64,000 bases of DNA, taken from the NCBI GenBank assembly GCA_947172415.1, contig OX359197.1, forward strand, positions 4,278,001 to 4,342,000. The letters run 5' to 3'. This document shows, one piece after another, positions 1 through 64,000 of the stretch (position 1 is its first letter; every line of letters starts with the position of its first letter). The position numbers were made by a program, and so were the translations under genes. The DNA is from Chondrosia reniformis. Lineage: Eukaryota; Porifera; Demospongiae; Chondrillida; Chondrillidae. The notes under the pieces are model-generated. The model ran no database searches. It was given only the letters and a program-made list of their open reading frames with translations, and was not told the origin of the DNA.

Positions 1-59
1 TTAGTTAAAAATGCTGTCTGAAAAAATCCGAATTTTAGAAGAGTACGTTCAAACCTAAG

Positions 60-380
60 GTAATCTTTTCCCTACATAGTTTAGAAAATTAATGATGATT
101 TAGTACTTCTAAGGATCTGCATAAGTTTGCATGTTTGCGCTAGCTTATTCAACAAAAGAAAAGGAAAAGGAAGAAAAATGAGGAATTTCAAAATCAGGCT
201 TACTTCTATTTAACCACTTTGCAAACCTTGAAGAGCATCCAAACAAGTTTTGACATTATATAAATGACTGCAAACAGTCTAATTTAACCAAAATGGTATC
301 TTTGCAATTCTGTGTTAATCCATAATAAATGGAATGAGTGGCTATTTTTTTGCCATCCCCTACTCTCTGATAATATGGAC
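60..380. mobile_element. Diverged MITE-C copy
   Basis: It resembles the elements at 25330-25800, 42100-42640 and 47040-47340: AATTAATGATGATTTA near one end, then AAATGAGGAATTTCAAAATC, and a terminal part with TGGCTATTTTTTTGCCATCCC. No coding capacity. The rest of 380-670 shows no gene beyond the end of the VWC exon. Confidence 0.55.
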
Positions 381-671
381 TGAATATGTTGAAAAACATA
401 GGGAATTCTAAGATCTAAAGTTGATATTAAATTTCCAATATTATAGTGGTTAGCCACACTTCTGTTGTCATTTTATCTGCTAATAAGGGAATCATAAGCA
501 TTTTAGCTTCTTAGAGTACAAATTAACAGAGTACACATAGCCACATACACTTGCATTACATGACATACTGAAGAATCCTAAATTTATGAAATTGCAATTT
601 ATGGTTTCACTATAGTTCTTCAGTGCTAAAGGGTAGACTCTATTTCCCATTTAGCTAGCAATACTTTACAC

Positions 672-1602
672 TTATATATGTCGTAAGTGAAGCAGGTGTT
701 TTCCTTATATGGAAAGATGGACAAATAGAGTGAAACATCCAATATTGGACATTCTGAAATGCGGACAACCTCCACACCATAGACATACTAAATGGTCCCA
801 AATGATTTGCTATAGAAACCAATATACATTCATACCTCCATTAACAGACACTCCGAATGCCGACATGTTTTGTTGTAGATTAGTCGAGTTTAGGCTAGAA
901 TTGATATTGTTTGTTCAATTACACTTACTGTACGTGTAACACATGTGTGATTGACAGATTAATTGGTGTAAATTACATGTTTATTAACTTAAGTATTTCA
1001 TCAGCAAAACAGCCTGTTGGAGGCAAAATTGTGAGGTGAAATTGTGGAGGTGGCAGAGTATGTGTATACATTTTAGGTACAAAAGAATTGGCTCAGTGGA
1101 ATCTTAGACAGATTGGTGGGTTGCCAAAGAGGGGGTGGAATATCGAGGTGATACTACATACATATAAAGAGAAGGCTTACCATGTATTACACCCATCTCC
1201 AAAAGCAAAGGTTGCTCCAGGCATAAAATCTCTCCCTTTATATGGACAGGCACAGACATCACAACATTCACCATCAGGAGCTGGTAATACTTTAGCATTT
1301 TCATCACAAGTTGGGCATGTGATTTCCTTATGGAAAGATTCAAGAAATTTAGAATAAGTATATTAGGTATTTATGTAAAAATATGTATGTATCAGTTGTA
1401 ACAGGGATATATTTAATATACTTACTGGACAAACAACAACTCCCCTTTTGCAAGTACTAATGCAAAGACAAAATGTATGTTTAAATGTAAAAACAGAAAT
1501 AGAAATAGAGTTACCAATCTTGCATGCATGGTTCTCCAGATTTAAATCTTGTCCCATCATCCACCATAGAACCATCAGTAAGAGTACATGGTATTGCTTC
1601 AA
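672..1602 (-). CDS. Gene L, VWC-type cysteine-rich cassette
   Basis: Exons 1602..1515, 1456..1426, 1326..1181, 894..836 and 753..672. Together they encode one VWC-like repeat (PCTLTDG...GEPCMQDCTCKRGVVVCP...CPTCDEN...APDGECCDVC) followed directly by a second (CPYKGRDFMPGAAFAFGDGC...). Phases are 1-2-0-2-1-2, identical in genes M and R. The last visible exon ends in AA before a GTGTAA donor, leaving phase 2, which fits the tail exon found in M and R. VWC domains are found in secreted matrix and growth-factor-binding proteins. Further C-terminal exons must lie outside the window. Confidence 0.8.
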
Positions 1603-4600
1603 CTAATCAAAAGAAGCAGCACAAAAACTCAAAATATTTCCAGTGTGTACCGTCTCCTAACTTACACTTATCACACAATATACCAGTATATCCATCATCA
1701 CATTCACACATATTAGGAAAAACACAAATACTGTACCATGGCCGCAAGAAGGAGAGCATATGGGTACAGCACAAGAGTAGAAAAATGTGATTCTTATAAT
1801 TCTACTGGCTCTGAGGCAGAGCTACACATAGGTAAACTCATAGGGACTCTGAGATGCATGGTTGTATACCTCAAAAGCCATGGGTTAAACCATAAATACA
1901 TATATAAATATATATAAAGAATACACAAATTGTTGACTTAAGAACAGTACCATCATTGTCCACGATTGTAACTTCTGATGAATTAGATAGTTTTAGAACA
2001 CGCCCAGCATCTTCTTCTGATCTTGTGACATTGATGTTGTAATTTAACTTGAAAGATTCAGTTGGTTCTGCTATATCATCATCAATAAGAGTGACACTCA
2101 GATTGGAAGAGTATCTCTCACCAGCATCAAAATGGACCCTTTCATTTATAATTTCAATGTAATCCATATTAGCTGCATGTAAAAATGAGTGAATTCTACA
2201 ACATGTACATTGTAGCAAAATGTAGATGACTATTAGAAACCATCTACTACATTGAACAGGTAGCACAGGTATATTTTCCAATGAAACTAAACAAAAGATA
2301 TGACACAAGTTGAATGAAAATTAAACTTAAGTGGGAATACAAGAAAAATAAAAACATTTAAAACTGAAGTTAGACGTAGGGAGGATGACCAGTTTTGCAA
2401 CAATGAATATATAGCACCTCTAGAAAAATGTGAAACGAGACAGTGATCATGAGATAGAGTTAACCATACAGAAGTGGTATACTGAAATTTAAGTTACTTA
2501 TCCATATTCATCATTTCTGTGTTTGGGTGCACCATCCCTACTTCAGCTATCTATGGAGCGCCCAAAACACAGAAGTGAGACTGTCAGACCTAAGTGATAT
2601 CTGTATAACCTCTCCCAATAGCTGCAGAGAAATAGCTTGGAAATCATCCATTGAGAAAGATTTTTGTATAACTGCCTAAACAATAAGTTGTTGGAGCTGT
2701 ACCAGCCACTCCAAGGTATATCTATCAATGAACGAATGGTTTAAGTCTAAACCACAAGGTTAATGTAACTGTGCCTAGTATGATTAATCCTCCCATTTCT
2801 CCTTCTGTTAGTCAGTTTAATCTCCAACCCATATCCTAAAACGATTGTCTGTCTATACTTGAGGATAAACTACAAGCTAAATCCACTGGTCCTGATAACA
2901 TTCCACCTTTCATCCTACAACTATGCAAATATCTGGTTGTTATTCCTCTAACCAATATCATCACCTCTTCCTTCTCCTCTGTAGCTGTTTTCCAACCACT
3001 TGGAAGCAATCCTGGGCCAAACCTCTCCACAAAGGTTACCCCAAGGACTTTTTTTACCAACTATAGACCGATCTCTTTTCTACCTACCTGTAGTAAACTG
3101 ATTGAACATGCTGTATGGTCACAGTTAGTTCACCATCTTCACAGAAACAACCTCCTTATCCTCTCCAGTCAGGATATATATAGGTAAGGTCATTCCACCA
3201 TCATCTATACCCTTAAAGGTCACTAACGACTGGTATGATGCTCTAGATGCTGGCCATTTTGTTTGTGTTGTCTTCCTGGATATGGCAAATGCCTTTGACA
3301 CAGTTGATCACCCCCTGGAATTTTCAGCTTATCTTTAGAGATGTTTGCACCTTATCTTTCAGGTAGTATATACCCAGCGTACTATCATAAATGGTTGTTC
3401 CTACCAAGCCTTACCCTTCTTTGCTGGAGTTCCTCAAGCTTCATTTCTTGGGCCAAATCTCTTTTTATTCACATAAACTGCCTCCTGCTGTTTGTCCTCC
3501 ATCATGCAATACAATTCTTTTAGCGACTCCTTACATCTCTGGGTCCTCTATGACCCATATCAACTCAGTCCTATCCTAGACCTGTCTGTCCCTACCAACA
3601 AACTATCCCTTGATGTTCAGTAGACAAAATGCATACTCATCCATTTTTCACATAGGCATGTCTCCCCTCTCTCAATTCTCTAAATGGTTCCACTATTGAG
3701 CAGGTCTCTACCTTTACCTGTCTTGAATATGTCATTAGCCAGCATCTCACCAAGGCCTTTCATATAAGGGATAAATAATTTGTGGTTGTACTCTACCCTA
3801 CTTGCCTGGCTTTGTTTCTTCTTCCTTAGTAGTCCTTCAGCCGCCTTTCTATATAGGGTGTCCATTAGCTTGGAGTACCCTTTCAGGTGCTCCTATTCTT
3901 CATTGAGGCTTTTGGGTCCACAGATCTTCTCTGCTCTGTCCATCAGACACAGTGCACTGGATACCCTAGAAAGTAGGCTCAAGGACTACTAAGGAAGAAG
4001 ACTCAAAGCTAGGGAAGAAGGGTAGACTGCGACCACAAATTATTTATCCCTTATGTGAAAGGCCTCAGTGAGATGATCTCTTGAATTAGCCAGAGGATTG
4101 GTATTCAAACCATCTTCACGAAACAGAGATCACTGAAGAATATCCTTTCTATTCCCAAGCAGCCAGAACAACCAATGGATATAAAAGATGTGGTTTACCC
4201 TGTTCTCAGTGTTTTGCAGTGTATACCGGGGAGACAGAAGGATCCTGAGGGCAAGAATGACTGAACAAAATTGATCAGTCTGAATGGGAGATGTGAACAA
4301 TGGTCTTGCTGTTCACACTCTCAGGACGGGCCATGATACTGCCATAATTGCTGACAGGGAAACAAATTGGCAGGAGGAGAGTCAAGGAAGCACTAAAGAT
4401 CCAGCAATGTCAGGTTAGAATGAAGTTAGACCAAGGGAGCATTCTACAGCATTCCTGGAAACATTTTTATATTTCCTCTTCTTCTCTTCCAGTTGGAGAT
4501 CATGTGACAGGAACTAAAAAAGGTGTCTATAAAAGGACCACTGAAAATCCTATCCATCAGTCGCTGATGACCCCCAGGGTTTAAACATTTGACCAAAAGA

Positions 4601-7600
4601 TTTAAAAAGCCAAATTGCGTTTTTAGACGCTCAAAAGAGTTGAAAGATGTACCATCTAAAGGATAAGTTCAACGCAGTTAGAAGTAATCATTATTCTATT
4701 ATGAGAATGTCATGAGGAAGGTCATGCTTCTCTCCTATATGTACATCATATATCTTAACATCTTTTAATGTGGCATAATTCTGAAGCCTTCCAGTCTAGC
4801 GGCCTGACCAAGGTTGCATACATTCCCTTAAAAATGCAAGAGCCTTGCTTGAATCTAATAGTACCTGTCAGTAATCACTACAATAAGCCTAAGTACATAT
4901 GTAACTCCTTGCAATTGAAAGTAATAGAATATGAAACACTTTATATTGATCAGAACAACTATATACTCAACTGACCTTTAGCAGTTATATCCTCTGACCT
5001 GACTTCTAAATTAAATCCAAAGGTATAATAGCATTCACTGTTGACAGGCATATATGTACCAGACTTTTCATATAGTGCTTCATATCGGACACTGACAAAT
5101 TCATCCTCATCAAAATGATTCATTGAAAATTCTGGTCTGACATATACAGCTGCATGACATAAAATTATTATACATCCTTATTCTAAAAGAAATTTGCTTC
5201 AGGGACATACCATTAATATCAGTAATGACTACACGAGTCCTGCTTTTATCTCCAAGTATGATACGTGTTTCATCGTCAGAAATTGGATGAACTGACAAAT
5301 CAAAGTATTCAGTTCCTTCAACCAAACAGTCTGTTTCAAGGTCTATTGAAAGCACTGAAGATGCTCTTCCGAACCATGGGTCAAAACGTACTCTACCAAT
5401 GTTAGGTGTGATTACGTAGTCAGCTACACATGTACATAAGTGAATCTGGTAAATTATCAGTGAATGAGAATGGTTATACTTACTGCGTTATAATAACAAT
5501 TCTTAGAAATGAGCCATAGTTTGTGTAAAAAATGATATTCTAATGTAAAGGATGGGTAGATTATTCAAAGCCTATTCAGTTCCTTCAACCAGACAGTCTG
5601 TTTCCAGTTCTATCCCAAAACTGGAACAACATGATTCTTATAGATAAATGTAAATGATAATCATCTACACACATACACAAGCGATTAAGGGTAAAATTCC
5701 CAGAAACAGCTGTCTGGCCCAGTGAAGGAAGAAAAAGAAGAAGCCCAACGATATCAGGTTTCCCCCAAATACTAGTTTTAGAAAATCAGTCTATCCTCCC
5801 TTAGCTTCCTTAATTTCAAACGTATGTATGATAACCATAATCATTATTGGAATATGGTGTTCTAGATTGTTCAAAAGTGAATATATTAAATTTATAAAAA
5901 AGGGCAGACGATGGTTATGCTTATTGCAATTATAACAGGCAGTTTAGTGACTATGTGATTCATTCTTATAGACGACAAGGAAACCAAGACCTTGTAGTTT
6001 CATTGTATTTGTATATACAGACATGACTACAGGCATGACTACTTGGGTTATAGACCATTTTGAAACTTGTACACAAGGCTAAAATCTTAATAATAAAATC
6101 AACATAACTGTCAAGCTTAAAATCTACAAACTCAAAAATATATAATAGGATATGTACTAACATGTAGTGTCTATACAACATACGTAATTGTAACATAAAA
6201 TCTAAAATGATACAAAACACTTTTCTAGATACTGTTTGTGATTAAGCAGGTCACTCCTTGTATATATACATCCCTACTTATAGAGTACTACCGTACTCTA
6301 TGATAATTGGCATGATTACAAGATTGCCTTACCAGTGAAAATGATAAAATAAAAATGTGTCTACAAAATGACTGATCATCTGAAATTCTTACGTAAAGTA
6401 TTTGGACTGCATGCATCCAAAATTGTAACTTAAAGGTACCATACCAGAATCTGCTTCATATGGCTTCTCAGGTGAGCTGATGAGGAGAGATGTGGTAAAT
6501 ATTTCCACTTGAAAGGCTTTAGCAAACTCTAAGGTTGCTACTAGTCTGACTCTTACTTCCTCTCCTTCAGTACCCATATATGTACTGTGCTCAAAACCTA
6601 TTTCAAGATCTACAAGTATAACCGAAAGAAGCTTGAGACTACTGAGGTATGCACATACATATGTAGGAAACAAATTTCATACCTGGCTGAAAAATGTACA
6701 TGGACAGAGTTTTAAGTTGTGCAAGTGTACAGTGTGATCAAATTACTTAGGATCCATTTTTTTGTTACAAACAGCACACTATACAATCATGAAGGATCAT
6801 GAGTCTCCACTAATACATCCAACCCAGGAAGAACCTGGACTCTCTCTTAACAAATGCATTTTATATTAGTGTGTCTACTTCATTAATTTTTGGTACTAAA
6901 ATCACATTAAATTGATTATAAACAAAATATTAAACTGACACAATTATATTTGGAATTACAGTAATATGTACTGCTTATATCAGCTTACCATCATCATCTT
7001 TAATGATAATTGAAATTGTGTCTGGCTCTCCAACAACCCTACCATCAGCTTGTTGACCAGTTGGTAGTAAAATAACACATATGAAGGTTTCACCTCCTTC
7101 AGATATATCATCATCTACAATAATAAGTTCTGCATTGGTTGAAGTTGTTTCTTTTTCACCAACACCACTCTGAATAAATTCAACTCTTTTGTTTGTTAGA
7201 TTATAATCCTCATCTTCTGCAATAAAATGGTGATACATTAAAGGATATAGCTGTCTCAATCCCTATACTGAAGGGGAAACTTTCTAAAAATCAAACTTAA
7301 AGTAAATATTCTCAAAGAGAAAAACTTATGAAAGAAGCAAGTGCAGATAATCAAGACAGCTAGTTTTGACCATCGGTACTCTAGCTGCCACTGAGCTACA
7401 GTTGCCACAATATTATTTCATTCATGTATCTCCTCTTGTGCTAACTAGAGAGTAAATACTTAGAATCCATTTACACTAATTACGTAAGCTATGATTTAAA
7501 TGTACACATATCAACCAAGCTGGTAATCAGAGATCCAGCTCATTTCCAGTGGATCACTGGCCACCATCATCCACAGGAGAGCTCTTTTAATCAAATAATA

Positions 7601-10600
7601 TCAGTAGTGATATTCAAACCCCAAGTAAATCATTGCGAAAACACAATTTTTGGGAATCAAACAGGATAGCTGGTTTTTAAGTAAAAGTGCTCTACCATTG
7701 AAATACAATTAACACAGCCAATACTCTATTCATGTTTTCATGATTAATCATAGCTAAAATAAATATTGTAACATGGGTATTTTACCTGTTGCAGTATTGT
7801 CAGAATGAACATCAAAACAAACTACTCTCACAGTAAATGCTCTTGCATAGAATCCACTAGCTTTCAACTGAAATGGGTATGTTCCAATATCCTCACTTAT
7901 GTGTATAGTATCATTTCCAACAAATGATATTATAATTTCTAAGTCAATTAAAAAAGATATAGAAAGAATTCATATTGACTAATTGATCTCACCATCATCA
8001 TCCTCAATAGCTACAGTAAGTGTAGCTGGTTCTCCCTTTTGTATGTTTGTCATATTTGGAGGCAAATCAAATGTAACACTTAATTCTTCTACTCCTTCCC
8101 ATATTTCATCTTCTGTAGTTATCAATGTAGCAGGGTTTGATTGTGTTTCTCCAACAGCAAATTGCACTTCAACATTAAGTCCAAAAGGGTTTTCAGCAAT
8201 GATAAAATCATCTAAGATTAAGCAAAAATAGATTAGAATAATTTAAGCACCTTTAAAACTGGATATGCATACTACTAGCAACCTTACCATTATTTTCGGA
8301 AGTAAATTTCAGGTTCACTGTAAAGTTTTCAGTGATTGCACCAATTGCCAAAATTCTGATTTCAGATTGGCTACCCTCAAGTATTTTCATCCGTGAAGAC
8401 ATAAATTTTAATTTCACTGGATTGTTTGGAATAACTATGGAATAGTATATGTAAGAGTTTCCATTATTCAGGTTAAAGATCCACTCTCATGAAAATGTAA
8501 ACATTTGTAGACATATAGTTATTACCTGTTTTAAATACTTTCCACATACTGTATACAAAAAATCAAGAGTCAGTTTCTAACTACAAATAACCTACTAAAA
8601 TTAGCAAGTGCTTAGTCAGTCCCTTCTTAGACATACGTATATACTAGATAAGAAACACTACACAAGTCAACATAGGATCATTTGCCCGTTTATCATGCCC
8701 AGCTTATATAGAACAAGGTATAGTGTAACACCAATACTAGGTATTGTATTACAACAGGCCACACTGCAAATTCTAGTTATGGTCCCTTTTAAATAGCCAA
8801 TAACAATTATATCTGTGAATTTGTATAGCTACATAGGAAGCTTCAACAACTCATGGTGATTTCAGGTGGGGTCCAAGATATATTAATTGAGATGACAGTC
8901 TCATCAACACTTCACTCACCCACCGTAACATTTTGAACTGGTGTAGGCCCATAACCTAAAACATTGATAAGTAGTGCAGAGGAGATAGAAAGAACATATA
9001 CCAGCTCTTTTGGTTACTTAGCAGGTAACTATAGAAAGAGATTTCAATCAGTGAGGATTGGTACTTACTGGGTGCATTCAGTTTCACAGTGTGATACCTT
9101 AGTGGATAGTATCTGTAAAATTCTGGTTTCATTATAGGAAATATCTGTGTGATGGAAGACAATAGAAACCAATATTAAGGTATAAAGGACTTAGAGAAGA
9201 GGACAAGAAGACAAAGATTACAGATTACCAGGTATCCTGATGAAAGGTGCTGACCCAGTATTTAAAAGAAAAAATCAATATTATATGAAACTGTGAGTCA
9301 ACCTTATCTATACAATATTATATTCATAAACCCTGATCAGTGGGTAGAACTGGTGATAATAAAGCTGATAAAATTGGGTTCAGTATCCAACTACTGCTTA
9401 CTGTTATCTCTTAATGACAAATATTATGTGTATAATTTAACCACTTCAATTTTACATGCATCTATTTACTTGGAATTGATAAAGCTTGTCTTCATTCTTT
9501 GGAGGGTAGCGTGAGTTCATCTTGTGATAATAAAATAAATCATTCGGCTGCAATGATACACATATAGGGAGAGTATTATAATATTAAATTCTCATATTGG
9601 TCAAAGAGGAGACTTACATTTGTAAAAATCCTTTCTGAAGGCAGAATCTGATCAATCTTTATCACTCCTGATGCTTTTATCTTTATGGTGTGAACACCAA
9701 TCTCCAAAAAACGCAACCCTTCTCTTAAGTAACTAACATTCGGAAGGGTAACATTTAACTCTAACTCATAATATCCTAGGTTGTTCCAGCTCCAAGTTTC
9801 CTTCACATCCAAGCTCAGATTTGGGTAACCTATGAATGTATAGGTACTAACGTATATACTTGTAAAATAAAAGGAGCCAAATTTATATATATAGTGCAAG
9901 TTATACAATATAATATAAATAATTCATATGGCTCCAAGAAAGGACCTAGAAACAGAATGGGCATATTATCATAAAGTTTAGGATATAAAACTAATTTTAA
10001 ATTATGAACACCTGGCTGCGTCTGTTGAACTTTCCGGTGCATTGTCTGCGTGTGCCTAAGAGAGGATTCCACTGGGAAACAACTGCCCCTGCTCCAGTGG
10101 ACTGCAGTGGCCATCCAAAGGGGAAATACAGCCGCTGTGCTAGGCACAGCTAATATTGATTCATTCAACTTATTTTAATGTCCTCTATTACTATTAACTA
10201 ATGATTATGCAAGTATATGCTTAAAGTAAGAACACATGCATAAATACGTATACATTACCCACCAAAAAAGTCAATATACACAGTTTTAGTGACTCTATTG
10301 TAGCTCTTGTTTGCATTGGCTTGGGTTGGTTGTGAAATCACCTATAGCACCAAAACAGTATATATAAGTAATCTCTTAATTCAATATCTTTCTCATAAAA
10401 TTAACTGTGAACTTACAGTTATACTAAACAGACACAGAAACAAAATCTGAAAGTCATCTGTACTTTTTATACGTGTCCCTGTAGCAGTCTGCAGAAACAT
10501 ATAAGTACAACTTTTGGAAAATTATTACGCATATTTAAAATAGTAATACTGCACTACAAACCTTTGGGAGTGTAAGGGTTTTCTCAGGGTAGTCTCTGCA

Positions 10601-13600
10601 ATGCTGGTGAGTGCCAATGACTACACTGGAAACCTTAACTTCATAGTTGGTTAACAGGCCATCTTGAGAAGGAGGAACCCAAGAAAGCATCACAATTGCT
10701 GCATTTTTGTCATTGGGATCCTCAACATAGTTTGTGGTAAAGTTCCTTACAGCATTAGGAAAAGACGCACCTACATAATAGAACACATTAAATGTTATTA
10801 CATGACCATGAAGACTTGGGATTTGAATTATTTCATACGTATATACTTAAATGTGGCTATAGACAATCAATATGTATGCATGTACATTTAGATATAAAAA
10901 GTGTATATGTAATGGATGCATTTTAACTAGGTACATCAGACTTCCAAATTATAGCATGGAACAACTAAATGCATTACTGATTACATTGATCCAGTTGCAA
11001 CAATATTTAATTAACTTGTTAACTTAATCATAAACAATCAAAAACCTATTGTATCAGTGATTAGTTTAATTAGTCCAGGAATACTATAAGGTAAACAACA
11101 TATATACTGTAAGTATATAGACACTATATTTCACAAAAACACAACTACAAATATAATTAGATAAACCAACCACAAGTAATCAAATGATGGACATTGTGAA
11201 GTGGGAAAACATGAAGTAAGGGAGCAATTGCGGAGATGAACTCAGGAATAGTTGGCTCTGATAGCCAGTGCTCTGCCAATGGGTTACAAATGGCACAGCG
11301 AAACTCCATTCATGCCTCCCTCTTAAACTATAAACTACATACAGTACATGTATTGCTACCTATAGCTAGCATAAAAGAAACAATTATACTAAATCTAATA
11401 TAAATACATGGTTCTGGAATTCATGAGTAACAGACTGGCAATGTACCTCCTGCACAGACCAGAGTTGTACAATATTTTGGATAAATGAGTAGGTAAGTTT
11501 GTCCTCTATATACGTAAGTAGGGATGTCACAAAAAACATTGCTATCCTATTAAATGTAATACAGGTTATCACCCTAAAAATCAACAAAGAATACATTTTT
11601 GGTTTTTTAAAGCTCCCATATATAATTTGTAACTGCTGCTCACATAAGGACAAGAAATTCTGAAGCAAAATGACATGTACAGATAGTAAGATACACAAAG
11701 CACATTCTATCCTATGTAGAGTAACATCACCTCCAGATAAGGCTCTCCTACTATAAGGTCCTTGAACTCCGGCACCAAAAATTTCAGCTGCTACCCAAAC
11801 ATAGTAGATGGTATCTGATTGCAGTCCAGTCAATGTAGTTGATGTATCTGCAATTCCTGATCTCTTCATAGCATAAGATGGCGGATCTGTCTGATTACCA
11901 CTATTAGTTGAATACCTAACTACATATAATATGTTGTACATTGGATCAGATACTGCATTCCATGAAACAGTCAAGGATGTTCCACTTCCAGTTACCATGA
12001 CACTTTCAACTTGAGGTGGTGGAGGTAATACAGATTCAGCAGGTGGAGTTTCTGTAGCAAATAATATACTACTTTTAATATATATAATATATACGTAGGT
12101 ATTTATACCATACATATAGGAGTATAAATTAATACGAATATATACGTATGTGTATTTAAGTTATGTATTAATTATATTCAGTACAAGTTACTATATACTA
12201 AGGTAATCTAATAAATAATATAAATAATATAAATAATTCATATGGCTCCAAGAAAGGACCTAGGAACAGAATGGGCATAGTATCATAAAGTTTAGGTTAT
12301 AAAACTCCTTTTTAAATTAAGGAATTTTTTATTTAGGTCTCCGTTTGATAGAAAACGAAGGACAAAGTCTGCATATAAAATGCCATAAGACAATAGAAAA
12401 CTATAGAAAATTTATATTGAAGCCAAGTGTTATATTGATAAAAATTATCAATTGGTCAGATCACTGTGAAGCCAACATATATCATGGTACACGTGTATGA
12501 CAAAAGTCTGGCGAAATATTGCTTAATTGATATAATATATACAATTTTATACCCTAAACTTTATGATACTATGCCCATTCTGTTGCTAGGTCCTTTCCTG
12601 GAGCCATATGAATTATTTATATTATATTATATTATTTATTTATTTATATTATTTATTAGATTACCTTAGTATATTGTAACTTGTAATGTATATAATTAAT
12701 GCTTAACTTAAATACACAATGTATATATTCGTATTAATTTATACTCCTATATGTATGATAATCTTGGTAATTTAAGCTCTGTCTTCTCTTCTTTTGTTGG
12801 TTGTACATATTTTTACTTGTCAATGTGTAAGAATAAGGAGTGTTTATTGCGATCATTATGAGAATAAAGTCTTGCTGAGTGTCAGCAACATGAATTTACC
12901 AATTTTCTATATACTTAATATTCCCATTCCTGTATTACTGATGAAGACCTCCGGGTTGAAATGTCCAGAATTAGTAAATTTATGTTACTGACGTTCAACA
13001 AGGCTTTATTTTATCCATGTGTGTACGTTTTCCATGTGTACATACCGTAGAATCTCATAACGAAATTGCTCATAGTGAGTCTAAGTATAGTGAAGTACTT
13101 TGCTGGCTAATTACACTCAAGTACATTACACAGTGAAAGTTACTGGCAAATATTAAAATTGCAATCAAGTACTACACAGTACAAATTACAAATTTAAAGA
13201 GATCCAAGTGACCCATAGGATAATCAGTATTTTAAACAGTACAAGAATTTAGTCACACTGTTGTAGGCTTATAAATATCTAAGTAAGGCATATATGTACG
13301 TATGTATATATGTATGTATACGTACATGCTGATGAAGACATTCCATAGTCACTCATATATAATTGGATGCAGTTTGCAAGATATACGTAAGTAAATAAAT
13401 CTTCCACTTTATACATCTAGCTGTTACTCTTGAATTTGAACTGTATTTATCAGTGTTAAAACAAATCGTAAAGAAAACTACAGTGTATGACCTTTCTTAG
13501 TTTCATTGGAATTTATGCTGTTACTTACGAAATTTTTACACCATGCATGGAGTATATGCTATGGGAGAATTTTATATGTTCATTCAGTGTACTATATAAG

Positions 13601-16600
13601 TGATAATCAAACCACAATATATAGTAGTAGTATTTCTCAAACATTATAAAGTAAATAGGGAAACAAGCAATTTCAGTTAAATACTTGCGGTGCTGCCTCC
13701 CTTTACACTTGAGGTACTTAACACCTTCTATAGTCATAATCTTAGCAATTCTGGGCCCTTAACCCAAAGCTTAAAGTTACGTAAATATACTCAAAATTAT
13801 ACAGAACAGTAGAAATAAATCTATAAATGGGTAAATCTAGGCATGTAATCTTACATATCACACTATATGCGTATATACTTCATGAGTTACTGACCTAGTA
13901 TTACTGGATAGGCAGTGATAGAACAGAAATCACCATACACATTACATGTGTACCCTTTCCCATGAAATGGGTTAAATGATGAGATGTACAGTGTGCTGTC
14001 CTGCTCTGATCTAGGAGAAATCTCTCCTTTTGTTGTTACTACTCTGCTCATAGGGTCGCCAGTGAACCATTCCTTCATTTTGTCACTCCTCTCACATTCC
14101 AACTGTACAGTTTGACTGAGGGTAGGTGTTATAGTGATAGGAGTAGTTGGATCATCAGTCCTGCCCACTCTTATTGTATTAACTGATGATGGATTGACTA
14201 TAAGGAATTTGAATTGTTCCAACTTAAATGGTACTTGTAATATAGCATACACATACGAACATGTCAATAGTAATTTGTATTATACAACATATTATATAAA
14301 ATACATATACATGCATCTATATATAATATAAATATTAATAATAAATATATTTCAGTGATCACACTCAAAGAGGCAACAGGTGAGAGTCACAACAAAACAC
14401 TTTGGACACACTTGCATGGCTGCAACTGTAACAGCACATATCAAACAATGCATAGCAAGAATATTAATTTTGTCCTAATTTCATCTTATAATGTATAAGC
14501 AAGAGTACGTACATATGAGATAGGAGTGTGCAACTTTGTAATCTCACATGATACAGTATTTTTCTAAAATGAATCATGAACACATCACATGTAGACATGG
14601 TAATGATATTAATATTCTTACATAATGAACTCATCACATGTAGGTATGGTAGTGATATTAATATTCTTACATAATGAACTCATCACATGTAGGCATGGTA
14701 ATGATATTATTATTCTTAATTACATAATGAACTTTAATATACATCTACATACATGCATATACGTATAGCCCAATTGCCATTATGTAAGAGTAATTACTAT
14801 AATTACCATACCTACTTAATACGCATGTCATATTTGGAAATGTATGGATATATATGCTCTTATCTCTTATATGTCCTTCATCTTAAACTGTATAAATATA
14901 ATAGAGCTGCATACAGTGTCACCTCTTAATGCATGTGGCTTGTTATGACTGGGTTAACATACAAACATTATGAATAACCTAATTACATCTGCAATTTGGA
15001 AGCCGTAGAAATATGACTTACCAAGTACCACAGGGTAGGTTGTCTTTGTCTGAGTATCACCTTTAGAAGAGGCCAGACAAGAGTATGTTCCAGCATGACT
15101 TGGATTAAATGAATAAAAAGCCAAAGTACTTGTAACTGCAGAAGCTGTGCTTATTACATTTGGAGTAGGTTTTACTTGACTTCCTGTAGTGTACCATTGT
15201 TTAAAGTCTCGATTTCTACACTGTAGCTCTACTGATTGCCCAAGGGAAGGTGTTACAGTGATGGTAGTAGTTTGATCATGAGGATATCCAGCTGCAACAG
15301 TAGTAGCTTCTGGGATAACTTTCTGTTCTGTGGGAAATTATAATGGTAAGCAAATAATAAAGGCAGAGAATTATAATTAAATGGTCAATTATATTGTAAA
15401 ATCTATAGCTATGCATATACTCATATACTTAACATTCACATTAGTCTGGCCCTTGCTTGATCATCCTAAATAAGCACCTAACAGTATGTATAAAAGGAGA
15501 TGGACAGTCTAGTGGCACTATAGATTAAATAACACCTTTGCAATAATGTGTTATACGTAGCTACAAAAGATTTTATCCAGGTTTCTGGATAAATACATAT
15601 GATTGGTCAAAAAGGTTATTTAATCTAAAGTGCTACTAGACTGTCCCTCTCCTTCGAATTCCATGCCTTTTGGCACCTTTAGTCTAGCAAGCCAATTAAC
15701 ATGTTCACATGAATGTATCTATACATATTATTTGGCTTAAAATATACAGCAACAAGTACTAGAGTCACACAATAGTTAACACACTTGAGCATACAACTCC
15801 AGCATCGTGTTTATGGTTACAATTATCTTGGCATGCACCCCATCCAGAGTGGAAACATAAACCAAGATTGTCCTCTTGACCAGTGCACCCAACATTAGTC
15901 AACCAAATAGGACCAATTCCTTTTCCAAAATGAGAGTTTGATAAAGCTATCTCTGCACCAGTGTATCCAAGCATCCTGCATATAATATTGGCATCATTCT
16001 TATCCCACATGCTGTCGGAGATAGTTCCCCAAGTATAATTGAAGAAAATCTCCACTCTTCCTTCATTGTCACTATCACCACCAGATAATCTGATAGTCAG
16101 ATCATCACCTGTAATACAGAAAGGTATAAAAAATCTAAAACACCATTTCCTACAAGCTATGCTCGTGCATGTTTGAGGAATAGTATATGTATAATCCATA
16201 TAAAGGTAATCACACTTATATGACGATCTCTTACTAGAGCATTGTACACCAGCGTCATGACCGTGATGACAGTATGATAAATTGAATCCTTCGTGATTAC
16301 AGTCTGTTATGCTATTCTCTCTTCCTGTACAAGCAAGCATAGACATCCAAATTGGACCATATCCTAATCCGTAGTAAGCTGAAATTCGGGAACGAACTGC
16401 AAATGGATATCCAAGCATTCTACAGACTACATGGGCATCTCTCATGTCCCAGCCAGAGTGACAAACTGTACCCCAAGTGTTGTTATAGTATATCTCAACT
16501 CGACCTTCATTTGGAGCAACTGTTACACCATAATCACCGATCAGTCTAACTGACACCACTTCATCTGTAGTGGGTGGATAAGGGCAATAGATATATATAG

Positions 16601-18108
16601 CTATATGTACTTCATTGTCTAACTAAAAATGCATACATGCAGTACTTTGATAAGTAAAAGAATCACTGAAAAGTATTATGCCAAACCAGCCAAGTGACCG
16701 TAGTCTAATCTTAGCTGGGGGATTGAAGTCCTATTAAATTGGCAATATGTTTTGCTTATCATCATAGCCTTTGCACAGCTCAGTGCAATTAACTCGTACA
16801 GTATTTTGTATATTTGGTAAACCAATGCAACTCAAAAAGCCAAGGAATAGAAAAACACAATTTCATCTACATACCTGAACATGTGACCCCAAAATCACGA
16901 TGCTGACTGTTGTTACATGATTTACCCCACCCACAGTTACAGCAGTCTAAAATGTTAGATTCTGCACCAGTACACTGAGGTTTATAAACTGATGTAGTCC
17001 CATTTTCTTCTCCAAACTCTCCTGCTCCCCATACTCTTGCAGCAAATGAATATCCAAGCATTCTACATACTGTATTAGCCTCCTTGATATCCCATTCCCA
17101 AAAGTAGCTACAAATTGATCCCCAAGTATTATTGAAGTACAATTCAACACGTCCTTCATTGGGTTGGCTACCCCCAACTAGTCTTGCTATCACTGTTTCA
17201 TTTTCTATTAGGGCATATGAATTTTTACATATGATATTAACTTAGTAATTAGTTAATTTGTATATATGCATATTAAACAAAACTAAAAACAATCTCCTAC
17301 ATTAAGCCATGCAGGATAATTCTATTCCCAGTTTATTGTCTACCACTGTGTGGATTTATATCTGACCCGTCCAATTTTCAATTTCCATTAAGTTCACATG
17401 ATCCTAATTATTGTACATAACACAATCATGATGCTGACTTATATACCCCATCCACAGTTACAGCAGTCTAAAATACTAGAATTCTGCACCAGTATACTGA
17501 GGTTTATAAACTGATGCAGTCACCATGATAGTTCAATACTACAACTTATTACTATCACAAAACAGATGCTGCTAAAGAGTCTACACTATATACACAGCAA
17601 ATAAGTGGTCAAATACACGGACAGAACAGATTGAGCAATTGGTAATATATAGAAATGCGCCCAATGTTTGTGATCTTTATAAGTTCTGTATGCATTAATA
17701 TTAGAGAATCTATGATTGGATTAATAATTAAGATTAAATTAAAATTACATGTGCATGCAGCAAGATAAAAAGAATGCATAATAATGTCATATGCACGTAT
17801 ATATTAAAGTAGACAGCTTAATAATGGTTTACAACTAGAAGAGTATATCACCTGTAAACATGTTTCCCTCGTTTATAGTATACGCACACTGCTGATCCTG
17901 ACCGCATCGACAGGTCGCCCAATCCGGTCTGGGTCCTGGCATAACTTTACTTTTTATAGCCCTCACAACAGCTTCAAAAAGAGTTAAGAAAAATTATTTT
18001 CCTTCAATAAAGAACCAGTGAGTCCCTCCTACCTTTCGAAGGATCGTAGGTCAAAGCAATGATTGCGAACACAGCCAGTGACAGTACGTTAGCTGCTCGT
18101 TTCGGCAT
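672..18108 (-). CDS. Gene L: secreted SRCR-Ig-FN3-Calx-beta-VWC modular protein (3' end beyond window)
   Basis: Multi-exon gene read on the minus strand from an ATG at 18108. I derived 27 coding exons by hand; all have GT-AG borders and consistent phases, giving about 1,570 residues before the window ends. Order: signal peptide, short Cys exon, three SRCR domains, two Ig-like domains, one FN3, an FN3-like/unassigned stretch, four Calx-beta domains, VWC-type cysteine-rich exons. It is probably a secreted or matrix protein: no transmembrane segment is evident, although one hydrophobic exon (10488..10417) deserves care. From the signal peptide to the VWC exons nearly all introns are phase 1. No stop or frameshift was found in these exons, unlike genes M and R. 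The C-terminal tail exons seen in M and R must lie beyond position 1. Function is inferred only from domains: extracellular adhesion or recognition. Confidence 0.85.
1651..1821 (-). pseudogene. EGF-like exon relic in gene L
   Basis: The region spells an EGF-like pattern in two frames: CSPSCGHGT then, after a 1-nt frame change, CVFPNMCECDDGYTG. In the frame compatible with the neighbouring phase-1 introns there is a TAG. Skipping it joins exon 2172..1951 to 1602..1515 in frame. The same defect is present at 33050-33248 and 58091-58261, so it predates the duplications. Confidence 0.55.
1951..8434 (-). CDS. Gene L, four Calx-beta domains
   Basis: Eight phase 1-1 exons form four domains, each an N-half plus C-half: 8434..8288/8211..7993, 7938..7786/7216..6989, 6609..6445/5423..5211, 5149..4976/2172..1951. 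C-halves carry the typical acidic run and ending: ITTEDEIWEGVEE...IEDDDG, IVDDDISEGGETF...IKDDDG, LETDCLVEGTEYF...ITDIN, LIDDDIAEPTESF...IVDNDG. Calx-beta domains bind calcium and occur in Na/Ca exchangers, integrin beta-4 and sponge aggregation-factor proteins. Calcium-dependent adhesion is a reasonable inference. The intron between the last two halves carries LINE and Penelope relics (2750-4600). The whole array is absent from gene R and occurs as the main body of gene M. Confidence 0.88.
2340..2560. mobile_element. MITE-A copy (diverged) in intron of gene L
   Basis: It contains the family signatures AAAACATTTAAAACTGAAGTTA, here diverged, GAAACGAGACAGTGATCATG and TTTCTGTGTTTGGGTGCACC. Related copies lie at 24240-24660, 37930-42065 (interrupted) and 48005-48470. 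Confidence 0.55.
2750..3775 (+). pseudogene. Decayed CR1/L2-type LINE reverse transcriptase
   Basis: Frame-shifted translation recovers RT blocks in order: AKSTGPDNIPPFILQLC, NYRPISFLPTCSKLIEHAVW, GHSTIIYTLK, then FLDMANAFDTVDH and GVPQASFLGP. These match the non-LTR retrotransposon palm and fingers (canonical FLDLSKAFDTVDH and GVPQGSILGP). Multiple stops and shifts show it is dead. It sits in a large intron between two Calx-beta half-exons, antisense to gene L. Confidence 0.8.
3756..4063. repeat. Inverted repeat of about 44 bp around 220 bp
   Basis: CCTTTCATATAAGGGATAAA near 3756 and its complement near 4044-4063 flank a short stretch rich in coding-like fragments. It joins the LINE relic to the Penelope relic and may mark the edge of an inserted element. 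Confidence 0.55.
4090..4600 (+). pseudogene. Penelope-like element GIY-YIG endonuclease 3' fragment
   Basis: Across several frames the sequence reads a GIY-YIG-type block (QCFAVYTGETEGSLRARMTE), NNGLAVHTLRTGHDTA, then DRETNW and RRVKEALKIQQ, followed by MKLDQGSILQHSW. This order matches the C-terminal endonuclease of Penelope-like elements. Only the 3' part is present. A hammerhead-like motif follows at 4557-4597. Confidence 0.72.
4557..4597 (+). ncRNA. Degenerate hammerhead-like motif at Penelope 3' end
   Basis: CTGATGA at 4564 is followed by the small stem CCC-CCA-GGG and TTTAAAC, with flanks GTCG and TGAC able to pair as helix I. The GAAA core is mutated to TAAA, so it is probably inactive. 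Confidence 0.4.
4620..4975. other. Intron sequence of gene L, no gene seen
   Basis: AT-rich intronic DNA between the Penelope relic and the next Calx-beta exon. The short open frame on the plus strand has no family signature. Confidence 0.5.
5560..5790 (+). repeat. Relic with hammerhead-family A sequence in intron
   Basis: CCCAGAAACAGCTGTCTGGC at about 5698 matches the complement of the Penelope-linked hammerhead at 28416-28474. The upstream core CTGATGA has decayed to CGATTAA. Just upstream (5575-5620) is a degenerate partial copy of a Calx-beta exon segment (AGTTCCTTCAACCAGACAGT). Confidence 0.45.
8920..12051 (-). CDS. Gene L, FN3 domain and FN3-like/unassigned exons
   Basis: Exon 12051..11731 is a complete FN3 domain: a proline-rich lead (LPPPPQVESV), SLTVSWNAVSDP, YVVRYST, and the YYVWVAAEI strand. 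Exon 10770..10562 begins a second FN3-like unit (VMLSWVPPSQDG, LLTNYEVKV). Exons 10488..10417, 10341..10263, 9829..9618, 9144..9069 and 8955..8920 follow in frame. They carry no family I recognise; 9829..9618 is beta-rich with several N-glycosylation sequons. Exon 10488..10417 is hydrophobic (FQILFLCLFSIT). Phases run 1-0-0-1-0-1-1, unlike the symmetric exons elsewhere. Gene R has only the first FN3 exon, so everything after 11731 up to the VWC region is missing there. Confidence 0.72.
9930..10170. other. Repeat end plus GC-richer stretch of unknown origin in intron
   Basis: About 9930-10000 is one arm of the dispersed GGCTCCAAGAAAGG repeat. From 10005 to 10160 the base composition rises sharply in GC relative to its surroundings. 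The minus strand is open but fits no family I can name and no exon phase here. Confidence 0.4.
12108..12765. repeat. Palindromic repeat element in an intron of gene L
   Basis: The outer ends ATATAGGAGTATAAATTAAT and its complement face inward, with inner arms containing GGCTCCAAGAAAGGACCTAG and its complement at about 12585-12620. The arms span roughly 12108-12310 and 12545-12765. The R intron keeps only the outer arms (about 57000-57150). The same inner sequence occurs at 9920-9990 and in the large palindrome at 34.5-35.9 kb. Confidence 0.65.
13895..15327 (-). CDS. Gene L, two Ig-like domain exons
   Basis: Exons 15327..15022 (306 nt) and 14197..13895 (303 nt), both phase 1-1. Each encodes an Ig-like fold of about 100 residues. 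Both share TITPSLGQ/TITPTLSQ strands, a first cysteine (VELQC or VQLEC), an exposed W (KQWYT or KEWFT) and a late GTYSC or KGYTC motif. The intron between them holds about three copies of a 49-bp tandem repeat that is expanded in gene R. Ig domains here probably mediate protein-protein contact outside the cell. Confidence 0.85.
14589..14745. repeat. 49-bp intronic minisatellite, about 3 copies
   Basis: The unit contains GGTAATGATATTAATATTC and CATAATGAACTCATCACATG. It lies in the Ig1-Ig2 intron of gene L. The matching intron of gene R has about nine units. Confidence 0.85.
15502..15646. mobile_element. 145-bp MITE with long terminal inverted repeats
   Basis: The ends GGACAGTCTAGTGGCACTAT and the inverted CTTTAGATTAAATAACC-like arm form inverted repeats of about 30 bp. 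They lie in the intron between SRCR3 and Ig1. The same element occupies 53679-53823 in gene R, so insertion preceded the duplication. The superfamily is not clear from its ends. Confidence 0.65.
15785..18108 (-). CDS. Gene L, signal peptide and three SRCR domains
   Basis: Exons: 18108..18033 (signal peptide, start MPKRAANVLSLAVFA), 17971..17852 (short Cys-containing linker), 17204..16875 (SRCR1), 16564..16235 (SRCR2), 16108..15785 (SRCR3). Each SRCR exon has lengths of 330, 330 and 324 nt and phase 1 at both ends. Hallmarks are NEGRVE, NNTWG, VCRMLGY and C-terminal HxHDAGV.CS-type endings, with multiple cysteines. SRCR domains are extracellular ligand-binding folds common in scavenger and sponge adhesion receptors. 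SRCR1 differs from its gene R copy at only 3 of 108 residues of the open frame. The 126-nt intron between SRCR2 and SRCR3 is open in frame. Confidence in the domain calls is high; ligand unknown. Confidence 0.92.
17428..17525 (-). pseudogene. Decayed partial SRCR exon in intron 2 of gene L
   Basis: This stretch matches the 3' half of the SRCR1 exon (SVYKPQ.TGAE...DCCNCGWG region) but carries stops, small deletions and no splice context. The same relic sits in the matching intron of gene R (51820-51926). It is therefore the leftover of an older SRCR exon duplication that predates the inverted duplication. Confidence 0.7.
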
Positions 18109-18550
18109 CTCCTCATAAACTGACAGGTATACGTATTGACACGCTGGCAGACTGTTGGTTTATAATACGTCCTCTTGTGAAGCCTATATTATGTAGCCCG
18201 AAGACTACAATGTGCAAATTATTGGGTGTCATTATATGGTCAAGCCTTGATACATGACCTCAATGTCCTCGACAAGTTTGCAGCGATATAGGCCTATAAT
18301 GCTGCACCATTTTTGCGTCCCACATACTGTACTAAACTTGAGTACCGCATTACATGCAAAACTGTATCGAATTGATTGAATCAAAGTTAAGAATGGTGCA
18401 AGTTTATAAGAGAACTGTACAGTCCAGGTACTGTGTATTATGAACCTAAAATGAAAGTATAAGTATAAGTAAGTATAGTATAAAATAGCAAAGAATATTT
18501 CCATAACAACTATCCACCTATAAATTCATAAGTAGCATTAATTCATGGTC

Positions 18551-19098
18551 TCACAATCTTGAGAGCATGCCTCCAGCAATCACTAAAGTTTCTCCTGTTA
18601 CGTACTTGGAGTCATCACCAGAAAGATATATATATGAAACCGCACCTGCACACTCTTCAGGGACACCCATTCTGTTAAAGTGTTAAAGTTCTATATTAAG
18701 ATATCATTAATTAAACAACGTAAGTATGGGAATGGGAAATGATCTACACACCTTCCAAGAGGTATCATTTCTTCCATTCTACTTTTTGATGGTTTCATTC
18801 TTCCAAATCTAGGCAATAAGAGAATCATGCAATCACGTAATAGGGTCATTGAGCAATAATGTATAACTAATACGTATATACTGTTGATTGTATGAACCGC
18901 TCATAACAAGAGGTCATTACATCCATAAAACCATCATTCTATAACAATAGCTCTTAGCAAACAACTTACAACTGAACTTAAGTTAGCTTTAATAAACCCT
19001 GGAGCGACACAGTTCACTTGGATGTTATTTTTAGCCAACTCTGATGCTAATGCTTTGGTGGCACCAAGCAATGCAGTCTTTGTTACGGAATACACACA
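18551..19098 (-). pseudogene. DHRS4-like short-chain dehydrogenase, 3' exons only (left copy)
   Basis: Three exon remnants: about 19098..18973 (VYSVTKTALLGATKALASE...NIQVNCVAPGFIK), 18808..18752 (FGRMKPSKSRMEEMIPLGR) and 18671..18551 (MGVPEECAGAVSYIYLSGDD...TGETLVIAGGMLSRL, stop). This matches the C-terminal third of the SDR family, including the catalytic YxxxK context, and ends in SRL like the peroxisomal DHRS4 proteins. The N-terminal cofactor-binding TGxxxGIG part is absent. Compared with the right copy, 12 bases including the first splice acceptor (TTACAGTATGCAGG region) are missing, so it cannot splice as in R. It lies upstream of gene L on the same strand. Confidence 0.85.
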
Positions 19099-19159
19099 AG
19101 AAATGCATGTCATTAAAGTCAATTTGGTGTAATTTCCTAACAGTTAGAGTCAAAGAGCA

Positions 19160-19420
19160 AACACAGCGAAAACGTACGCAGAATACGGGTACCGTTTCGC
19201 TTGTGAACGATACCCGTGAATTTGAATCGAACGGATGTTCCACGGGTTCCCGAGTGACTTATGCACGGGTCACGTGAACTACCGTATTTGCACATTATTG
19301 CACGGGACATACCGTTAATATGGCCGTTCGCTCTGCCGTGAATGCTATCGTTCCTCGTGGAAGACGGGCAGGCATCTTCCCGTGAACATGGAGGATGGAA
19401 GCACGCTATTCAGCCGTACT
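19160..19420. other. CpG- and ACGGG-rich patch at the edge of a left-arm insertion
   Basis: Homology to the right arm stops near 19160. The next 250 bases are unusually CpG-rich, with many scattered ACGGG/CCCGT and CCGTGAA words on both strands. No open frame of note. It probably forms one end of the inserted segment carrying the C14orf93-like gene. Confidence 0.5.
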
Positions 19421-19575
19421 TCGTATCGTTTTGCAGCTTCTACTAGGTAAGGCCAATTGCATAATGGTAACCTTAGGTTGCACCAATTAAAGGTAAAAAT
19501 GTAATAATATAAATATCTAAAGTTATACATTACGCAATATAGCTATAGTGTCACAAGAGTTTCACTTTCAAATAG

Positions 19576-21041
19576 CTAAATCAGGTCAGCAATGTTAAAA
19601 TCACTGTCACTGTCGCTGCTACTGGTATGGTGACCATCCCTTTCCATTTTCCTCCTTGTAGATGCAGGCTGCTGGTTGGCAACTGCAGCTGGTTCATGGA
19701 CCACAGCCCACTCTGGTCCAGGGACTCGGGGCAGCTGTGATGGACTGCCCAAGACTCTATTCTTTGCTTGGAGGTTGCTGCTGCCCCGCTTTAAAATATC
19801 TTTCTTGTGCCGGTTGTCCAGCTTTTTGATGAACTTTGTTGCTGCTGTAAAATTATAAGTAAAGTGGCAGCGATATGGTATAGTAATGTGCACGCACACA
19901 CATTTGCATTTGTACTCACCATCAGATCTCCATGGCAATGGATGGCATGTAATTTCATCAGCACTCTCCCCTCCACTCTCCTCCGTCATATGCTGATATG
20001 AGAGCTCCTGCCACTTGTCCATTTCCTCCCTTCGTACATACTTGCTTCTTCTGGCAAATAGCTACAACAGGGATAAAGCAGAAACAGTGTTATCAAGTAG
20101 TAGGTGTATGCCTGACAGTTGTTTGAACCTACATTTTTCTGAGCCTGTCTGTTTCTTCGCTTCCTGTTGTTGTTTGCCACTTTATCCTTCCTAGATGGCT
20201 TGGCATCATTGAATATCCTCCGTCTACTTTCATAATAGCGATACACTGCGCCTGCAATGTGCATCAAATCAAATTTGTATAAAGTGTCAAATCAAAACCA
20301 ATGCTGTGCAATTGTGCACACAGCGGCACACAAGCATTCAATCACAAACGCAACTCATGCATGTGGTGGGGTGGTTCACATACTCTTGCACATAGCTATG
20401 TCTCCGCTGGATAGTAGCTACTTACTCTTAGACACTGCTTCCTGAATGGAAGTATGCTTTGTCCGTAAGTCAGTGACGAGGCAGTTCTTCACTGCTTGAT
20501 TACATTCTGCACGATACCTATTGCAAAAGAAAGGCTGCATTGAAACAACAAGCAATCATTTTCTGCAGGTTATCCATTCTAGCTCCCTACTTTTCCGAAG
20601 GATGAAATTGATTGTCTGGTCTGTAGCTCGAGTGCAAGGCCCTCACAGATGCCTAGCAAAAAATGAATTACGTTATACACTGCATGCTGTTCATATATAG
20701 CAAGAACACAGGCAACTTACAGAGACATTTGGTGGAATTTTCAAGTGGACACGAGTCCCAACAGATTGACAATTAGCTTCTTTCAAGGCCTGCATCTCCC
20801 CATTCATCTCCTGAAGTTTGTCCTTCAGCACAGCATTCTCCTTTCTCAGTTCTTCAATAGCAGCCGTTTGCTCTAGGCTGCCAGCAAGCACCAAGTCCAA
20901 CTTTTGGTGAATTGCAGTGATGGAGTTTGGAGTTTCGTCACTGGTGATAGGACGCACACGATCGCAGCCGACAGGAGTGAAGGCCAGAGCTTGATTCGGC
21001 CGGGGGCCAGGATAAAAGCAGTTTGATTCGTTCGCTTGCAT
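19576..21041 (-). CDS. Intact C14orf93-like protein, six exons, 334 aa
   Basis: Hand-derived exons 21041..20721, 20652..20591, 20517..20426, 20251..20133, 20061..19920 and 19844..19576 have GT-AG borders and phases 0,2,1,0,1. They sum to 1,005 nt with no stop until the end. Residues about 45-85 form a likely coiled coil (AAIEELRKENAVLKDKLQEM). A basic stretch follows (NNNRKRRNRQAQKN), then an acidic segment and PLPWRSD, a KFIKKLDNRHKK block and RVPGPEWAV, and a Ser/Asp-rich C terminus. The WRS...KLD.R...GPEW pattern resembles C14orf93-type proteins, which are expanded in some invertebrates; that match is from memory. Exons are more GC-rich than their surroundings. The gene is absent from the matching place in the right arm, so it arrived after the duplication or was lost there. 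Its function is unknown; a nucleic-acid-binding or transposon-linked role is possible. Confidence 0.75.
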
Positions 21042-21133
21042 TCTCTACCTCGAATGATCCCGCCAAAAACTCCTTCACTCTGCAGCTGCGTACGTAGCTA
21101 ATTATAAGGCTTCCTTTACGGAAATGTACAAGT

Positions 21134-22257
21134 AGGGCTGCGCATCGATTTTTGGACACCATGTAATTTCGGATGCCTGTTCTCAGTGGCAAAGCATTCA
21201 ATCTTCTTCCTTTTTTGCTCACATAATAAGTAAACTGACCCTAGATGGTGGACCAAGTTTGGCCCAGAAATAGCTTCCCGACTAGAAGTTATCGACCAAA
21301 TTTCAAAGTGACCGAAAATATATATTTTCGGACGAAAGTCATGTATTTCCGGACAGTAGCTCGTAAACTTTGAAGCAAGCACAGTCACCAACTTTTAGTT
21401 GCTCTAATGATAGATATATTCAAGGGCTACTACCAGGAGAAGATTCAGATTCAATCGTTTTGAGATGACAGAGGAAGGTTTGTTTTGATTAGGCGCTCTG
21501 GGGTCATCTAAAATCGGACACCTTTTCTTAAAAAAATGAAAATAACTGAAGTTAGTGGTGTTAAAATGAACTTCTAGGACTAATGTAGCATTCAGTTGTA
21601 TTCTAGGCATTATTTGGATGTTAACTAAAGCTTATTTGACACTGTTAAATGTAAAAATGGGTATTGACCTAGTAAAATACCTAATCCCACTTGTGTACAG
21701 ATTAAAAGTGTGAAAATTCAGGAAGGTCGGTGGTACACTAAGATAAAATGACTCTGTGGTTGTTATTACTGATATTTAGTTTGAACTAGCCTTGTTAAAG
21801 ACATTAGAAGCTACAAAGTGGATACCTAAGCTATTTACAGCCCAAGAATGTCGAAATTAGTAGCAGATGGTGTCCGATTTTAGATGACCCCAGAGCGCCT
21901 AATCAAAACAAACCTTCCTCTATCATTTCAAAACGATTGAATCTGAATCTTCTCCTGGTAGTAGCCTTTGAGTATATCTATCACTAGAGCAACTAAAAGT
22001 CCGCGACTGTGCTTGCTTCAAAGTTTACGAGCTACTGTCCGGAAATACATGACTTTCGTCTGAAAATATATATTTTTGGTCACTTTGAAATTTGGTTGAT
22101 AACTTCTAGTCGGGAAGCTATTTCTGGGCCAAACTTGGTCCACCATCTAGGGTCAGTCTACTTATTATGTGAGCAAAAAAGGAAGAAGATTGAATGCTTT
22201 GCCACTGAGAACAGGCATCCGAAATTACATGGTGTCCGAAAATCGATGCGCAGCCCT
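21134..22257. mobile_element. 1.1-kb foldback element
   Basis: Two near-identical arms of about 390 bp (21134-21530 and 21867-22257) are inverted around a 335-bp loop. Terminal sequence AGGGCTGCGCATCGATTTT is repeated inverted at the right end (ending AGCCCT at 22257). Inner arm ends contain GACCCCAGAGCGCCTAATC. It begins about 90 bp from the ATG of the C14orf93-like gene and may share its insertion history. The open frames inside are strand shadows of the palindrome. Confidence 0.8.
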
Positions 22258-22269
22258 GAATACTAAATA

Positions 22270-22830
22270 TACAATATCGATATCTGCTTTCTGATCTCAT
22301 GAGGTGATCGTCTGTTTTGGCGCGCTTGGCCCGTAGTTACATGAGGAGAAGGTGAAGTCAAGAGTTTGTGAGCCTTGAGCGACGTTAAGAATGCCAGGAA
22401 GCGTATGGTTAGTAGCGCTAACTATAGCTACCGTAACATGCATGGTTCCGTGTACCCTGTTCACACTATATAGCACAGTTTCAAGTCGGGTTGGAAAGGA
22501 AACAAACTGACTATACACAGATAATCTGCGAAGACCGAATCTTGATTGCTCTCCGTTTCACCATCCTGCTCTGAACTACAACGGAGCAAGTCGTGTCTTA
22601 CTGGAAGGGCTCATGCGGAGAGTAGCATTACTAGCTACCTGCAACGCCTGTCCTTCGTATGGATTTTCTCTGTAACTGAATTAACCGTTTCAGACCACCT
22701 ATATATACGATATATATACGGCACGCGGTCTCGCCCCAGAAGCGGACTGAGCGCTGAGCCCATCTGGTACGGATCATTAGCTGTATAGTGTGAACAGTTC
22801 TGATGTAGGTATTATTATTCATATAGGGTG
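22270..22830. other. Stretch without recognised gene
   Basis: Moderately GC-richer sequence found only in the left arm. TGTTCACACTATATAGCACA near 22458 and the inverted ATAGTGTGAACAG near 22786 suggest a further decayed element about 340 bp long. No coding signature. Confidence 0.4.
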
Positions 22831-22919
22831 CAGTACCTACCATGTGTTGATTGCCTTGGTATACTTTAAACAGCTAGCCACCCATTCTCCACAGCCAAAC
22901 ACAGCTTCGGCTTTCAACT

Positions 22920-23310
22920 GGTGTTGAAGAGTCCATTTATAAATGGACTGAATCTGCCACTGTGTACATAGTACATGGTACATGCATCTTGTAGTCGTAT
23001 GCTGTATTGTTGAAGAGTCCATTTCCAAGTGGACTGTATCTGCCACTTTTGTATGTGTGTCATTTTTACTGTGGTGTTGAAGAGTCCATTTCCAAGTGGA
23101 CTGTATCCGCCACTTTTGTATGCATGTCATTTTTACTGTGGTGTTGAAGAGTCCATTTTCAAGTGGACTGTATCCGCCACTTTTGTATGCGTGTCATTTT
23201 TACTGTGGTGTTGAAGAGTCCATTTCCAAGTGGACTGTATCCGCCACTTTTGTATGCGTGTCATTTTTACTGTGGTGTTGAAGAGTCCATTTCCAAGTGC
23301 AGCTTCAATT
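22920..23310. repeat. 67-bp minisatellite at the NHL break point
   Basis: About five units, each beginning GTTGAAGAGTCCATTTCCAA and containing GGACTGTATCCGCCACTTTT. The first unit is diverged; four are near-identical. Homology of the NHL relic to the right arm ends exactly where the last partial unit starts. Confidence 0.9.
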
Positions 23311-23940
23311 TGCCCTCTTCAGTGTATACACATACTAAACATTTAAGCTCAATGCACATGTAAAGATTGCCTTTTTGATCTGCTGCCAATCCTCTTGTAT
23401 CACCCTTCAATGCAATGGTCCTAATGTGTGTTCCTTCTTTGGAGTAGATTAGTATACAACTGTAGCATAGTAACCAACTAACTACTGCATGCATAGTAAA
23501 CATCCTGTGATGATTTTATATTGCTGCTGTATCTGTTGGTTTGTAATTTAGCTTTCTAGAACTTTCTGTGATGTATATATGCTATTGTACAGAACTTAAT
23601 AATCATCTTTATCCGAAAGTGACTCGAGTACGGTTAAGTAGTGTTACGATAATATAACTCGTCACACAACTTCCACCATACACCGTGACTGCAATGTTTC
23701 CTTTTTTGGTAAAAACTACACCATACATATCCACAACCTGGCAGCCATTGTTTCTTACTTCAAAGCTCTTCACAAGTTTTCCTATGTCATTACACAGGCA
23801 ATTGCAGCTGTTGTACATATCTATGGTGGCTAGCATTCCATCACTGTTGACTGTCAGTGCAAGGTAAGATCATGCAGTTGTTCCATCTATGATTACACCC
23901 TTTAATGGACCAGTTTTCTTCCACCATATTTGCTAAAAAT
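23300..23940 (-). pseudogene. NHL-repeat protein relic (left copy)
   Basis: Minus-strand pieces (23836..23640 and 23460..23310) read DIGKLVKSFEVRNNGCQVVD, FTKKGNIAVTVYGGS, then GTHIRTIAL and LAADQKGNLYMCIELKCLV: NHL beta-propeller repeats. A 210-bp insertion (23462-23671) flanked by the 6-bp repeat ACAACT splits the frame. The 3' half seen in the right copy is replaced by the minisatellite. It carries the same early TGA as the right copy. Confidence 0.82.
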
Positions 23941-23944
23941 ACAG

Positions 23945-24240
23945 ACATTACAAGGAAGCCATCAGGATCCAGAAAAGTCAGGCGAGGATGAATTTAGATC
24001 AAGGCATTGTGTTACATCAAGCCCTGGAGACGATTTAATATTCATACTTCCTGTTTTTCTCATCCTGCTGAGGGTCACATGACAGGAAGTGAAAATGGCA
24101 GGAAAAATCCTCTATAAATAGAGGCAATTCTTCCACTCAACCATCAGTCACTGAAGACCCCCAGGGTTGAAACGTTTGACGAAGAAATGGAAACAAACTG
24201 CGTTTTTAAATGCTCAAAAGTCGAAGGATGTACCATCCCA
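23945..24240 (+). pseudogene. Penelope 3' fragment with hammerhead-like motif (left copy)
   Basis: EAIRIQKSQARMNLDQGIVL and LHQALE match the extreme C terminus of the Penelope endonuclease ORF, like the segment at 4370-4460. At 24147-24180, CTGAAGA, the stem CCC-CCA-GGG and GAAAC with flanks GTCA/TGAC form a hammerhead-like fold. An inverted copy lies at 48480-48800. Confidence 0.65.
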
Positions 24241-24660
24241 AAGATACACTATACATACTAACTGTAATAAAAGTGATTCTGCCTCACTGTGATCATGTAC
24301 AAAGCAGCAGCCCAGCAAGTATTGTTGATTATATACTGAAATTTAAGCAACTTCTGTATGATTAGCCTTATCATATAATCAGTACATCTTGTTTACTTTT
24401 TGCAGATGTATTAGTGAATAATGCCATTCCCACTTCTAACATCATTTTTGTAAATACTTTATATTTACTTGTACATATAAAGTTAAAAACATTCAAAAAT
24501 GAAGTTAAAAGTAGGGATGGCACTATAACAGTGATTGGTACATCTAGAAAAAGTAACGAAACAAGACAGTGATCATATGGTAAGGCTAACATTATAGAAG
24601 TGGCATATTGAAACTTAACTATACACATCATTTCTATATATGTTTGGGTGCATCATGGAT
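24240..24660. mobile_element. MITE-A (left arm copy)
   Basis: Family signatures: AACTTCTGTATGATTAGCC, ATGATATTAGTG-like core, AATGAAGTTAAAAGTAGGGA, GAAACAAGACAGTGATCATA and GTTTGGGTGCATC. The matching inverted copy is at 48005-48470; another copy hosts the ISL2EU-like transposon at 38 kb. Confidence 0.6.
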
Positions 24661-25236
24661 ATACTGGAAGTAGGGATCGATGCACCCAAACATAGAAGTG
24701 ATCTCTTGAGACCCCTCCACCTTCCCCATTCAATCCTGAGTGGGGCTGTCCCACCCCTGATCATCATCATCATCCGTCTCCTATCCTTATCTGCCACATC
24801 TAAACATCGAGATTCACCACCTTTCTCCTTCAAAAGTTTCAACAAGGCCAACTTGGGTTTCGTGGCCAGTTCACCATCCCATTCATCTTCCAACTTCCTT
24901 CTCGTGCAAGCCTGTAACATCATTGTGATTTCTCTATATACAAGACAGCCCTTTTACCTCTTTGGCACCGATTCCACACCAACCAAAGCACTCCAAGTAT
25001 TTTTTCAGATTCTTCGTCCATCCTCCACCACCCTTAGCCGCCTCCAACACTGCTGCCCTCAAAATCCTTCCTTCAAACAGTGGATTCGTCATAACCTTAA
25101 ACCAGAATGTAACACATCTCACCCTTGCAAGCCAGACCACCGGGAAAGCATCAGCCTCCATCATCAGGGATACCTTTGGGTGACACACACCCACCCCAAA
25201 GAAGATTCTCAGGATTCTTAATTGTAGCTGGTTCAA
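24615..25236 (-). pseudogene. LINE reverse-transcriptase C-terminal fragment (left copy)
   Basis: Two adjoining minus-strand frames read LRILRIFFGVGVCHPKVSLM, then GRILRAAVLEA and KNLKKYLECFGW, then RGGTAPLRIEWGRWRG. Blocks of this kind lie downstream of the RT core in CR1/jockey-type LINEs. The two frames are offset, so the piece is dead. The long plus-strand frames over it are antisense shadows. The inverted partner is at 47458-48020. Confidence 0.6.
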
Positions 25237-25329
25237 CCCATGTATATAGGCCCTACAAAGCGACTATAAGTGTTCGATCGCGGGGGGCGGCAGTATACCA
25301 CAAATATTTCTAACTTGAGTTACTTATTA

Positions 25330-25800
25330 ATTTTCTCTCTAAGTAGGGATGCCCGAAAAAAACATGGCCGCCCTATCCAATGTATTATCAATTAACACTT
25401 CATAAATCTACAGCGATAAAATTTTTGGTTGTATTCGAGTGTTTGCAGTCGTTTTTGCATGCTTTTCTAAACGCCTAAACATCTTTCGATGCTCTACAAC
25501 CTTCACATAGTGGTTAAACTGAAATAGGCCAAATTCTGAAATTCCACATTTTTTCTTATTTTTTCAAATGAGCTAGCGCTAACATGCGAACTTAAGCAGG
25601 TACATGCACATTTAAGTACTAAATCGTCACGAATGTTTCCAAACTAGGGAATAGGCTACCATAGATTTCAACGTGCTCTATCCGAAAAGTGTTACTTTTG
25701 AAGGTGCCAAATTAGGCCTCTTCGAACGCTATTTTTTAATTAAGTTTCAAATTCTTTGTATATTGGAGTACTGCTGTACTCTCTGATACTCGCGATACAA
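25330..25800. mobile_element. MITE-C (left arm copy)
   Basis: AAGTAGGGATGCCCGAAAAA, GGCCGCCCTATCCAATGTAT and a GAGTACTGCTGTACTC hairpin end characterise the family. Copies at 42100-42640 and 47040-47340. The inverted duplication's homology ends inside this element (about 25545). From 25800 to 26080 no gene was seen; it matches 60600-60880 downstream of gene R. Confidence 0.65.
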
Positions 25801-26082
25801 AAAGATGAACGATACTTTCTTGTTGACACCTCGATTGCGATTTGACTCCCTACCGCACGATCAAAAAACCTCGCTTCCGCTTCCGCTATGCTCAGTAATC
25901 ATAGTCAATATAACTAAACTACAAGAGTAACAGCTTGAAGGTTGTTCTGAAGATACTCATTATTTTGAGCTTGTTCCTCGTTTCTTATTTAAGAAACATC
26001 TAAATCTATCAGGAATCTTTCTTTTGTCTGGTACCTATATAATAAATAATTACAAGAAAATGTATGTGAAAAATCAAGAAAT

Positions 26083-26713
26083 TTACATGTACGTATATCC
26101 TCCTTTTACGCAACACACATTTGCATATCTGGAGTGCTTGGTGATGCAATTTCCAAGTCTATTCAGACATCTCTGCCTATTAAAGGCTTGCACTCTACAC
26201 TTGAATTCTGTGGTAGTACACCTTCTTGGAATGGCCTTCTCTTGTTTGTTGTAATAGCAGGAGGCACATGTTGTAACAGGGAAGCAACCATGAGATGGAT
26301 GCACATACTGAATGCTTCCCAGGGAAACATTAGCATCTCTAAATCAAGAAAAAAATACCAGTAATGGATCTCTAGCCTTTTTCTTTTTCTTTTCAGAATT
26401 GATAAAATGGTCATCTATTTTGATAATATCCTCTCCTCCAATGTTCACTAGCAATGGAAAATGAATGGCACATTGTACAGCTATGTACTTACATGTAGCA
26501 ATAAGTATTAATCTGCTCTTCATCAGTCAAGTTAACACAAAGATCATGTGAACACTCTGGCATAAGTTCTGTATAATGAACAGGATACTCTGTAACAAAG
26601 GCTATACTTTACACACATACACATATTCTATCAACAGAGAGCAATTCTACAGCTAATGATTCTTACCACAGTCATCAGAAGTACATGAACGTGTTCCATC
26701 AATTAAACAGTTA
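26083..26713 (-). CDS. Gene M, C-terminal cysteine-rich tail exons
   Basis: Exons 26713..26667 (NCLIDGTRSCTSDDC), 26589..26493 (YPVHYTELMPECSHDLCVNL) and 26338..26083 (RGCFPVTTCASCYYNKQEKA, RRCTTTEFKC, then NVCCVKGGYTYM and stop). Phases 2-1-2 fit the upstream cassette only if the exon ahead ends in phase 2, as it does in gene L. Cysteine spacing suggests a VWC-like or cystine-knot-like end. The R copy carries 5 extra bases before the last cysteines and stops earlier. Confidence 0.7.
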
Positions 26714-29700
26714 CTACACACATAATAAAAATACTATATACACCTCTTTTTCCTTATGTGCAAGTAAAATAAAAACAAATGAGAAGGATTGCTCATGGAG
26801 CACAAACACTGTGAAATGGGTGTGAAAGAATAGATGAGCTAAAAGCAACACAGAAAGCACTACCTTCCTTAATTCTCCTTGACAGAGTACCCTCAGTATA
26901 TAAAATGTACAAAAACAACATGGCAGAAGCTGCTCTTAAAGACATAAATATCCCCAAATACCAGTTGTATGGGTCTCATCCTATGTAGGTATAGTTAACC
27001 ATCCTTTTTCATCATTAAGCTACAGCACAGAGTTTGTAAAAGGCTATAGATCACCTGCTTACAATTCCTTTAACTTAAACATATACTCCGTTGCCGGTGC
27101 AACCGCCTGTATTTAAATTTTGTAACCATGATATAACAGGGTGCACTCTAGACCCTAACTAGGAAGTGATATGTATGGCTAAGTCACTTAAATTTCAGAA
27201 TGCCATAGCCATTTCTGAATGGTTAGTCTCATCAAAAAAAGGCAGCTCGGAAACCCCAGTTTTTTTCACAATTAACATGCTTTATGTACACCATGTTTCT
27301 ACTTAGGGTTGCCTATACACTAGTTTGGAAAAATTAATGATGATTCAGAACTTTTAGGCCTATATATTTATATCCAAAGATCTATATCTGTAATTTCCAC
27401 ACTGCAGACTCTTCCTTATCATATCTTCAGGTACAGCTGCTAGAAATCAAGAATCCTTTACTTCAGGCACCTATGCTACTATGCAACACTCAATGCAACA
27501 TATAAGGCCACCACCATCATCTACTAACCATGCCTTACATTCCCTCTATAATATAATCCAGCAAAGTGGCATGAGGTCTGTGGGGACATAAATGTAAAAT
27601 ATAAATCTACTTATGGAGTCATCAAGCTCATACTTACTCAATTGTTATCATTCTCACTTCAAACCCTAACAGCATCACGCCTTCTGGAACCATACCACTC
27701 TCCGGCAGTGACCACCAACTAAAATTTATGATGTCATATATTTAACGGCATTCAAAAATTATGATGATGGTTTCATTTCACAATTTGTAAAAGCCACACT
27801 TCCTGTCAACCATGTTTTCATGGCTATACATAACATTGCGTCGGTGGTCCTTCTCATAGAAAATGGCATTGCAACTGTAAATCTTTGAGCCCTTAAAAGG
27901 GATAGCTTGTAAAAAATATAGTGATAGTATTGCAAATATGAAATAGACATTTGGTATGAGAGTCAGAATGAAACGAAGTTGTAATTTAGGTAATACCATC
28001 TGGTGCCAGTGTGAGGTTTGTCAGTCTATGCCAACAGTATTTGAATGTGTTTATTGCAAGGAAATCCCTATATATAATGTGCTACAGAAATTAGGTGACG
28101 TTCAGTGTATTATACAATTTCTGACATTTCAATGCCTATAGTCAAGGATGTAGCTACATACTCACTACTGCTAGTGGCAATGGGAGAAACTGAGAGGGAC
28201 AATTTCTATTTAAACCCTATTCATAACAGAAACTTAAGTACTTATAATATGCCATTTGGGTAGCAATATAGTGCATGAAAAATCTAAGATACCATTTTCC
28301 TACATGCTATATGCCTATTCTGTAAAAAGAGCCTAAGGGGAACTAAACCTAAAGAGAGCTTTAGATGAAGATACAGGAGTCTTTTCTTCCTTCTTTTCCC
28401 TTTTTTCATCTTCTTCTCCACTGGGTCAGACAGCCGTTTCTGGGAATTCCACCCTTCATCAGTGATCCTGGGAGTCTTTGTCTTTTTCTTTATCTTGATC
28501 TTCTGTGAATCCTTGGCTCACTATGCTAAATCTAGGGGCCTTATATACACTATTTTGGCGCCAAAATTTAAATAAGGTGTTAACTAAGACACATGATGAA
28601 ATTTAATTTTATGAAAGGAATGTAGGTCCAATTAACTTTTATGAATTAATTATAAATCTATTAGTAATCTTGCTTGTACAGGTAAAACAGACCCAGCATA
28701 ACTATAGACACAAGTAGGACATATTACGTAAGTCTACCTTTAGGTCTTCTAGTAGTAACATTTCTTTGGAGGTGGGGTAACACAATATGGGGTAACACAA
28801 GACAGTCCTTAAGCATACTAGCTACTTTTTGCTTATACTTGATTCTAACTAGAGGCTGCCAGGATAGGAAGGTTTTAAAGGTTGATTTTAGCTTAAAGTA
28901 TTTGTAACCCTGCTTAATACGCCTACTGCATAACTGCAAACTTTTAGCCTGAAAACTGGAGAAGTCACTACATATTCTGGAATACCTAATTAGTTGTGAA
29001 ATAAAGACACCATAGGCTGGGGTATTAGGAATATTACTATCTAAATGGGGGAAATTTACTATATCAAAGTTAAAGTCCTCTCGCTTATCATATACTTTAG
29101 TGATAAATTGATTGTTAGTAATGGTTATATTTAAGTCTAAAAAGGGGGATTTTTTAGGGCTGGTATTTGTCTTTTTAAGAATAAGTTCTTTGGGGTAAAT
29201 ATCACTAATTGACAGTTCAAAATCCTTGTTGTTAATACATAAAAGGTCATCAATATACCTATAAGTATTGGAAAATTTAATAGCTAGGGTGATGTTATCC
29301 TTAAGTAGTCCTTTCATAAACTCATACTCATAGGCAAACAGAAAAAGATTAGCAACTACAGGGGCACAGTCAGTACCCATAGGGATACCTACATATTGCT
29401 TAAATACAGAACCGTCTACACATACATAAATGTTGTCAATAAGGTAATTAAAGAGCTCTACTAAATGAACAGCTGTGACTGCTTTATTGGAGACATTGTT
29501 AGACCAAAAGGCTTTATCCTGACAGACTTCTATATATTGGGACTTCCTACAGGTATAGGCACTATGAATAAGGTTAGTAATCTTATCTTTAAGTAGGTTA
29601 TGGGGGATCGCTGTATATAATGTAGAAAAATCAAAACTAGCTAGCTGGGCTTTTCTAGTGGGTATAGACCTAAGACTATCTAAGATTTCTAGTGAGTTTT

Positions 29701-32700
29701 CTACTATCCAAAAGGCATTAACACCGGTATTCCTATATATACCTAGGCAGTATTCTCTAAAATGTTTGAGAATTAGTCTGAGTGCCGAATTTAGAAATCT
29801 AGAAAGGGGTTTGGTAGTACATTTGTGAGAGGCAGCTATGAATCTGTAGCTGTAAGGGTTCTTATGTAGCTTAGGCATCCAGTAAAAAGAGGGAAGGTTA
29901 CACCAGTCTGGTTTAGGTTCTAAGTTCTCTAGTTTTAGGAAATCTATGTGTTTCCTAATTAACTGTTGGGGTTCTACTGTACATTTAGCATAAGTGGAGG
30001 TACTGCCTAGTTCTTCATTAATAATTTGTCTATAGTAGGACTTACATATAAATATTATATTATTAGAGGCCTTATCGGCTGGGCATTGCTATAATTATAA
30101 ATATCAAAACAATTTCCATATAGGACCCTTTGATTAGCAGCTGGAGTAGTTCACTGGTGGATTTTAATATACCCAGTTCAGTCCTATTATTATTATATGA
30201 TGGCTACTAAAATAGTGCATTTTTGGACAGTAATTTATCAGCAAGTAAACAAGGCCAACCCATCCACCATCTGGAAAGTATTGAAATCATCTTACATAAG
30301 CAGCAAAAAGATCTTACCATTATTTGCTATCTCAAAACCAACAGAAACAGCTAGTAAATTCATTGACCGCTACAGATCTACTGACAAACCAAACAACTCA
30401 CGCTACCATCATCAAACATCACTATATAGCTTCTACTCCACAGCCTACTCTCCAACCAGCTATTTACACTCAGTGCTGGTCTTTTGCAAACATCCTTAAT
30501 ACTGAGAAAACAAGTGGAATTGATGGTATTCCTTCTTTTGCTTTAAAACAAGGTGCAGGAGGATCTACTCTACAAATTCTGTCTGATCCATTTCCAAACA
30601 AGCTATTTTGACTCCAATGCATAAAGATAAAGACCCCAACGAAGTATACAGTTACAGACAGTACTCCCATCTATTTGTAAAATGCTCGAAAAAGTTGTTA
30701 GCATATATACAATTAGCCAGTCATCTTAAAATCAATAACCTCTTATATGTAGCTAACAAGTAGCTTCCGCTCATATCACTCTACCCAAAACTTATTACTC
30801 TTTTTCGCATCTAACAACTGGCCATTATGCATATAGAAGTCATTTTAGTAGATTAATGTAGCCTCCCTCGAGACCCAAGGACTACCTAAACTACACCTAA
30901 CTGTATAGATTTAAGCCTCTGCCAAGCCATTTGAGATCAAGTCCTACCCCAGAGGATGCATATTAACTTGGAGAAGGTAAAGACTCTCAGCCACCAAAGA
31001 GAGGGAGCAACAAGTGATCTTAGGGAGCACCACCAAAGTGACTGCATCTGTGGATCATGTTCACAAAACAAGCCAGAAGGGTAAGAAATCCCAATTCAAC
31101 TTCCCCAGGTTCGCTGCTGCAAAACTATACAACCTACTCAGTCGTGCAGGAGATGTGGCGAGGCCCTCTTCCAGGCCACCAGTGCCCCTCCAAAGACATG
31201 CAGCGCAACAAATGCAAAGCACAAAGGATACTTTACTGCCCATTCCCGATCCAAGTCTATTGCAGAAGTTGCCGATAGCCCCCTGTCCGAGCAAGAGTAT
31301 GACAACATTACATACATCAGCATTCTTAGCTTGCAGGATGCTAATGTTTGGACATATGGCATACAAGTCAACGGTCTATTTGTGAGTTTCAAGGTGGACA
31401 CAGGTGCCAAGGTGACAGTTATCTCAGAGGATGTCAGCAAGGCCCTATGATTGGATGCACTGCAGCCACCCACCAAAAAGCTCCATGGACCTGATCACAG
31501 CCCCCTCAAAATCGTCAGGGAAGCCACAGTCAGGTTAGCCTACAGGGACAAAGATGCACACAAGTCATTTTTGTCCTGCAGAAAGTGAAGCACAACCTGT
31601 TAGGATTACCTGCTTTCCGTGCTCTGCATGTGCTTGCCCAAGTCACGACTGTCACTCAACTGATCTCAGAGCAGACCCCCATCCCAGACCAATTCCCCTC
31701 ACTTTTCAAGGGCCTAGGAACATTCAAGGGTGACAGTTATGTTGTTCAGCTGAAACCCGATGCGAAACCATTTGCTGTGTACACCCCATGTAATGTTCCC
31801 ATTCCCTTGAGGAAAAAGTCCAAGAGGAGTTGTCCCGGCTGGAATTCCTCGGGGTCATCTTGCCTATGTAGGAGCCACAATCTTTAGCAAATTGAATGCT
31901 AACTGCAGCTTTTGGCAGATTTCACTGGCATAAGAGTTACACAATCTTACCACATCTATCACTCTATTTGGGAGGTACATCTTAAATAAGCTGTCTTTCG
32001 GGATTAGCAGTGCATCAGAGCACTTCCAATGCCGAATGAATCAGTGCTAAGCTACCAATACTTTATACTTGGGTTGTAAGTGAAGCATGTGTTTTCCTTA
32101 TAAGGAAAGATGGAGATATAGAGTTAAATATCAAATACTGGACATTCTGAAATGCGGACAACCTCCACACAATAGACATGCTAAATGATTTGCTATAGAA
32201 ATCAATATACATTCATACCTCCATTAACAGACACTCCGAACGCTGACATGTTTTGTTGTAGATTAGACGAATTTAGGCTAAAATTGATATTGTTTATTCA
32301 ATTATAACACATGTGTGATTGACAGATTAATTGGTGTAAATTACATGTTTATAACTTAAGTATTTCATCAGCAAAACAGCCTGTTGGAGGCAAAATTGTG
32401 AGGTAAAATTGTGGAGGTGGCAGAGTATGTATATACATTTTCTGTACAAACGAATTGGCTCAGTAGAATCTTAGACAAATTGGTGGGGTTGCCAAAGAGG
32501 GGGTGGAATATTGAGGTGATACTACATACATATAAAGAGAAGGCTTACCATGTATTACACCCATCTCCAAAAGCAAAGGTTGCTCCAGGCATAAAATCTC
32601 TCCCTTTATATGGACAGGCACAGACATCACAACATTCACCATCAGGAGCTGGTAATACTTTAGCATTTTCATCACAAGTTGGGCATGTGATTTTCTTACA

Positions 32701-35700
32701 TGGAAAAGAAAGAAATTTAGAATAAGTATATTAGGTATTAATGTAAAAATATGTATGTATCAATAATGTAACAGGGATATATATATATATATATAATTAT
32801 ATCTCTAGCAAGACTAATATACTTACTGGACAAACAAAAACTCCCCTTTTACAAGTACTAATGCAAAGACAAAATATATGTTTTAATGTAAAAACATAAA
32901 TAGAAATAAAGTTACCAATCTTGCATGCATGGTTCTCCAGACTTAAATCTTGTCCCATCATCCACCATAGAACCATCAGTAAGAGTACATGGTATTGCTT
33001 CGACTAATCAAAAGAAGTAGCACAAAAACTAAATATTTCCAGTGTGTACCATCTCCTAACCTACACTTATCACGCAATATACCAGTATCCCTACTTATAA
33101 TATACCAGTATATCCATCATCACATTCACACATACTGTATGAGGAAAAACATAAATACTGTACCATGGCCACAGGAAGGAGAGCATATGGGAACAGCACA
33201 AGAGTAGAAACATGTCATTCTTATAATTCTACTGGCTCTGAGGCAGAGCTACACATAGGTTAAACTTATATTCTGAGATGCATAGTTGTATGACTCAAAA
33301 GCCATGGGTTAAACCATAAAATACATACATATATACAGTACAAGTTACAATATACTAAGGTAATCTAATATAAATAAATAAGGCCTTTATATACGTATAT
33401 GATGTCCCTTGTGTACAAGTTACAAAATGGTCTCTAACCCTGTTGATTATGCCAATGCATGCAACCAACCGTCGGTGTTCTTAGCTCCCTCACAAGGCAA
33501 ATCAAATCTGCTGTGGTTATTAGCTGAGACCCCTTTAATACTGGAGCCTTTGTTGATATATGGCATGCAGATGCATCATCTTCAGTCTATACTAAGGTGT
33601 GAAAAGGTAATTGGTAGGCCATGTGTTCTACCTTGCAATTGGATGATCTGTATCAACTACTACTCTCTATGCAGTAGTTGAGGATTTCAAAGCCTGCAAC
33701 CGTACTAGTGTGACTAAAGTCTTGTACTGTTTAAAATACTGATTATCCTAGGGGTCACTTGGATCTCTTTAAATTTGTAACTTGCACTGTGTAGCTAGTA
33801 CTTGATTGTAATTTTAATATTACATAGTCACTATATATATATATGTATATACTTGCACTGTATATACTACTACTACTACTCTCCATGCAGTAGTTGATGA
33901 TTTCAAAGGCCTGCAACAGTACTTGTGTGACTAAAGTCTTGTACTGTTTAAAATACTGATTATCCTAGGGGTCACTTGGATCTCTTTAAATTTGTAACTT
34001 GCACTGCATGTGTAGCTAGTACTTGATTGTAATTTTAATATTGTATAGTCACTTGGCCCTCTTAAATTTGTAACTTGTACTGTGTAGTACTTGATTGTAA
34101 TTTTAACATTGCCAGTAACTTTCACTGTGTAGTGTACTTGAGTGTAATTAGCCTTCACTATACTCAAGACATTCACTATGAGCAATTTCGTTATGAGATT
34201 CTACTGTACACATGGAAAACGTACACACATGGATAAGAATAAAGCCTTGTTGAACATCAGTAACATAAATTTACTAATTCTGGACGTTTCAACCCGGAAG
34301 TCTTCATCAGTAATACAGGAATGGGAATATCAAGTAGGAAATTAGTAAATTAATGTTGCTGAAGCTCAACAAGGCTTTACATAATGATCGCAACAAACAC
34401 TCCTAATTCCTACACATGGACAAGTAAAAATATGAACAAAAAGCGTAAGAAGAGAAGATAGAGCTTAAATTATCAAAGTTTTACTACGGTCGACTAAACG
34501 AATTTCTTTTGCATCAATATAGGGACAATTCTACCTCAAACTTAATGGAAACGTACACAAATATGCTTTATCTAACCTTCGCTACAACTCGTTTATTCCG
34601 TAGCTCCTTCTCGTAGGAGAGCGTCGACTTGTCATAGCCGTTCTTGGAAGGATGATCTTCTTTTGCAACAAGGGGATGACGTTTTCGCAACGTCACATAA
34701 TAAACCATTAAATATGTACGGAGCAACATACGAGAGGTGTTGGTGATGCACTAGAGCAACATCAAAATACATCACCAGATTGCACAATCGTAAATTTGCA
34801 TTCTTCATTATATCTTGATTACTTTGCAACTTTAATTAAGCAAAACTTCGCCAGGCGTTTGTCATACACATGTACCATGATATATGTCGGTTTCACAGCG
34901 ATCTGACCAATTGATAATTTTTATCAATATAACACATGGTTTCAATATAAATTTCCTATAGGTTTTCTATAGTCGCATGGCATTTTATATGCAGACTTTG
35001 TCCTCCGTTTTCTACCAAACCGAGACCTCAATAAAAAATCCCTTAATTAAAAATGAGTTTTATACCCTAATCTTTATGATCTATGCCCATTCTGTTGCTA
35101 GGTCCTTTCCTGGAGCCATATGCATTATTTATATTATATTGTATTAGATTACCTTAGTATATTGTAACTTGTACTGTATATATATATATATAGTGCAAGT
35201 TACAATATATACAGTGCAAGTTACAATATATATACTAAGGTAATCTAAATAAATAAATAATATAATATAATTAAATAATTCATATGGCTCCGAGAAAGTA
35301 TCTAGAAACAAAATGGGCATATCATCATAAAGTATAGGGTATAAAACTCGTTTTAAATTAAGGGATTTTTCATTTAGGCCTCCGTTTGTTAGAAAACGGA
35401 GGACAAAATCTGCATATAAAATGCCATAGGACTATAGAAAACCTATGGGAAATTTATATGCAAACCATGTGTTATATTGATAAAAATTTTCAATTTGTCA
35501 GATAACTGTGAAATCAACATATATCATGGTACATGTGTATAAGAAACGTCTGGCGAAGTTTTGCTTAATTAAATGAGCAAAATAATCAAGATATAATGAA
35601 GAATTCAAAGTTACGATTGCGCAAGCTGGTGATGTATTATGATGTTTCTCTAGTGCGTCACGAACACCTCTCATATGTCGCTCCGTAAACATTTAGTGAA

Positions 35701-38700
35701 TCTTTTAACGTTGCGAAAACGTCACCGCTTCGTTGCTAAAGAAGATCATCCCCTTCGTGAACAGCTATGACAAGTCGACGCTCTCCTACGAGAAGGAGCT
35801 AGCGAAGGTTAGATAAAGCGTATTTGTATATGTTCATGTTAAGTTTAAGCCAGAATTGTTGCTATATATTGATTTAAAGTAAATAAAATAAATTCGTTTA
35901 GACGACCGTAGTAAAACTTTGGTACTTTAAGCTTTGTCATCTCTTCTTTTGTTTTCTGTTAATATTTTTACCTATCCATGTGTGTATATACGTACGTATG
36001 CAGGAGTGTAATTGGATACGTAGGGGTGGATTTGGATAAATATGCATGTGTGCAAGCTCATACGGTACATATAGTCAATCTCGGAGTATAATGCTAGCCC
36101 CAGCAAAAGCATACTTTTATATACAGTGCAATTACAAATATATATACCACAATGATACTGCTTATATATTAAATACAATCAAGTACTACACAGTGCAAGT
36201 TACAAATTTATACACGGATGCAAGTGACTCCCAAAATAATCACACTGAGGTAGATAATATAATACAGATGCAAATGACTCCCAAAATAATTCCAGTCTCA
36301 TGTAGGGGGTCTCAGCCAATAATCACCACGGATTTGACTTACCTTCAGTGTGAGGTAGGAGTACTGTTGGGTGCTTGGATACATTCACCAAAAATAACAG
36401 GGTTAGAGACAATTTGGTAAGTTGCACACAGGGACATAAAGGCTGGGGCCTTTAATTTATTTCATAATGAGCCTTGTTGTTGCTGATAATGGCATGCAGA
36501 TGCATCATCTTGAGTCTATACTAAGGTGTGAAAAGGTAATTGTAAGGCCATGTGTTTAACCTTATATGATCTGTAGAGACTACTACTCTGTATGCAAAAG
36601 TTGAGAATTTCAGTGTGGTAAAGTCTTGTAGTGTTCAATTATATACCTGATTGTGATTATTTTGGGAGTCATTTGCATCTGTATTATAATATCTATCTCA
36701 GTGTGATTATATTGGGAGTCACTTGCATCCGTGTATAAATTTGTAACTTGCACTGTGTACTTGATTGTAATATATATATATATATATCTTTCCGTAACAT
36801 AAAGCTGTACAACGTAATCGGCAAATAAAAACAATATAAGTGGCTGCCACAGGCAGCCCTTATATATATATATACCGAGCCAAGACAAGCAGCTTAGGTG
36901 TACATCAAATTCAAAACTGTAGGATATATTAACACAATGAGTAAGACTAAGTGAATTTCCACTAAATATCTATAGGTAACTGATATGATTAATAGTGGTG
37001 ATTCCCAGCTTTAAGTGATTATGTTCTCAATCATATACATCTGTCAATTTAAACTGAAGGTACACAAGCAGAATTATCTAATTAGTCTAGGGTAAACGCC
37101 TTAACCAAAGTTGATTTAATTTTCAAACATATACCTGGCCTGTATAGTTAGTGTGGAGCCATCACATTGATGTTAGAATATACTAATGTTTACCAGCAAT
37201 TAGTAGCAAAAACAGACATCACATATATATACAAGAGACCATTTTATATGTATACTTACAGTCATCATCCACAATGGTAACGAGTACCCTTGAGTTAGGT
37301 CCTATGTGAACTCGTTCATGTGATACCATTACAATTTCACAAACAAATTGTTCATCACCTTCTAATAACAAGTCTGACAGAATATCAACACTAAAACTCT
37401 TTGAAACCACTGCTGAACCAGTGATATGAGAGGGAAATGAAAGAATTGCTATTGTGTCCTGATAATCTTCACCAACTTCATAACATGATGGAAATATGCC
37501 AGAAAATGAGAGACAAAGATCCATTGATGACAAATGACTCTTCATCTAGTCTATGTATTTATATACTACTATGGATTACATGCTAAAAAAGGAGTTTTTA
37601 ACTGCTTCTGTAGAACATTTTAGCAGAACATGGTATACCCTAGCCCTCAAAAGTCAGTTATCTGTCCCTTGTTTTAATTTCAAGTGTTTTAGTTTCAGCC
37701 TTACTTTTCCCTATCATACTCAAATCCATAGGCAACAGGATTTGGTGTTAAAGAAGTTGAAGAAAGAAGAAAAATGTTAGACAAATATAAAAAAAACAAG
37801 AGAAAATAGACAGATAAACAGTTAGGAAGGGAGACAAGGAGACATGGAGAAAAAAGATAGAGAAACAGAAAGAGGCATATATATTCAGATAGATACGTAT
37901 ACAAATAAGGATGGTTTTTGCTACCATGGCAAATCAATATATAAGTAAATAAAAAACATTTACAAAAATGATGTTAGAAGTAGTAATGGCAGTGTTCACT
38001 ATTACATCTGCAAAAAGTATCGAAACAAGACACTGATTATATGATAAGGCTAATCATACAGAAGTTGCATATAGATAGTGTGCACTACGCAGGGGCGTAA
38101 GTGTGGAATTTTAAATAGCGTCCATTTTGGGGGTCAAAAGGACTTGTACGTATGTAAATCAATAGTAAAATCGGTGTTTTTACGAAGTGTAAGCAGCTTT
38201 GCGCAGCCTTATTTCGTCTTAACAAAGGTTCTTTGTTGGTTAACAAAAGGCGCGGCGTGCTCAAAGAACGATATTTAACGTTTAGTCTATTCTAGCGCAT
38301 CATTTTCGTAGTTGAGATCGTAACGAGTTTACTTGTTAATCATTGAGCGATTGTACAAAAAATGGACAAGGAAACAACAGGCAAATTCTCAGAATATTAC
38401 TGGTCTCTTTCAGAAGACATTAGGAAGCGCTATGAGGAAAAACTACAGAAAATTGGCTTAGATATTGACCCCTATTCGCCGCAAGAGTTGAGAAACCTTA
38501 ACATCTTGACTAACATAGAATGGCCCAATGTACAATATCCAGATATTTATCATTACATGATAAACACACCTAGCCTATACACAAAAGAGGATCTCAAGGC
38601 CTATAAGAGTCTGGATTCATATAACTACTTTGTATCTGGATGGATCAGTGGCATTGAAGTTAGAACCATTCAGTCAACTGACAGCCAATTCGCGAACATG

Positions 38701-41700
38701 TGTTTGGTTATAGCAGACGTGAAACATTCCCAAAAACTGTCAGCCAAGCCACTAAAGCCTTGGATTGCAATAGAAAAAGAAGGTACAATTGTATGTGCAC
38801 ATTGTACTTGTATGGCAGGCCTTGGTGAAGCTTGTTCACATATTGGAGCAGTTCTCTTTGCACTGGAGTACAATACAAGTATGAAGAAGAGTACTTCCGT
38901 GACTTCACTGGCATGTTCCTGGTTGCCACCTTCAATGCAAAAGGTGGAATATGCAACACTCAGCAATATCGATTTTTCATCTTCAAAGCAAAGGAAGGTA
39001 AAACTGGATCAATCCATCATCCAATCAAATTCACCAACGTTGGAGCCTAACACACAGCCTTCCCATACCACCTCTGATAGCATTGGCAAATTGAGTGAGA
39101 CACCCATTTCAGCACCAAATAACCAGGATCTTCTCTGTATCTGCAGCTGTCAAAAGCCAATCCTGAGGCAGCTATACTTTCTTTGATTCCTCCATATAAT
39201 GAGAAGTTTGTAAAGATTGTGGATCCAGAATTACCACCACTTCTTAATGAATTATTTACAGAGAAGTACATGGATGATACCTATGAAGAACTACTGGAAA
39301 GAGCCAAAGAATGTTTTATGGAGTTATCTGTAACTGTGAAACAAGCTCAAAGGGTGGAAGAGTTGACTAAAACACAAACTAAATCCAGATCCTGGTTTGC
39401 TTACAGAGCAGGTCGCATCACTGCATCCAGGTTTAGAGCAGTTGTACACACAAACATATCCAAACCTTCACTTTCGCTAGTTAAAAGTATTTGTTATCCT
39501 TATTATAACCAATTTACAAGTAAATATACTGAATGGGGATGCCAGCATGAGGAGGAAGCAATTAAGGAGTACACAAGAAAGATGAATACCCTACACAAAG
39601 GATTCAACATCACCATGAGTGGTCTGATACTTCATCCCACTTTTCCCCACTTGGGTGCATCACCAGATGGAAAGATAAACTGTGAGTGTTGTGGATCCGG
39701 AGTCCTTGAAGTAAAATGCCCTTATTCGTGCAAAACAAGGACAATTTCAGAGGCAATTGAGGATCCAAAGTTTTGCTTGGAGACAAATGAAGCAGCTTCC
39801 CTCGAATTAAAGTCATCTCATGCATATTATTTCCAGGTGCAGCTTCAGCTACTGCTTTGTGAAGCAAGTTACTGTGATTTTGTGATTTGGTCACAGTCTG
39901 AGCTCGTAAATCTTAGGATTACTCCAGATCAAGAGTTTTTGAACAAGTATATACCACCTGCTACAGCATTCTTCAAAGCTGTGCTGTTACCAGAACTGCT
40001 AGGAAAATGGTATTCTAGGAGTTCTAGCCAAACAACAGCTTGCGATACTCGGCAATGATGACTACATTATGGTGAACAATAACGTTTTTATATATTACTG
40101 ACTTACTACTGAATTATTACAATTACAAAGTGCAGAACAAATAAAAACAATTTTGTCCAATGTACATATTTTGTTCTCTGTATTTAGCATAGCTATGTTA
40201 ATGGTTGATTGCAAAAGAGTATACTTATTACGAATTAAACCTATTACTCGCTCAACATGTATGCGTACTCGTGCAAGCTGCCGTGTAGTATCCACCTCCA
40301 GCTGAGACAACTGTTTCTTCCCTCTAGTAAAAGCTGGCAGCTTCACTTCCGCACAATAAAATCCAACAGAGTCTTTAATGTTGAACCCTCTGTCAGCAAG
40401 AATTTGGTCACCTGGGTTCAAGTATTGCAATAGTCCACACTCTTCAGTTAGGTGGCGATCGGATACCCTACCACCCCAACCCTTTGAAACAAAAGAAATA
40501 GTCCCTTGAGGTGTAATAGCTATTAGGTATTTGGCTGTATTATGACTCTTATAATTGGAATAGGTTTGTGCCCGAGCTACCAAACTTGAAGGACGTTCAA
40601 TAAACACCTCAAAACAATCAATTATTGCTATACATCTTCCAAAATAGCTTCTAAATGCTGAAGGCATTGTTTTTTGTACATTTTCTCTCGTAGGCCAAAT
40701 TATCAGAGATTTAAGTCTAACATACATTGCATCCACCCACTTCTGAAAGCTTCGAGATATAGTTGACCAACTAACTTTAAAACGATAGGCAATATCCTGA
40801 TCTGGTACACCTAACCGTAATTTTAATAGAACACAGATCATTTAGGAAGAGCACACCTTGCAGTGGATGTAACAGCAGGAGCAACTAAATTGAAGATAGT
40901 CATTAAGACTGCAAAATTTGGCAAACCAGTATAGAAGGCTACAAGAGAGTCGTTTTCTTTAAGATTATTCTCATCTAACAGTGGTTCTGGGCTATTAAGT
41001 ATAGTTGTAAGTTTATTGTTTTCATCTCTTAGAGTGGCAACTTGTGTAGAGAGTGTAAAAACTTCAGTCTCTAACAACTGAATCCTTTCCGCTGTTACAG
41101 TGATGTCGTCCACCTGATTACATTGTCCTTCACCCAATCTGGCTTCATTAGAATCAGCTTCAGGTTCAATCATTTCATCATCACAGTTACTCACACTATC
41201 TGAATCATTTTCATCCTGGGCCTGTACAGCAGCTGACTGTCGAGTCTTCTTTGATTTCAATCTCCTTTCATAGCTTTTTAAATTCTGTCTCTTCTTTTTC
41301 TTCAATGGACTGTCCACAAATGCAAACACAGAAGGAACATAGTCAGGAGAAGCAGGATCATCGTTCTTTTCACTAGAAATGAAGTGTTTACTGCAAATTC
41401 GTGAATGCTCGGTAGGTTTCCAGTTCATACGCCTAACAGCCTGAATCCACCTTTGTTTCCTCTCCTCATCAGCAGGAAAACGATAAAAAGATATCCCACT
41501 CTCCTTAGAAGCGCAACCATAGGCACAACATGTATGCGGCATAATGTCTAACACAACCTTACAACTATCGTACAACCAATATAAATGTTTAGCAAATAAC
41601 CGACTTACCTTATAATATATCGACTCAAATCCTTCTTTGAGGACGCCGCGCCTTTTGTTAATCAACAAAGAACCTTTGTTAAGACGAAATAAGTTTGCGC

Positions 41701-44700
41701 AAAGCTGCTTACACTTCGTAAAAACACCAATTTTACTATTGATTTACATACGTACGAGTCCTTTTTGACACCCAAAATGGCCGCTACTTACGCCCCCGCG
41801 TAGTGCACACTATCTATATACTGAAATTTAAGTAACTTAACCATACACTTCTGTGTTTGGGCGCACTAACCTTAAGTAGGAATGGTGCGCCCAAACACAG
41901 AAGTGTATGGTTAAGTTACTTAAATTTCAGTATATATGCAACTTCTGTATGATTAGCCTTATCATATAATCAGTGTCTTGTTTCGATACTTTTTGCAGAT
42001 GTAATAGTGAACACTGCCATTACTACTTCTAACATCATTTTTGTAAATGTTTTTTATTTACTTGTATTCCCCCCTTTTTTCCTCTTAATATTACTTGTTT
42101 TAAATTGATTTGAAAGTTTTCTTGGCGAAGATCTCAAAATAACGCAAGAGAAATATGCCGAAAACCATGATCTTTTAATTAAAAAATTGCGTCCGAGAAG
42201 ACCACAATTTTCGCTCTTCACAATTAACATGCTTATTGTAGAGCGCATTCAGATTTAGGGCTGTCTATTCCCTAGTTCCGAAATATTTATGACGATTTAT
42301 AACTAGTAAGTGCCCGCATAAGTTCGCATATTAGTGCTAGTCTATTCAATAAAAGAAGAAGAAGAAGAAGAAGAAGAAGAAGAAATGAATTTTGGAAGTG
42401 GGTCTATTCCTAGTTAGCCGCTTTTTGAACGCTATAGAGCGTGTAGAACGTCGAAACATGTTTTGGCATTTAGGAAAGCGTGCATTAATCGCTGCAAATA
42501 ACCGAATATAACCGAAAATCGCTTCGTTGGCGATTTATGAGGTGTTGATTGCTAATACATTGGATAGGGCGGCCATTTTTTTTCTGGCCATTCCTACTTA
42601 GAGAGTACTACCGTACTCTCTGATATCTACTAGGCATCAAAAATAACTGTTTGAGGAAGTTCAACATACATTACTAACTTGATGCCTGTGCTGATCCATC
42701 TACACTCTTATTTCCACATTCAAGGGAAACATTTAGTACCATAGCATGATAGCCAGTTAGTACAACTTGTAAGGTTACATTGTCATCAGATTCACCCACA
42801 GAGTATTTTGATTCGACAAAACTCACATTGGCATCTATATAAATAAAAGGACTTTAACTTACTTACTTATCATTTCATGTCACACAACATGAGCATGATT
42901 AGTTATATTGAAAGATTCCTAAACTCTTATGTATATTGTACTAATGAATGTACAATATATATTTTAATCCTATTAATATATATTACTGTTGAATTAGTCC
43001 TGCATATTAAACACAATTGAGACAGTTGGCCATGGAATAAATATTTAAGATTACAACTATCTAACAGATACATGCAATTATACATTAGCATGTAGTAAAA
43101 AGACAGTACTTAATTCAGATAAAAGTAGTTAATTGGGTTTGTAATAATCCACAATGCTTACTGTCATCATCTCTAATAATGACATTTGCAACAGAAGGTT
43201 GTGCTTCCTTCACTTCAAATGAAACTGACTGAGGCAGCATAAACCCCACCTGAAATACCTCATCATATTCCAAAATATCATCATTTTCAAAACTGAAAAC
43301 ATTCATGGCTATAGTGCTACCCGCTTCTGAAAATCTAAACACCTTTGAATTGGCATTGTCAAAGTCCACAGAATCATCTACAAATTCATCTTCATTAGTA
43401 GCTACAGTTAGTTTAATGGACATATTATAAATTTAATATTATGTAAATTATAACATGGCCAAATATACATATTCTATAATCCTCTCCTAGCGTATACATT
43501 AAAGTAAGCCAGAAAACATACTTACCCCTTCGTGGAGTTGCTCTTTGTAGCAAACCATTGTACCCATCAATTGTAAAGAGTAGAGGTAAACCTTCTACCC
43601 TGGCATATGGTGATGCCAGAGCACTTACAGAGAATAGAGAGGAAAATCCTGGCAATGCATTTAAGCTTAACAATACTTGTTCCATTTTCTCATCCGCTAT
43701 GTACAGAGCACTTGACCAATTAACAAATAACACTAAATGACAGGAAATTTTGAATAACTAGTAAATTAGCAAGTACATACGTATATACAGGAGTCCCATA
43801 GTGCTTCAAAGAATATACTGCTTATTATCATGGCTTATTACTATCATTTTCTATCTCAGCCAATAGACATTTAATTTGATAAAAGAATATTCCTTAAACT
43901 ATAGATTATATAGACTACATTACCTATACAATCTGAATATTGGAATACAGATCTTAGGAATATACTGATGAAATGTGAATTTCATAAGCATTGGCAATTT
44001 AAATCAAAAATTTGACTATAACTGACCAGTAATTGCAACTTAAATTGAGCAAACGATAAGACAGGGCCTTCCTTAAGCAAAATTGGGCTGAGCTACATGA
44101 TTGGTTATACGTAATATCAAACTTACATTAGTCACTCACATACAAAATAGTTATTAGAACAAAACGTTACGAGACACACTATAGCTACCGACGGAATAAA
44201 ATGTTTAGACTTTACCCTCGCCGTTAGAATTCACGTCAATAGCTACTGTTACATAGATTTAAAATGGCTCTATAGTTCTTTCGGACCACTCAAACCAGTA
44301 CAGTTCTCTGCAAAAGCGTATTATGAAAGTGACAGGGTACATACAAGTATAGGATAACGTATTAAAAATGTAATATGAATAATCGAATACAGTGGAACCC
44401 CTCTAAAGCGGACACTGTTGAGACTCACAAAAGCGTACTAATTATACAGGTTGCACTCATTTCAGGGGGTGCATTACTAATGTGTTCATTTGACATTAAG
44501 CGCTTGAAGGAACTGCTTGCAGACGTGGTCTGTGACACTTCAGAGGGAATGTCGCGGCGTGAAGATCTCGTGACACTTCATCACTTTGCGTGTCCTTGAC
44601 ATTGATTTTTGTGCTGTCCGCATTTAATAAGTTACCTTTATAATATTAAACGCACATGTTAAGTAGATTTAAGGACGGTAGTCTATATCATCCGCTGTAC

Positions 44701-46039
44701 AGGGGTTTCCACATTTCAGGTGTTCAGTTTGTACGCTAGCTTTATATACGCCGTTAAGCGGGAACCACTGTATATCATTGAAATAGATGAAAGATTATGT
44801 ACCAGCATACATTGCTAGGCTTACCATCATCATCAAAAAGAGTAATGGTAACAGTATCTGGGTCAGTTACTTGTAGCTTGTTATTTTCACTGCGGGATAA
44901 TTTTATAACACAAACAAAAGATTCTGTTTCCTCAGCAATTTGATCATCAATTAACTTCAATTTAACAGTAGCACTTTGAGGAGGATTCTCTTGTACCATT
45001 TTCCAAACTAGAGAGGTATGTGGTACACTATAATCCTTCCCCAATACAGCTATACAGAGAGAAACGATAAAGTAACTGCATACTTAACAAGCATGTTTTC
45101 AAAATTATCATAACTCCTATAAATGTAAGGGCCAAATCTTGTATAAGGGTTGCATCTGGACTGTTTCTCATAAATGTCTTACAGTACCTGGAGAAACACC
45201 TGGTCTTGGATTTGGTCCAAAGCAGAGTATTTCTACTTCTAGAGGTCTCTCCAATATGCCTTCATATATAATAGCAGTTAGAGTTACAGATTTATCTCCT
45301 TCATTAGCACTCAGTATTTCTTGAGAGAAATTGAGAGATAATACTATATATACACAAAGGAAAATAATGAATGCGGAAAAGGGATGGTACAATACAGACT
45401 GATAATTACTTCCTTATACCGTACCATCATCATCCTCAATTGTAACTGGCACTCTCTCTGAACTCAGAATTGTTAAATTTCTTACACTCTCTGGGAATAT
45501 ATCCATGATTTCAAGATAGAAAAACTCTCTACCTTCATAAAGGTTATCTCCAACAATTACGATATCATGAGATGTGGACATGTCACTTTCTCCGCTGAAA
45601 ATGACCACAAACGATTCAGCTTGCGGATCGGAGATGTTTAAGACATAATCAGCTATGTAAAAACGTTTAGTACTAGGTTTACAGATTTGATTTTTAACAT
45701 TGATGTATCATCTGTTGAATGCATAGACACGTACGTGGCAATACGTTATAAGGTTTTGCAAGCAGTTGATCGTCGCTGAGATTGGGCGAAACACCAACAA
45801 CTACGGAGAAAGATTCGTTGTATTGTAACTTATTAAGTTCAACATTTAGAAAAATTTGAAGTATGTCTGCACTTTCTTCTACAAAATATTCTTCCTGGGG
45901 AAAGCGAATCTCGGCTAATATATTAAAAAGAAAAGTATATAAAAAATGTTAGTAAATATAGATACAAAAAACGCTTACCTCTTTCCTGTGCTTGGCATGC
46001 TACCGTAATAACAAGCAACCAAGAGAATTGCAGAGCCAT
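26083..46039 (-). CDS. Gene M: secreted Calx-beta-VWC protein
   Basis: Minus-strand gene starting at 46039 with its own signal peptide (MALQFSWLLVITVACQA). Nine exons give four Calx-beta domains; VWC exons follow at 33003-32124 and tail exons at 26713-26083. Exon phases match gene L throughout. As read, the protein ends at a TAA (32126-32124) after 659 residues, because the exon homologous to L 753..672 has a nonsense codon. The tail exons would then be untranslated, or used only if that exon is bypassed. The introns host a nest of transposons. It has no SRCR, Ig or FN3 domain. Likely secreted calcium-binding adhesion or matrix protein (inference). Confidence 0.82.
26760..27990. other. Intronic/intergenic stretch, repeats only
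   Basis: 26760-27080 mirrors the R intron at 59620-59940, including a shared antisense open frame of unknown meaning. 27220-27370 is a partial MITE-C-like fragment (CACAATTAACATGCTTTATG). 27400-27750 shows nothing recognisable. Confidence 0.45.
27980..28140 (+). pseudogene. P2X7-C-terminal-like zinc-domain fragment
   Basis: Plus-strand frame reads NTIWCQCEVCQSMPTVFECV, then CKEIPIYNVLQKLGDVQCII and QCL. The WC.C..C..MPT....C.C..E pattern matches the P2X7 intracellular-type zinc domain found widely in invertebrate genes. Only this short piece is present; no start or partner exons were found. Confidence 0.5.
28416..28474 (-). ncRNA. Hammerhead ribozyme-like motif linked to Penelope element
   Basis: On the minus strand: helix I (CTCC..GGATCA with TGACCC...GGAG, internal loop), CTGATGA core, helix II GGG-TGGAATT-CCC, GAAA core, helix III AC-GGCT-GT, then the cleavage-site C. 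It lies about 250 bases downstream of the Penelope ORF stop. Penelope-like elements are known to carry type I hammerheads. The A-A pair at the base of helix II may weaken it. Confidence 0.6.
28724..30085 (-). pseudogene. Penelope-like reverse transcriptase, 5'-truncated
   Basis: Open frame 29878..28724 (384 aa), extendable upstream in frame to about 30085 without ATG. Motifs: PADKASNNIIFICKSYYRQI, FYWMPKLHKNPYSYRFIA, FSTLYTAIPH, VGIPMGTDCAPVVANLFLF and the catalytic YRYIDDL. This is diagnostic for Penelope-like RT (PKLHK and YIDD). The N terminus is cut off and no GIY-YIG domain follows before the hammerhead. The frame is otherwise clean, so this is the youngest Penelope copy here. It lies in a gene M intron or downstream of the M stop, on the same strand. 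Confidence 0.88.
30197..30840 (+). pseudogene. Decayed LINE reverse transcriptase fragment
   Basis: In shifting frames: NTEKTSGIDGIPSFALKQG, then an HKDKDPNEVYSYR block, SICKMLEKVV, and FRSYHSTQNLLLFFAS. These are the fingers of a CR1/L2-like RT (K.TG.DGIP, YRP, GFR..HST). Many stops; dead. A different family member from that at 2750. Confidence 0.68.
30940..32040 (+). pseudogene. Decayed Ty3/gypsy gag-pol fragment
   Basis: Frame-shifted reading gives a zinc-knuckle region (GPLPGHQCPSKDMQ), the aspartic protease site VSFKVDTGAKVTVISEDV, then FPSLFKGLGTFKGDSYVVQL, VPIPLRKK and FGISSASEHFQCRMNQ from the RT. The segment between the first and later RT blocks is deleted (EPQSLA joins NANCSFWQI). 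No LTR was identified. The transposon ends where the gene M cassette homology begins (about 32045). Confidence 0.75.
32124..33003 (-). CDS. Gene M, VWC-type cassette with premature stop
   Basis: Exons 33003..32916, 32857..32827, 32694..32549, 32277..32219 and 32146..32124. They repeat the L and R cassette almost exactly (CTCKRGVFVCP, then the CPTCDEN and DGECCDVC stretch). In the last exon the reading is ECPVFDI then TAA, where L has ECPILDVSLYL. The cassette lies in direct orientation relative to gene L's copy (both minus strand). Confidence 0.75.
33050..33248 (-). pseudogene. EGF-like exon relic in gene M
   Basis: Same broken EGF-like unit as at 1651-1821, with a further duplicated insert (ATCCCTACTTATAATATACC) that adds a stop. 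Skipping it leaves the gene in frame. Confidence 0.55.
33310..34470. repeat. Dispersed repeat field in gene M intron
   Basis: A 100-bp unit with TCTTGTACTGTTTAAAATAC and GGGTCACTTGGATCTCTTTA is duplicated at 33716-33825 and 33936-34050 with a partial third copy. Inverted relatives are at 13090-13260 and direct ones at 56440-56640. GGCATGCAGATGCATCATCT at 33557 recurs at 36491. At 34262-34320 (minus) there is a degenerate CTGATGA...GAAACGTC motif. No gene. Confidence 0.6.
34478..35925. mobile_element. 1.4-kb palindromic (foldback) element
   Basis: Outer ends TTTTACTACGGTCGACTAAA and its complement CGACCGTAGTAAAAC face each other. Inner arms contain GTCGACTTGTCATAG, GGCATTTTATATGCAGA and GGTCCTTTCCTGGAGCCATA, mirrored about a centre near 35190. 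Shorter relatives of the inner part lie at 12108-12765. Open frames inside have no known family. Confidence 0.8.
35990..37200. repeat. Repeat-rich intron of gene M
   Basis: 36172-36260 and 36650-36775 are inverted copies (CAAGTGACTCCCAAAATAAT and its complement). There are TA-rich microsatellites near 36770 and 36860. 36900-37200 shows nothing recognisable. Confidence 0.5.
37260..46039 (-). CDS. Gene M, signal peptide and four Calx-beta domains
   Basis: Exons 46039..45979, 45914..45735, 45652..45425, 45343..45188, 45049..44825, 43696..43526, 43401..43162, 42834..42679 and 37475..37260; all internal ones are phase 1-1. Paired halves form four Calx-beta domains. Endings include VTIEDDDG, ITLFDDDG, VIIRDDD and VTIVDDDC, and the calcium-site acidic turns are GDNLYEGREFFYL, DDQIAEETESF, NDDILEYDEVF and SDLLLEGDEQF. 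The last intron is more than 5 kb, swollen by the ISL2EU-like transposon and MITEs. Confidence 0.9.
38362..40058 (+). CDS. Transposon SWIM zinc finger + YqaJ-type exonuclease protein
   Basis: The first frame, 38362-39186, starts at ATG and carries a SWIM finger (CTCMAGLGEACSHIGAVLF; CxC...CxH). The second frame to 40058 carries a YqaJ/lambda-exonuclease-like fold: SWFAYRAGRITASRF, GCQHEEEAI, LGASPDG, LEVKCPYS and FQVQLQLLLC, covering the D, E-x-K and Q residues of PD-(D/E)XK nucleases. The two frames can be joined by an intron with donor AAG|GTAAAA (about 38997) and acceptor CTGCAG (about 39148), both phase 0, so the gene may be intact. Its role would be DNA processing during transposition. 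Confidence 0.8.
40095..41542 (-). CDS. Transposon THAP-domain DDE transposase (one frame break)
   Basis: The upstream frame starts at MPHTCCAYGCASK (41542) with a THAP zinc finger (C..C, FP, RRMNW, ICSKHF, YVPSVF), a basic stretch and a coiled coil (IQLLETEVFTLSTQVATLRD). It ends at 40838. The next frame, 40841..40095, has an HTH (DQDIAYRFKVSWSTISRSF) and a DDE_Tnp_4 core with D in AIIDCFEVF, D in ILADRGFNI and E in VERVIGLI. The frames overlap by 4 nt (ATGA), where related proteins are continuous, so a frameshift is likely. It should bind the terminal repeats and catalyse cut-and-paste. Confidence 0.82.
42100..42640. mobile_element. MITE-C copy with GAA microsatellite
   Basis: It contains GGATAGGGCGGCCATTTTTT, a (GAA)n run at 42355-42382 and the terminal hairpin AGAGAGTACTACCGTACTCT. 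Related to copies at 60-380, 25330-25800 and 47040-47340. Confidence 0.65.
44390..44770. mobile_element. 381-bp pogo/Tc1-like MITE
   Basis: Ends CAGTGGAACCCCTCTAAAGC and GCGGGAACCACTG are inverted and flanked by TA on both sides. CAGTGGAACC-type ends with TA targets are typical of pogo/Tigger-like elements. It lies in the intron between the second and third Calx-beta domains of gene M. The short open frame inside is not a gene. Confidence 0.75.
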
Positions 46040-46069
46040 CTTACCGAGCAATTAGGATCCGTCTACTAC

Positions 46070-46180
46070 ACGAGGTCCTACATATATTGACGTAAAGAAG
46101 ACATCGATTCCTAGTATACTACGGGGAAACTTTACGTCAGCGTTACCGTCTATACTACGGGGAAACTTTACGTCAGCGCT
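46070..46180 (-). promoter_or_regulatory. CRE-like sites and 28-bp direct repeat upstream of gene M
   Basis: TACTACGGGGAAACTTTACG occurs twice (about 46117 and 46153), each ending TTTACGTCAGCG, the complement of a TGACGTAA CRE/ATF-type site. A third TGACGTAA is at about 46088. They lie within 150 bp of the gene M start codon. Confidence 0.45.
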
Positions 46181-46199
46181 ATTTTTAGTACTGAACTGA

Positions 46200-46735
46200 A
46201 GATTATATAGTGGGTATAGGGATTGCATCACAACATGACTGTAGCCATCTTTAAATGCTGGATAACCTGACCTGTCTTTCTGGCGCAGCGACAGGTAAAG
46301 AGAATACAAACTATTGCATCACAACAGCTTGCAAATAATACTACAATTTCATTCAATACACAATAGTGAGTATAGGGATTGCATCACAACATGACTGTAG
46401 ACATCTTTAAATGCTGGATAACCTGACCTGTCGTTCTGGCGCAGCAACAGGTAAAGAGAATACAAAATATTGCATCACAACAGCTATCAAATAATACTAT
46501 TCCATACATATAGTGAGTATAGGGATTGCATCACAACATGACTGTAGCCATCTTTAAATGCTGGATAACCTGACCTGTCGTTCTGGCGCAGCGACAGGTA
46601 AAGAGAATACAAACTATTGCATCACAACAGCTAAGAAATAATATTACAATTTTATTTAATATACAATAATGGCTATAGGGATTGCATCACAACATGACTG
46701 TAACATCTTTAAATGCTGGATAACCTGACTAAATG
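46200..46735. repeat. About 155-bp tandem repeat, 3.4 copies, upstream of gene M
   Basis: Each unit contains GGGATTGCATCACAACATGA, AAATGCTGGATAACCTGACC and GCGACAGGTAAAGAGAATAC. Seven TTGCATCACAACA words fall at 46223, 46314, 46379, 46470, 46525, 46617 and 46682. 46740-47040 holds nothing recognisable. Confidence 0.85.
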
Positions 46736-47039
46736 TTTACAAAGAGTTCCCTATATTTCCTAGCTAAATAGAGTCCTAATTTAGGAGTTCCAATTTACTC
46801 TTACAACTGTTTAGCTATACACAGCTTCATTTATGTATACAGATGATTACGTTTTATTCCAACTACATGGGGGGCTAAACCCCCCATACCCCCAGCAAAT
46901 AATACGGTTCAACATTATATAAATTTAACTTTGACATTCTTTTCATATAGACATACACTTTGGCATCATGATGCTTTAATCACAGTTCAGGAAGTAATTA
47001 TGAATAACATCCTACTTCAGGAAATTAATTAAAAAAATG

Positions 47040-47340
47040 TCATTTAGCATCATGATGATGCCTTAAGTGATTGTGCAACTCATTTTGGGGCAGGGGAGAA
47101 TGAGACCACTGCCAAAAATGAGGAATTTCAGAATTTGGCCTATTTCAGTTTAACCACAATGTGAAGGTTGTAGAGCATCGAAAGATGTTTATGCGTTTAG
47201 AAAAGCATGCAAAAATGACTGCAAACACTCGAATACAACCAAAAATTTTACCGCTGTATATTTATGAAGTGTTAATTGATAATACATTGGATAGGGCGGC
47301 CATGTTTTTTTCGGGAATCCTTACTTAGAGAGAAAATTAA
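47040..47340. mobile_element. MITE-C (right arm copy)
   Basis: Inverted partner of 25330-25560 with GGATAGGGCGGCCATGTTTT. The inverted duplication begins within it (about 47125). Confidence 0.6.
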
Positions 47341-47457
47341 AAAATAACTCAAGTTAGAAATATTTGTGGTATACTGCCGTCCCCCGCGATCGAATACTTA
47401 TAGTCGCTTTGTAGGGCCTATATACATGGGTTGAACCAGCTACAATTAAGAACCCTG

Positions 47458-48020
47458 AGAATCTTCTTTGGGGTGGGTGTGTGTCACCCAAAGGTATCCC
47501 TGATGATGGAGGCTGATGCTTTCCCAGTGGTCTGACTTGCAAGGGTGAGATGTGTTACATTCTGGTTTAAGGTTATGACGAATCCACTGTTTGAAGGAAG
47601 GATTTTGAGGGCAGCAGTGTTGGAGGCGGCTAAGAGTGGTGGAGGATGGATGAAGAATCTGAAAAAAATACCTGGAGTACTTTGGTTGGTGTGGAATCGG
47701 TGCCAAAGAGGTAAAAGGGCTGTCATGTAGAGAAATCACAATGATGTTACAAGCTTGTGCAAGAAGGAAGGTGGAAGATGAAAGGGATGGTGAACTGGCC
47801 ACGAAACCTAAGTTGGCCTTGTTGAAACTTTTGAAGGAGAAAGGTGGTGAATCTTGATGTTTAGATGTGGCAGATAAGGATAGGAGATGGATGAGATGAT
47901 CAGGGGTGGGACAGCCCCACTCAGGATTGAATGGGGAAGGTGGAGGGGTCTCGAGAGATCACTTCTATGTTTGGGTGCATCGATCCCTACTTCCAGTGAA
48001 TCCATGATGCACCCAAACAT
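47458..48020 (+). pseudogene. LINE reverse-transcriptase C-terminal fragment (right copy)
   Basis: Plus-strand blocks equivalent to those at 24615-25236: LRIFFGVGV, GRILRAAVLEAAK, then ATKPKLALLKLLKEKGGES and GGTAPLRIEWGRW with shifts. Antisense frames on the minus strand are shadows. Confidence 0.58.
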
Positions 48021-48470
48021 ATATAGAAGTGATGTGTATAGTTAAGTTTCAATATGCCACTTTTATAATGTTAGCCTTACCATATGATCACTGTCTTGTT
48101 TCGTTACTTTTTCTAGATGTACCAATCACTGTTATAGTGCCATCCCTACTTTTAACTTCATTTTTGAATGTTTTTAACTTTATATGTACAAGTAAATAAA
48201 AAGCATTTACAAAAATGATGTTAGAAGTAGGAATGGCAGTATTCACTAATACATCTGCAAAAAGTAAACAAGATGTACTGATTATATGATAAGGCTAATC
48301 ATACAGAAGTTGCCTAAATTTCAGTATATAATCAACTTCTGTATAATAAATATTTTACAAATTATTTTTGTTTGCAACATGTACTTGCTGGGCTGCTGCT
48401 TTGTATTTGATCACTGTGAGGCAGAATCACTTTTATTACAGTAAGTATGTATAGTGTATCTTTGGGATGG
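48005..48470. mobile_element. MITE-A (right arm copy)
   Basis: Inverted partner of 24240-24660. Arms AAGCATTTACAAAAATGATG and its relative are visible; it borders the Penelope fragment as in the left arm. Confidence 0.6.
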
Positions 48471-48479
48471 TACATCCTT

Positions 48480-48805
48480 CGACTTTTGAGTGTTTAAAAA
48501 CGCAGTTTGTTTCCGTTTCTTCGTCAAACGTTTCAACCCTGGGGGTCTTCTTCAGTGACTGATGGTTGAGTGGAAGAATTGCCTCTATTTATAGAGGATT
48601 TTTCCCACCATTTCCACTTCCTGTCATGTGACCCTCAGCACGATGAGAAAAACAGGAAGTATGAATATTAAATCGTCTCCAGGCTTGATGTAACACAATG
48701 CCTTGATCTAAATTCATCCTCACCTGACTTTTCTGGATCCCAGTGATGGCTTCCTTGACCCTTCTTGTACCATCCCAGAGACAGCTAATACCATCCATCA
48801 ATTAC
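48480..48805 (-). pseudogene. Penelope 3' fragment with hammerhead-like motif (right copy)
   Basis: Minus frame: RRVKEAITGIQKSQVRMNLD, then QGIVLHQAW. At 48523-48563 (minus) CTGAAGA, a stem with ACCC/GGGT and GAAAC flanked by GTCA/TGAC form a hammerhead-like motif. It is 3 nt longer in helix II than the left copy. Confidence 0.65.
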
Positions 48806-48899
48806 CAATGAAGACGAAACTTATAGAAGATATATATACCATCTCATAAGTATACACTATTTTCATATTGTTTATTTTCTGTATTGTCTGTATTTTTAG

Positions 48900-49707
48900 C
48901 AAATATGGTGGAAGAAAACTGGTCCATTAAAGGGTGTAATCATAGATGGAACAACTGCATGATCTTACCTTGCACTGACAGTCAACAGTGATGGAATGCT
49001 AGCCACCATGGATATGTACAACAGCTGCATTTGCCTGTTTAATGACATAGGAAAACTTGTGAAGAGCTTTGAAGTAAGAAACAATGGCTGCCAGGTTGTG
49101 GATATGTATGGTGTAGTTTTTACCAAAAAAGGAAACATTGCAGTCACGGTGTATGGTGGAAGTTGTATACTAATCTACTCCCAAGAAGGAACACATATTA
49201 GGACCATTGCATTGATGGGTGATGCAAGAGGATTGGCAGCAGATCAAAAAGGCAATCTTTACATGTGCATTGAGCTTAAATGTTTAGTATGTGTATACAC
49301 TGAAGAGGGCAAATTGAAGCTGCAGTTTGGTTCTAAAGGAAAGGGCAATGGCAAGTTTGAAACACCCTATGACATTGCTGTTGGTATGAATGGTCTGATC
49401 TATGTATGTGATCATTCGAATATGAGAATACAAGTGTTTAATGGTGAGGGGAAATATGCTTATCATTTGGAAACAAAGCAACTGTGTTTTCAGCTCTGTG
49501 TATCGCAATGCAATGATGACGGTTATCTGATCATTGCAGAAGGAAGAAAGAGGCACAGTGTCTGTGTATAAAGATACCACTTTTGTACACAACTGGACTT
49601 ACAAAACTGCAGCTTCCAGACTGAGTGTAGTTGCTGCTGGTATAGCTGTAAACAAGAAGGGTAGTGTTTATGTTGCTAATTGGGACAGCGGTATTTATGT
49701 GTTTTGA
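48900..49707 (+). pseudogene. NHL-repeat protein relic (right copy)
   Basis: After an acceptor at 48899 the frame reads QIWWKKTGPLKGVIIDGTTA, a TGA (48960-48962), then about 195 residues of NHL repeats: NSDGMLATMDMYNS, KKGNIAVTVYGGSCILIYS, RGLAADQKGNLYMCI, FETPYDIAVGMNGLIYVCDH and GYLIIAEG. Near 49550 a 1-nt frameshift is needed to continue into GTVSVYKDTTFVHNW and NKKGSVYVANWDSGIYVF, then stop. NHL propellers bind protein or RNA in TRIM-type proteins. An ATG at 48996 could begin a shorter ORF of 191 codons. More complete than the left copy, but probably not functional in full. Confidence 0.72.
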
Positions 49708-50251
49708 AGGTTTCTTCATTTTTTTTGTTTTGGTAATTTGTCACAACAGATTTGTTTCATGTACCCTTCCATTCCTTTCAAGGTTGTTTCATTTGCAAGT
49801 TGTAATTTCAAAATTTCCTGTACATTGAAAATTACCTAATGTACATAAATGTTTTATTTGCCTACTACTTCTACAGTGAATCTGATATGTACATATATAT
49901 AGGACTCTTATGCACAGTTCATAAGCATTCCTGAGTGTCCACGGCTACACGTACACTGTTATATTTTATATAGTTATATAAAGAAGCAGTTGCTGGGAAT
50001 CAAGCTCACTTTCAGGATCACCATAACCAGTTATTTTGTCGCCAAACTCCAGCTACAAGAAAGAAAATTCAGTTGTTGCCTAAATTCTTGTATCTTGTCA
50101 ACTAGTTAATCTTTAAAAGTATTTAGCAGGGTTGTATGATATGTTGGTTTAATGGCCACCCTTATTCAACCTTTCCACAAGAAGGTTTGCTCTTTGACTC
50201 TAACTTAGGAAATTACACCAAATTGACTTTAATGACATGCATTTCTTACAG

Positions 50252-50824
50252 TATGCAGGTGTGTATTCCATAACAAAGACTGCATTGCTTAGTGCCACCA
50301 AAGCATTAGCATCAGAGTTGGCTAAAGATAACATCCAAGTGAACTGTGTCGCTCCAGGGTTTATTAAAACTAACTTAAGTTCAGTAGTAAGTTGTTTGCC
50401 AAGAGCTATTGTTATAGAATGATGGTTTTATGGATGTAATGACCTCTTGTTATGAGCGGTTCAAACAATCAGCAGTATATATACGTATTAGTTATACATT
50501 ATTGCTCAATGACCCTAATTACGGGATTGCATGATTCTCTTATTGCCTATAGATTTGGAAGAATGAAACCATCAAAAAGTAGAATGGAAGAAATGATACC
50601 ACTTGGAAGGTGTGTAGATCATTTCCCATTCCCATGCTTACGTTGTTTAATTAATGATAGCGTAGAATATCTTAATATAGAACTTTACCACTTTAACAGA
50701 ATGGGTGTCCCTGAAGAGTGTGCAGGTGCGGTTTCATATATATATATATCTTTCTGGTGATGACTCCAAGTACGTAACAGGAGAAACTTTAGTGATTGTT
50801 GGAGGCATGCTCTCAAGATTGTGA
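50252..50824 (+). pseudogene. DHRS4-like short-chain dehydrogenase, 3' exons only (right copy)
   Basis: Exon remnants 50252-50386 (YAGVYSITKTALLSATKALA...APGFIKTNLSSV), 50553-50609 (FGRMKPSKSRMEEMIPLGR) and 50700-50824 (MGVPEECAGAVSYIY...). The splice acceptor CTTACAG lost in the left copy is present. But a TA run in the last exon is 4 nt longer than in the left copy, shifting the frame before GDDSKYVTGE. The N-terminal Rossmann half is absent. Ends in SRL codons as on the left. Confidence 0.83.
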
Positions 50825-51241
50825 GACCATGAATTAATGCTACTTATGAATTTATAGGTAGGTAATTGTTACGGAAATAGTCTTTGCTATTATACTATAC
50901 TTACTTATACTTTTACTTTCAGTTTAGGTTCATAATACACAGTACCTGGACTGTACAGTTCTCTTATAAACTTGCACCATTCTTAACTTTGATTCTATCA
51001 AGTCGATACAGTTTTGCATGTAATGCGGTACTCAAGTTTTGTACATTATGTGGGACACAAAAAAAGTGCAGCATAATATTATGCCTATATCGCTGCATAA
51101 CAAGGCTTGACCATATAATGACACCCCATAATTTGCACATTGTAGTCTTCGGGCTACATAATATAGGCTTCACAAGAGGACGTATTATAAACCAACAGTC
51201 TGCTAGCGTGTCAATACGTATACCTGTCAGTTTATGAGGAG

Positions 51242-53531
51242 ATGCCGAAACGAGCAGCTAGCGTACTGTCACTGGCTGTGTTCGCAATCATTGCTTTGAC
51301 CTACGATCCTTCGAAAGGTGGGGACTCACTGGTTCTTTATTGAAAGAAAATAATTAATCTTACTCTTTTTGAAGCTGTTGTGAGGGCAATAAAAAGTAAA
51401 GTTATACCAGGACCCAGACCGGATTGGGCGACCTGTCGATGCGATCACGATCAGCAGTGTGCGTATACTATAAACGAGGGAAACATGTTTACAGGTGATA
51501 TACTCTTCTAGTTGTAAACCATTATTAAGCTGTCTAATTTAATATATACGTGCATATGACATTATTATGCATTCTTTTTATCTTGCTGCATGCACATGTA
51601 ATTTTAATTTAATCTTATTAATCCAATCATGATCATAGATGCTCTAATATTAATGCATACAGAACTTATAAAGATCACAAACATTGGGCGCATTTCTATA
51701 TATTACAATTGCTCAATCTGTTCTGTCCGTGTATTTGACCACTTATTTGCTGTGTATATAGTGTAGACTCTTTAGCAGCATTTGTTTTGTGATAGTAATA
51801 AGTTGTAGTATTGAACTATGGTGACTGCATCAGTTTATAAACCTCAGTGTACTGGTGCAGAATTCTAGCAATTTAGACTGCTGTAACTGTGGATGGGGTA
51901 TATAAGTCAGCATCATGATTGTGTTATGTACAATAATTAGGATCATGTGAACTTAATGGAAATTGAAAATTGGAAGTGTCAGATATAAATCCACACAGTG
52001 GTAGACAATAAACTGGGAATAGAATTATCCTGCATGGCTTAATGTAGGAGATTATTTTTAGTAGTTTTGTATAATACGCATATATACAAATTAACTAATT
52101 ACTAAGTTAATATGTAAAAATTCATATGTCCTAATAGAAAATGAAACAGTGCTAGCAAGAGTAGTTGGTGGTAGCCAACCCAATGAAGGACGTGTTGAAT
52201 TGTACTTCAATAATACTTGGGGATCAATTTGTAGCTACTTTTGGGAATGGGATATCAAGGAGGCTAATACAGTATGTAGAATGCTTGGATATTCATTTGC
52301 TGCAAGAGTATGGGGAGCAGGAGAGTTTGGAGAAGAAAATGGGACTACATCAGTTTATAAACCTCAGTGTACTGGTGCAGAATCTAACATTATAGACTGC
52401 TGTAACTGTGGGTGGGGTAAATCATGTAACAACAGTCAGCATCGTGATTTTGGGGTCACATGTTCAGGTATGTAGACGAAATTGTGTTTTCTATTCCTTT
52501 GCTTTATGAGTTGTATACAAAACACTGTATGAGTTAATTGCACTGAGCTGTGCAAAGGCTATGATGATAAGCAAAACATGTTGCCAATTTAATAGGACTT
52601 CAATCCCCCAGCTAAGATCGGTCACTTGGCTGGTTTGGCATAATACTTTTCAGTGATTCTTTTACTTAGCATATATACATTTTTAGTTAGACAATGAATT
52701 ACATATAGCTATATATAAATATCTATTGCCCTTATCCACCCACTACAGATGAAGTGGTGTCAGTTAGACTGATTGGTGATTATGGTGTAACAGTTGCTCC
52801 AAATGAAGGTCGAGTTGAGATATACTATAACAACACTTGGGGTACAGTTTGTCACTTTGGCTGGGACATGAGAGATGCCCATGTAGTCTGTAGAATGCTT
52901 GGATATCCATTTGCAGTTCGTTCCAGAATTTCAGCTTACTACGGATTAGGATATGGTCCAATTTGGATGTCTATGCTTGCTTGTACAGGAAGAGAGAATA
53001 GCATAACAGACTGTAATCATGAAGGATTCAAGTCTTTATCATACTGTCATCACGGTCATGACGCTGGTGTACAATGCTCTAGTAAGAGATCATCATATAA
53101 GTGCAATTACCTTTATATGGATTATACATGTACTGTTCCTCAAACATGCATGGGCATAGCTTGTAGGAAATGGTGTTTTAGATTTTTTATTCCTTTCTGT
53201 ATTACAGGTGATGATCTGACTATCAGATTATCTGGTGGTTATAATGACAATGAAGGAAGAGTGGAGATTTTCTTCAATAATACTTGGGGAACTATCTCCG
53301 ACAGCATGTGGGATAAGAATGATGCCAATATTATATGCAGGATGCTTGGATACACTGGTGCAGCGATAGCTTTATCAAACTCTCATTTTGGAAAAGGAAG
53401 TGGTCCTATTTGGTTGACTAATGTTGGGTGCACTGGTCAAGAGGACAATATTGGTTTATGTTTCCACTCTGGATGGGGTGCATGCCAAGATAATTGTAAC
53501 CACAAACACGATGCTGGAGTTGTATGCTCAA
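51242..53531 (+). CDS. Gene R, signal peptide and three SRCR domains
   Basis: Exons 51242..51317, 51375..51494, 52138..52467, 52749..53081 and 53208..53531; SRCR exons are phase 1-1. SRCR2 has one extra residue compared with L (GFKSLSYCHH against GFNLSYCHH). The intron 53082-53207 is 126 nt and open, as on the left. Motifs NEGRVE, NNTWG, CRMLGY are intact in all three domains. Confidence 0.92.
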
Positions 53532-56500
53532 GTGTGTTAACTATTGTGTAACTCTAGTACTTGTTGCTGTATATCTTAAGCCAAATAATATGTATAGATA
53601 CGTGCATGTGAATATGTTAATAGACTTGCTAGACTGTCCTGAATAAGTGCCAAAAGGCATGGAATTTGAAGGGAAGGGGGACAGTCTAGTAGCACTTTAG
53701 ATTAAATAACCTTTTTGACCAATCAGATGCATTTATCCAGAAACCTGGATAAAATCTTTTGTAGCTACGTATAACACATTATTGCAAAGGTGTTATTTAA
53801 TCTATGGTGCTGCTAGACTGTCCATCTCCTTTTACACGTACTGTTAGGCGCTTATTTAGGATGATCAAGCAAGGGACAGACTAATGTGAATGTTAAGTAT
53901 ATTCATAGCTATAGATTTTACAATATAATTGACCATTTAATTATAATTCTCTGCCTTTATTATTTGCTTACCATTATAATTTCCCACAGAACAGAAAGTT
54001 ATCCCAGAAGCTACTACTGTTGCAGCTGGATATCCTCATGAGCAAACTACTACCATCACTGTAACACCTTCCCTTGGGCAATCAGTAGAGCTACAGTGTA
54101 GAAATCGAGACTTTAAACAATGGTACACTACAGGAAGTCAAGTAAAACCTACTCCAAATGTAATAAGTACAGCTTCTGGAGCTACAAGAACTTTGGCTTT
54201 TTATTCATTTAATCCAAGTCATGCTGGAACATACTCTTGTCTGGCCTCTTCTAAAGGTGATACTCAGACAAAGACAACATACCCTGTGGTACTTGGTAAG
54301 TCATACTTCTACGTATACTGCTTCCAAATTGCAGATGTAATTAGGTTATTCATAATGTTTGTATGTTAACCCAGTCATAACAAGCCACATGCATTAAGAG
54401 GTGACACTGTATGCAGCTCTATTATATTTATACAGTTTAAGATGCGAGACATATATATATATAAGAGATAAGAGCATATATCCATACATTTCCAAAAATG
54501 ACGTATGTATTAACGCATCACAAGTAGGTAATGGTGATTATATTAATTACTCTTACATAATGGCAATTGGGCTATACGTATATGCACGTATGTTATTTTG
54601 TAATTAAGAATATTAATATCATTACCATATGCCTACATGTGATGAGTTCATTATGTAAGAATATTAATATCATTACCATGTCTACATGTGATATGTTCAT
54701 TATGTAAGAATATTAATATCATTACCATGTCTACTGTGATGAGTTCATTATGTAAGAATATTAATATCATTACCATGTCAACATGTGATGTGTTCATTAT
54801 GTAAGAATATTAATATCATTACCATGTCTACATGTGATGAGTTCATTATGTAAGAATATTAATATCATTACCATGTCTACATGTGATGTGTTCATTATGT
54901 AAGAATATTAATATCATTACCATGTCTACATGTGATGAGTTCATTATGTAAGAATATTAATATCATTACCATGTCTACATGTGATGAGTTTATTATGTAA
55001 GAATATTAATATCATTACCATGTCTACATGTGATGTGTTCATGATTCATTTTAGAAAAATGCTGTATCATGTGAGATTACAAAGTTGCACACTCCTATCT
55101 CCTATGTACTCTTGCTTATACATTATAAGATGAATTTAGGACAAAATTAATATTCTTACTATGCATTGTTTGATATGTGCTGTTACAGTTGCAGCCATGC
55201 AAGTGTGTACAAAATGTTTGGTTGTGACTCTCACCAATTGCTTATTTGAGTGTGATCACTGAAATATATTTATTAATAATATTTATATTATATATAAATG
55301 CATGTATATATGTATTTTATATATGTTGTATAATACAAATTACTATTGACATGTACGTATGTGTATGCTATATTACAAGTACCATTTAGGTTGAAACAAT
55401 TCAAATTCCCTAATTACAGTCAATCCATCATCAGTTAATACAATAAGAGTGGGCAGGACTGATGATCCAACTACTCCTATCACTATAACACCTACCCTCA
55501 GTCAACCTATACAGTTGGAATGTGAGAGGAGTGACAAAATGAAGGAATGGTTCACTGTTGACCCTATGAGCAGAGTAATAACAACAAAAGGAGAGATTTC
55601 TCTTAGATCAGAGCAGGACAGCACACTGTACATCTCATCATCTAACCCATTTCATGGGAAAGGGTACACATGTAATGTCTATGGTGATTTCTGCTCTATC
55701 ACTGCCTATCCAGTAATACTAGGTCAGTAACTCATAAACTATATACATATAATAGTGTGGTATGTAAGATTACATGCCTAGATTTACCCAAATATAGATT
55801 TATTTCTACTGTTATGTATAATTTTGAGTATATTTGCGTAACTTTAAGCTTTAAGTTAAGGCCCCAGAATTGCTAAGATTATGACTATAGAAGGTGTTAA
55901 GTACCTCAAGTGCAAAGGGAGGCAGCCCCACAAGTATTTAACTGAAATTATTTGTTTCCTTACGTATTTACTTTATAATGTTTGAGAAATACTACTACTA
56001 TATATGGTGGTTAGATTATCACTTATATAGTACACTGAATGAACATATAAAATTCTCCCATAGCATATACTCCATGCATTGTGTAAAAATATTCGTAAGT
56101 AACAGCATCAATTCCAATGAAACTAAGAAAGGTCATACACTGTAGTTTTCTTTGCGATTTGTTTTAACAGCGGTTAAAAAGGTTCTGACAAAATTAAAAA
56201 CCAGCGAGTATATAAAAGTTCGAATTCAAGAGTAACAGCTAAATGTATAAAGTGGAAGATTTATTTACTTATGTCTTACGAAGATATATCAAAATAAATA
56301 TATATTATCACATTTTCAAGTGCATCCAATTATATATGAGTGACTATGGAATGTCTTCATCAGCATGTACGTATATGTACGTACATATATGCCTCACTTA
56401 CATATTGATATATATAAGCCTGCAACAGTACTAGTGTGACTAAAATCTAAAATACTGATTACCCTATAGCTATGGGTCACTTGGATATATATTTGTAACT

Positions 56501-59500
56501 TGTACTGCATGTGTAGCTAGGACTTATATAATTAATTGTAAATAAAGTCGTTTGGACCTCTTAAATTTGTAACTTGTACTGTGTAGTACCTGATTGTAAT
56601 TTTAATATTTTATATATTTGCCAGTAAATTTCACTGTGTCGTGTACTTGAGTGTAATTGGCCAGCAAAGTACTTCACTATACTTAGACATTCACTATGAA
56701 CAATTTCGTTATAAGATTCCACTGTATGTACACATGGAAAACATACACACATGGATAAGAATAAAGCCTTGTTGAACTTCAGTAACATAAATTTACTAAT
56801 TCTGGACATTTCAACCAGGAGGTCTTCATCAGTAATATGTACAGGAATGGGAATTTGTAAATTCATGTTTGCTGATGCTCAACAAGGCTTTATTCTCATA
56901 ATAATCGCAACAAACACTCCTTATTCCTACACATTGACAAGTAAAAATATGAACAAACAACATAAGAAGAGAAGACAGAGCTTAAATTACCAAAATTTTC
57001 ATACATATAGGAGTATTATTTATTTATTTATATTATGTAGATTACCTTAGCATATTGTAACTTGTACTGTATATAATTAATGCATAACTTAAATACACAT
57101 ATATACGTATATATTTCTATTAATTTATACTCCTATATGTAAGGTATACGTAAATACCTACGTATACAAGTATATTATAATTAAAAGTAGTATATAATTT
57201 GCTGCAGAAACTCCACCTGTTGAAACTGTATTACCTCCACCGCCTCAAGTTGAAAGTGTCATGGTAACTAGAAATGGAACATCCTTGACTGTTTCATGGA
57301 ATGCAGTATCTGATCCAATGTACAACATATTATATGTAGTCAGGTATTCAACTAATAGTGGTAATCAGACAGATCCGCCATCTAATGCTATGAAGAGATC
57401 AGGAATTGCAGATACATCAACTACATTGACTGGACTGCAATCAGATACCATCTACTATGTTTGGGTAGCAGCTGAAATTCTTGGTGCTGGAGTTCAAGGA
57501 CCTTACAGTAGGAGAGCCTTATCTGGAGGTGATGTTACTGTACATAGGATAGAATGTGCTTTGTGTATCTTACTATGTGTACATGTCATTTTACTTCGTC
57601 CTTATGTGTTACAAAGCAGTTACAAATTATATATGGGAGCATTAAATATATATTATAATTATTATACTATATTTGGGAACTTTAAAAAGCCAAAAATGTA
57701 TTCTTGGTTGATTTTTAGGGTGATAACCCGTATTACATTTAATAGGATATCAATGTTTTTTGTGACATCCCTACTTATAGAGGACAAACTTACACTACTA
57801 ATTTATCCAAAATTTGTACTATATATATGAGCTTATAAGTTACTGTAGATGTAAAAATACCATACATGAATCATTCAAATATACAGTAAATCAATCGGTA
57901 TATATACAATATATATACAACACACATTTAATTTAGCAGCATTTTGACAACCCAAAAGAGACAATACAGTAAATGGGTTTCCATACACTGTATGCATTCT
58001 ATATGCATTTCTGGTTTAACCCATGGCTTTTAAGGCATCATAGGATACAACACTGCATCTCAGAGTCCCTATGAGTTTACCTATGTGTAGCTCTGCCTCA
58101 GAGCCAGTAGAATTATAAGAATCACATTTTTCTACTCTTGTGCTGTACCTATATGCTCTCCTTCTTGCGGCCATGGTACAGTATTTGTGTTTTTCCTAAT
58201 ATGTGTGAATGTGATGATGGATATACTGGTATATTGCGTGATAAGTGTAGGTTAGGAGATGGTACACACTAGAAATACTTTGAGTTTTTGTGCTACTTCT
58301 TTTGATTAGTTGAAACAATACCATGTACTCTTACTAATGGTTCTGTGGTGGATGATGGGACAAGATTTAAATCTGGAGAACCGTGCATGCAAGATTGGTA
58401 ACTCTATTTCTAGTTATGTTTTTACATTAAAACATACATTTTGTCTTTGCATTAGTACTTGCAAAAGGGGAGTTGTTGTTTGTCCAGTAAGTATATTAGT
58501 CTTGCTAGAGATATAATTATATATATATATCCCTGTTACAACTGATACATACATATTTGTACATAAATACCTAATATACTTATTCTAAATTTCTTGAATC
58601 TTTCCATGTAAGGAAATCACATGCCCAACTTGTGATGAAAATGCTAAAATATTACCAGCTCCTGATGGTGAATGTTGTGATGTCTGTGCCTGTCCATATA
58701 AAGGGAGAGATTTTATGCCTGGAGCAGCCTTTGCTTTTGGAGATGGGTGTAATACATGGTAAGCCTTCTCTTTGTATATAGTGTCACCTCAATATTCCAC
58801 CCCCTCTTTGGTAAACCCACCAATCTGCCTAAGATTTCACTGAGCCAATCCTTTTGTACAGAAAATGTATACACATACTCTGCCATCTCACCATTTCACT
58901 TTACAATTTAACCTCACAATTTCACCTCCAACAGGCTGTTTTGCTGATGAAATACTTAAGTTAATAAACATGTAATTTACACGAATTAATCTGTCAATCA
59001 CACATGTGTTATAATTTAACGAACAATATCAATTTTAGCCTAAATTCGTCTAATCTACAACAAAACATGTCAGCATTCAGAATGTGTGTTAATGGAGGTA
59101 TTAATGTATATTGGTTTCTATACCATTTAGCATGTCTATTATGTGAAGGTTGTCTGCATTTCAGAATATCCAGTATTGGATGTTCCACTCTATCTGTCCA
59201 TCTTTCCATATAAGGAAAACACCTGCTTCACTTACGACATAAGTGTAAATTATTGCTAGCTTAATGGGAACTAGAGTCTCCCCTTTAGCATTGAAGCGTT
59301 TATCGTTATTTGGTGGGACTTTTAGGATGGCTCTGCTAGCATCTGGTTGTTTTTGCTTAAACGCTGACGACTTCATAGTATGCTCTTGCCCTGACTACTC
59401 CAACTGTCCTAAATGTAAGGAGAATTGTCCACCCTCCAAGAAGAAATATCTTAGTTTACCACCTTCCATATTTGGGCAAGGATATAACAGGATTTAAGAA

Positions 59501-60564
59501 GCCGATGCAGTATATACGTAGCTTCTTGTTATATCACAGTTACGAAATTTAAACACAGGTACGTGGTTGTCCTGGCAACGGAGTATATGTTTAAGTTAAA
59601 GGAATTGTAAGCAGGCAATCTATAGCCTTTTACAAACTCTGTGCTGAAGCTTAATGATGAAAAAGGATGGTTAACTATACCTACATAGGCTGAGACCCAT
59701 ACAACTGGTATTTGGGGCAATTTATGTCTTTAAGAGAAGCTTCTGCCATGTTGTTTTTGTACATTTTATATACTGAAGGTACTGTGTCAAGGAGAATTAG
59801 TACTTTCTGTGTTGCTTTTAGCTCATCTATTAATTCTTTCACACCCATTTCACAGTGTTTGTGCTCCATGAGCAATCCTTCTCATTTGTTTTTATTTTAC
59901 TTGCACATAAGGAAAAAGAGGTGTATATAGTATTTTTATTGTGTGTAGTAACTGTTTAATCGATGGAACACGTTCATGTACTTCTGATGACTGTGGTAAG
60001 AATCATTAGCTGTAGAATTGCTCTCTGTTGATAGAATATGTGTATGTGTGTAAAGTAAAGCCTTTGTTACAGAGTATCCTATTCATTATACAGAACTTAT
60101 GCCAGAGTGTTCACATGATCTTTGTGTTAACTTGAATGATGAAGAGCAGATTAATACTTATTGTTACATGTAAGTACATAGCGGTACAATGTGCCATTCA
60201 TTTTCCATTGCTATATAGTGAGCATTGGAGGAGAGGATATTATCAAAATAGATGACCATTTTATCAATTTTGAAAAGAAAAAGAAAAAGCCTAGAGATCC
60301 ACTTCTGGTATTTCTTCATGATTTAGAGATGCTAATGTTTCCCTAGGAAGCATTCAGTATGTGCATCCATCTCGTGGTTGCTTCCCTGTTACAACATGTG
60401 CCTCCTGCTATTACAACAAACAAGAGAAGGCCATTCCAAGAAGGTGTACTACCACAGAATTCAAGTGTAGAGTGCAAGCCTTTAATAGGCAGAGATGTCT
60501 GAATAGACTTGGAAGTTGCATCACCAAAACAAGCGTTCCAGATATGCAAATGTGTGTTGCGTAA
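51242..60564 (+). CDS. Gene R: secreted SRCR-Ig-FN3-VWC protein
   Basis: Plus-strand inverted copy of gene L lacking the Calx-beta array. Start ATG 51242 (MPKRAASVLSLAVFA). Exons for the signal peptide, three SRCR, two Ig and one FN3 are intact and in phase with L. The VWC cassette follows directly. In the exon 59165..59242 a 4-nt TATA deletion relative to gene L leaves the wrong phase, so the predicted protein ends soon after the next splice (about 840 residues). The tail exons to the stop at 60564 remain open by themselves. No transmembrane segment. Probably secreted; adhesion or recognition by analogy. Confidence 0.83.
51820..51926 (+). pseudogene. Decayed partial SRCR exon in intron 2 of gene R
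   Basis: Matches the 3' half of SRCR1 (GCATCAGTTTATAAACCTCA, GACTGCTGTAACTGTGGATG) but broken; twin of 17428-17525. Confidence 0.7.
53679..53823. mobile_element. 145-bp MITE in SRCR3-Ig1 intron of gene R
   Basis: Inverted ends GGACAGTCTAGTAGCACTTT and its complement; ortholog of 15502-15646. Confidence 0.65.
53990..57528 (+). CDS. Gene R, two Ig-like domains and FN3 domain
   Basis: Exons 53990..54295 (Ig1), 55420..55722 (Ig2) and 57208..57528 (FN3), all phase 1-1 and close to the gene L exons. FN3 shows SLTVSWNAVSDP, YVVRYST, YYVWVAAEIL. After this exon homology with L continues to about 57830, then jumps to the sequence equivalent to L position 1930, so the second FN3 and Calx-beta exons are missing. 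Confidence 0.87.
54630..55045. repeat. 49-bp intronic minisatellite, about 9 copies
   Basis: Units of GTCTACATGTGATGAGTTCA plus TTATGTAAGAATATTAATAT and CATTACCAT, nearly identical and varying mainly GAG/GTG. The left arm has about three units. Confidence 0.9.
56230..57200. repeat. Repeat-rich intron of gene R
   Basis: 56440-56700 is the TTGTAACTTGTACTGTGTAG dispersed repeat. At 56796-56850 (minus) lies a degenerate CTGATGAAGAC...GAAATGTCC motif. 57000-57150 holds outer arms of the palindrome seen whole at 12108-12765. Confidence 0.55.
58091..58261 (+). pseudogene. EGF-like exon relic in gene R
   Basis: Same 171-nt broken EGF-like unit as in L (CSPSCGHGT / CVFPNMCECDDGYTG in two frames with a TAG in the phase-1 frame). 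FN3 to VWC splicing that skips it stays in frame. Confidence 0.55.
58310..59242 (+). CDS. Gene R, VWC-type cassette
   Basis: Exons 58310..58397, 58456..58486, 58613..58758, 59039..59097 and 59165..59242 repeat the L and M cassette (CTLTNGSVVDDG, CTCKRGVVVCP, DGECCDVCAC, FGDGCNT). The last exon lacks 4 nt found in L (GACATATATAA against GACATAA), breaking the frame into the tail. Confidence 0.78.
59245..59945. other. Intron of gene R, unassigned open frame
   Basis: 59264-59497 (plus) has a cysteine-containing frame (SCPDYSNCPKCKENCPPSKK) that I cannot assign and that fits no splice phase well. 59620-59940 mirrors 26760-27080. Confidence 0.35.
59949..60564 (+). CDS. Gene R, C-terminal cysteine-rich tail exons
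   Basis: Exons 59949..59995, 60073..60169 and 60327..60564 match the gene M tail (NCLIDGTRSCTSDDC, YPIHYTELMPECSHD, RGCFPVTTCASCYYNK). Five extra bases in the last exon give ITKTSVPDMQMCVA and stop instead of the NVCC ending of M. Confidence 0.65.
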
Positions 60565-60599
60565 AAGGAGGATATATGTACATGTAAATTTCTTGATTT

Positions 60600-61060
60600 T
60601 TCACATACATTTTATTATAACTATTTATTATATAGGTACCAGGCACAAGAAAGATTCCTGATAGATTTAGATGTTTCTTAAATAAGAAACGAGGAACAAG
60701 CTCAAAATAATGTGTATCTTCAGAACAACCTCCAAGCTGTTACTCTTGTAGTTTAGTTATATTGACTATGATTACCGAGCATAGAGCAGAAGCGAGGTTT
60801 TTTAATCGAGTCGGTAGGGAGTCGAATCGCAATCGAGCTGTCAGCAAGAAAGTATAGTTTATATTTTGTATCGCGAGTATATTGATTTGATTCACGTATA
60901 TATGCATACTGTATTGTACATGAAATGGTAGTTTTGCTTCTTCTGTGGAGGCTTAGTGTTGTCTTCTTACTTTTTCGGATTCTCTGATTACAAAGCTACC
61001 ATGATGAATTGCGATTGATTGATCATAGCAGTGGTGATAAAATGCTGTGTTCCTTGAAAT
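60600..61060. other. Downstream flank of gene R, no gene seen
   Basis: 60600-60880 matches the flank of the gene M tail at 25800-26060. 60880-61060 shows nothing recognisable. Confidence 0.5.
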
Positions 61061-61069
61061 ACTTTTCTT

Positions 61070-61440
61070 GTGTTTCAGCATCTTATGGAAGATTGTTTGC
61101 TAAATCAGACATATAATAGATCTAGACACCAAAATGAAATATACCGGAGAAGGGCTCAGGTTAGCATTAAACGCTTAGTTTTCATTCTAGGATTAATATT
61201 GTTGTCTGGTGACGTTGAAATCAACCTTGGGCCGGCAGTACGTATGTCAGAAGGCATTTGTTTAACATTATTTTGTACTTTGTGATCTCTGTAATAAATG
61301 GTTTCATACAAACTGTGCTCTAATACCAGTTGATCGCTATCAGATAATGAAACAACAATTGTCTATTTGGTTTTGTTTTGATTGTGAGAAAGCACTATGG
61401 TGTATTGAACGAAATTGTAGTATTATTTGATAGCTTTACA
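61070..61440 (+). pseudogene. LINE ORF1 relic with 2A-like motif and PHD-like finger
   Basis: Frame 61070-61285 reads a basic stretch, VFILGLILLSGDVEINLGPA, then after a frame change CNKWFHTNCALIPVDRY and IWFCFDCEKA. LLLSGDVExNPGP is the 2A/2A-like sequence found at the N terminus of some CR1/L2-type LINE proteins, here with NPGP changed to NLGP. The cysteine pattern after it fits a PHD finger of such ORF1 proteins. No RT follows in the window. Confidence 0.6.
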
Positions 61441-62085
61441 CTTAAAAAGATGCACAGTGGAACCAGCATAATCTGACATGTACTGATCGATGGAGCTCCC
61501 CAACATGTAGGATTATGGAGGGGTTGTGAGTATTTAGAGAACCAACAACATAATTACATTAATTAATATAATTAATAAATTAATTATATTAATTGATCAT
61601 AATTATTGTATATTGTTTATAATGTTTACTTTTCATATTTATCCCATCTGATATTGTATATGGACAGTTAGGCTTCATGTTTAATCCCTCTTCTGTCATA
61701 ATTATACCATTGTTTCCTTTTATATTATTATAAAAAGTCCTTAGCAAAAAATATACATTAGCAAAAAACTTCAACAAGCCCCCAGTTTGTAGCCTATACA
61801 GTGAATATAATCTATACAAATTTGAAAAAAAAAACTGTTATGGAGTCAATATATATAGAGCCATATTTAAACTTAGAGTGTGAAAATACTGTATATTCTT
61901 TTCCATTGTAAAATAATTTATTACTTCTAGTTCTTGAAGAATTAATCATTCTAAAGCCTGAATTTTATCTAAACATGCATGGTTACTCTGCACTTGTGTA
62001 GTTTATCCAGTCCTGTATGGTTACATAGTTTAGATACTTGATGATTTGATCAACGCTTGCATGCAGGTAGGTTATGTAAAGTTGT
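61441..62085. other. AT-rich stretch, no gene seen
   Basis: Starts with ACAGTGGAACCAGCATAATC, a pogo-like end without a visible partner. An AATTA-rich run occupies 61550-61600. No coding signature. Confidence 0.45.
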
Positions 62086-62089
62086 ATTA

Positions 62090-62579
62090 AGGCCACTCCA
62101 AATTACACTTTAGTTTCCCGTCCCCCCCACCCCCCCAGGTGCCAAAAAGCATGCAGGAGGGAGAGTATTCTTTAGTATTCATTATTTCATTATTTTACAA
62201 TAATAGTGTATGCAAGAAGGTAAATGTACAGGAAGTGTATAAATAGATAGTCTTCAATGTATTCTATTATTAATTAAAAATTGCCCACAGAAGAAGCATC
62301 TGAGTGCAACTAACATCAAAAATGCTTGTGTTTACCAGTGTCATAGCCTTCACATCACTGTAGGACTAGATGTAGGAGACCACAAGGCAAATGTGACAAT
62401 GAGCGCATGCACTACATGTGCTTTACTAACCGCAAAACGCTTTATTAGGGTTTGTACAATGGGTATTACTAGTATAACTGATATATAATAAAACTAACAG
62501 ACAATAATGAAAAAGCAGGCGGCTTCCTGTAATGCACTCGGGCGGTGGACAGGAACTAAAGTGTAATTTGGAGTGGCCT
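62090..62579. mobile_element. 490-bp MITE
   Basis: Terminal inverted repeats AGGCCACTCCAAATTACACT and its complement GTGTAATTTGGAGTGGCCT enclose noncoding DNA. The repeats extend about 27 bp with one C-run difference. Flanks TTA/ATT or TA could be the target duplication. Confidence 0.8.
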
Positions 62580-63380
62580 ATTGATTGCATGATCCATCAC
62601 TCCATTTTGTGTTGATTTCCTAAGGATTCCAATTTATTAAATAGTCAATTGTGTAGGTTCCACGGTATATACATAAATTACTGCTATTGAATAGTGAATA
62701 AAATGAATGAATTAAGGAAAAACAAATATAAAAAGGCATCAGTCCACCTGTAATCTTATATATACAGTGGGACCTGGGTTATCCAATACTGTTTGTTCCC
62801 AGCCAAAACATACATACATATTAATTAGTACAATGCAAACATCTACTGCTAGAATTTCATATATTCATCCCGAAATTTAGGTATTTGTAAATAGAAATAA
62901 CAACTATGTCATACATATATATGTTAGCCAAGTGCAATTACTAGTACTTTTGAGAAGTCAAATGTTTGCAGATTTTGGAAACTGCTAACTGTAATGTTAG
63001 AGGATGAGCTGAAAATGGAAGTCTCAATAGATGTTTGGGGTCTGCTGTTATGGCCAACCTTGGATAGCAAAGAGCTAATAGTATTTTTTCTTCTATTGCT
63101 GGATGGAAGGTTTTCACATAGGGTTTGTCAAACTGTGATCATTAATATATATAAAATAATATTCAATTCTGTAGATTCAGATAGGCATTAGCTTAAAAGT
63201 ATTTTAAGGGTTTTAAGTTACATTAGTGCTATTTCAAACACACTTTCCCACCAAAAACTTTAGCATAAACACATTAATATGATACCTGACGAATTTCAAG
63301 AACAACTTTCCATGGAAATTTGCAACTGTAAGCCCATTAGCTCTTTGTATAAGTGTCTTGTGATCTGCCTACTACACAAT
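62580..63380. other. Intergenic, no gene seen
   Basis: ATACAGTGGGACCTGGGTTA at 62764 resembles a pogo-type end. Open frames are short and unlike any family. Confidence 0.4.
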
Positions 63381-63383
63381 TTA

Positions 63384-63468
63384 CTTGACATTAATCAAAT
63401 CATATGGCATTATTCAAATTATATGACATTAATCAAATCATATGACATTAATCAAATCATATGACATA
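63384..63468. repeat. Short tandem repeat, about 19-bp unit
   Basis: Around four to five copies of ATATGACATTAATCAAATC. Confidence 0.8.
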
Positions 63469-63479
63469 TTTTAGCTTTT

Positions 63480-64000
63480 TTGTGTCATACAACCATTGCA
63501 CAACTCAGTAAAACAGCTGCAGATGGTTTCTGTACCTATTCTTCCTACACATCTAAATATAATTCTTAAGGAACTTAATATATAGATACATAAGGAGAAT
63601 AGGTACTGCTGATAGAACATAAGAAAAGGCAACAAAAGCAATTTTCCTATGGCTGCATGACTATACACAGAATAAATAGCAAGTACTAAGTGGTGTCCGA
63701 ATATAGAAGCCACGCCCTAGTGAGATAGAATTCCCTGATTGCGTACAGCAAGTTCTCTAAGAAAGGTCTTTGTAATGACGTTCGATTTGAAATTTATATA
63801 TAGCTTTCGAGATATCATCGGGACGACTTCTGATTGCTTACTCTAAATGCTAAACCCACCTTAAGCAACATGAATTGCAGAAAGCTTCTCTCTACCAATT
63901 CCAACAACAACACGTGCAACCAAATCGACGGGCCATCACTTCCATTCGTGTCGAGGCTACGGGAAGCGATGACGTAATAGATTACTATCGTTTATGACAA
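63480..64000. other. Right edge, no confirmed gene
   Basis: GC content rises after 63690 and CpG becomes more common, which might be the 5' end of a neighbouring gene. A 35-codon frame starts at 63870 but has no recognisable signature. Confidence 0.3.

Follow-up and report, generated by a model that had tools for sequence, protein, structure and literature searches.

A sponge gene cluster with one cysteine-rich, VWC-like tail behind different heads

Introduction

The molecules by which sponges recognize self and symbionts are disputed, and Calx-beta aggregation factors and SRCR receptors are separate candidates. Excerpts of a review attribute the control of demosponge allorecognition to clustered genes for aggregation factors that contain Calx-beta (PMC10815962), and those of an Amphimedon graft study report that aggregation-factor-mediated adhesion was not enriched (PMC5450542). 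Sponge SRCR genes, according to passages of two experimental studies, respond to microbes or microbial molecules (PMC6208332, PMC11229196). In the window analyzed here, i.e., a stretch of 64,000 nucleotides of Chondrosia reniformis (contig OX359197.1, positions 4,278,001 to 4,342,000), both kinds of candidate are joined in one predicted gene, gene L, within a family that has a common tail. The setting is a chromosome-level assembly with public RNA reads. A sequence-only reading of the window had described three clustered genes built from a cassette A (SRCR, Ig and FN3), a Calx-beta cassette B and a VWC cassette C, in the combinations A+B+C (L), B+C (M) and A+C (R). How did different heads come to precede the same tail, and what might the products do?

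Results

Gene L combines SRCR, Ig-like, FN3 and Calx-beta domains with a VWC-like tail

Gene models were built from genomic sequence alone. The window was extended by 90 kb on each side to 244 kb, and negative coordinates lie left of the window. The following features were assigned to gene L:

18033..18108, minus: signal-peptide exon (phase 0 to 1), located by scan and at the same place in U and R (gene model)
17204-16875, 16564-16235 and 16108-15785, minus: three SRCR exons of cassette A, all phase 1-1 (model and Pfam)
15327-15022 and 14197-13895, minus: two Ig-like exons of cassette A, phase 1-1 (model; Pfam calls one)
12051-11731, minus: FN3 exon of cassette A, phase 1-1 (model and Pfam); the whole of cassette A is 11731..17204
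8434-8288, 8211-7993, 7938-7786 and 7216-6989, minus: exons 1-4 of cassette B (1951..8434), phase 1-1 (model and Pfam)
6609-6445, 5423-5211, 5149-4976 and 2172-1951, minus: exons 5-8 of cassette B, phase 1-1, with copies in V and Q
1667..1801, minus: remnant of an EGF exon in tail C, intact in a relative on chromosome 3
1602-1515, 1456-1426 and 1326-1181, minus: VWC-like exons V1-V3 of tail C (1181..1602) (model)
-3111..-3157, -3252..-3327 and -3481..-3736, minus: last three exons of tail C, left of the window (model)

In this model, 21 exons encode 1384 aa with no internal stop and with AG/GT at all junctions. The signal peptide is followed by three SRCR, two Ig-like, one FN3 and four Calx-beta domains, each of the latter encoded by two of eight exons, and by a tail in which two more exons follow four VWC-like ones. 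Every one of the signal-peptide, A and B exons ends in phase 1. Pfam recovered SRCR in three stretches (E 4e-72; 239 bits versus a cut-off of 26.1), Calx-beta (E 9e-23), Ig_3 (E 5e-9) and fn3 (E 3e-6), each over its cut-off. The second Ig domain is a reading by eye, since Pfam calls just one. VWC scored 22.7 bits, under the curated cut-off of 27.6, and the tail is therefore labelled VWC-like. With this change of label, the layout that had been described for gene L, SRCR/Ig/FN3 followed by four Calx-beta domains and VWC, was confirmed. A 2.6-kb stretch between A and B was skipped in the model; it holds part of an FN3 exon, a further exon-like ORF and FN3-like sequence interrupted by stops.

Gene R is an inverted sister of gene U

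Gene R lies on the opposite strand of the window:

47112..61060, plus: inverted segmental copy of the unit of U (left of the window), carrying R
51242-51317, plus: signal-peptide exon of R
52138-52467, 52749-53081 and 53208-53531, plus: SRCR exons of cassette A
53990-54295, 55420-55722 and 57208-57528, plus: rest of cassette A; signal peptide and A together are 51242..57528
57815..58000, plus: A-to-C junction, about 185 bp in common with U at 93.6% identity
58310-58397, 58456-58486 and 58613-58758, plus: first exons of tail C (58310..60564)
59949-59995, 60094-60169 and 60327-60564, plus: last exons of tail C, ending with the stop

As had been claimed, R consists of A and C only: its 13 exons (872 aa; splice sites AG/GT) comprise the A exons and then directly the tail, and its stop at 60564 is also the end coordinate of the sequence-only reading. 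The last residues of R are frame-shifted relative to the other tail copies. Gene U (A+C; 877 aa), at -10790..-19721, likewise gave an open model with AG/GT sites. Pieces of the R unit are 92.6-97.2% identical to the inverted U unit, and both genes have the same B-less junction with the same 185-bp filler, which has no match in L. Cassette A has equal exon lengths and phases in L, R and U, apart from 3 extra nt in SRCR2 of R. The agreement of exon lengths and phases reported for all copies holds for A with this one exception and does not extend to the Calx exons of M, whose lengths are unlike those of L.

Gene M carries another Calx-beta block

For gene M (46039-26083, minus), the following features were found:

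45979..46039, minus: signal-peptide exon, with an identical peptide in Q2
45914-45735, 45652-45425, 45343-45188 and 45049-44825, minus: first half of Calx-beta block B' (37260..45914)
43696-43526, 43401-43162, 42834-42679 and 37475-37260, minus: second half of block B'
37943..42623, no strand given: intronic insertion that carries DDE_Tnp_4, THAP and YqaJ ORFs and is missing from Q2
33003-32916, 32857-32827 and 32694-32549, minus: first exons of tail C (26083..33003)
26713-26667, 26568-26493 and 26338-26083, minus: last exons of tail C, ending with the stop

A signal peptide of its own, four Calx-beta domains (Pfam E 2e-23 for the head) and the tail make up the M model, which has AG/GT sites and 758 aa when exon M4a is included; the frame is open both with and without this exon. 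To this extent the description of M as a Calx-beta gene with a different signal peptide was correct. Its Calx block, however, is not the cassette B of L: the domains of the two genes are 19-32% identical, blastn gave no match between the M block and L cassette B, and the exon lengths also differ. A cassette B common to M and L was ruled out by the blastn result and the low domain identity, and the scheme of A+B+C, B+C and A+C therefore describes L and R and fails for M.

A copy of the M signal peptide and Calx block, Q2, was located at C9:4064998-4069091. All nine exons (9/9) are equal in length, and the two sequences, signal peptide included, are 97.1 and 98.0% identical in two blocks, over about 4.5 kb in all. 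In the intron that follows the last Calx exon, the homology persists for about 400 bp and stops at M 36861. Beyond this point Q2 continues to different ORFs that look Calx-like by eye, and the 10 kb read there revealed no tail. The intron insertion in M, 4.7 kb with ORFs for a DDE transposase, THAP and YqaJ, is absent from Q2.

The cluster comprises at least five genes

Within the 244 kb, five tail-bearing genes were found, namely U, L, M, R and V. All three genes reported before are real, since all modelled exons are open and the splice sites are AG/GT; the number of three was too low, because U (A+C) and V (Calx+B+C) lie a short way outside the window. Gene V, at 64510-73756 just right of the window, is open over 721 residues that start with the first B exon and run up to the stop (sites AG/GT; one base was added to set the frame). 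The V model covers the first B exon onward. Further Calx exons with candidate phase-1 splice sites lie upstream, as does a candidate signal peptide at 79174-79090. The 1.7 kb at 76514-78219, which hold Calx exons, match gene W, located left of U, at 97.6% identity. Thus, at least five genes, clustered in tandem and in part inverted, share one Cys-rich, VWC-like tail and differ in their heads: SRCR-Ig-FN3 in U and R, the same head plus Calx-beta in L, the other Calx-beta block in M, and B, with further Calx exons lying upstream of it, in V.

Heads and tail recur separately in the genome

Two of the heads also occur elsewhere on chromosome 9 (C9) with no tail found, and the tail occurs elsewhere on other heads. 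Besides the Q2 copy of the M head, cassette B of L recurs in V (88% amino-acid identity) and in Q (C9:4115542-4119586, plus strand), where all eight exons (8/8) are equal in length. At the mapped ends, AG and GT are present for seven of the eight Q exons; in the remaining one, the first B exon, no AG acceptor occurs at the mapped place. Q continues into more Calx exons, and a genome-wide search for tail copies and a reading of the region found no tail there. In both Q and Q2, the exon following the homology has a phase-1 acceptor available. Calx-beta matches were concentrated on C9 in a search that scored 150 of 458 candidates, and the Calx-beta domains of the cluster occupy two phase-1 exons each. 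A protein search with cassette B, in which the best 7994 candidates were scored, gave two weak matches, annotated in Pfam with Calx-beta and PF03797 (autotransporter). For a C-terminal domain upstream of Q, a PDB sequence search gave no convincing match.

The tail was searched for in the whole genome of 117,379,552 bases (15 records). The third VWC-like exon has 14 close copies (82-98% identity), and the last tail exon has 14 close copies (80-100% identity) at the same 14 places: five in the cluster, five on C3 (6.26-6.33 Mb), one on C5, two on C9 (1.73 and 1.82 Mb) and one on C2. Weaker matches were seen on C12 and C11. Heads were read at 9 of the 14 sites, the five of the cluster and four outside, namely one of the five C3 copies, C9:1.82 Mb, C5 and C2; at the C3, C5 and C2 sites the region read covers the tail only in part. 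Outside the cluster, reading and Pfam scans gave three SRCR domains and an intact EGF at the C3 site read (L027), Calx-beta in one C9 copy (L028), VWA with EGFs on C5 (L032) and FN3 repeats on C2 (L033), the first of which is 54% identical to the FN3 of cassette A. The EGF exon is disrupted in all five cluster copies (5/5), by loss of frame in L and R and by stops in M, U and V; its omission keeps the reading frame. The last 215 residues of the L, R and M proteins contain 27-28 Cys. The last tail exon has no Pfam match, a PDB sequence search of the tail gave no convincing match, and a protein search found no relative at E 0.001 among 168 candidates of about 760-2420 aa that share five-residue words with it. 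Thus, the tail is a genome-wide 3' module on varied heads.

Joins lie in phase-1 introns

All modelled head-to-tail joins are in phase-1 introns, and the frame is therefore kept. At the B-C join, L is homologous to Q as far as L 1925, and the tail homology that unites A+C with B+C genes begins at L 1904-1910. Across the A, C and X blocks, units stand 1.7-9.0% apart in substitution distance. For cassette A, the divergence of L from U and R is 2.3-2.7% when SRCR exons are compared and 7.4-8.4% near FN3, and that between R and U is 1.7-3.7%. U and R paired in 500 of 500 resamplings of the Ig2 and FN3 blocks, and L and R in 321 of 500 for the Ig1 block, a pattern that fits conversion among the 5' ends. 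In the C1 block, the nearest copy to L was U in 190, R in 149, M in 129 and V in 32 of 500 resamplings; V was nearest to the tail of L in 257 of 500 for C2 and in 415 of 500 for X. By gapped identity the tail of L had appeared far closer to V than to U, an impression dropped because substitution-only distances with resampling were less clear. These distances do not cleanly mark L as a hybrid. Recombination is well supported for M, V and cassette B, and the exact parentage of L less so. L may have gained B, or else U and R may have lost it. L and V diverge in B chiefly within exons C2b and C3b, at sites of both kinds, which may reflect conversion from another paralogue.

Calx heads change fast and the products are predicted to be secreted

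The dN/dS values were 0.44-0.60 for A and 0.26-0.80 for the tail, where the shifted end of R raises the values involving R. For cassette B, pN/pS among L, V and Q was 0.88-1.27, a near-neutral rate of amino-acid change, and the three copies nevertheless have no stop; the chance of zero stops under 95 random changes is 0.035. M and Q2 differ by about 26.5 nonsynonymous and 1.5 synonymous changes. As a proof of positive selection this comparison was rejected: Fisher tests on rounded counts were borderline (p 0.064 for 26/2 and 0.011 for 27/1), and nonsynonymous and intron rates were alike (p 0.27). Restricted to the SRCR exons, the comparison of R with U yielded 8 nonsynonymous changes and 1 synonymous change, counts too few to use. 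Calx heads thus change fast yet stay open, which is suggestive of diversifying selection and not proof of it. Past the signal peptide, the maximal 19-residue hydropathy was 1.06 in L, 0.93 in R and 1.43 in M. Since these peaks do not exceed 1.43, the three proteins have no clear membrane segment, and they are predicted to be secreted modular proteins.

Discussion

Phase-1 introns delimit the heads and the tail, which are separable cassettes. A history of exon-block shuffling is highly probable, because near-identical 5' halves meet different 3' halves (M and Q2; L and V or Q) and because the same 3' tail stands on SRCR, Calx-beta, VWA-EGF and FN3 heads; with its joins in phase-1 introns, the proposal that new extracellular proteins originated here by recombination of exon blocks is upheld as evolutionary history. 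Segmental duplication would have been followed by recombination inside phase-1 introns, joining heads to tails in the germline, and such germline cassette recombination is well supported by the sequence comparisons. In the secreted multidomain products, the head would bind a ligand on other sponge cells, in the matrix or on microbes, and the common tail would cross-link the protein or anchor it in the matrix. The chances of an adhesion or recognition function, read from the domain names alone and including allorecognition, aggregation or microbe binding, seem about even. Taken as a whole, a cluster with cassette shuffling that encodes secreted binding proteins is the best explanation and a reasonably probable one.

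The arrangement could instead reflect ordinary tandem duplication of an ancestral A+B+C gene whose copies lost A or B, with no joining of unrelated genes and with structural matrix components as products. A single event would then cover the B-less junction common to U and R, copies of A, C and X are all separated by distances of about 2-9%, and VWC-like domains are common in matrix proteins. This account is nevertheless rather unlikely, since loss alone is insufficient for an M head that is 97-98% identical to Q2, where other sequence takes the place of the tail, for V exons that match W upstream (97.6%), and for tails on VWA-EGF and FN3 heads. That the near-copies are alleles or misjoined contigs is extremely improbable. 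Inverted and tandem near-copies are difficult to assemble, but five tails with different heads exceed two alleles, the insertion of M is absent from Q2, and the 244 kb around the window contain no gap letters (N); moreover, according to passages of the genome report, the assembly combined HiFi and Hi-C data, reached QV 69.8 and had haplotypic duplications removed (PMC12181767).

The two-exon, phase-1 organization of the Calx-beta repeats, the many Calx-beta exons on C9 and the link drawn in the review excerpts between demosponge allorecognition and the aggregation factor cluster would suit yet another account, in which the Calx genes are strict sponge aggregation factors, with the SRCR genes as their receptors, fused with them or linked. 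It is very unlikely given that the last tail exon has no Pfam match, that neither VWD nor VWA was found in scans of L and of the M head, and that Calx-beta is missing from the models of U and R. A more ambitious version of exon-block shuffling is a germline repertoire with variable heads and a constant tail, in which recombination in phase-1 introns attaches one secreted Cys-rich tail to SRCR, Calx-beta, FN3 and VWA-EGF heads, chromosome 9 fuses SRCR and Calx-beta heads, and individuals differ in their head combinations, which serve to recognize self or symbionts. This version is speculative and, for the present, unlikely; if true, the cluster would be the site at which microbe-type (SRCR) heads are fused with aggregation-type (Calx-beta) heads. 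Irrespective of this, the cluster is a clear and recent case of phase-1 exon-block shuffling, with M and Q2 only 2-3% diverged.

The sponge aggregation factor family (MAFp3, AqAF), reportedly described by Grice et al. in 2017, is said to have Calx-beta repeats and clustered genes, both of which also occur here. In sponge aggregation factors the Calx domains lie in two phase-1 exons, and a Wreath or VWD domain is typical. Pfam scans of L and of the M head gave no VWD, no VWA and no match named Wreath, the last being looked for by name only. The genes described here differ from aggregation factors by a tail of VWC-like exons and a Cys-rich exon with no Pfam match, and by the SRCR-Ig-FN3 heads of L, U and R; tandem Calx-beta is present in L and M and absent from the U and R models.

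DMBT1-like SRCR proteins were the best protein matches of cassette A. Proteins of the DMBT1 type carry CUB or ZP domains with SRCR, and neither was found in L by a Pfam scan at E 0.05. The best 120 of 4112 matches of cassette A covered 47-69% of the query, and Calx-beta (PF03160) was not among the Pfam domains of these 120. The Hydractinia allorecognition complex reportedly encodes transmembrane Ig-like proteins whose function was proven genetically. Like the locus described here, this complex has clustered and duplicated genes whose products carry modular extracellular domains; the present genes differ in having no clear membrane segment and in being known from sequence alone.

At the level of abstracts and passages of the literature searched, no description of SRCR combined with Calx-beta and VWC was found. 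This combination may already be in print, because the legend of a Halichondria receptor figure names Calx-beta in a set of domains and leaves its partner domains unstated (PMC8242945). The expanded SRCR superfamily of sponge and sea urchin, in the main text of its description (PMC10855680), contains 'calx' and 'vwc' in 0 occurrences. In passages of the same work, its tandem SRCR clusters and conserved exon structure resemble those found here, and exon shuffling was considered for the sponge and sea urchin genes. The cluster of C. reniformis differs from that superfamily, as far as these passages describe it, in that the shared element is the 3' tail and in that SRCR is joined to Calx-beta.

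Sequences accompanying the modular genes

The upstream regions of the tail-sharing modular genes R and L, and of U, a gene of the same family left of the window, have an NHL-repeat ORF in common, and exon fragments of a short-chain dehydrogenase were carried along in all three. The ORF is open near R and broken near L.

Features accompanying R, L and M (window coordinates)
48963-49568, +, NHL-repeat ORF near R, open, 202 aa
50267-50389, +, short-chain dehydrogenase exon fragment, R side
23291-23869, -, NHL-repeat ORF near L, broken
18967-19089, -, short-chain dehydrogenase exon fragment, L side
9618-10770, -, stretch specific to L between cassettes A (SRCR/Ig/FN3) and B (Calx-beta): partial FN3 exon and second exon-like ORF
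~8800-8944, FN3-like piece interrupted by stops, likewise between A and B of L
28727-30088, -, ORF for a reverse transcriptase, within the tail of gene M (long intron)

The RVT_1 match of the last ORF remained below the cut-off (28.0 versus 29.6 bits).

Chromosomal distribution and the gene preceding Q

Calx-beta matches were concentrated in several clusters on chromosome 9 (150 of 458 candidates scored). Those for SRCR were concentrated on chromosome 3 and further chromosomes (150 of 893 scored). Left of the gene cluster, a tandem array with a repeat unit of roughly 81-84 bp was observed (window coordinates -44637 to -41387).

Near the end of the apparent gene preceding Q, a chromosome 9 gene with a copy of cassette B, lies a large ORF:
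C9:4110950-4111576 (positions 950-1576 of the fetched stretch L029), large ORF

Searches with this ORF yielded no match in Pfam and no convincing one in the PDB. It could represent a Wreath-like domain of aggregation factors.
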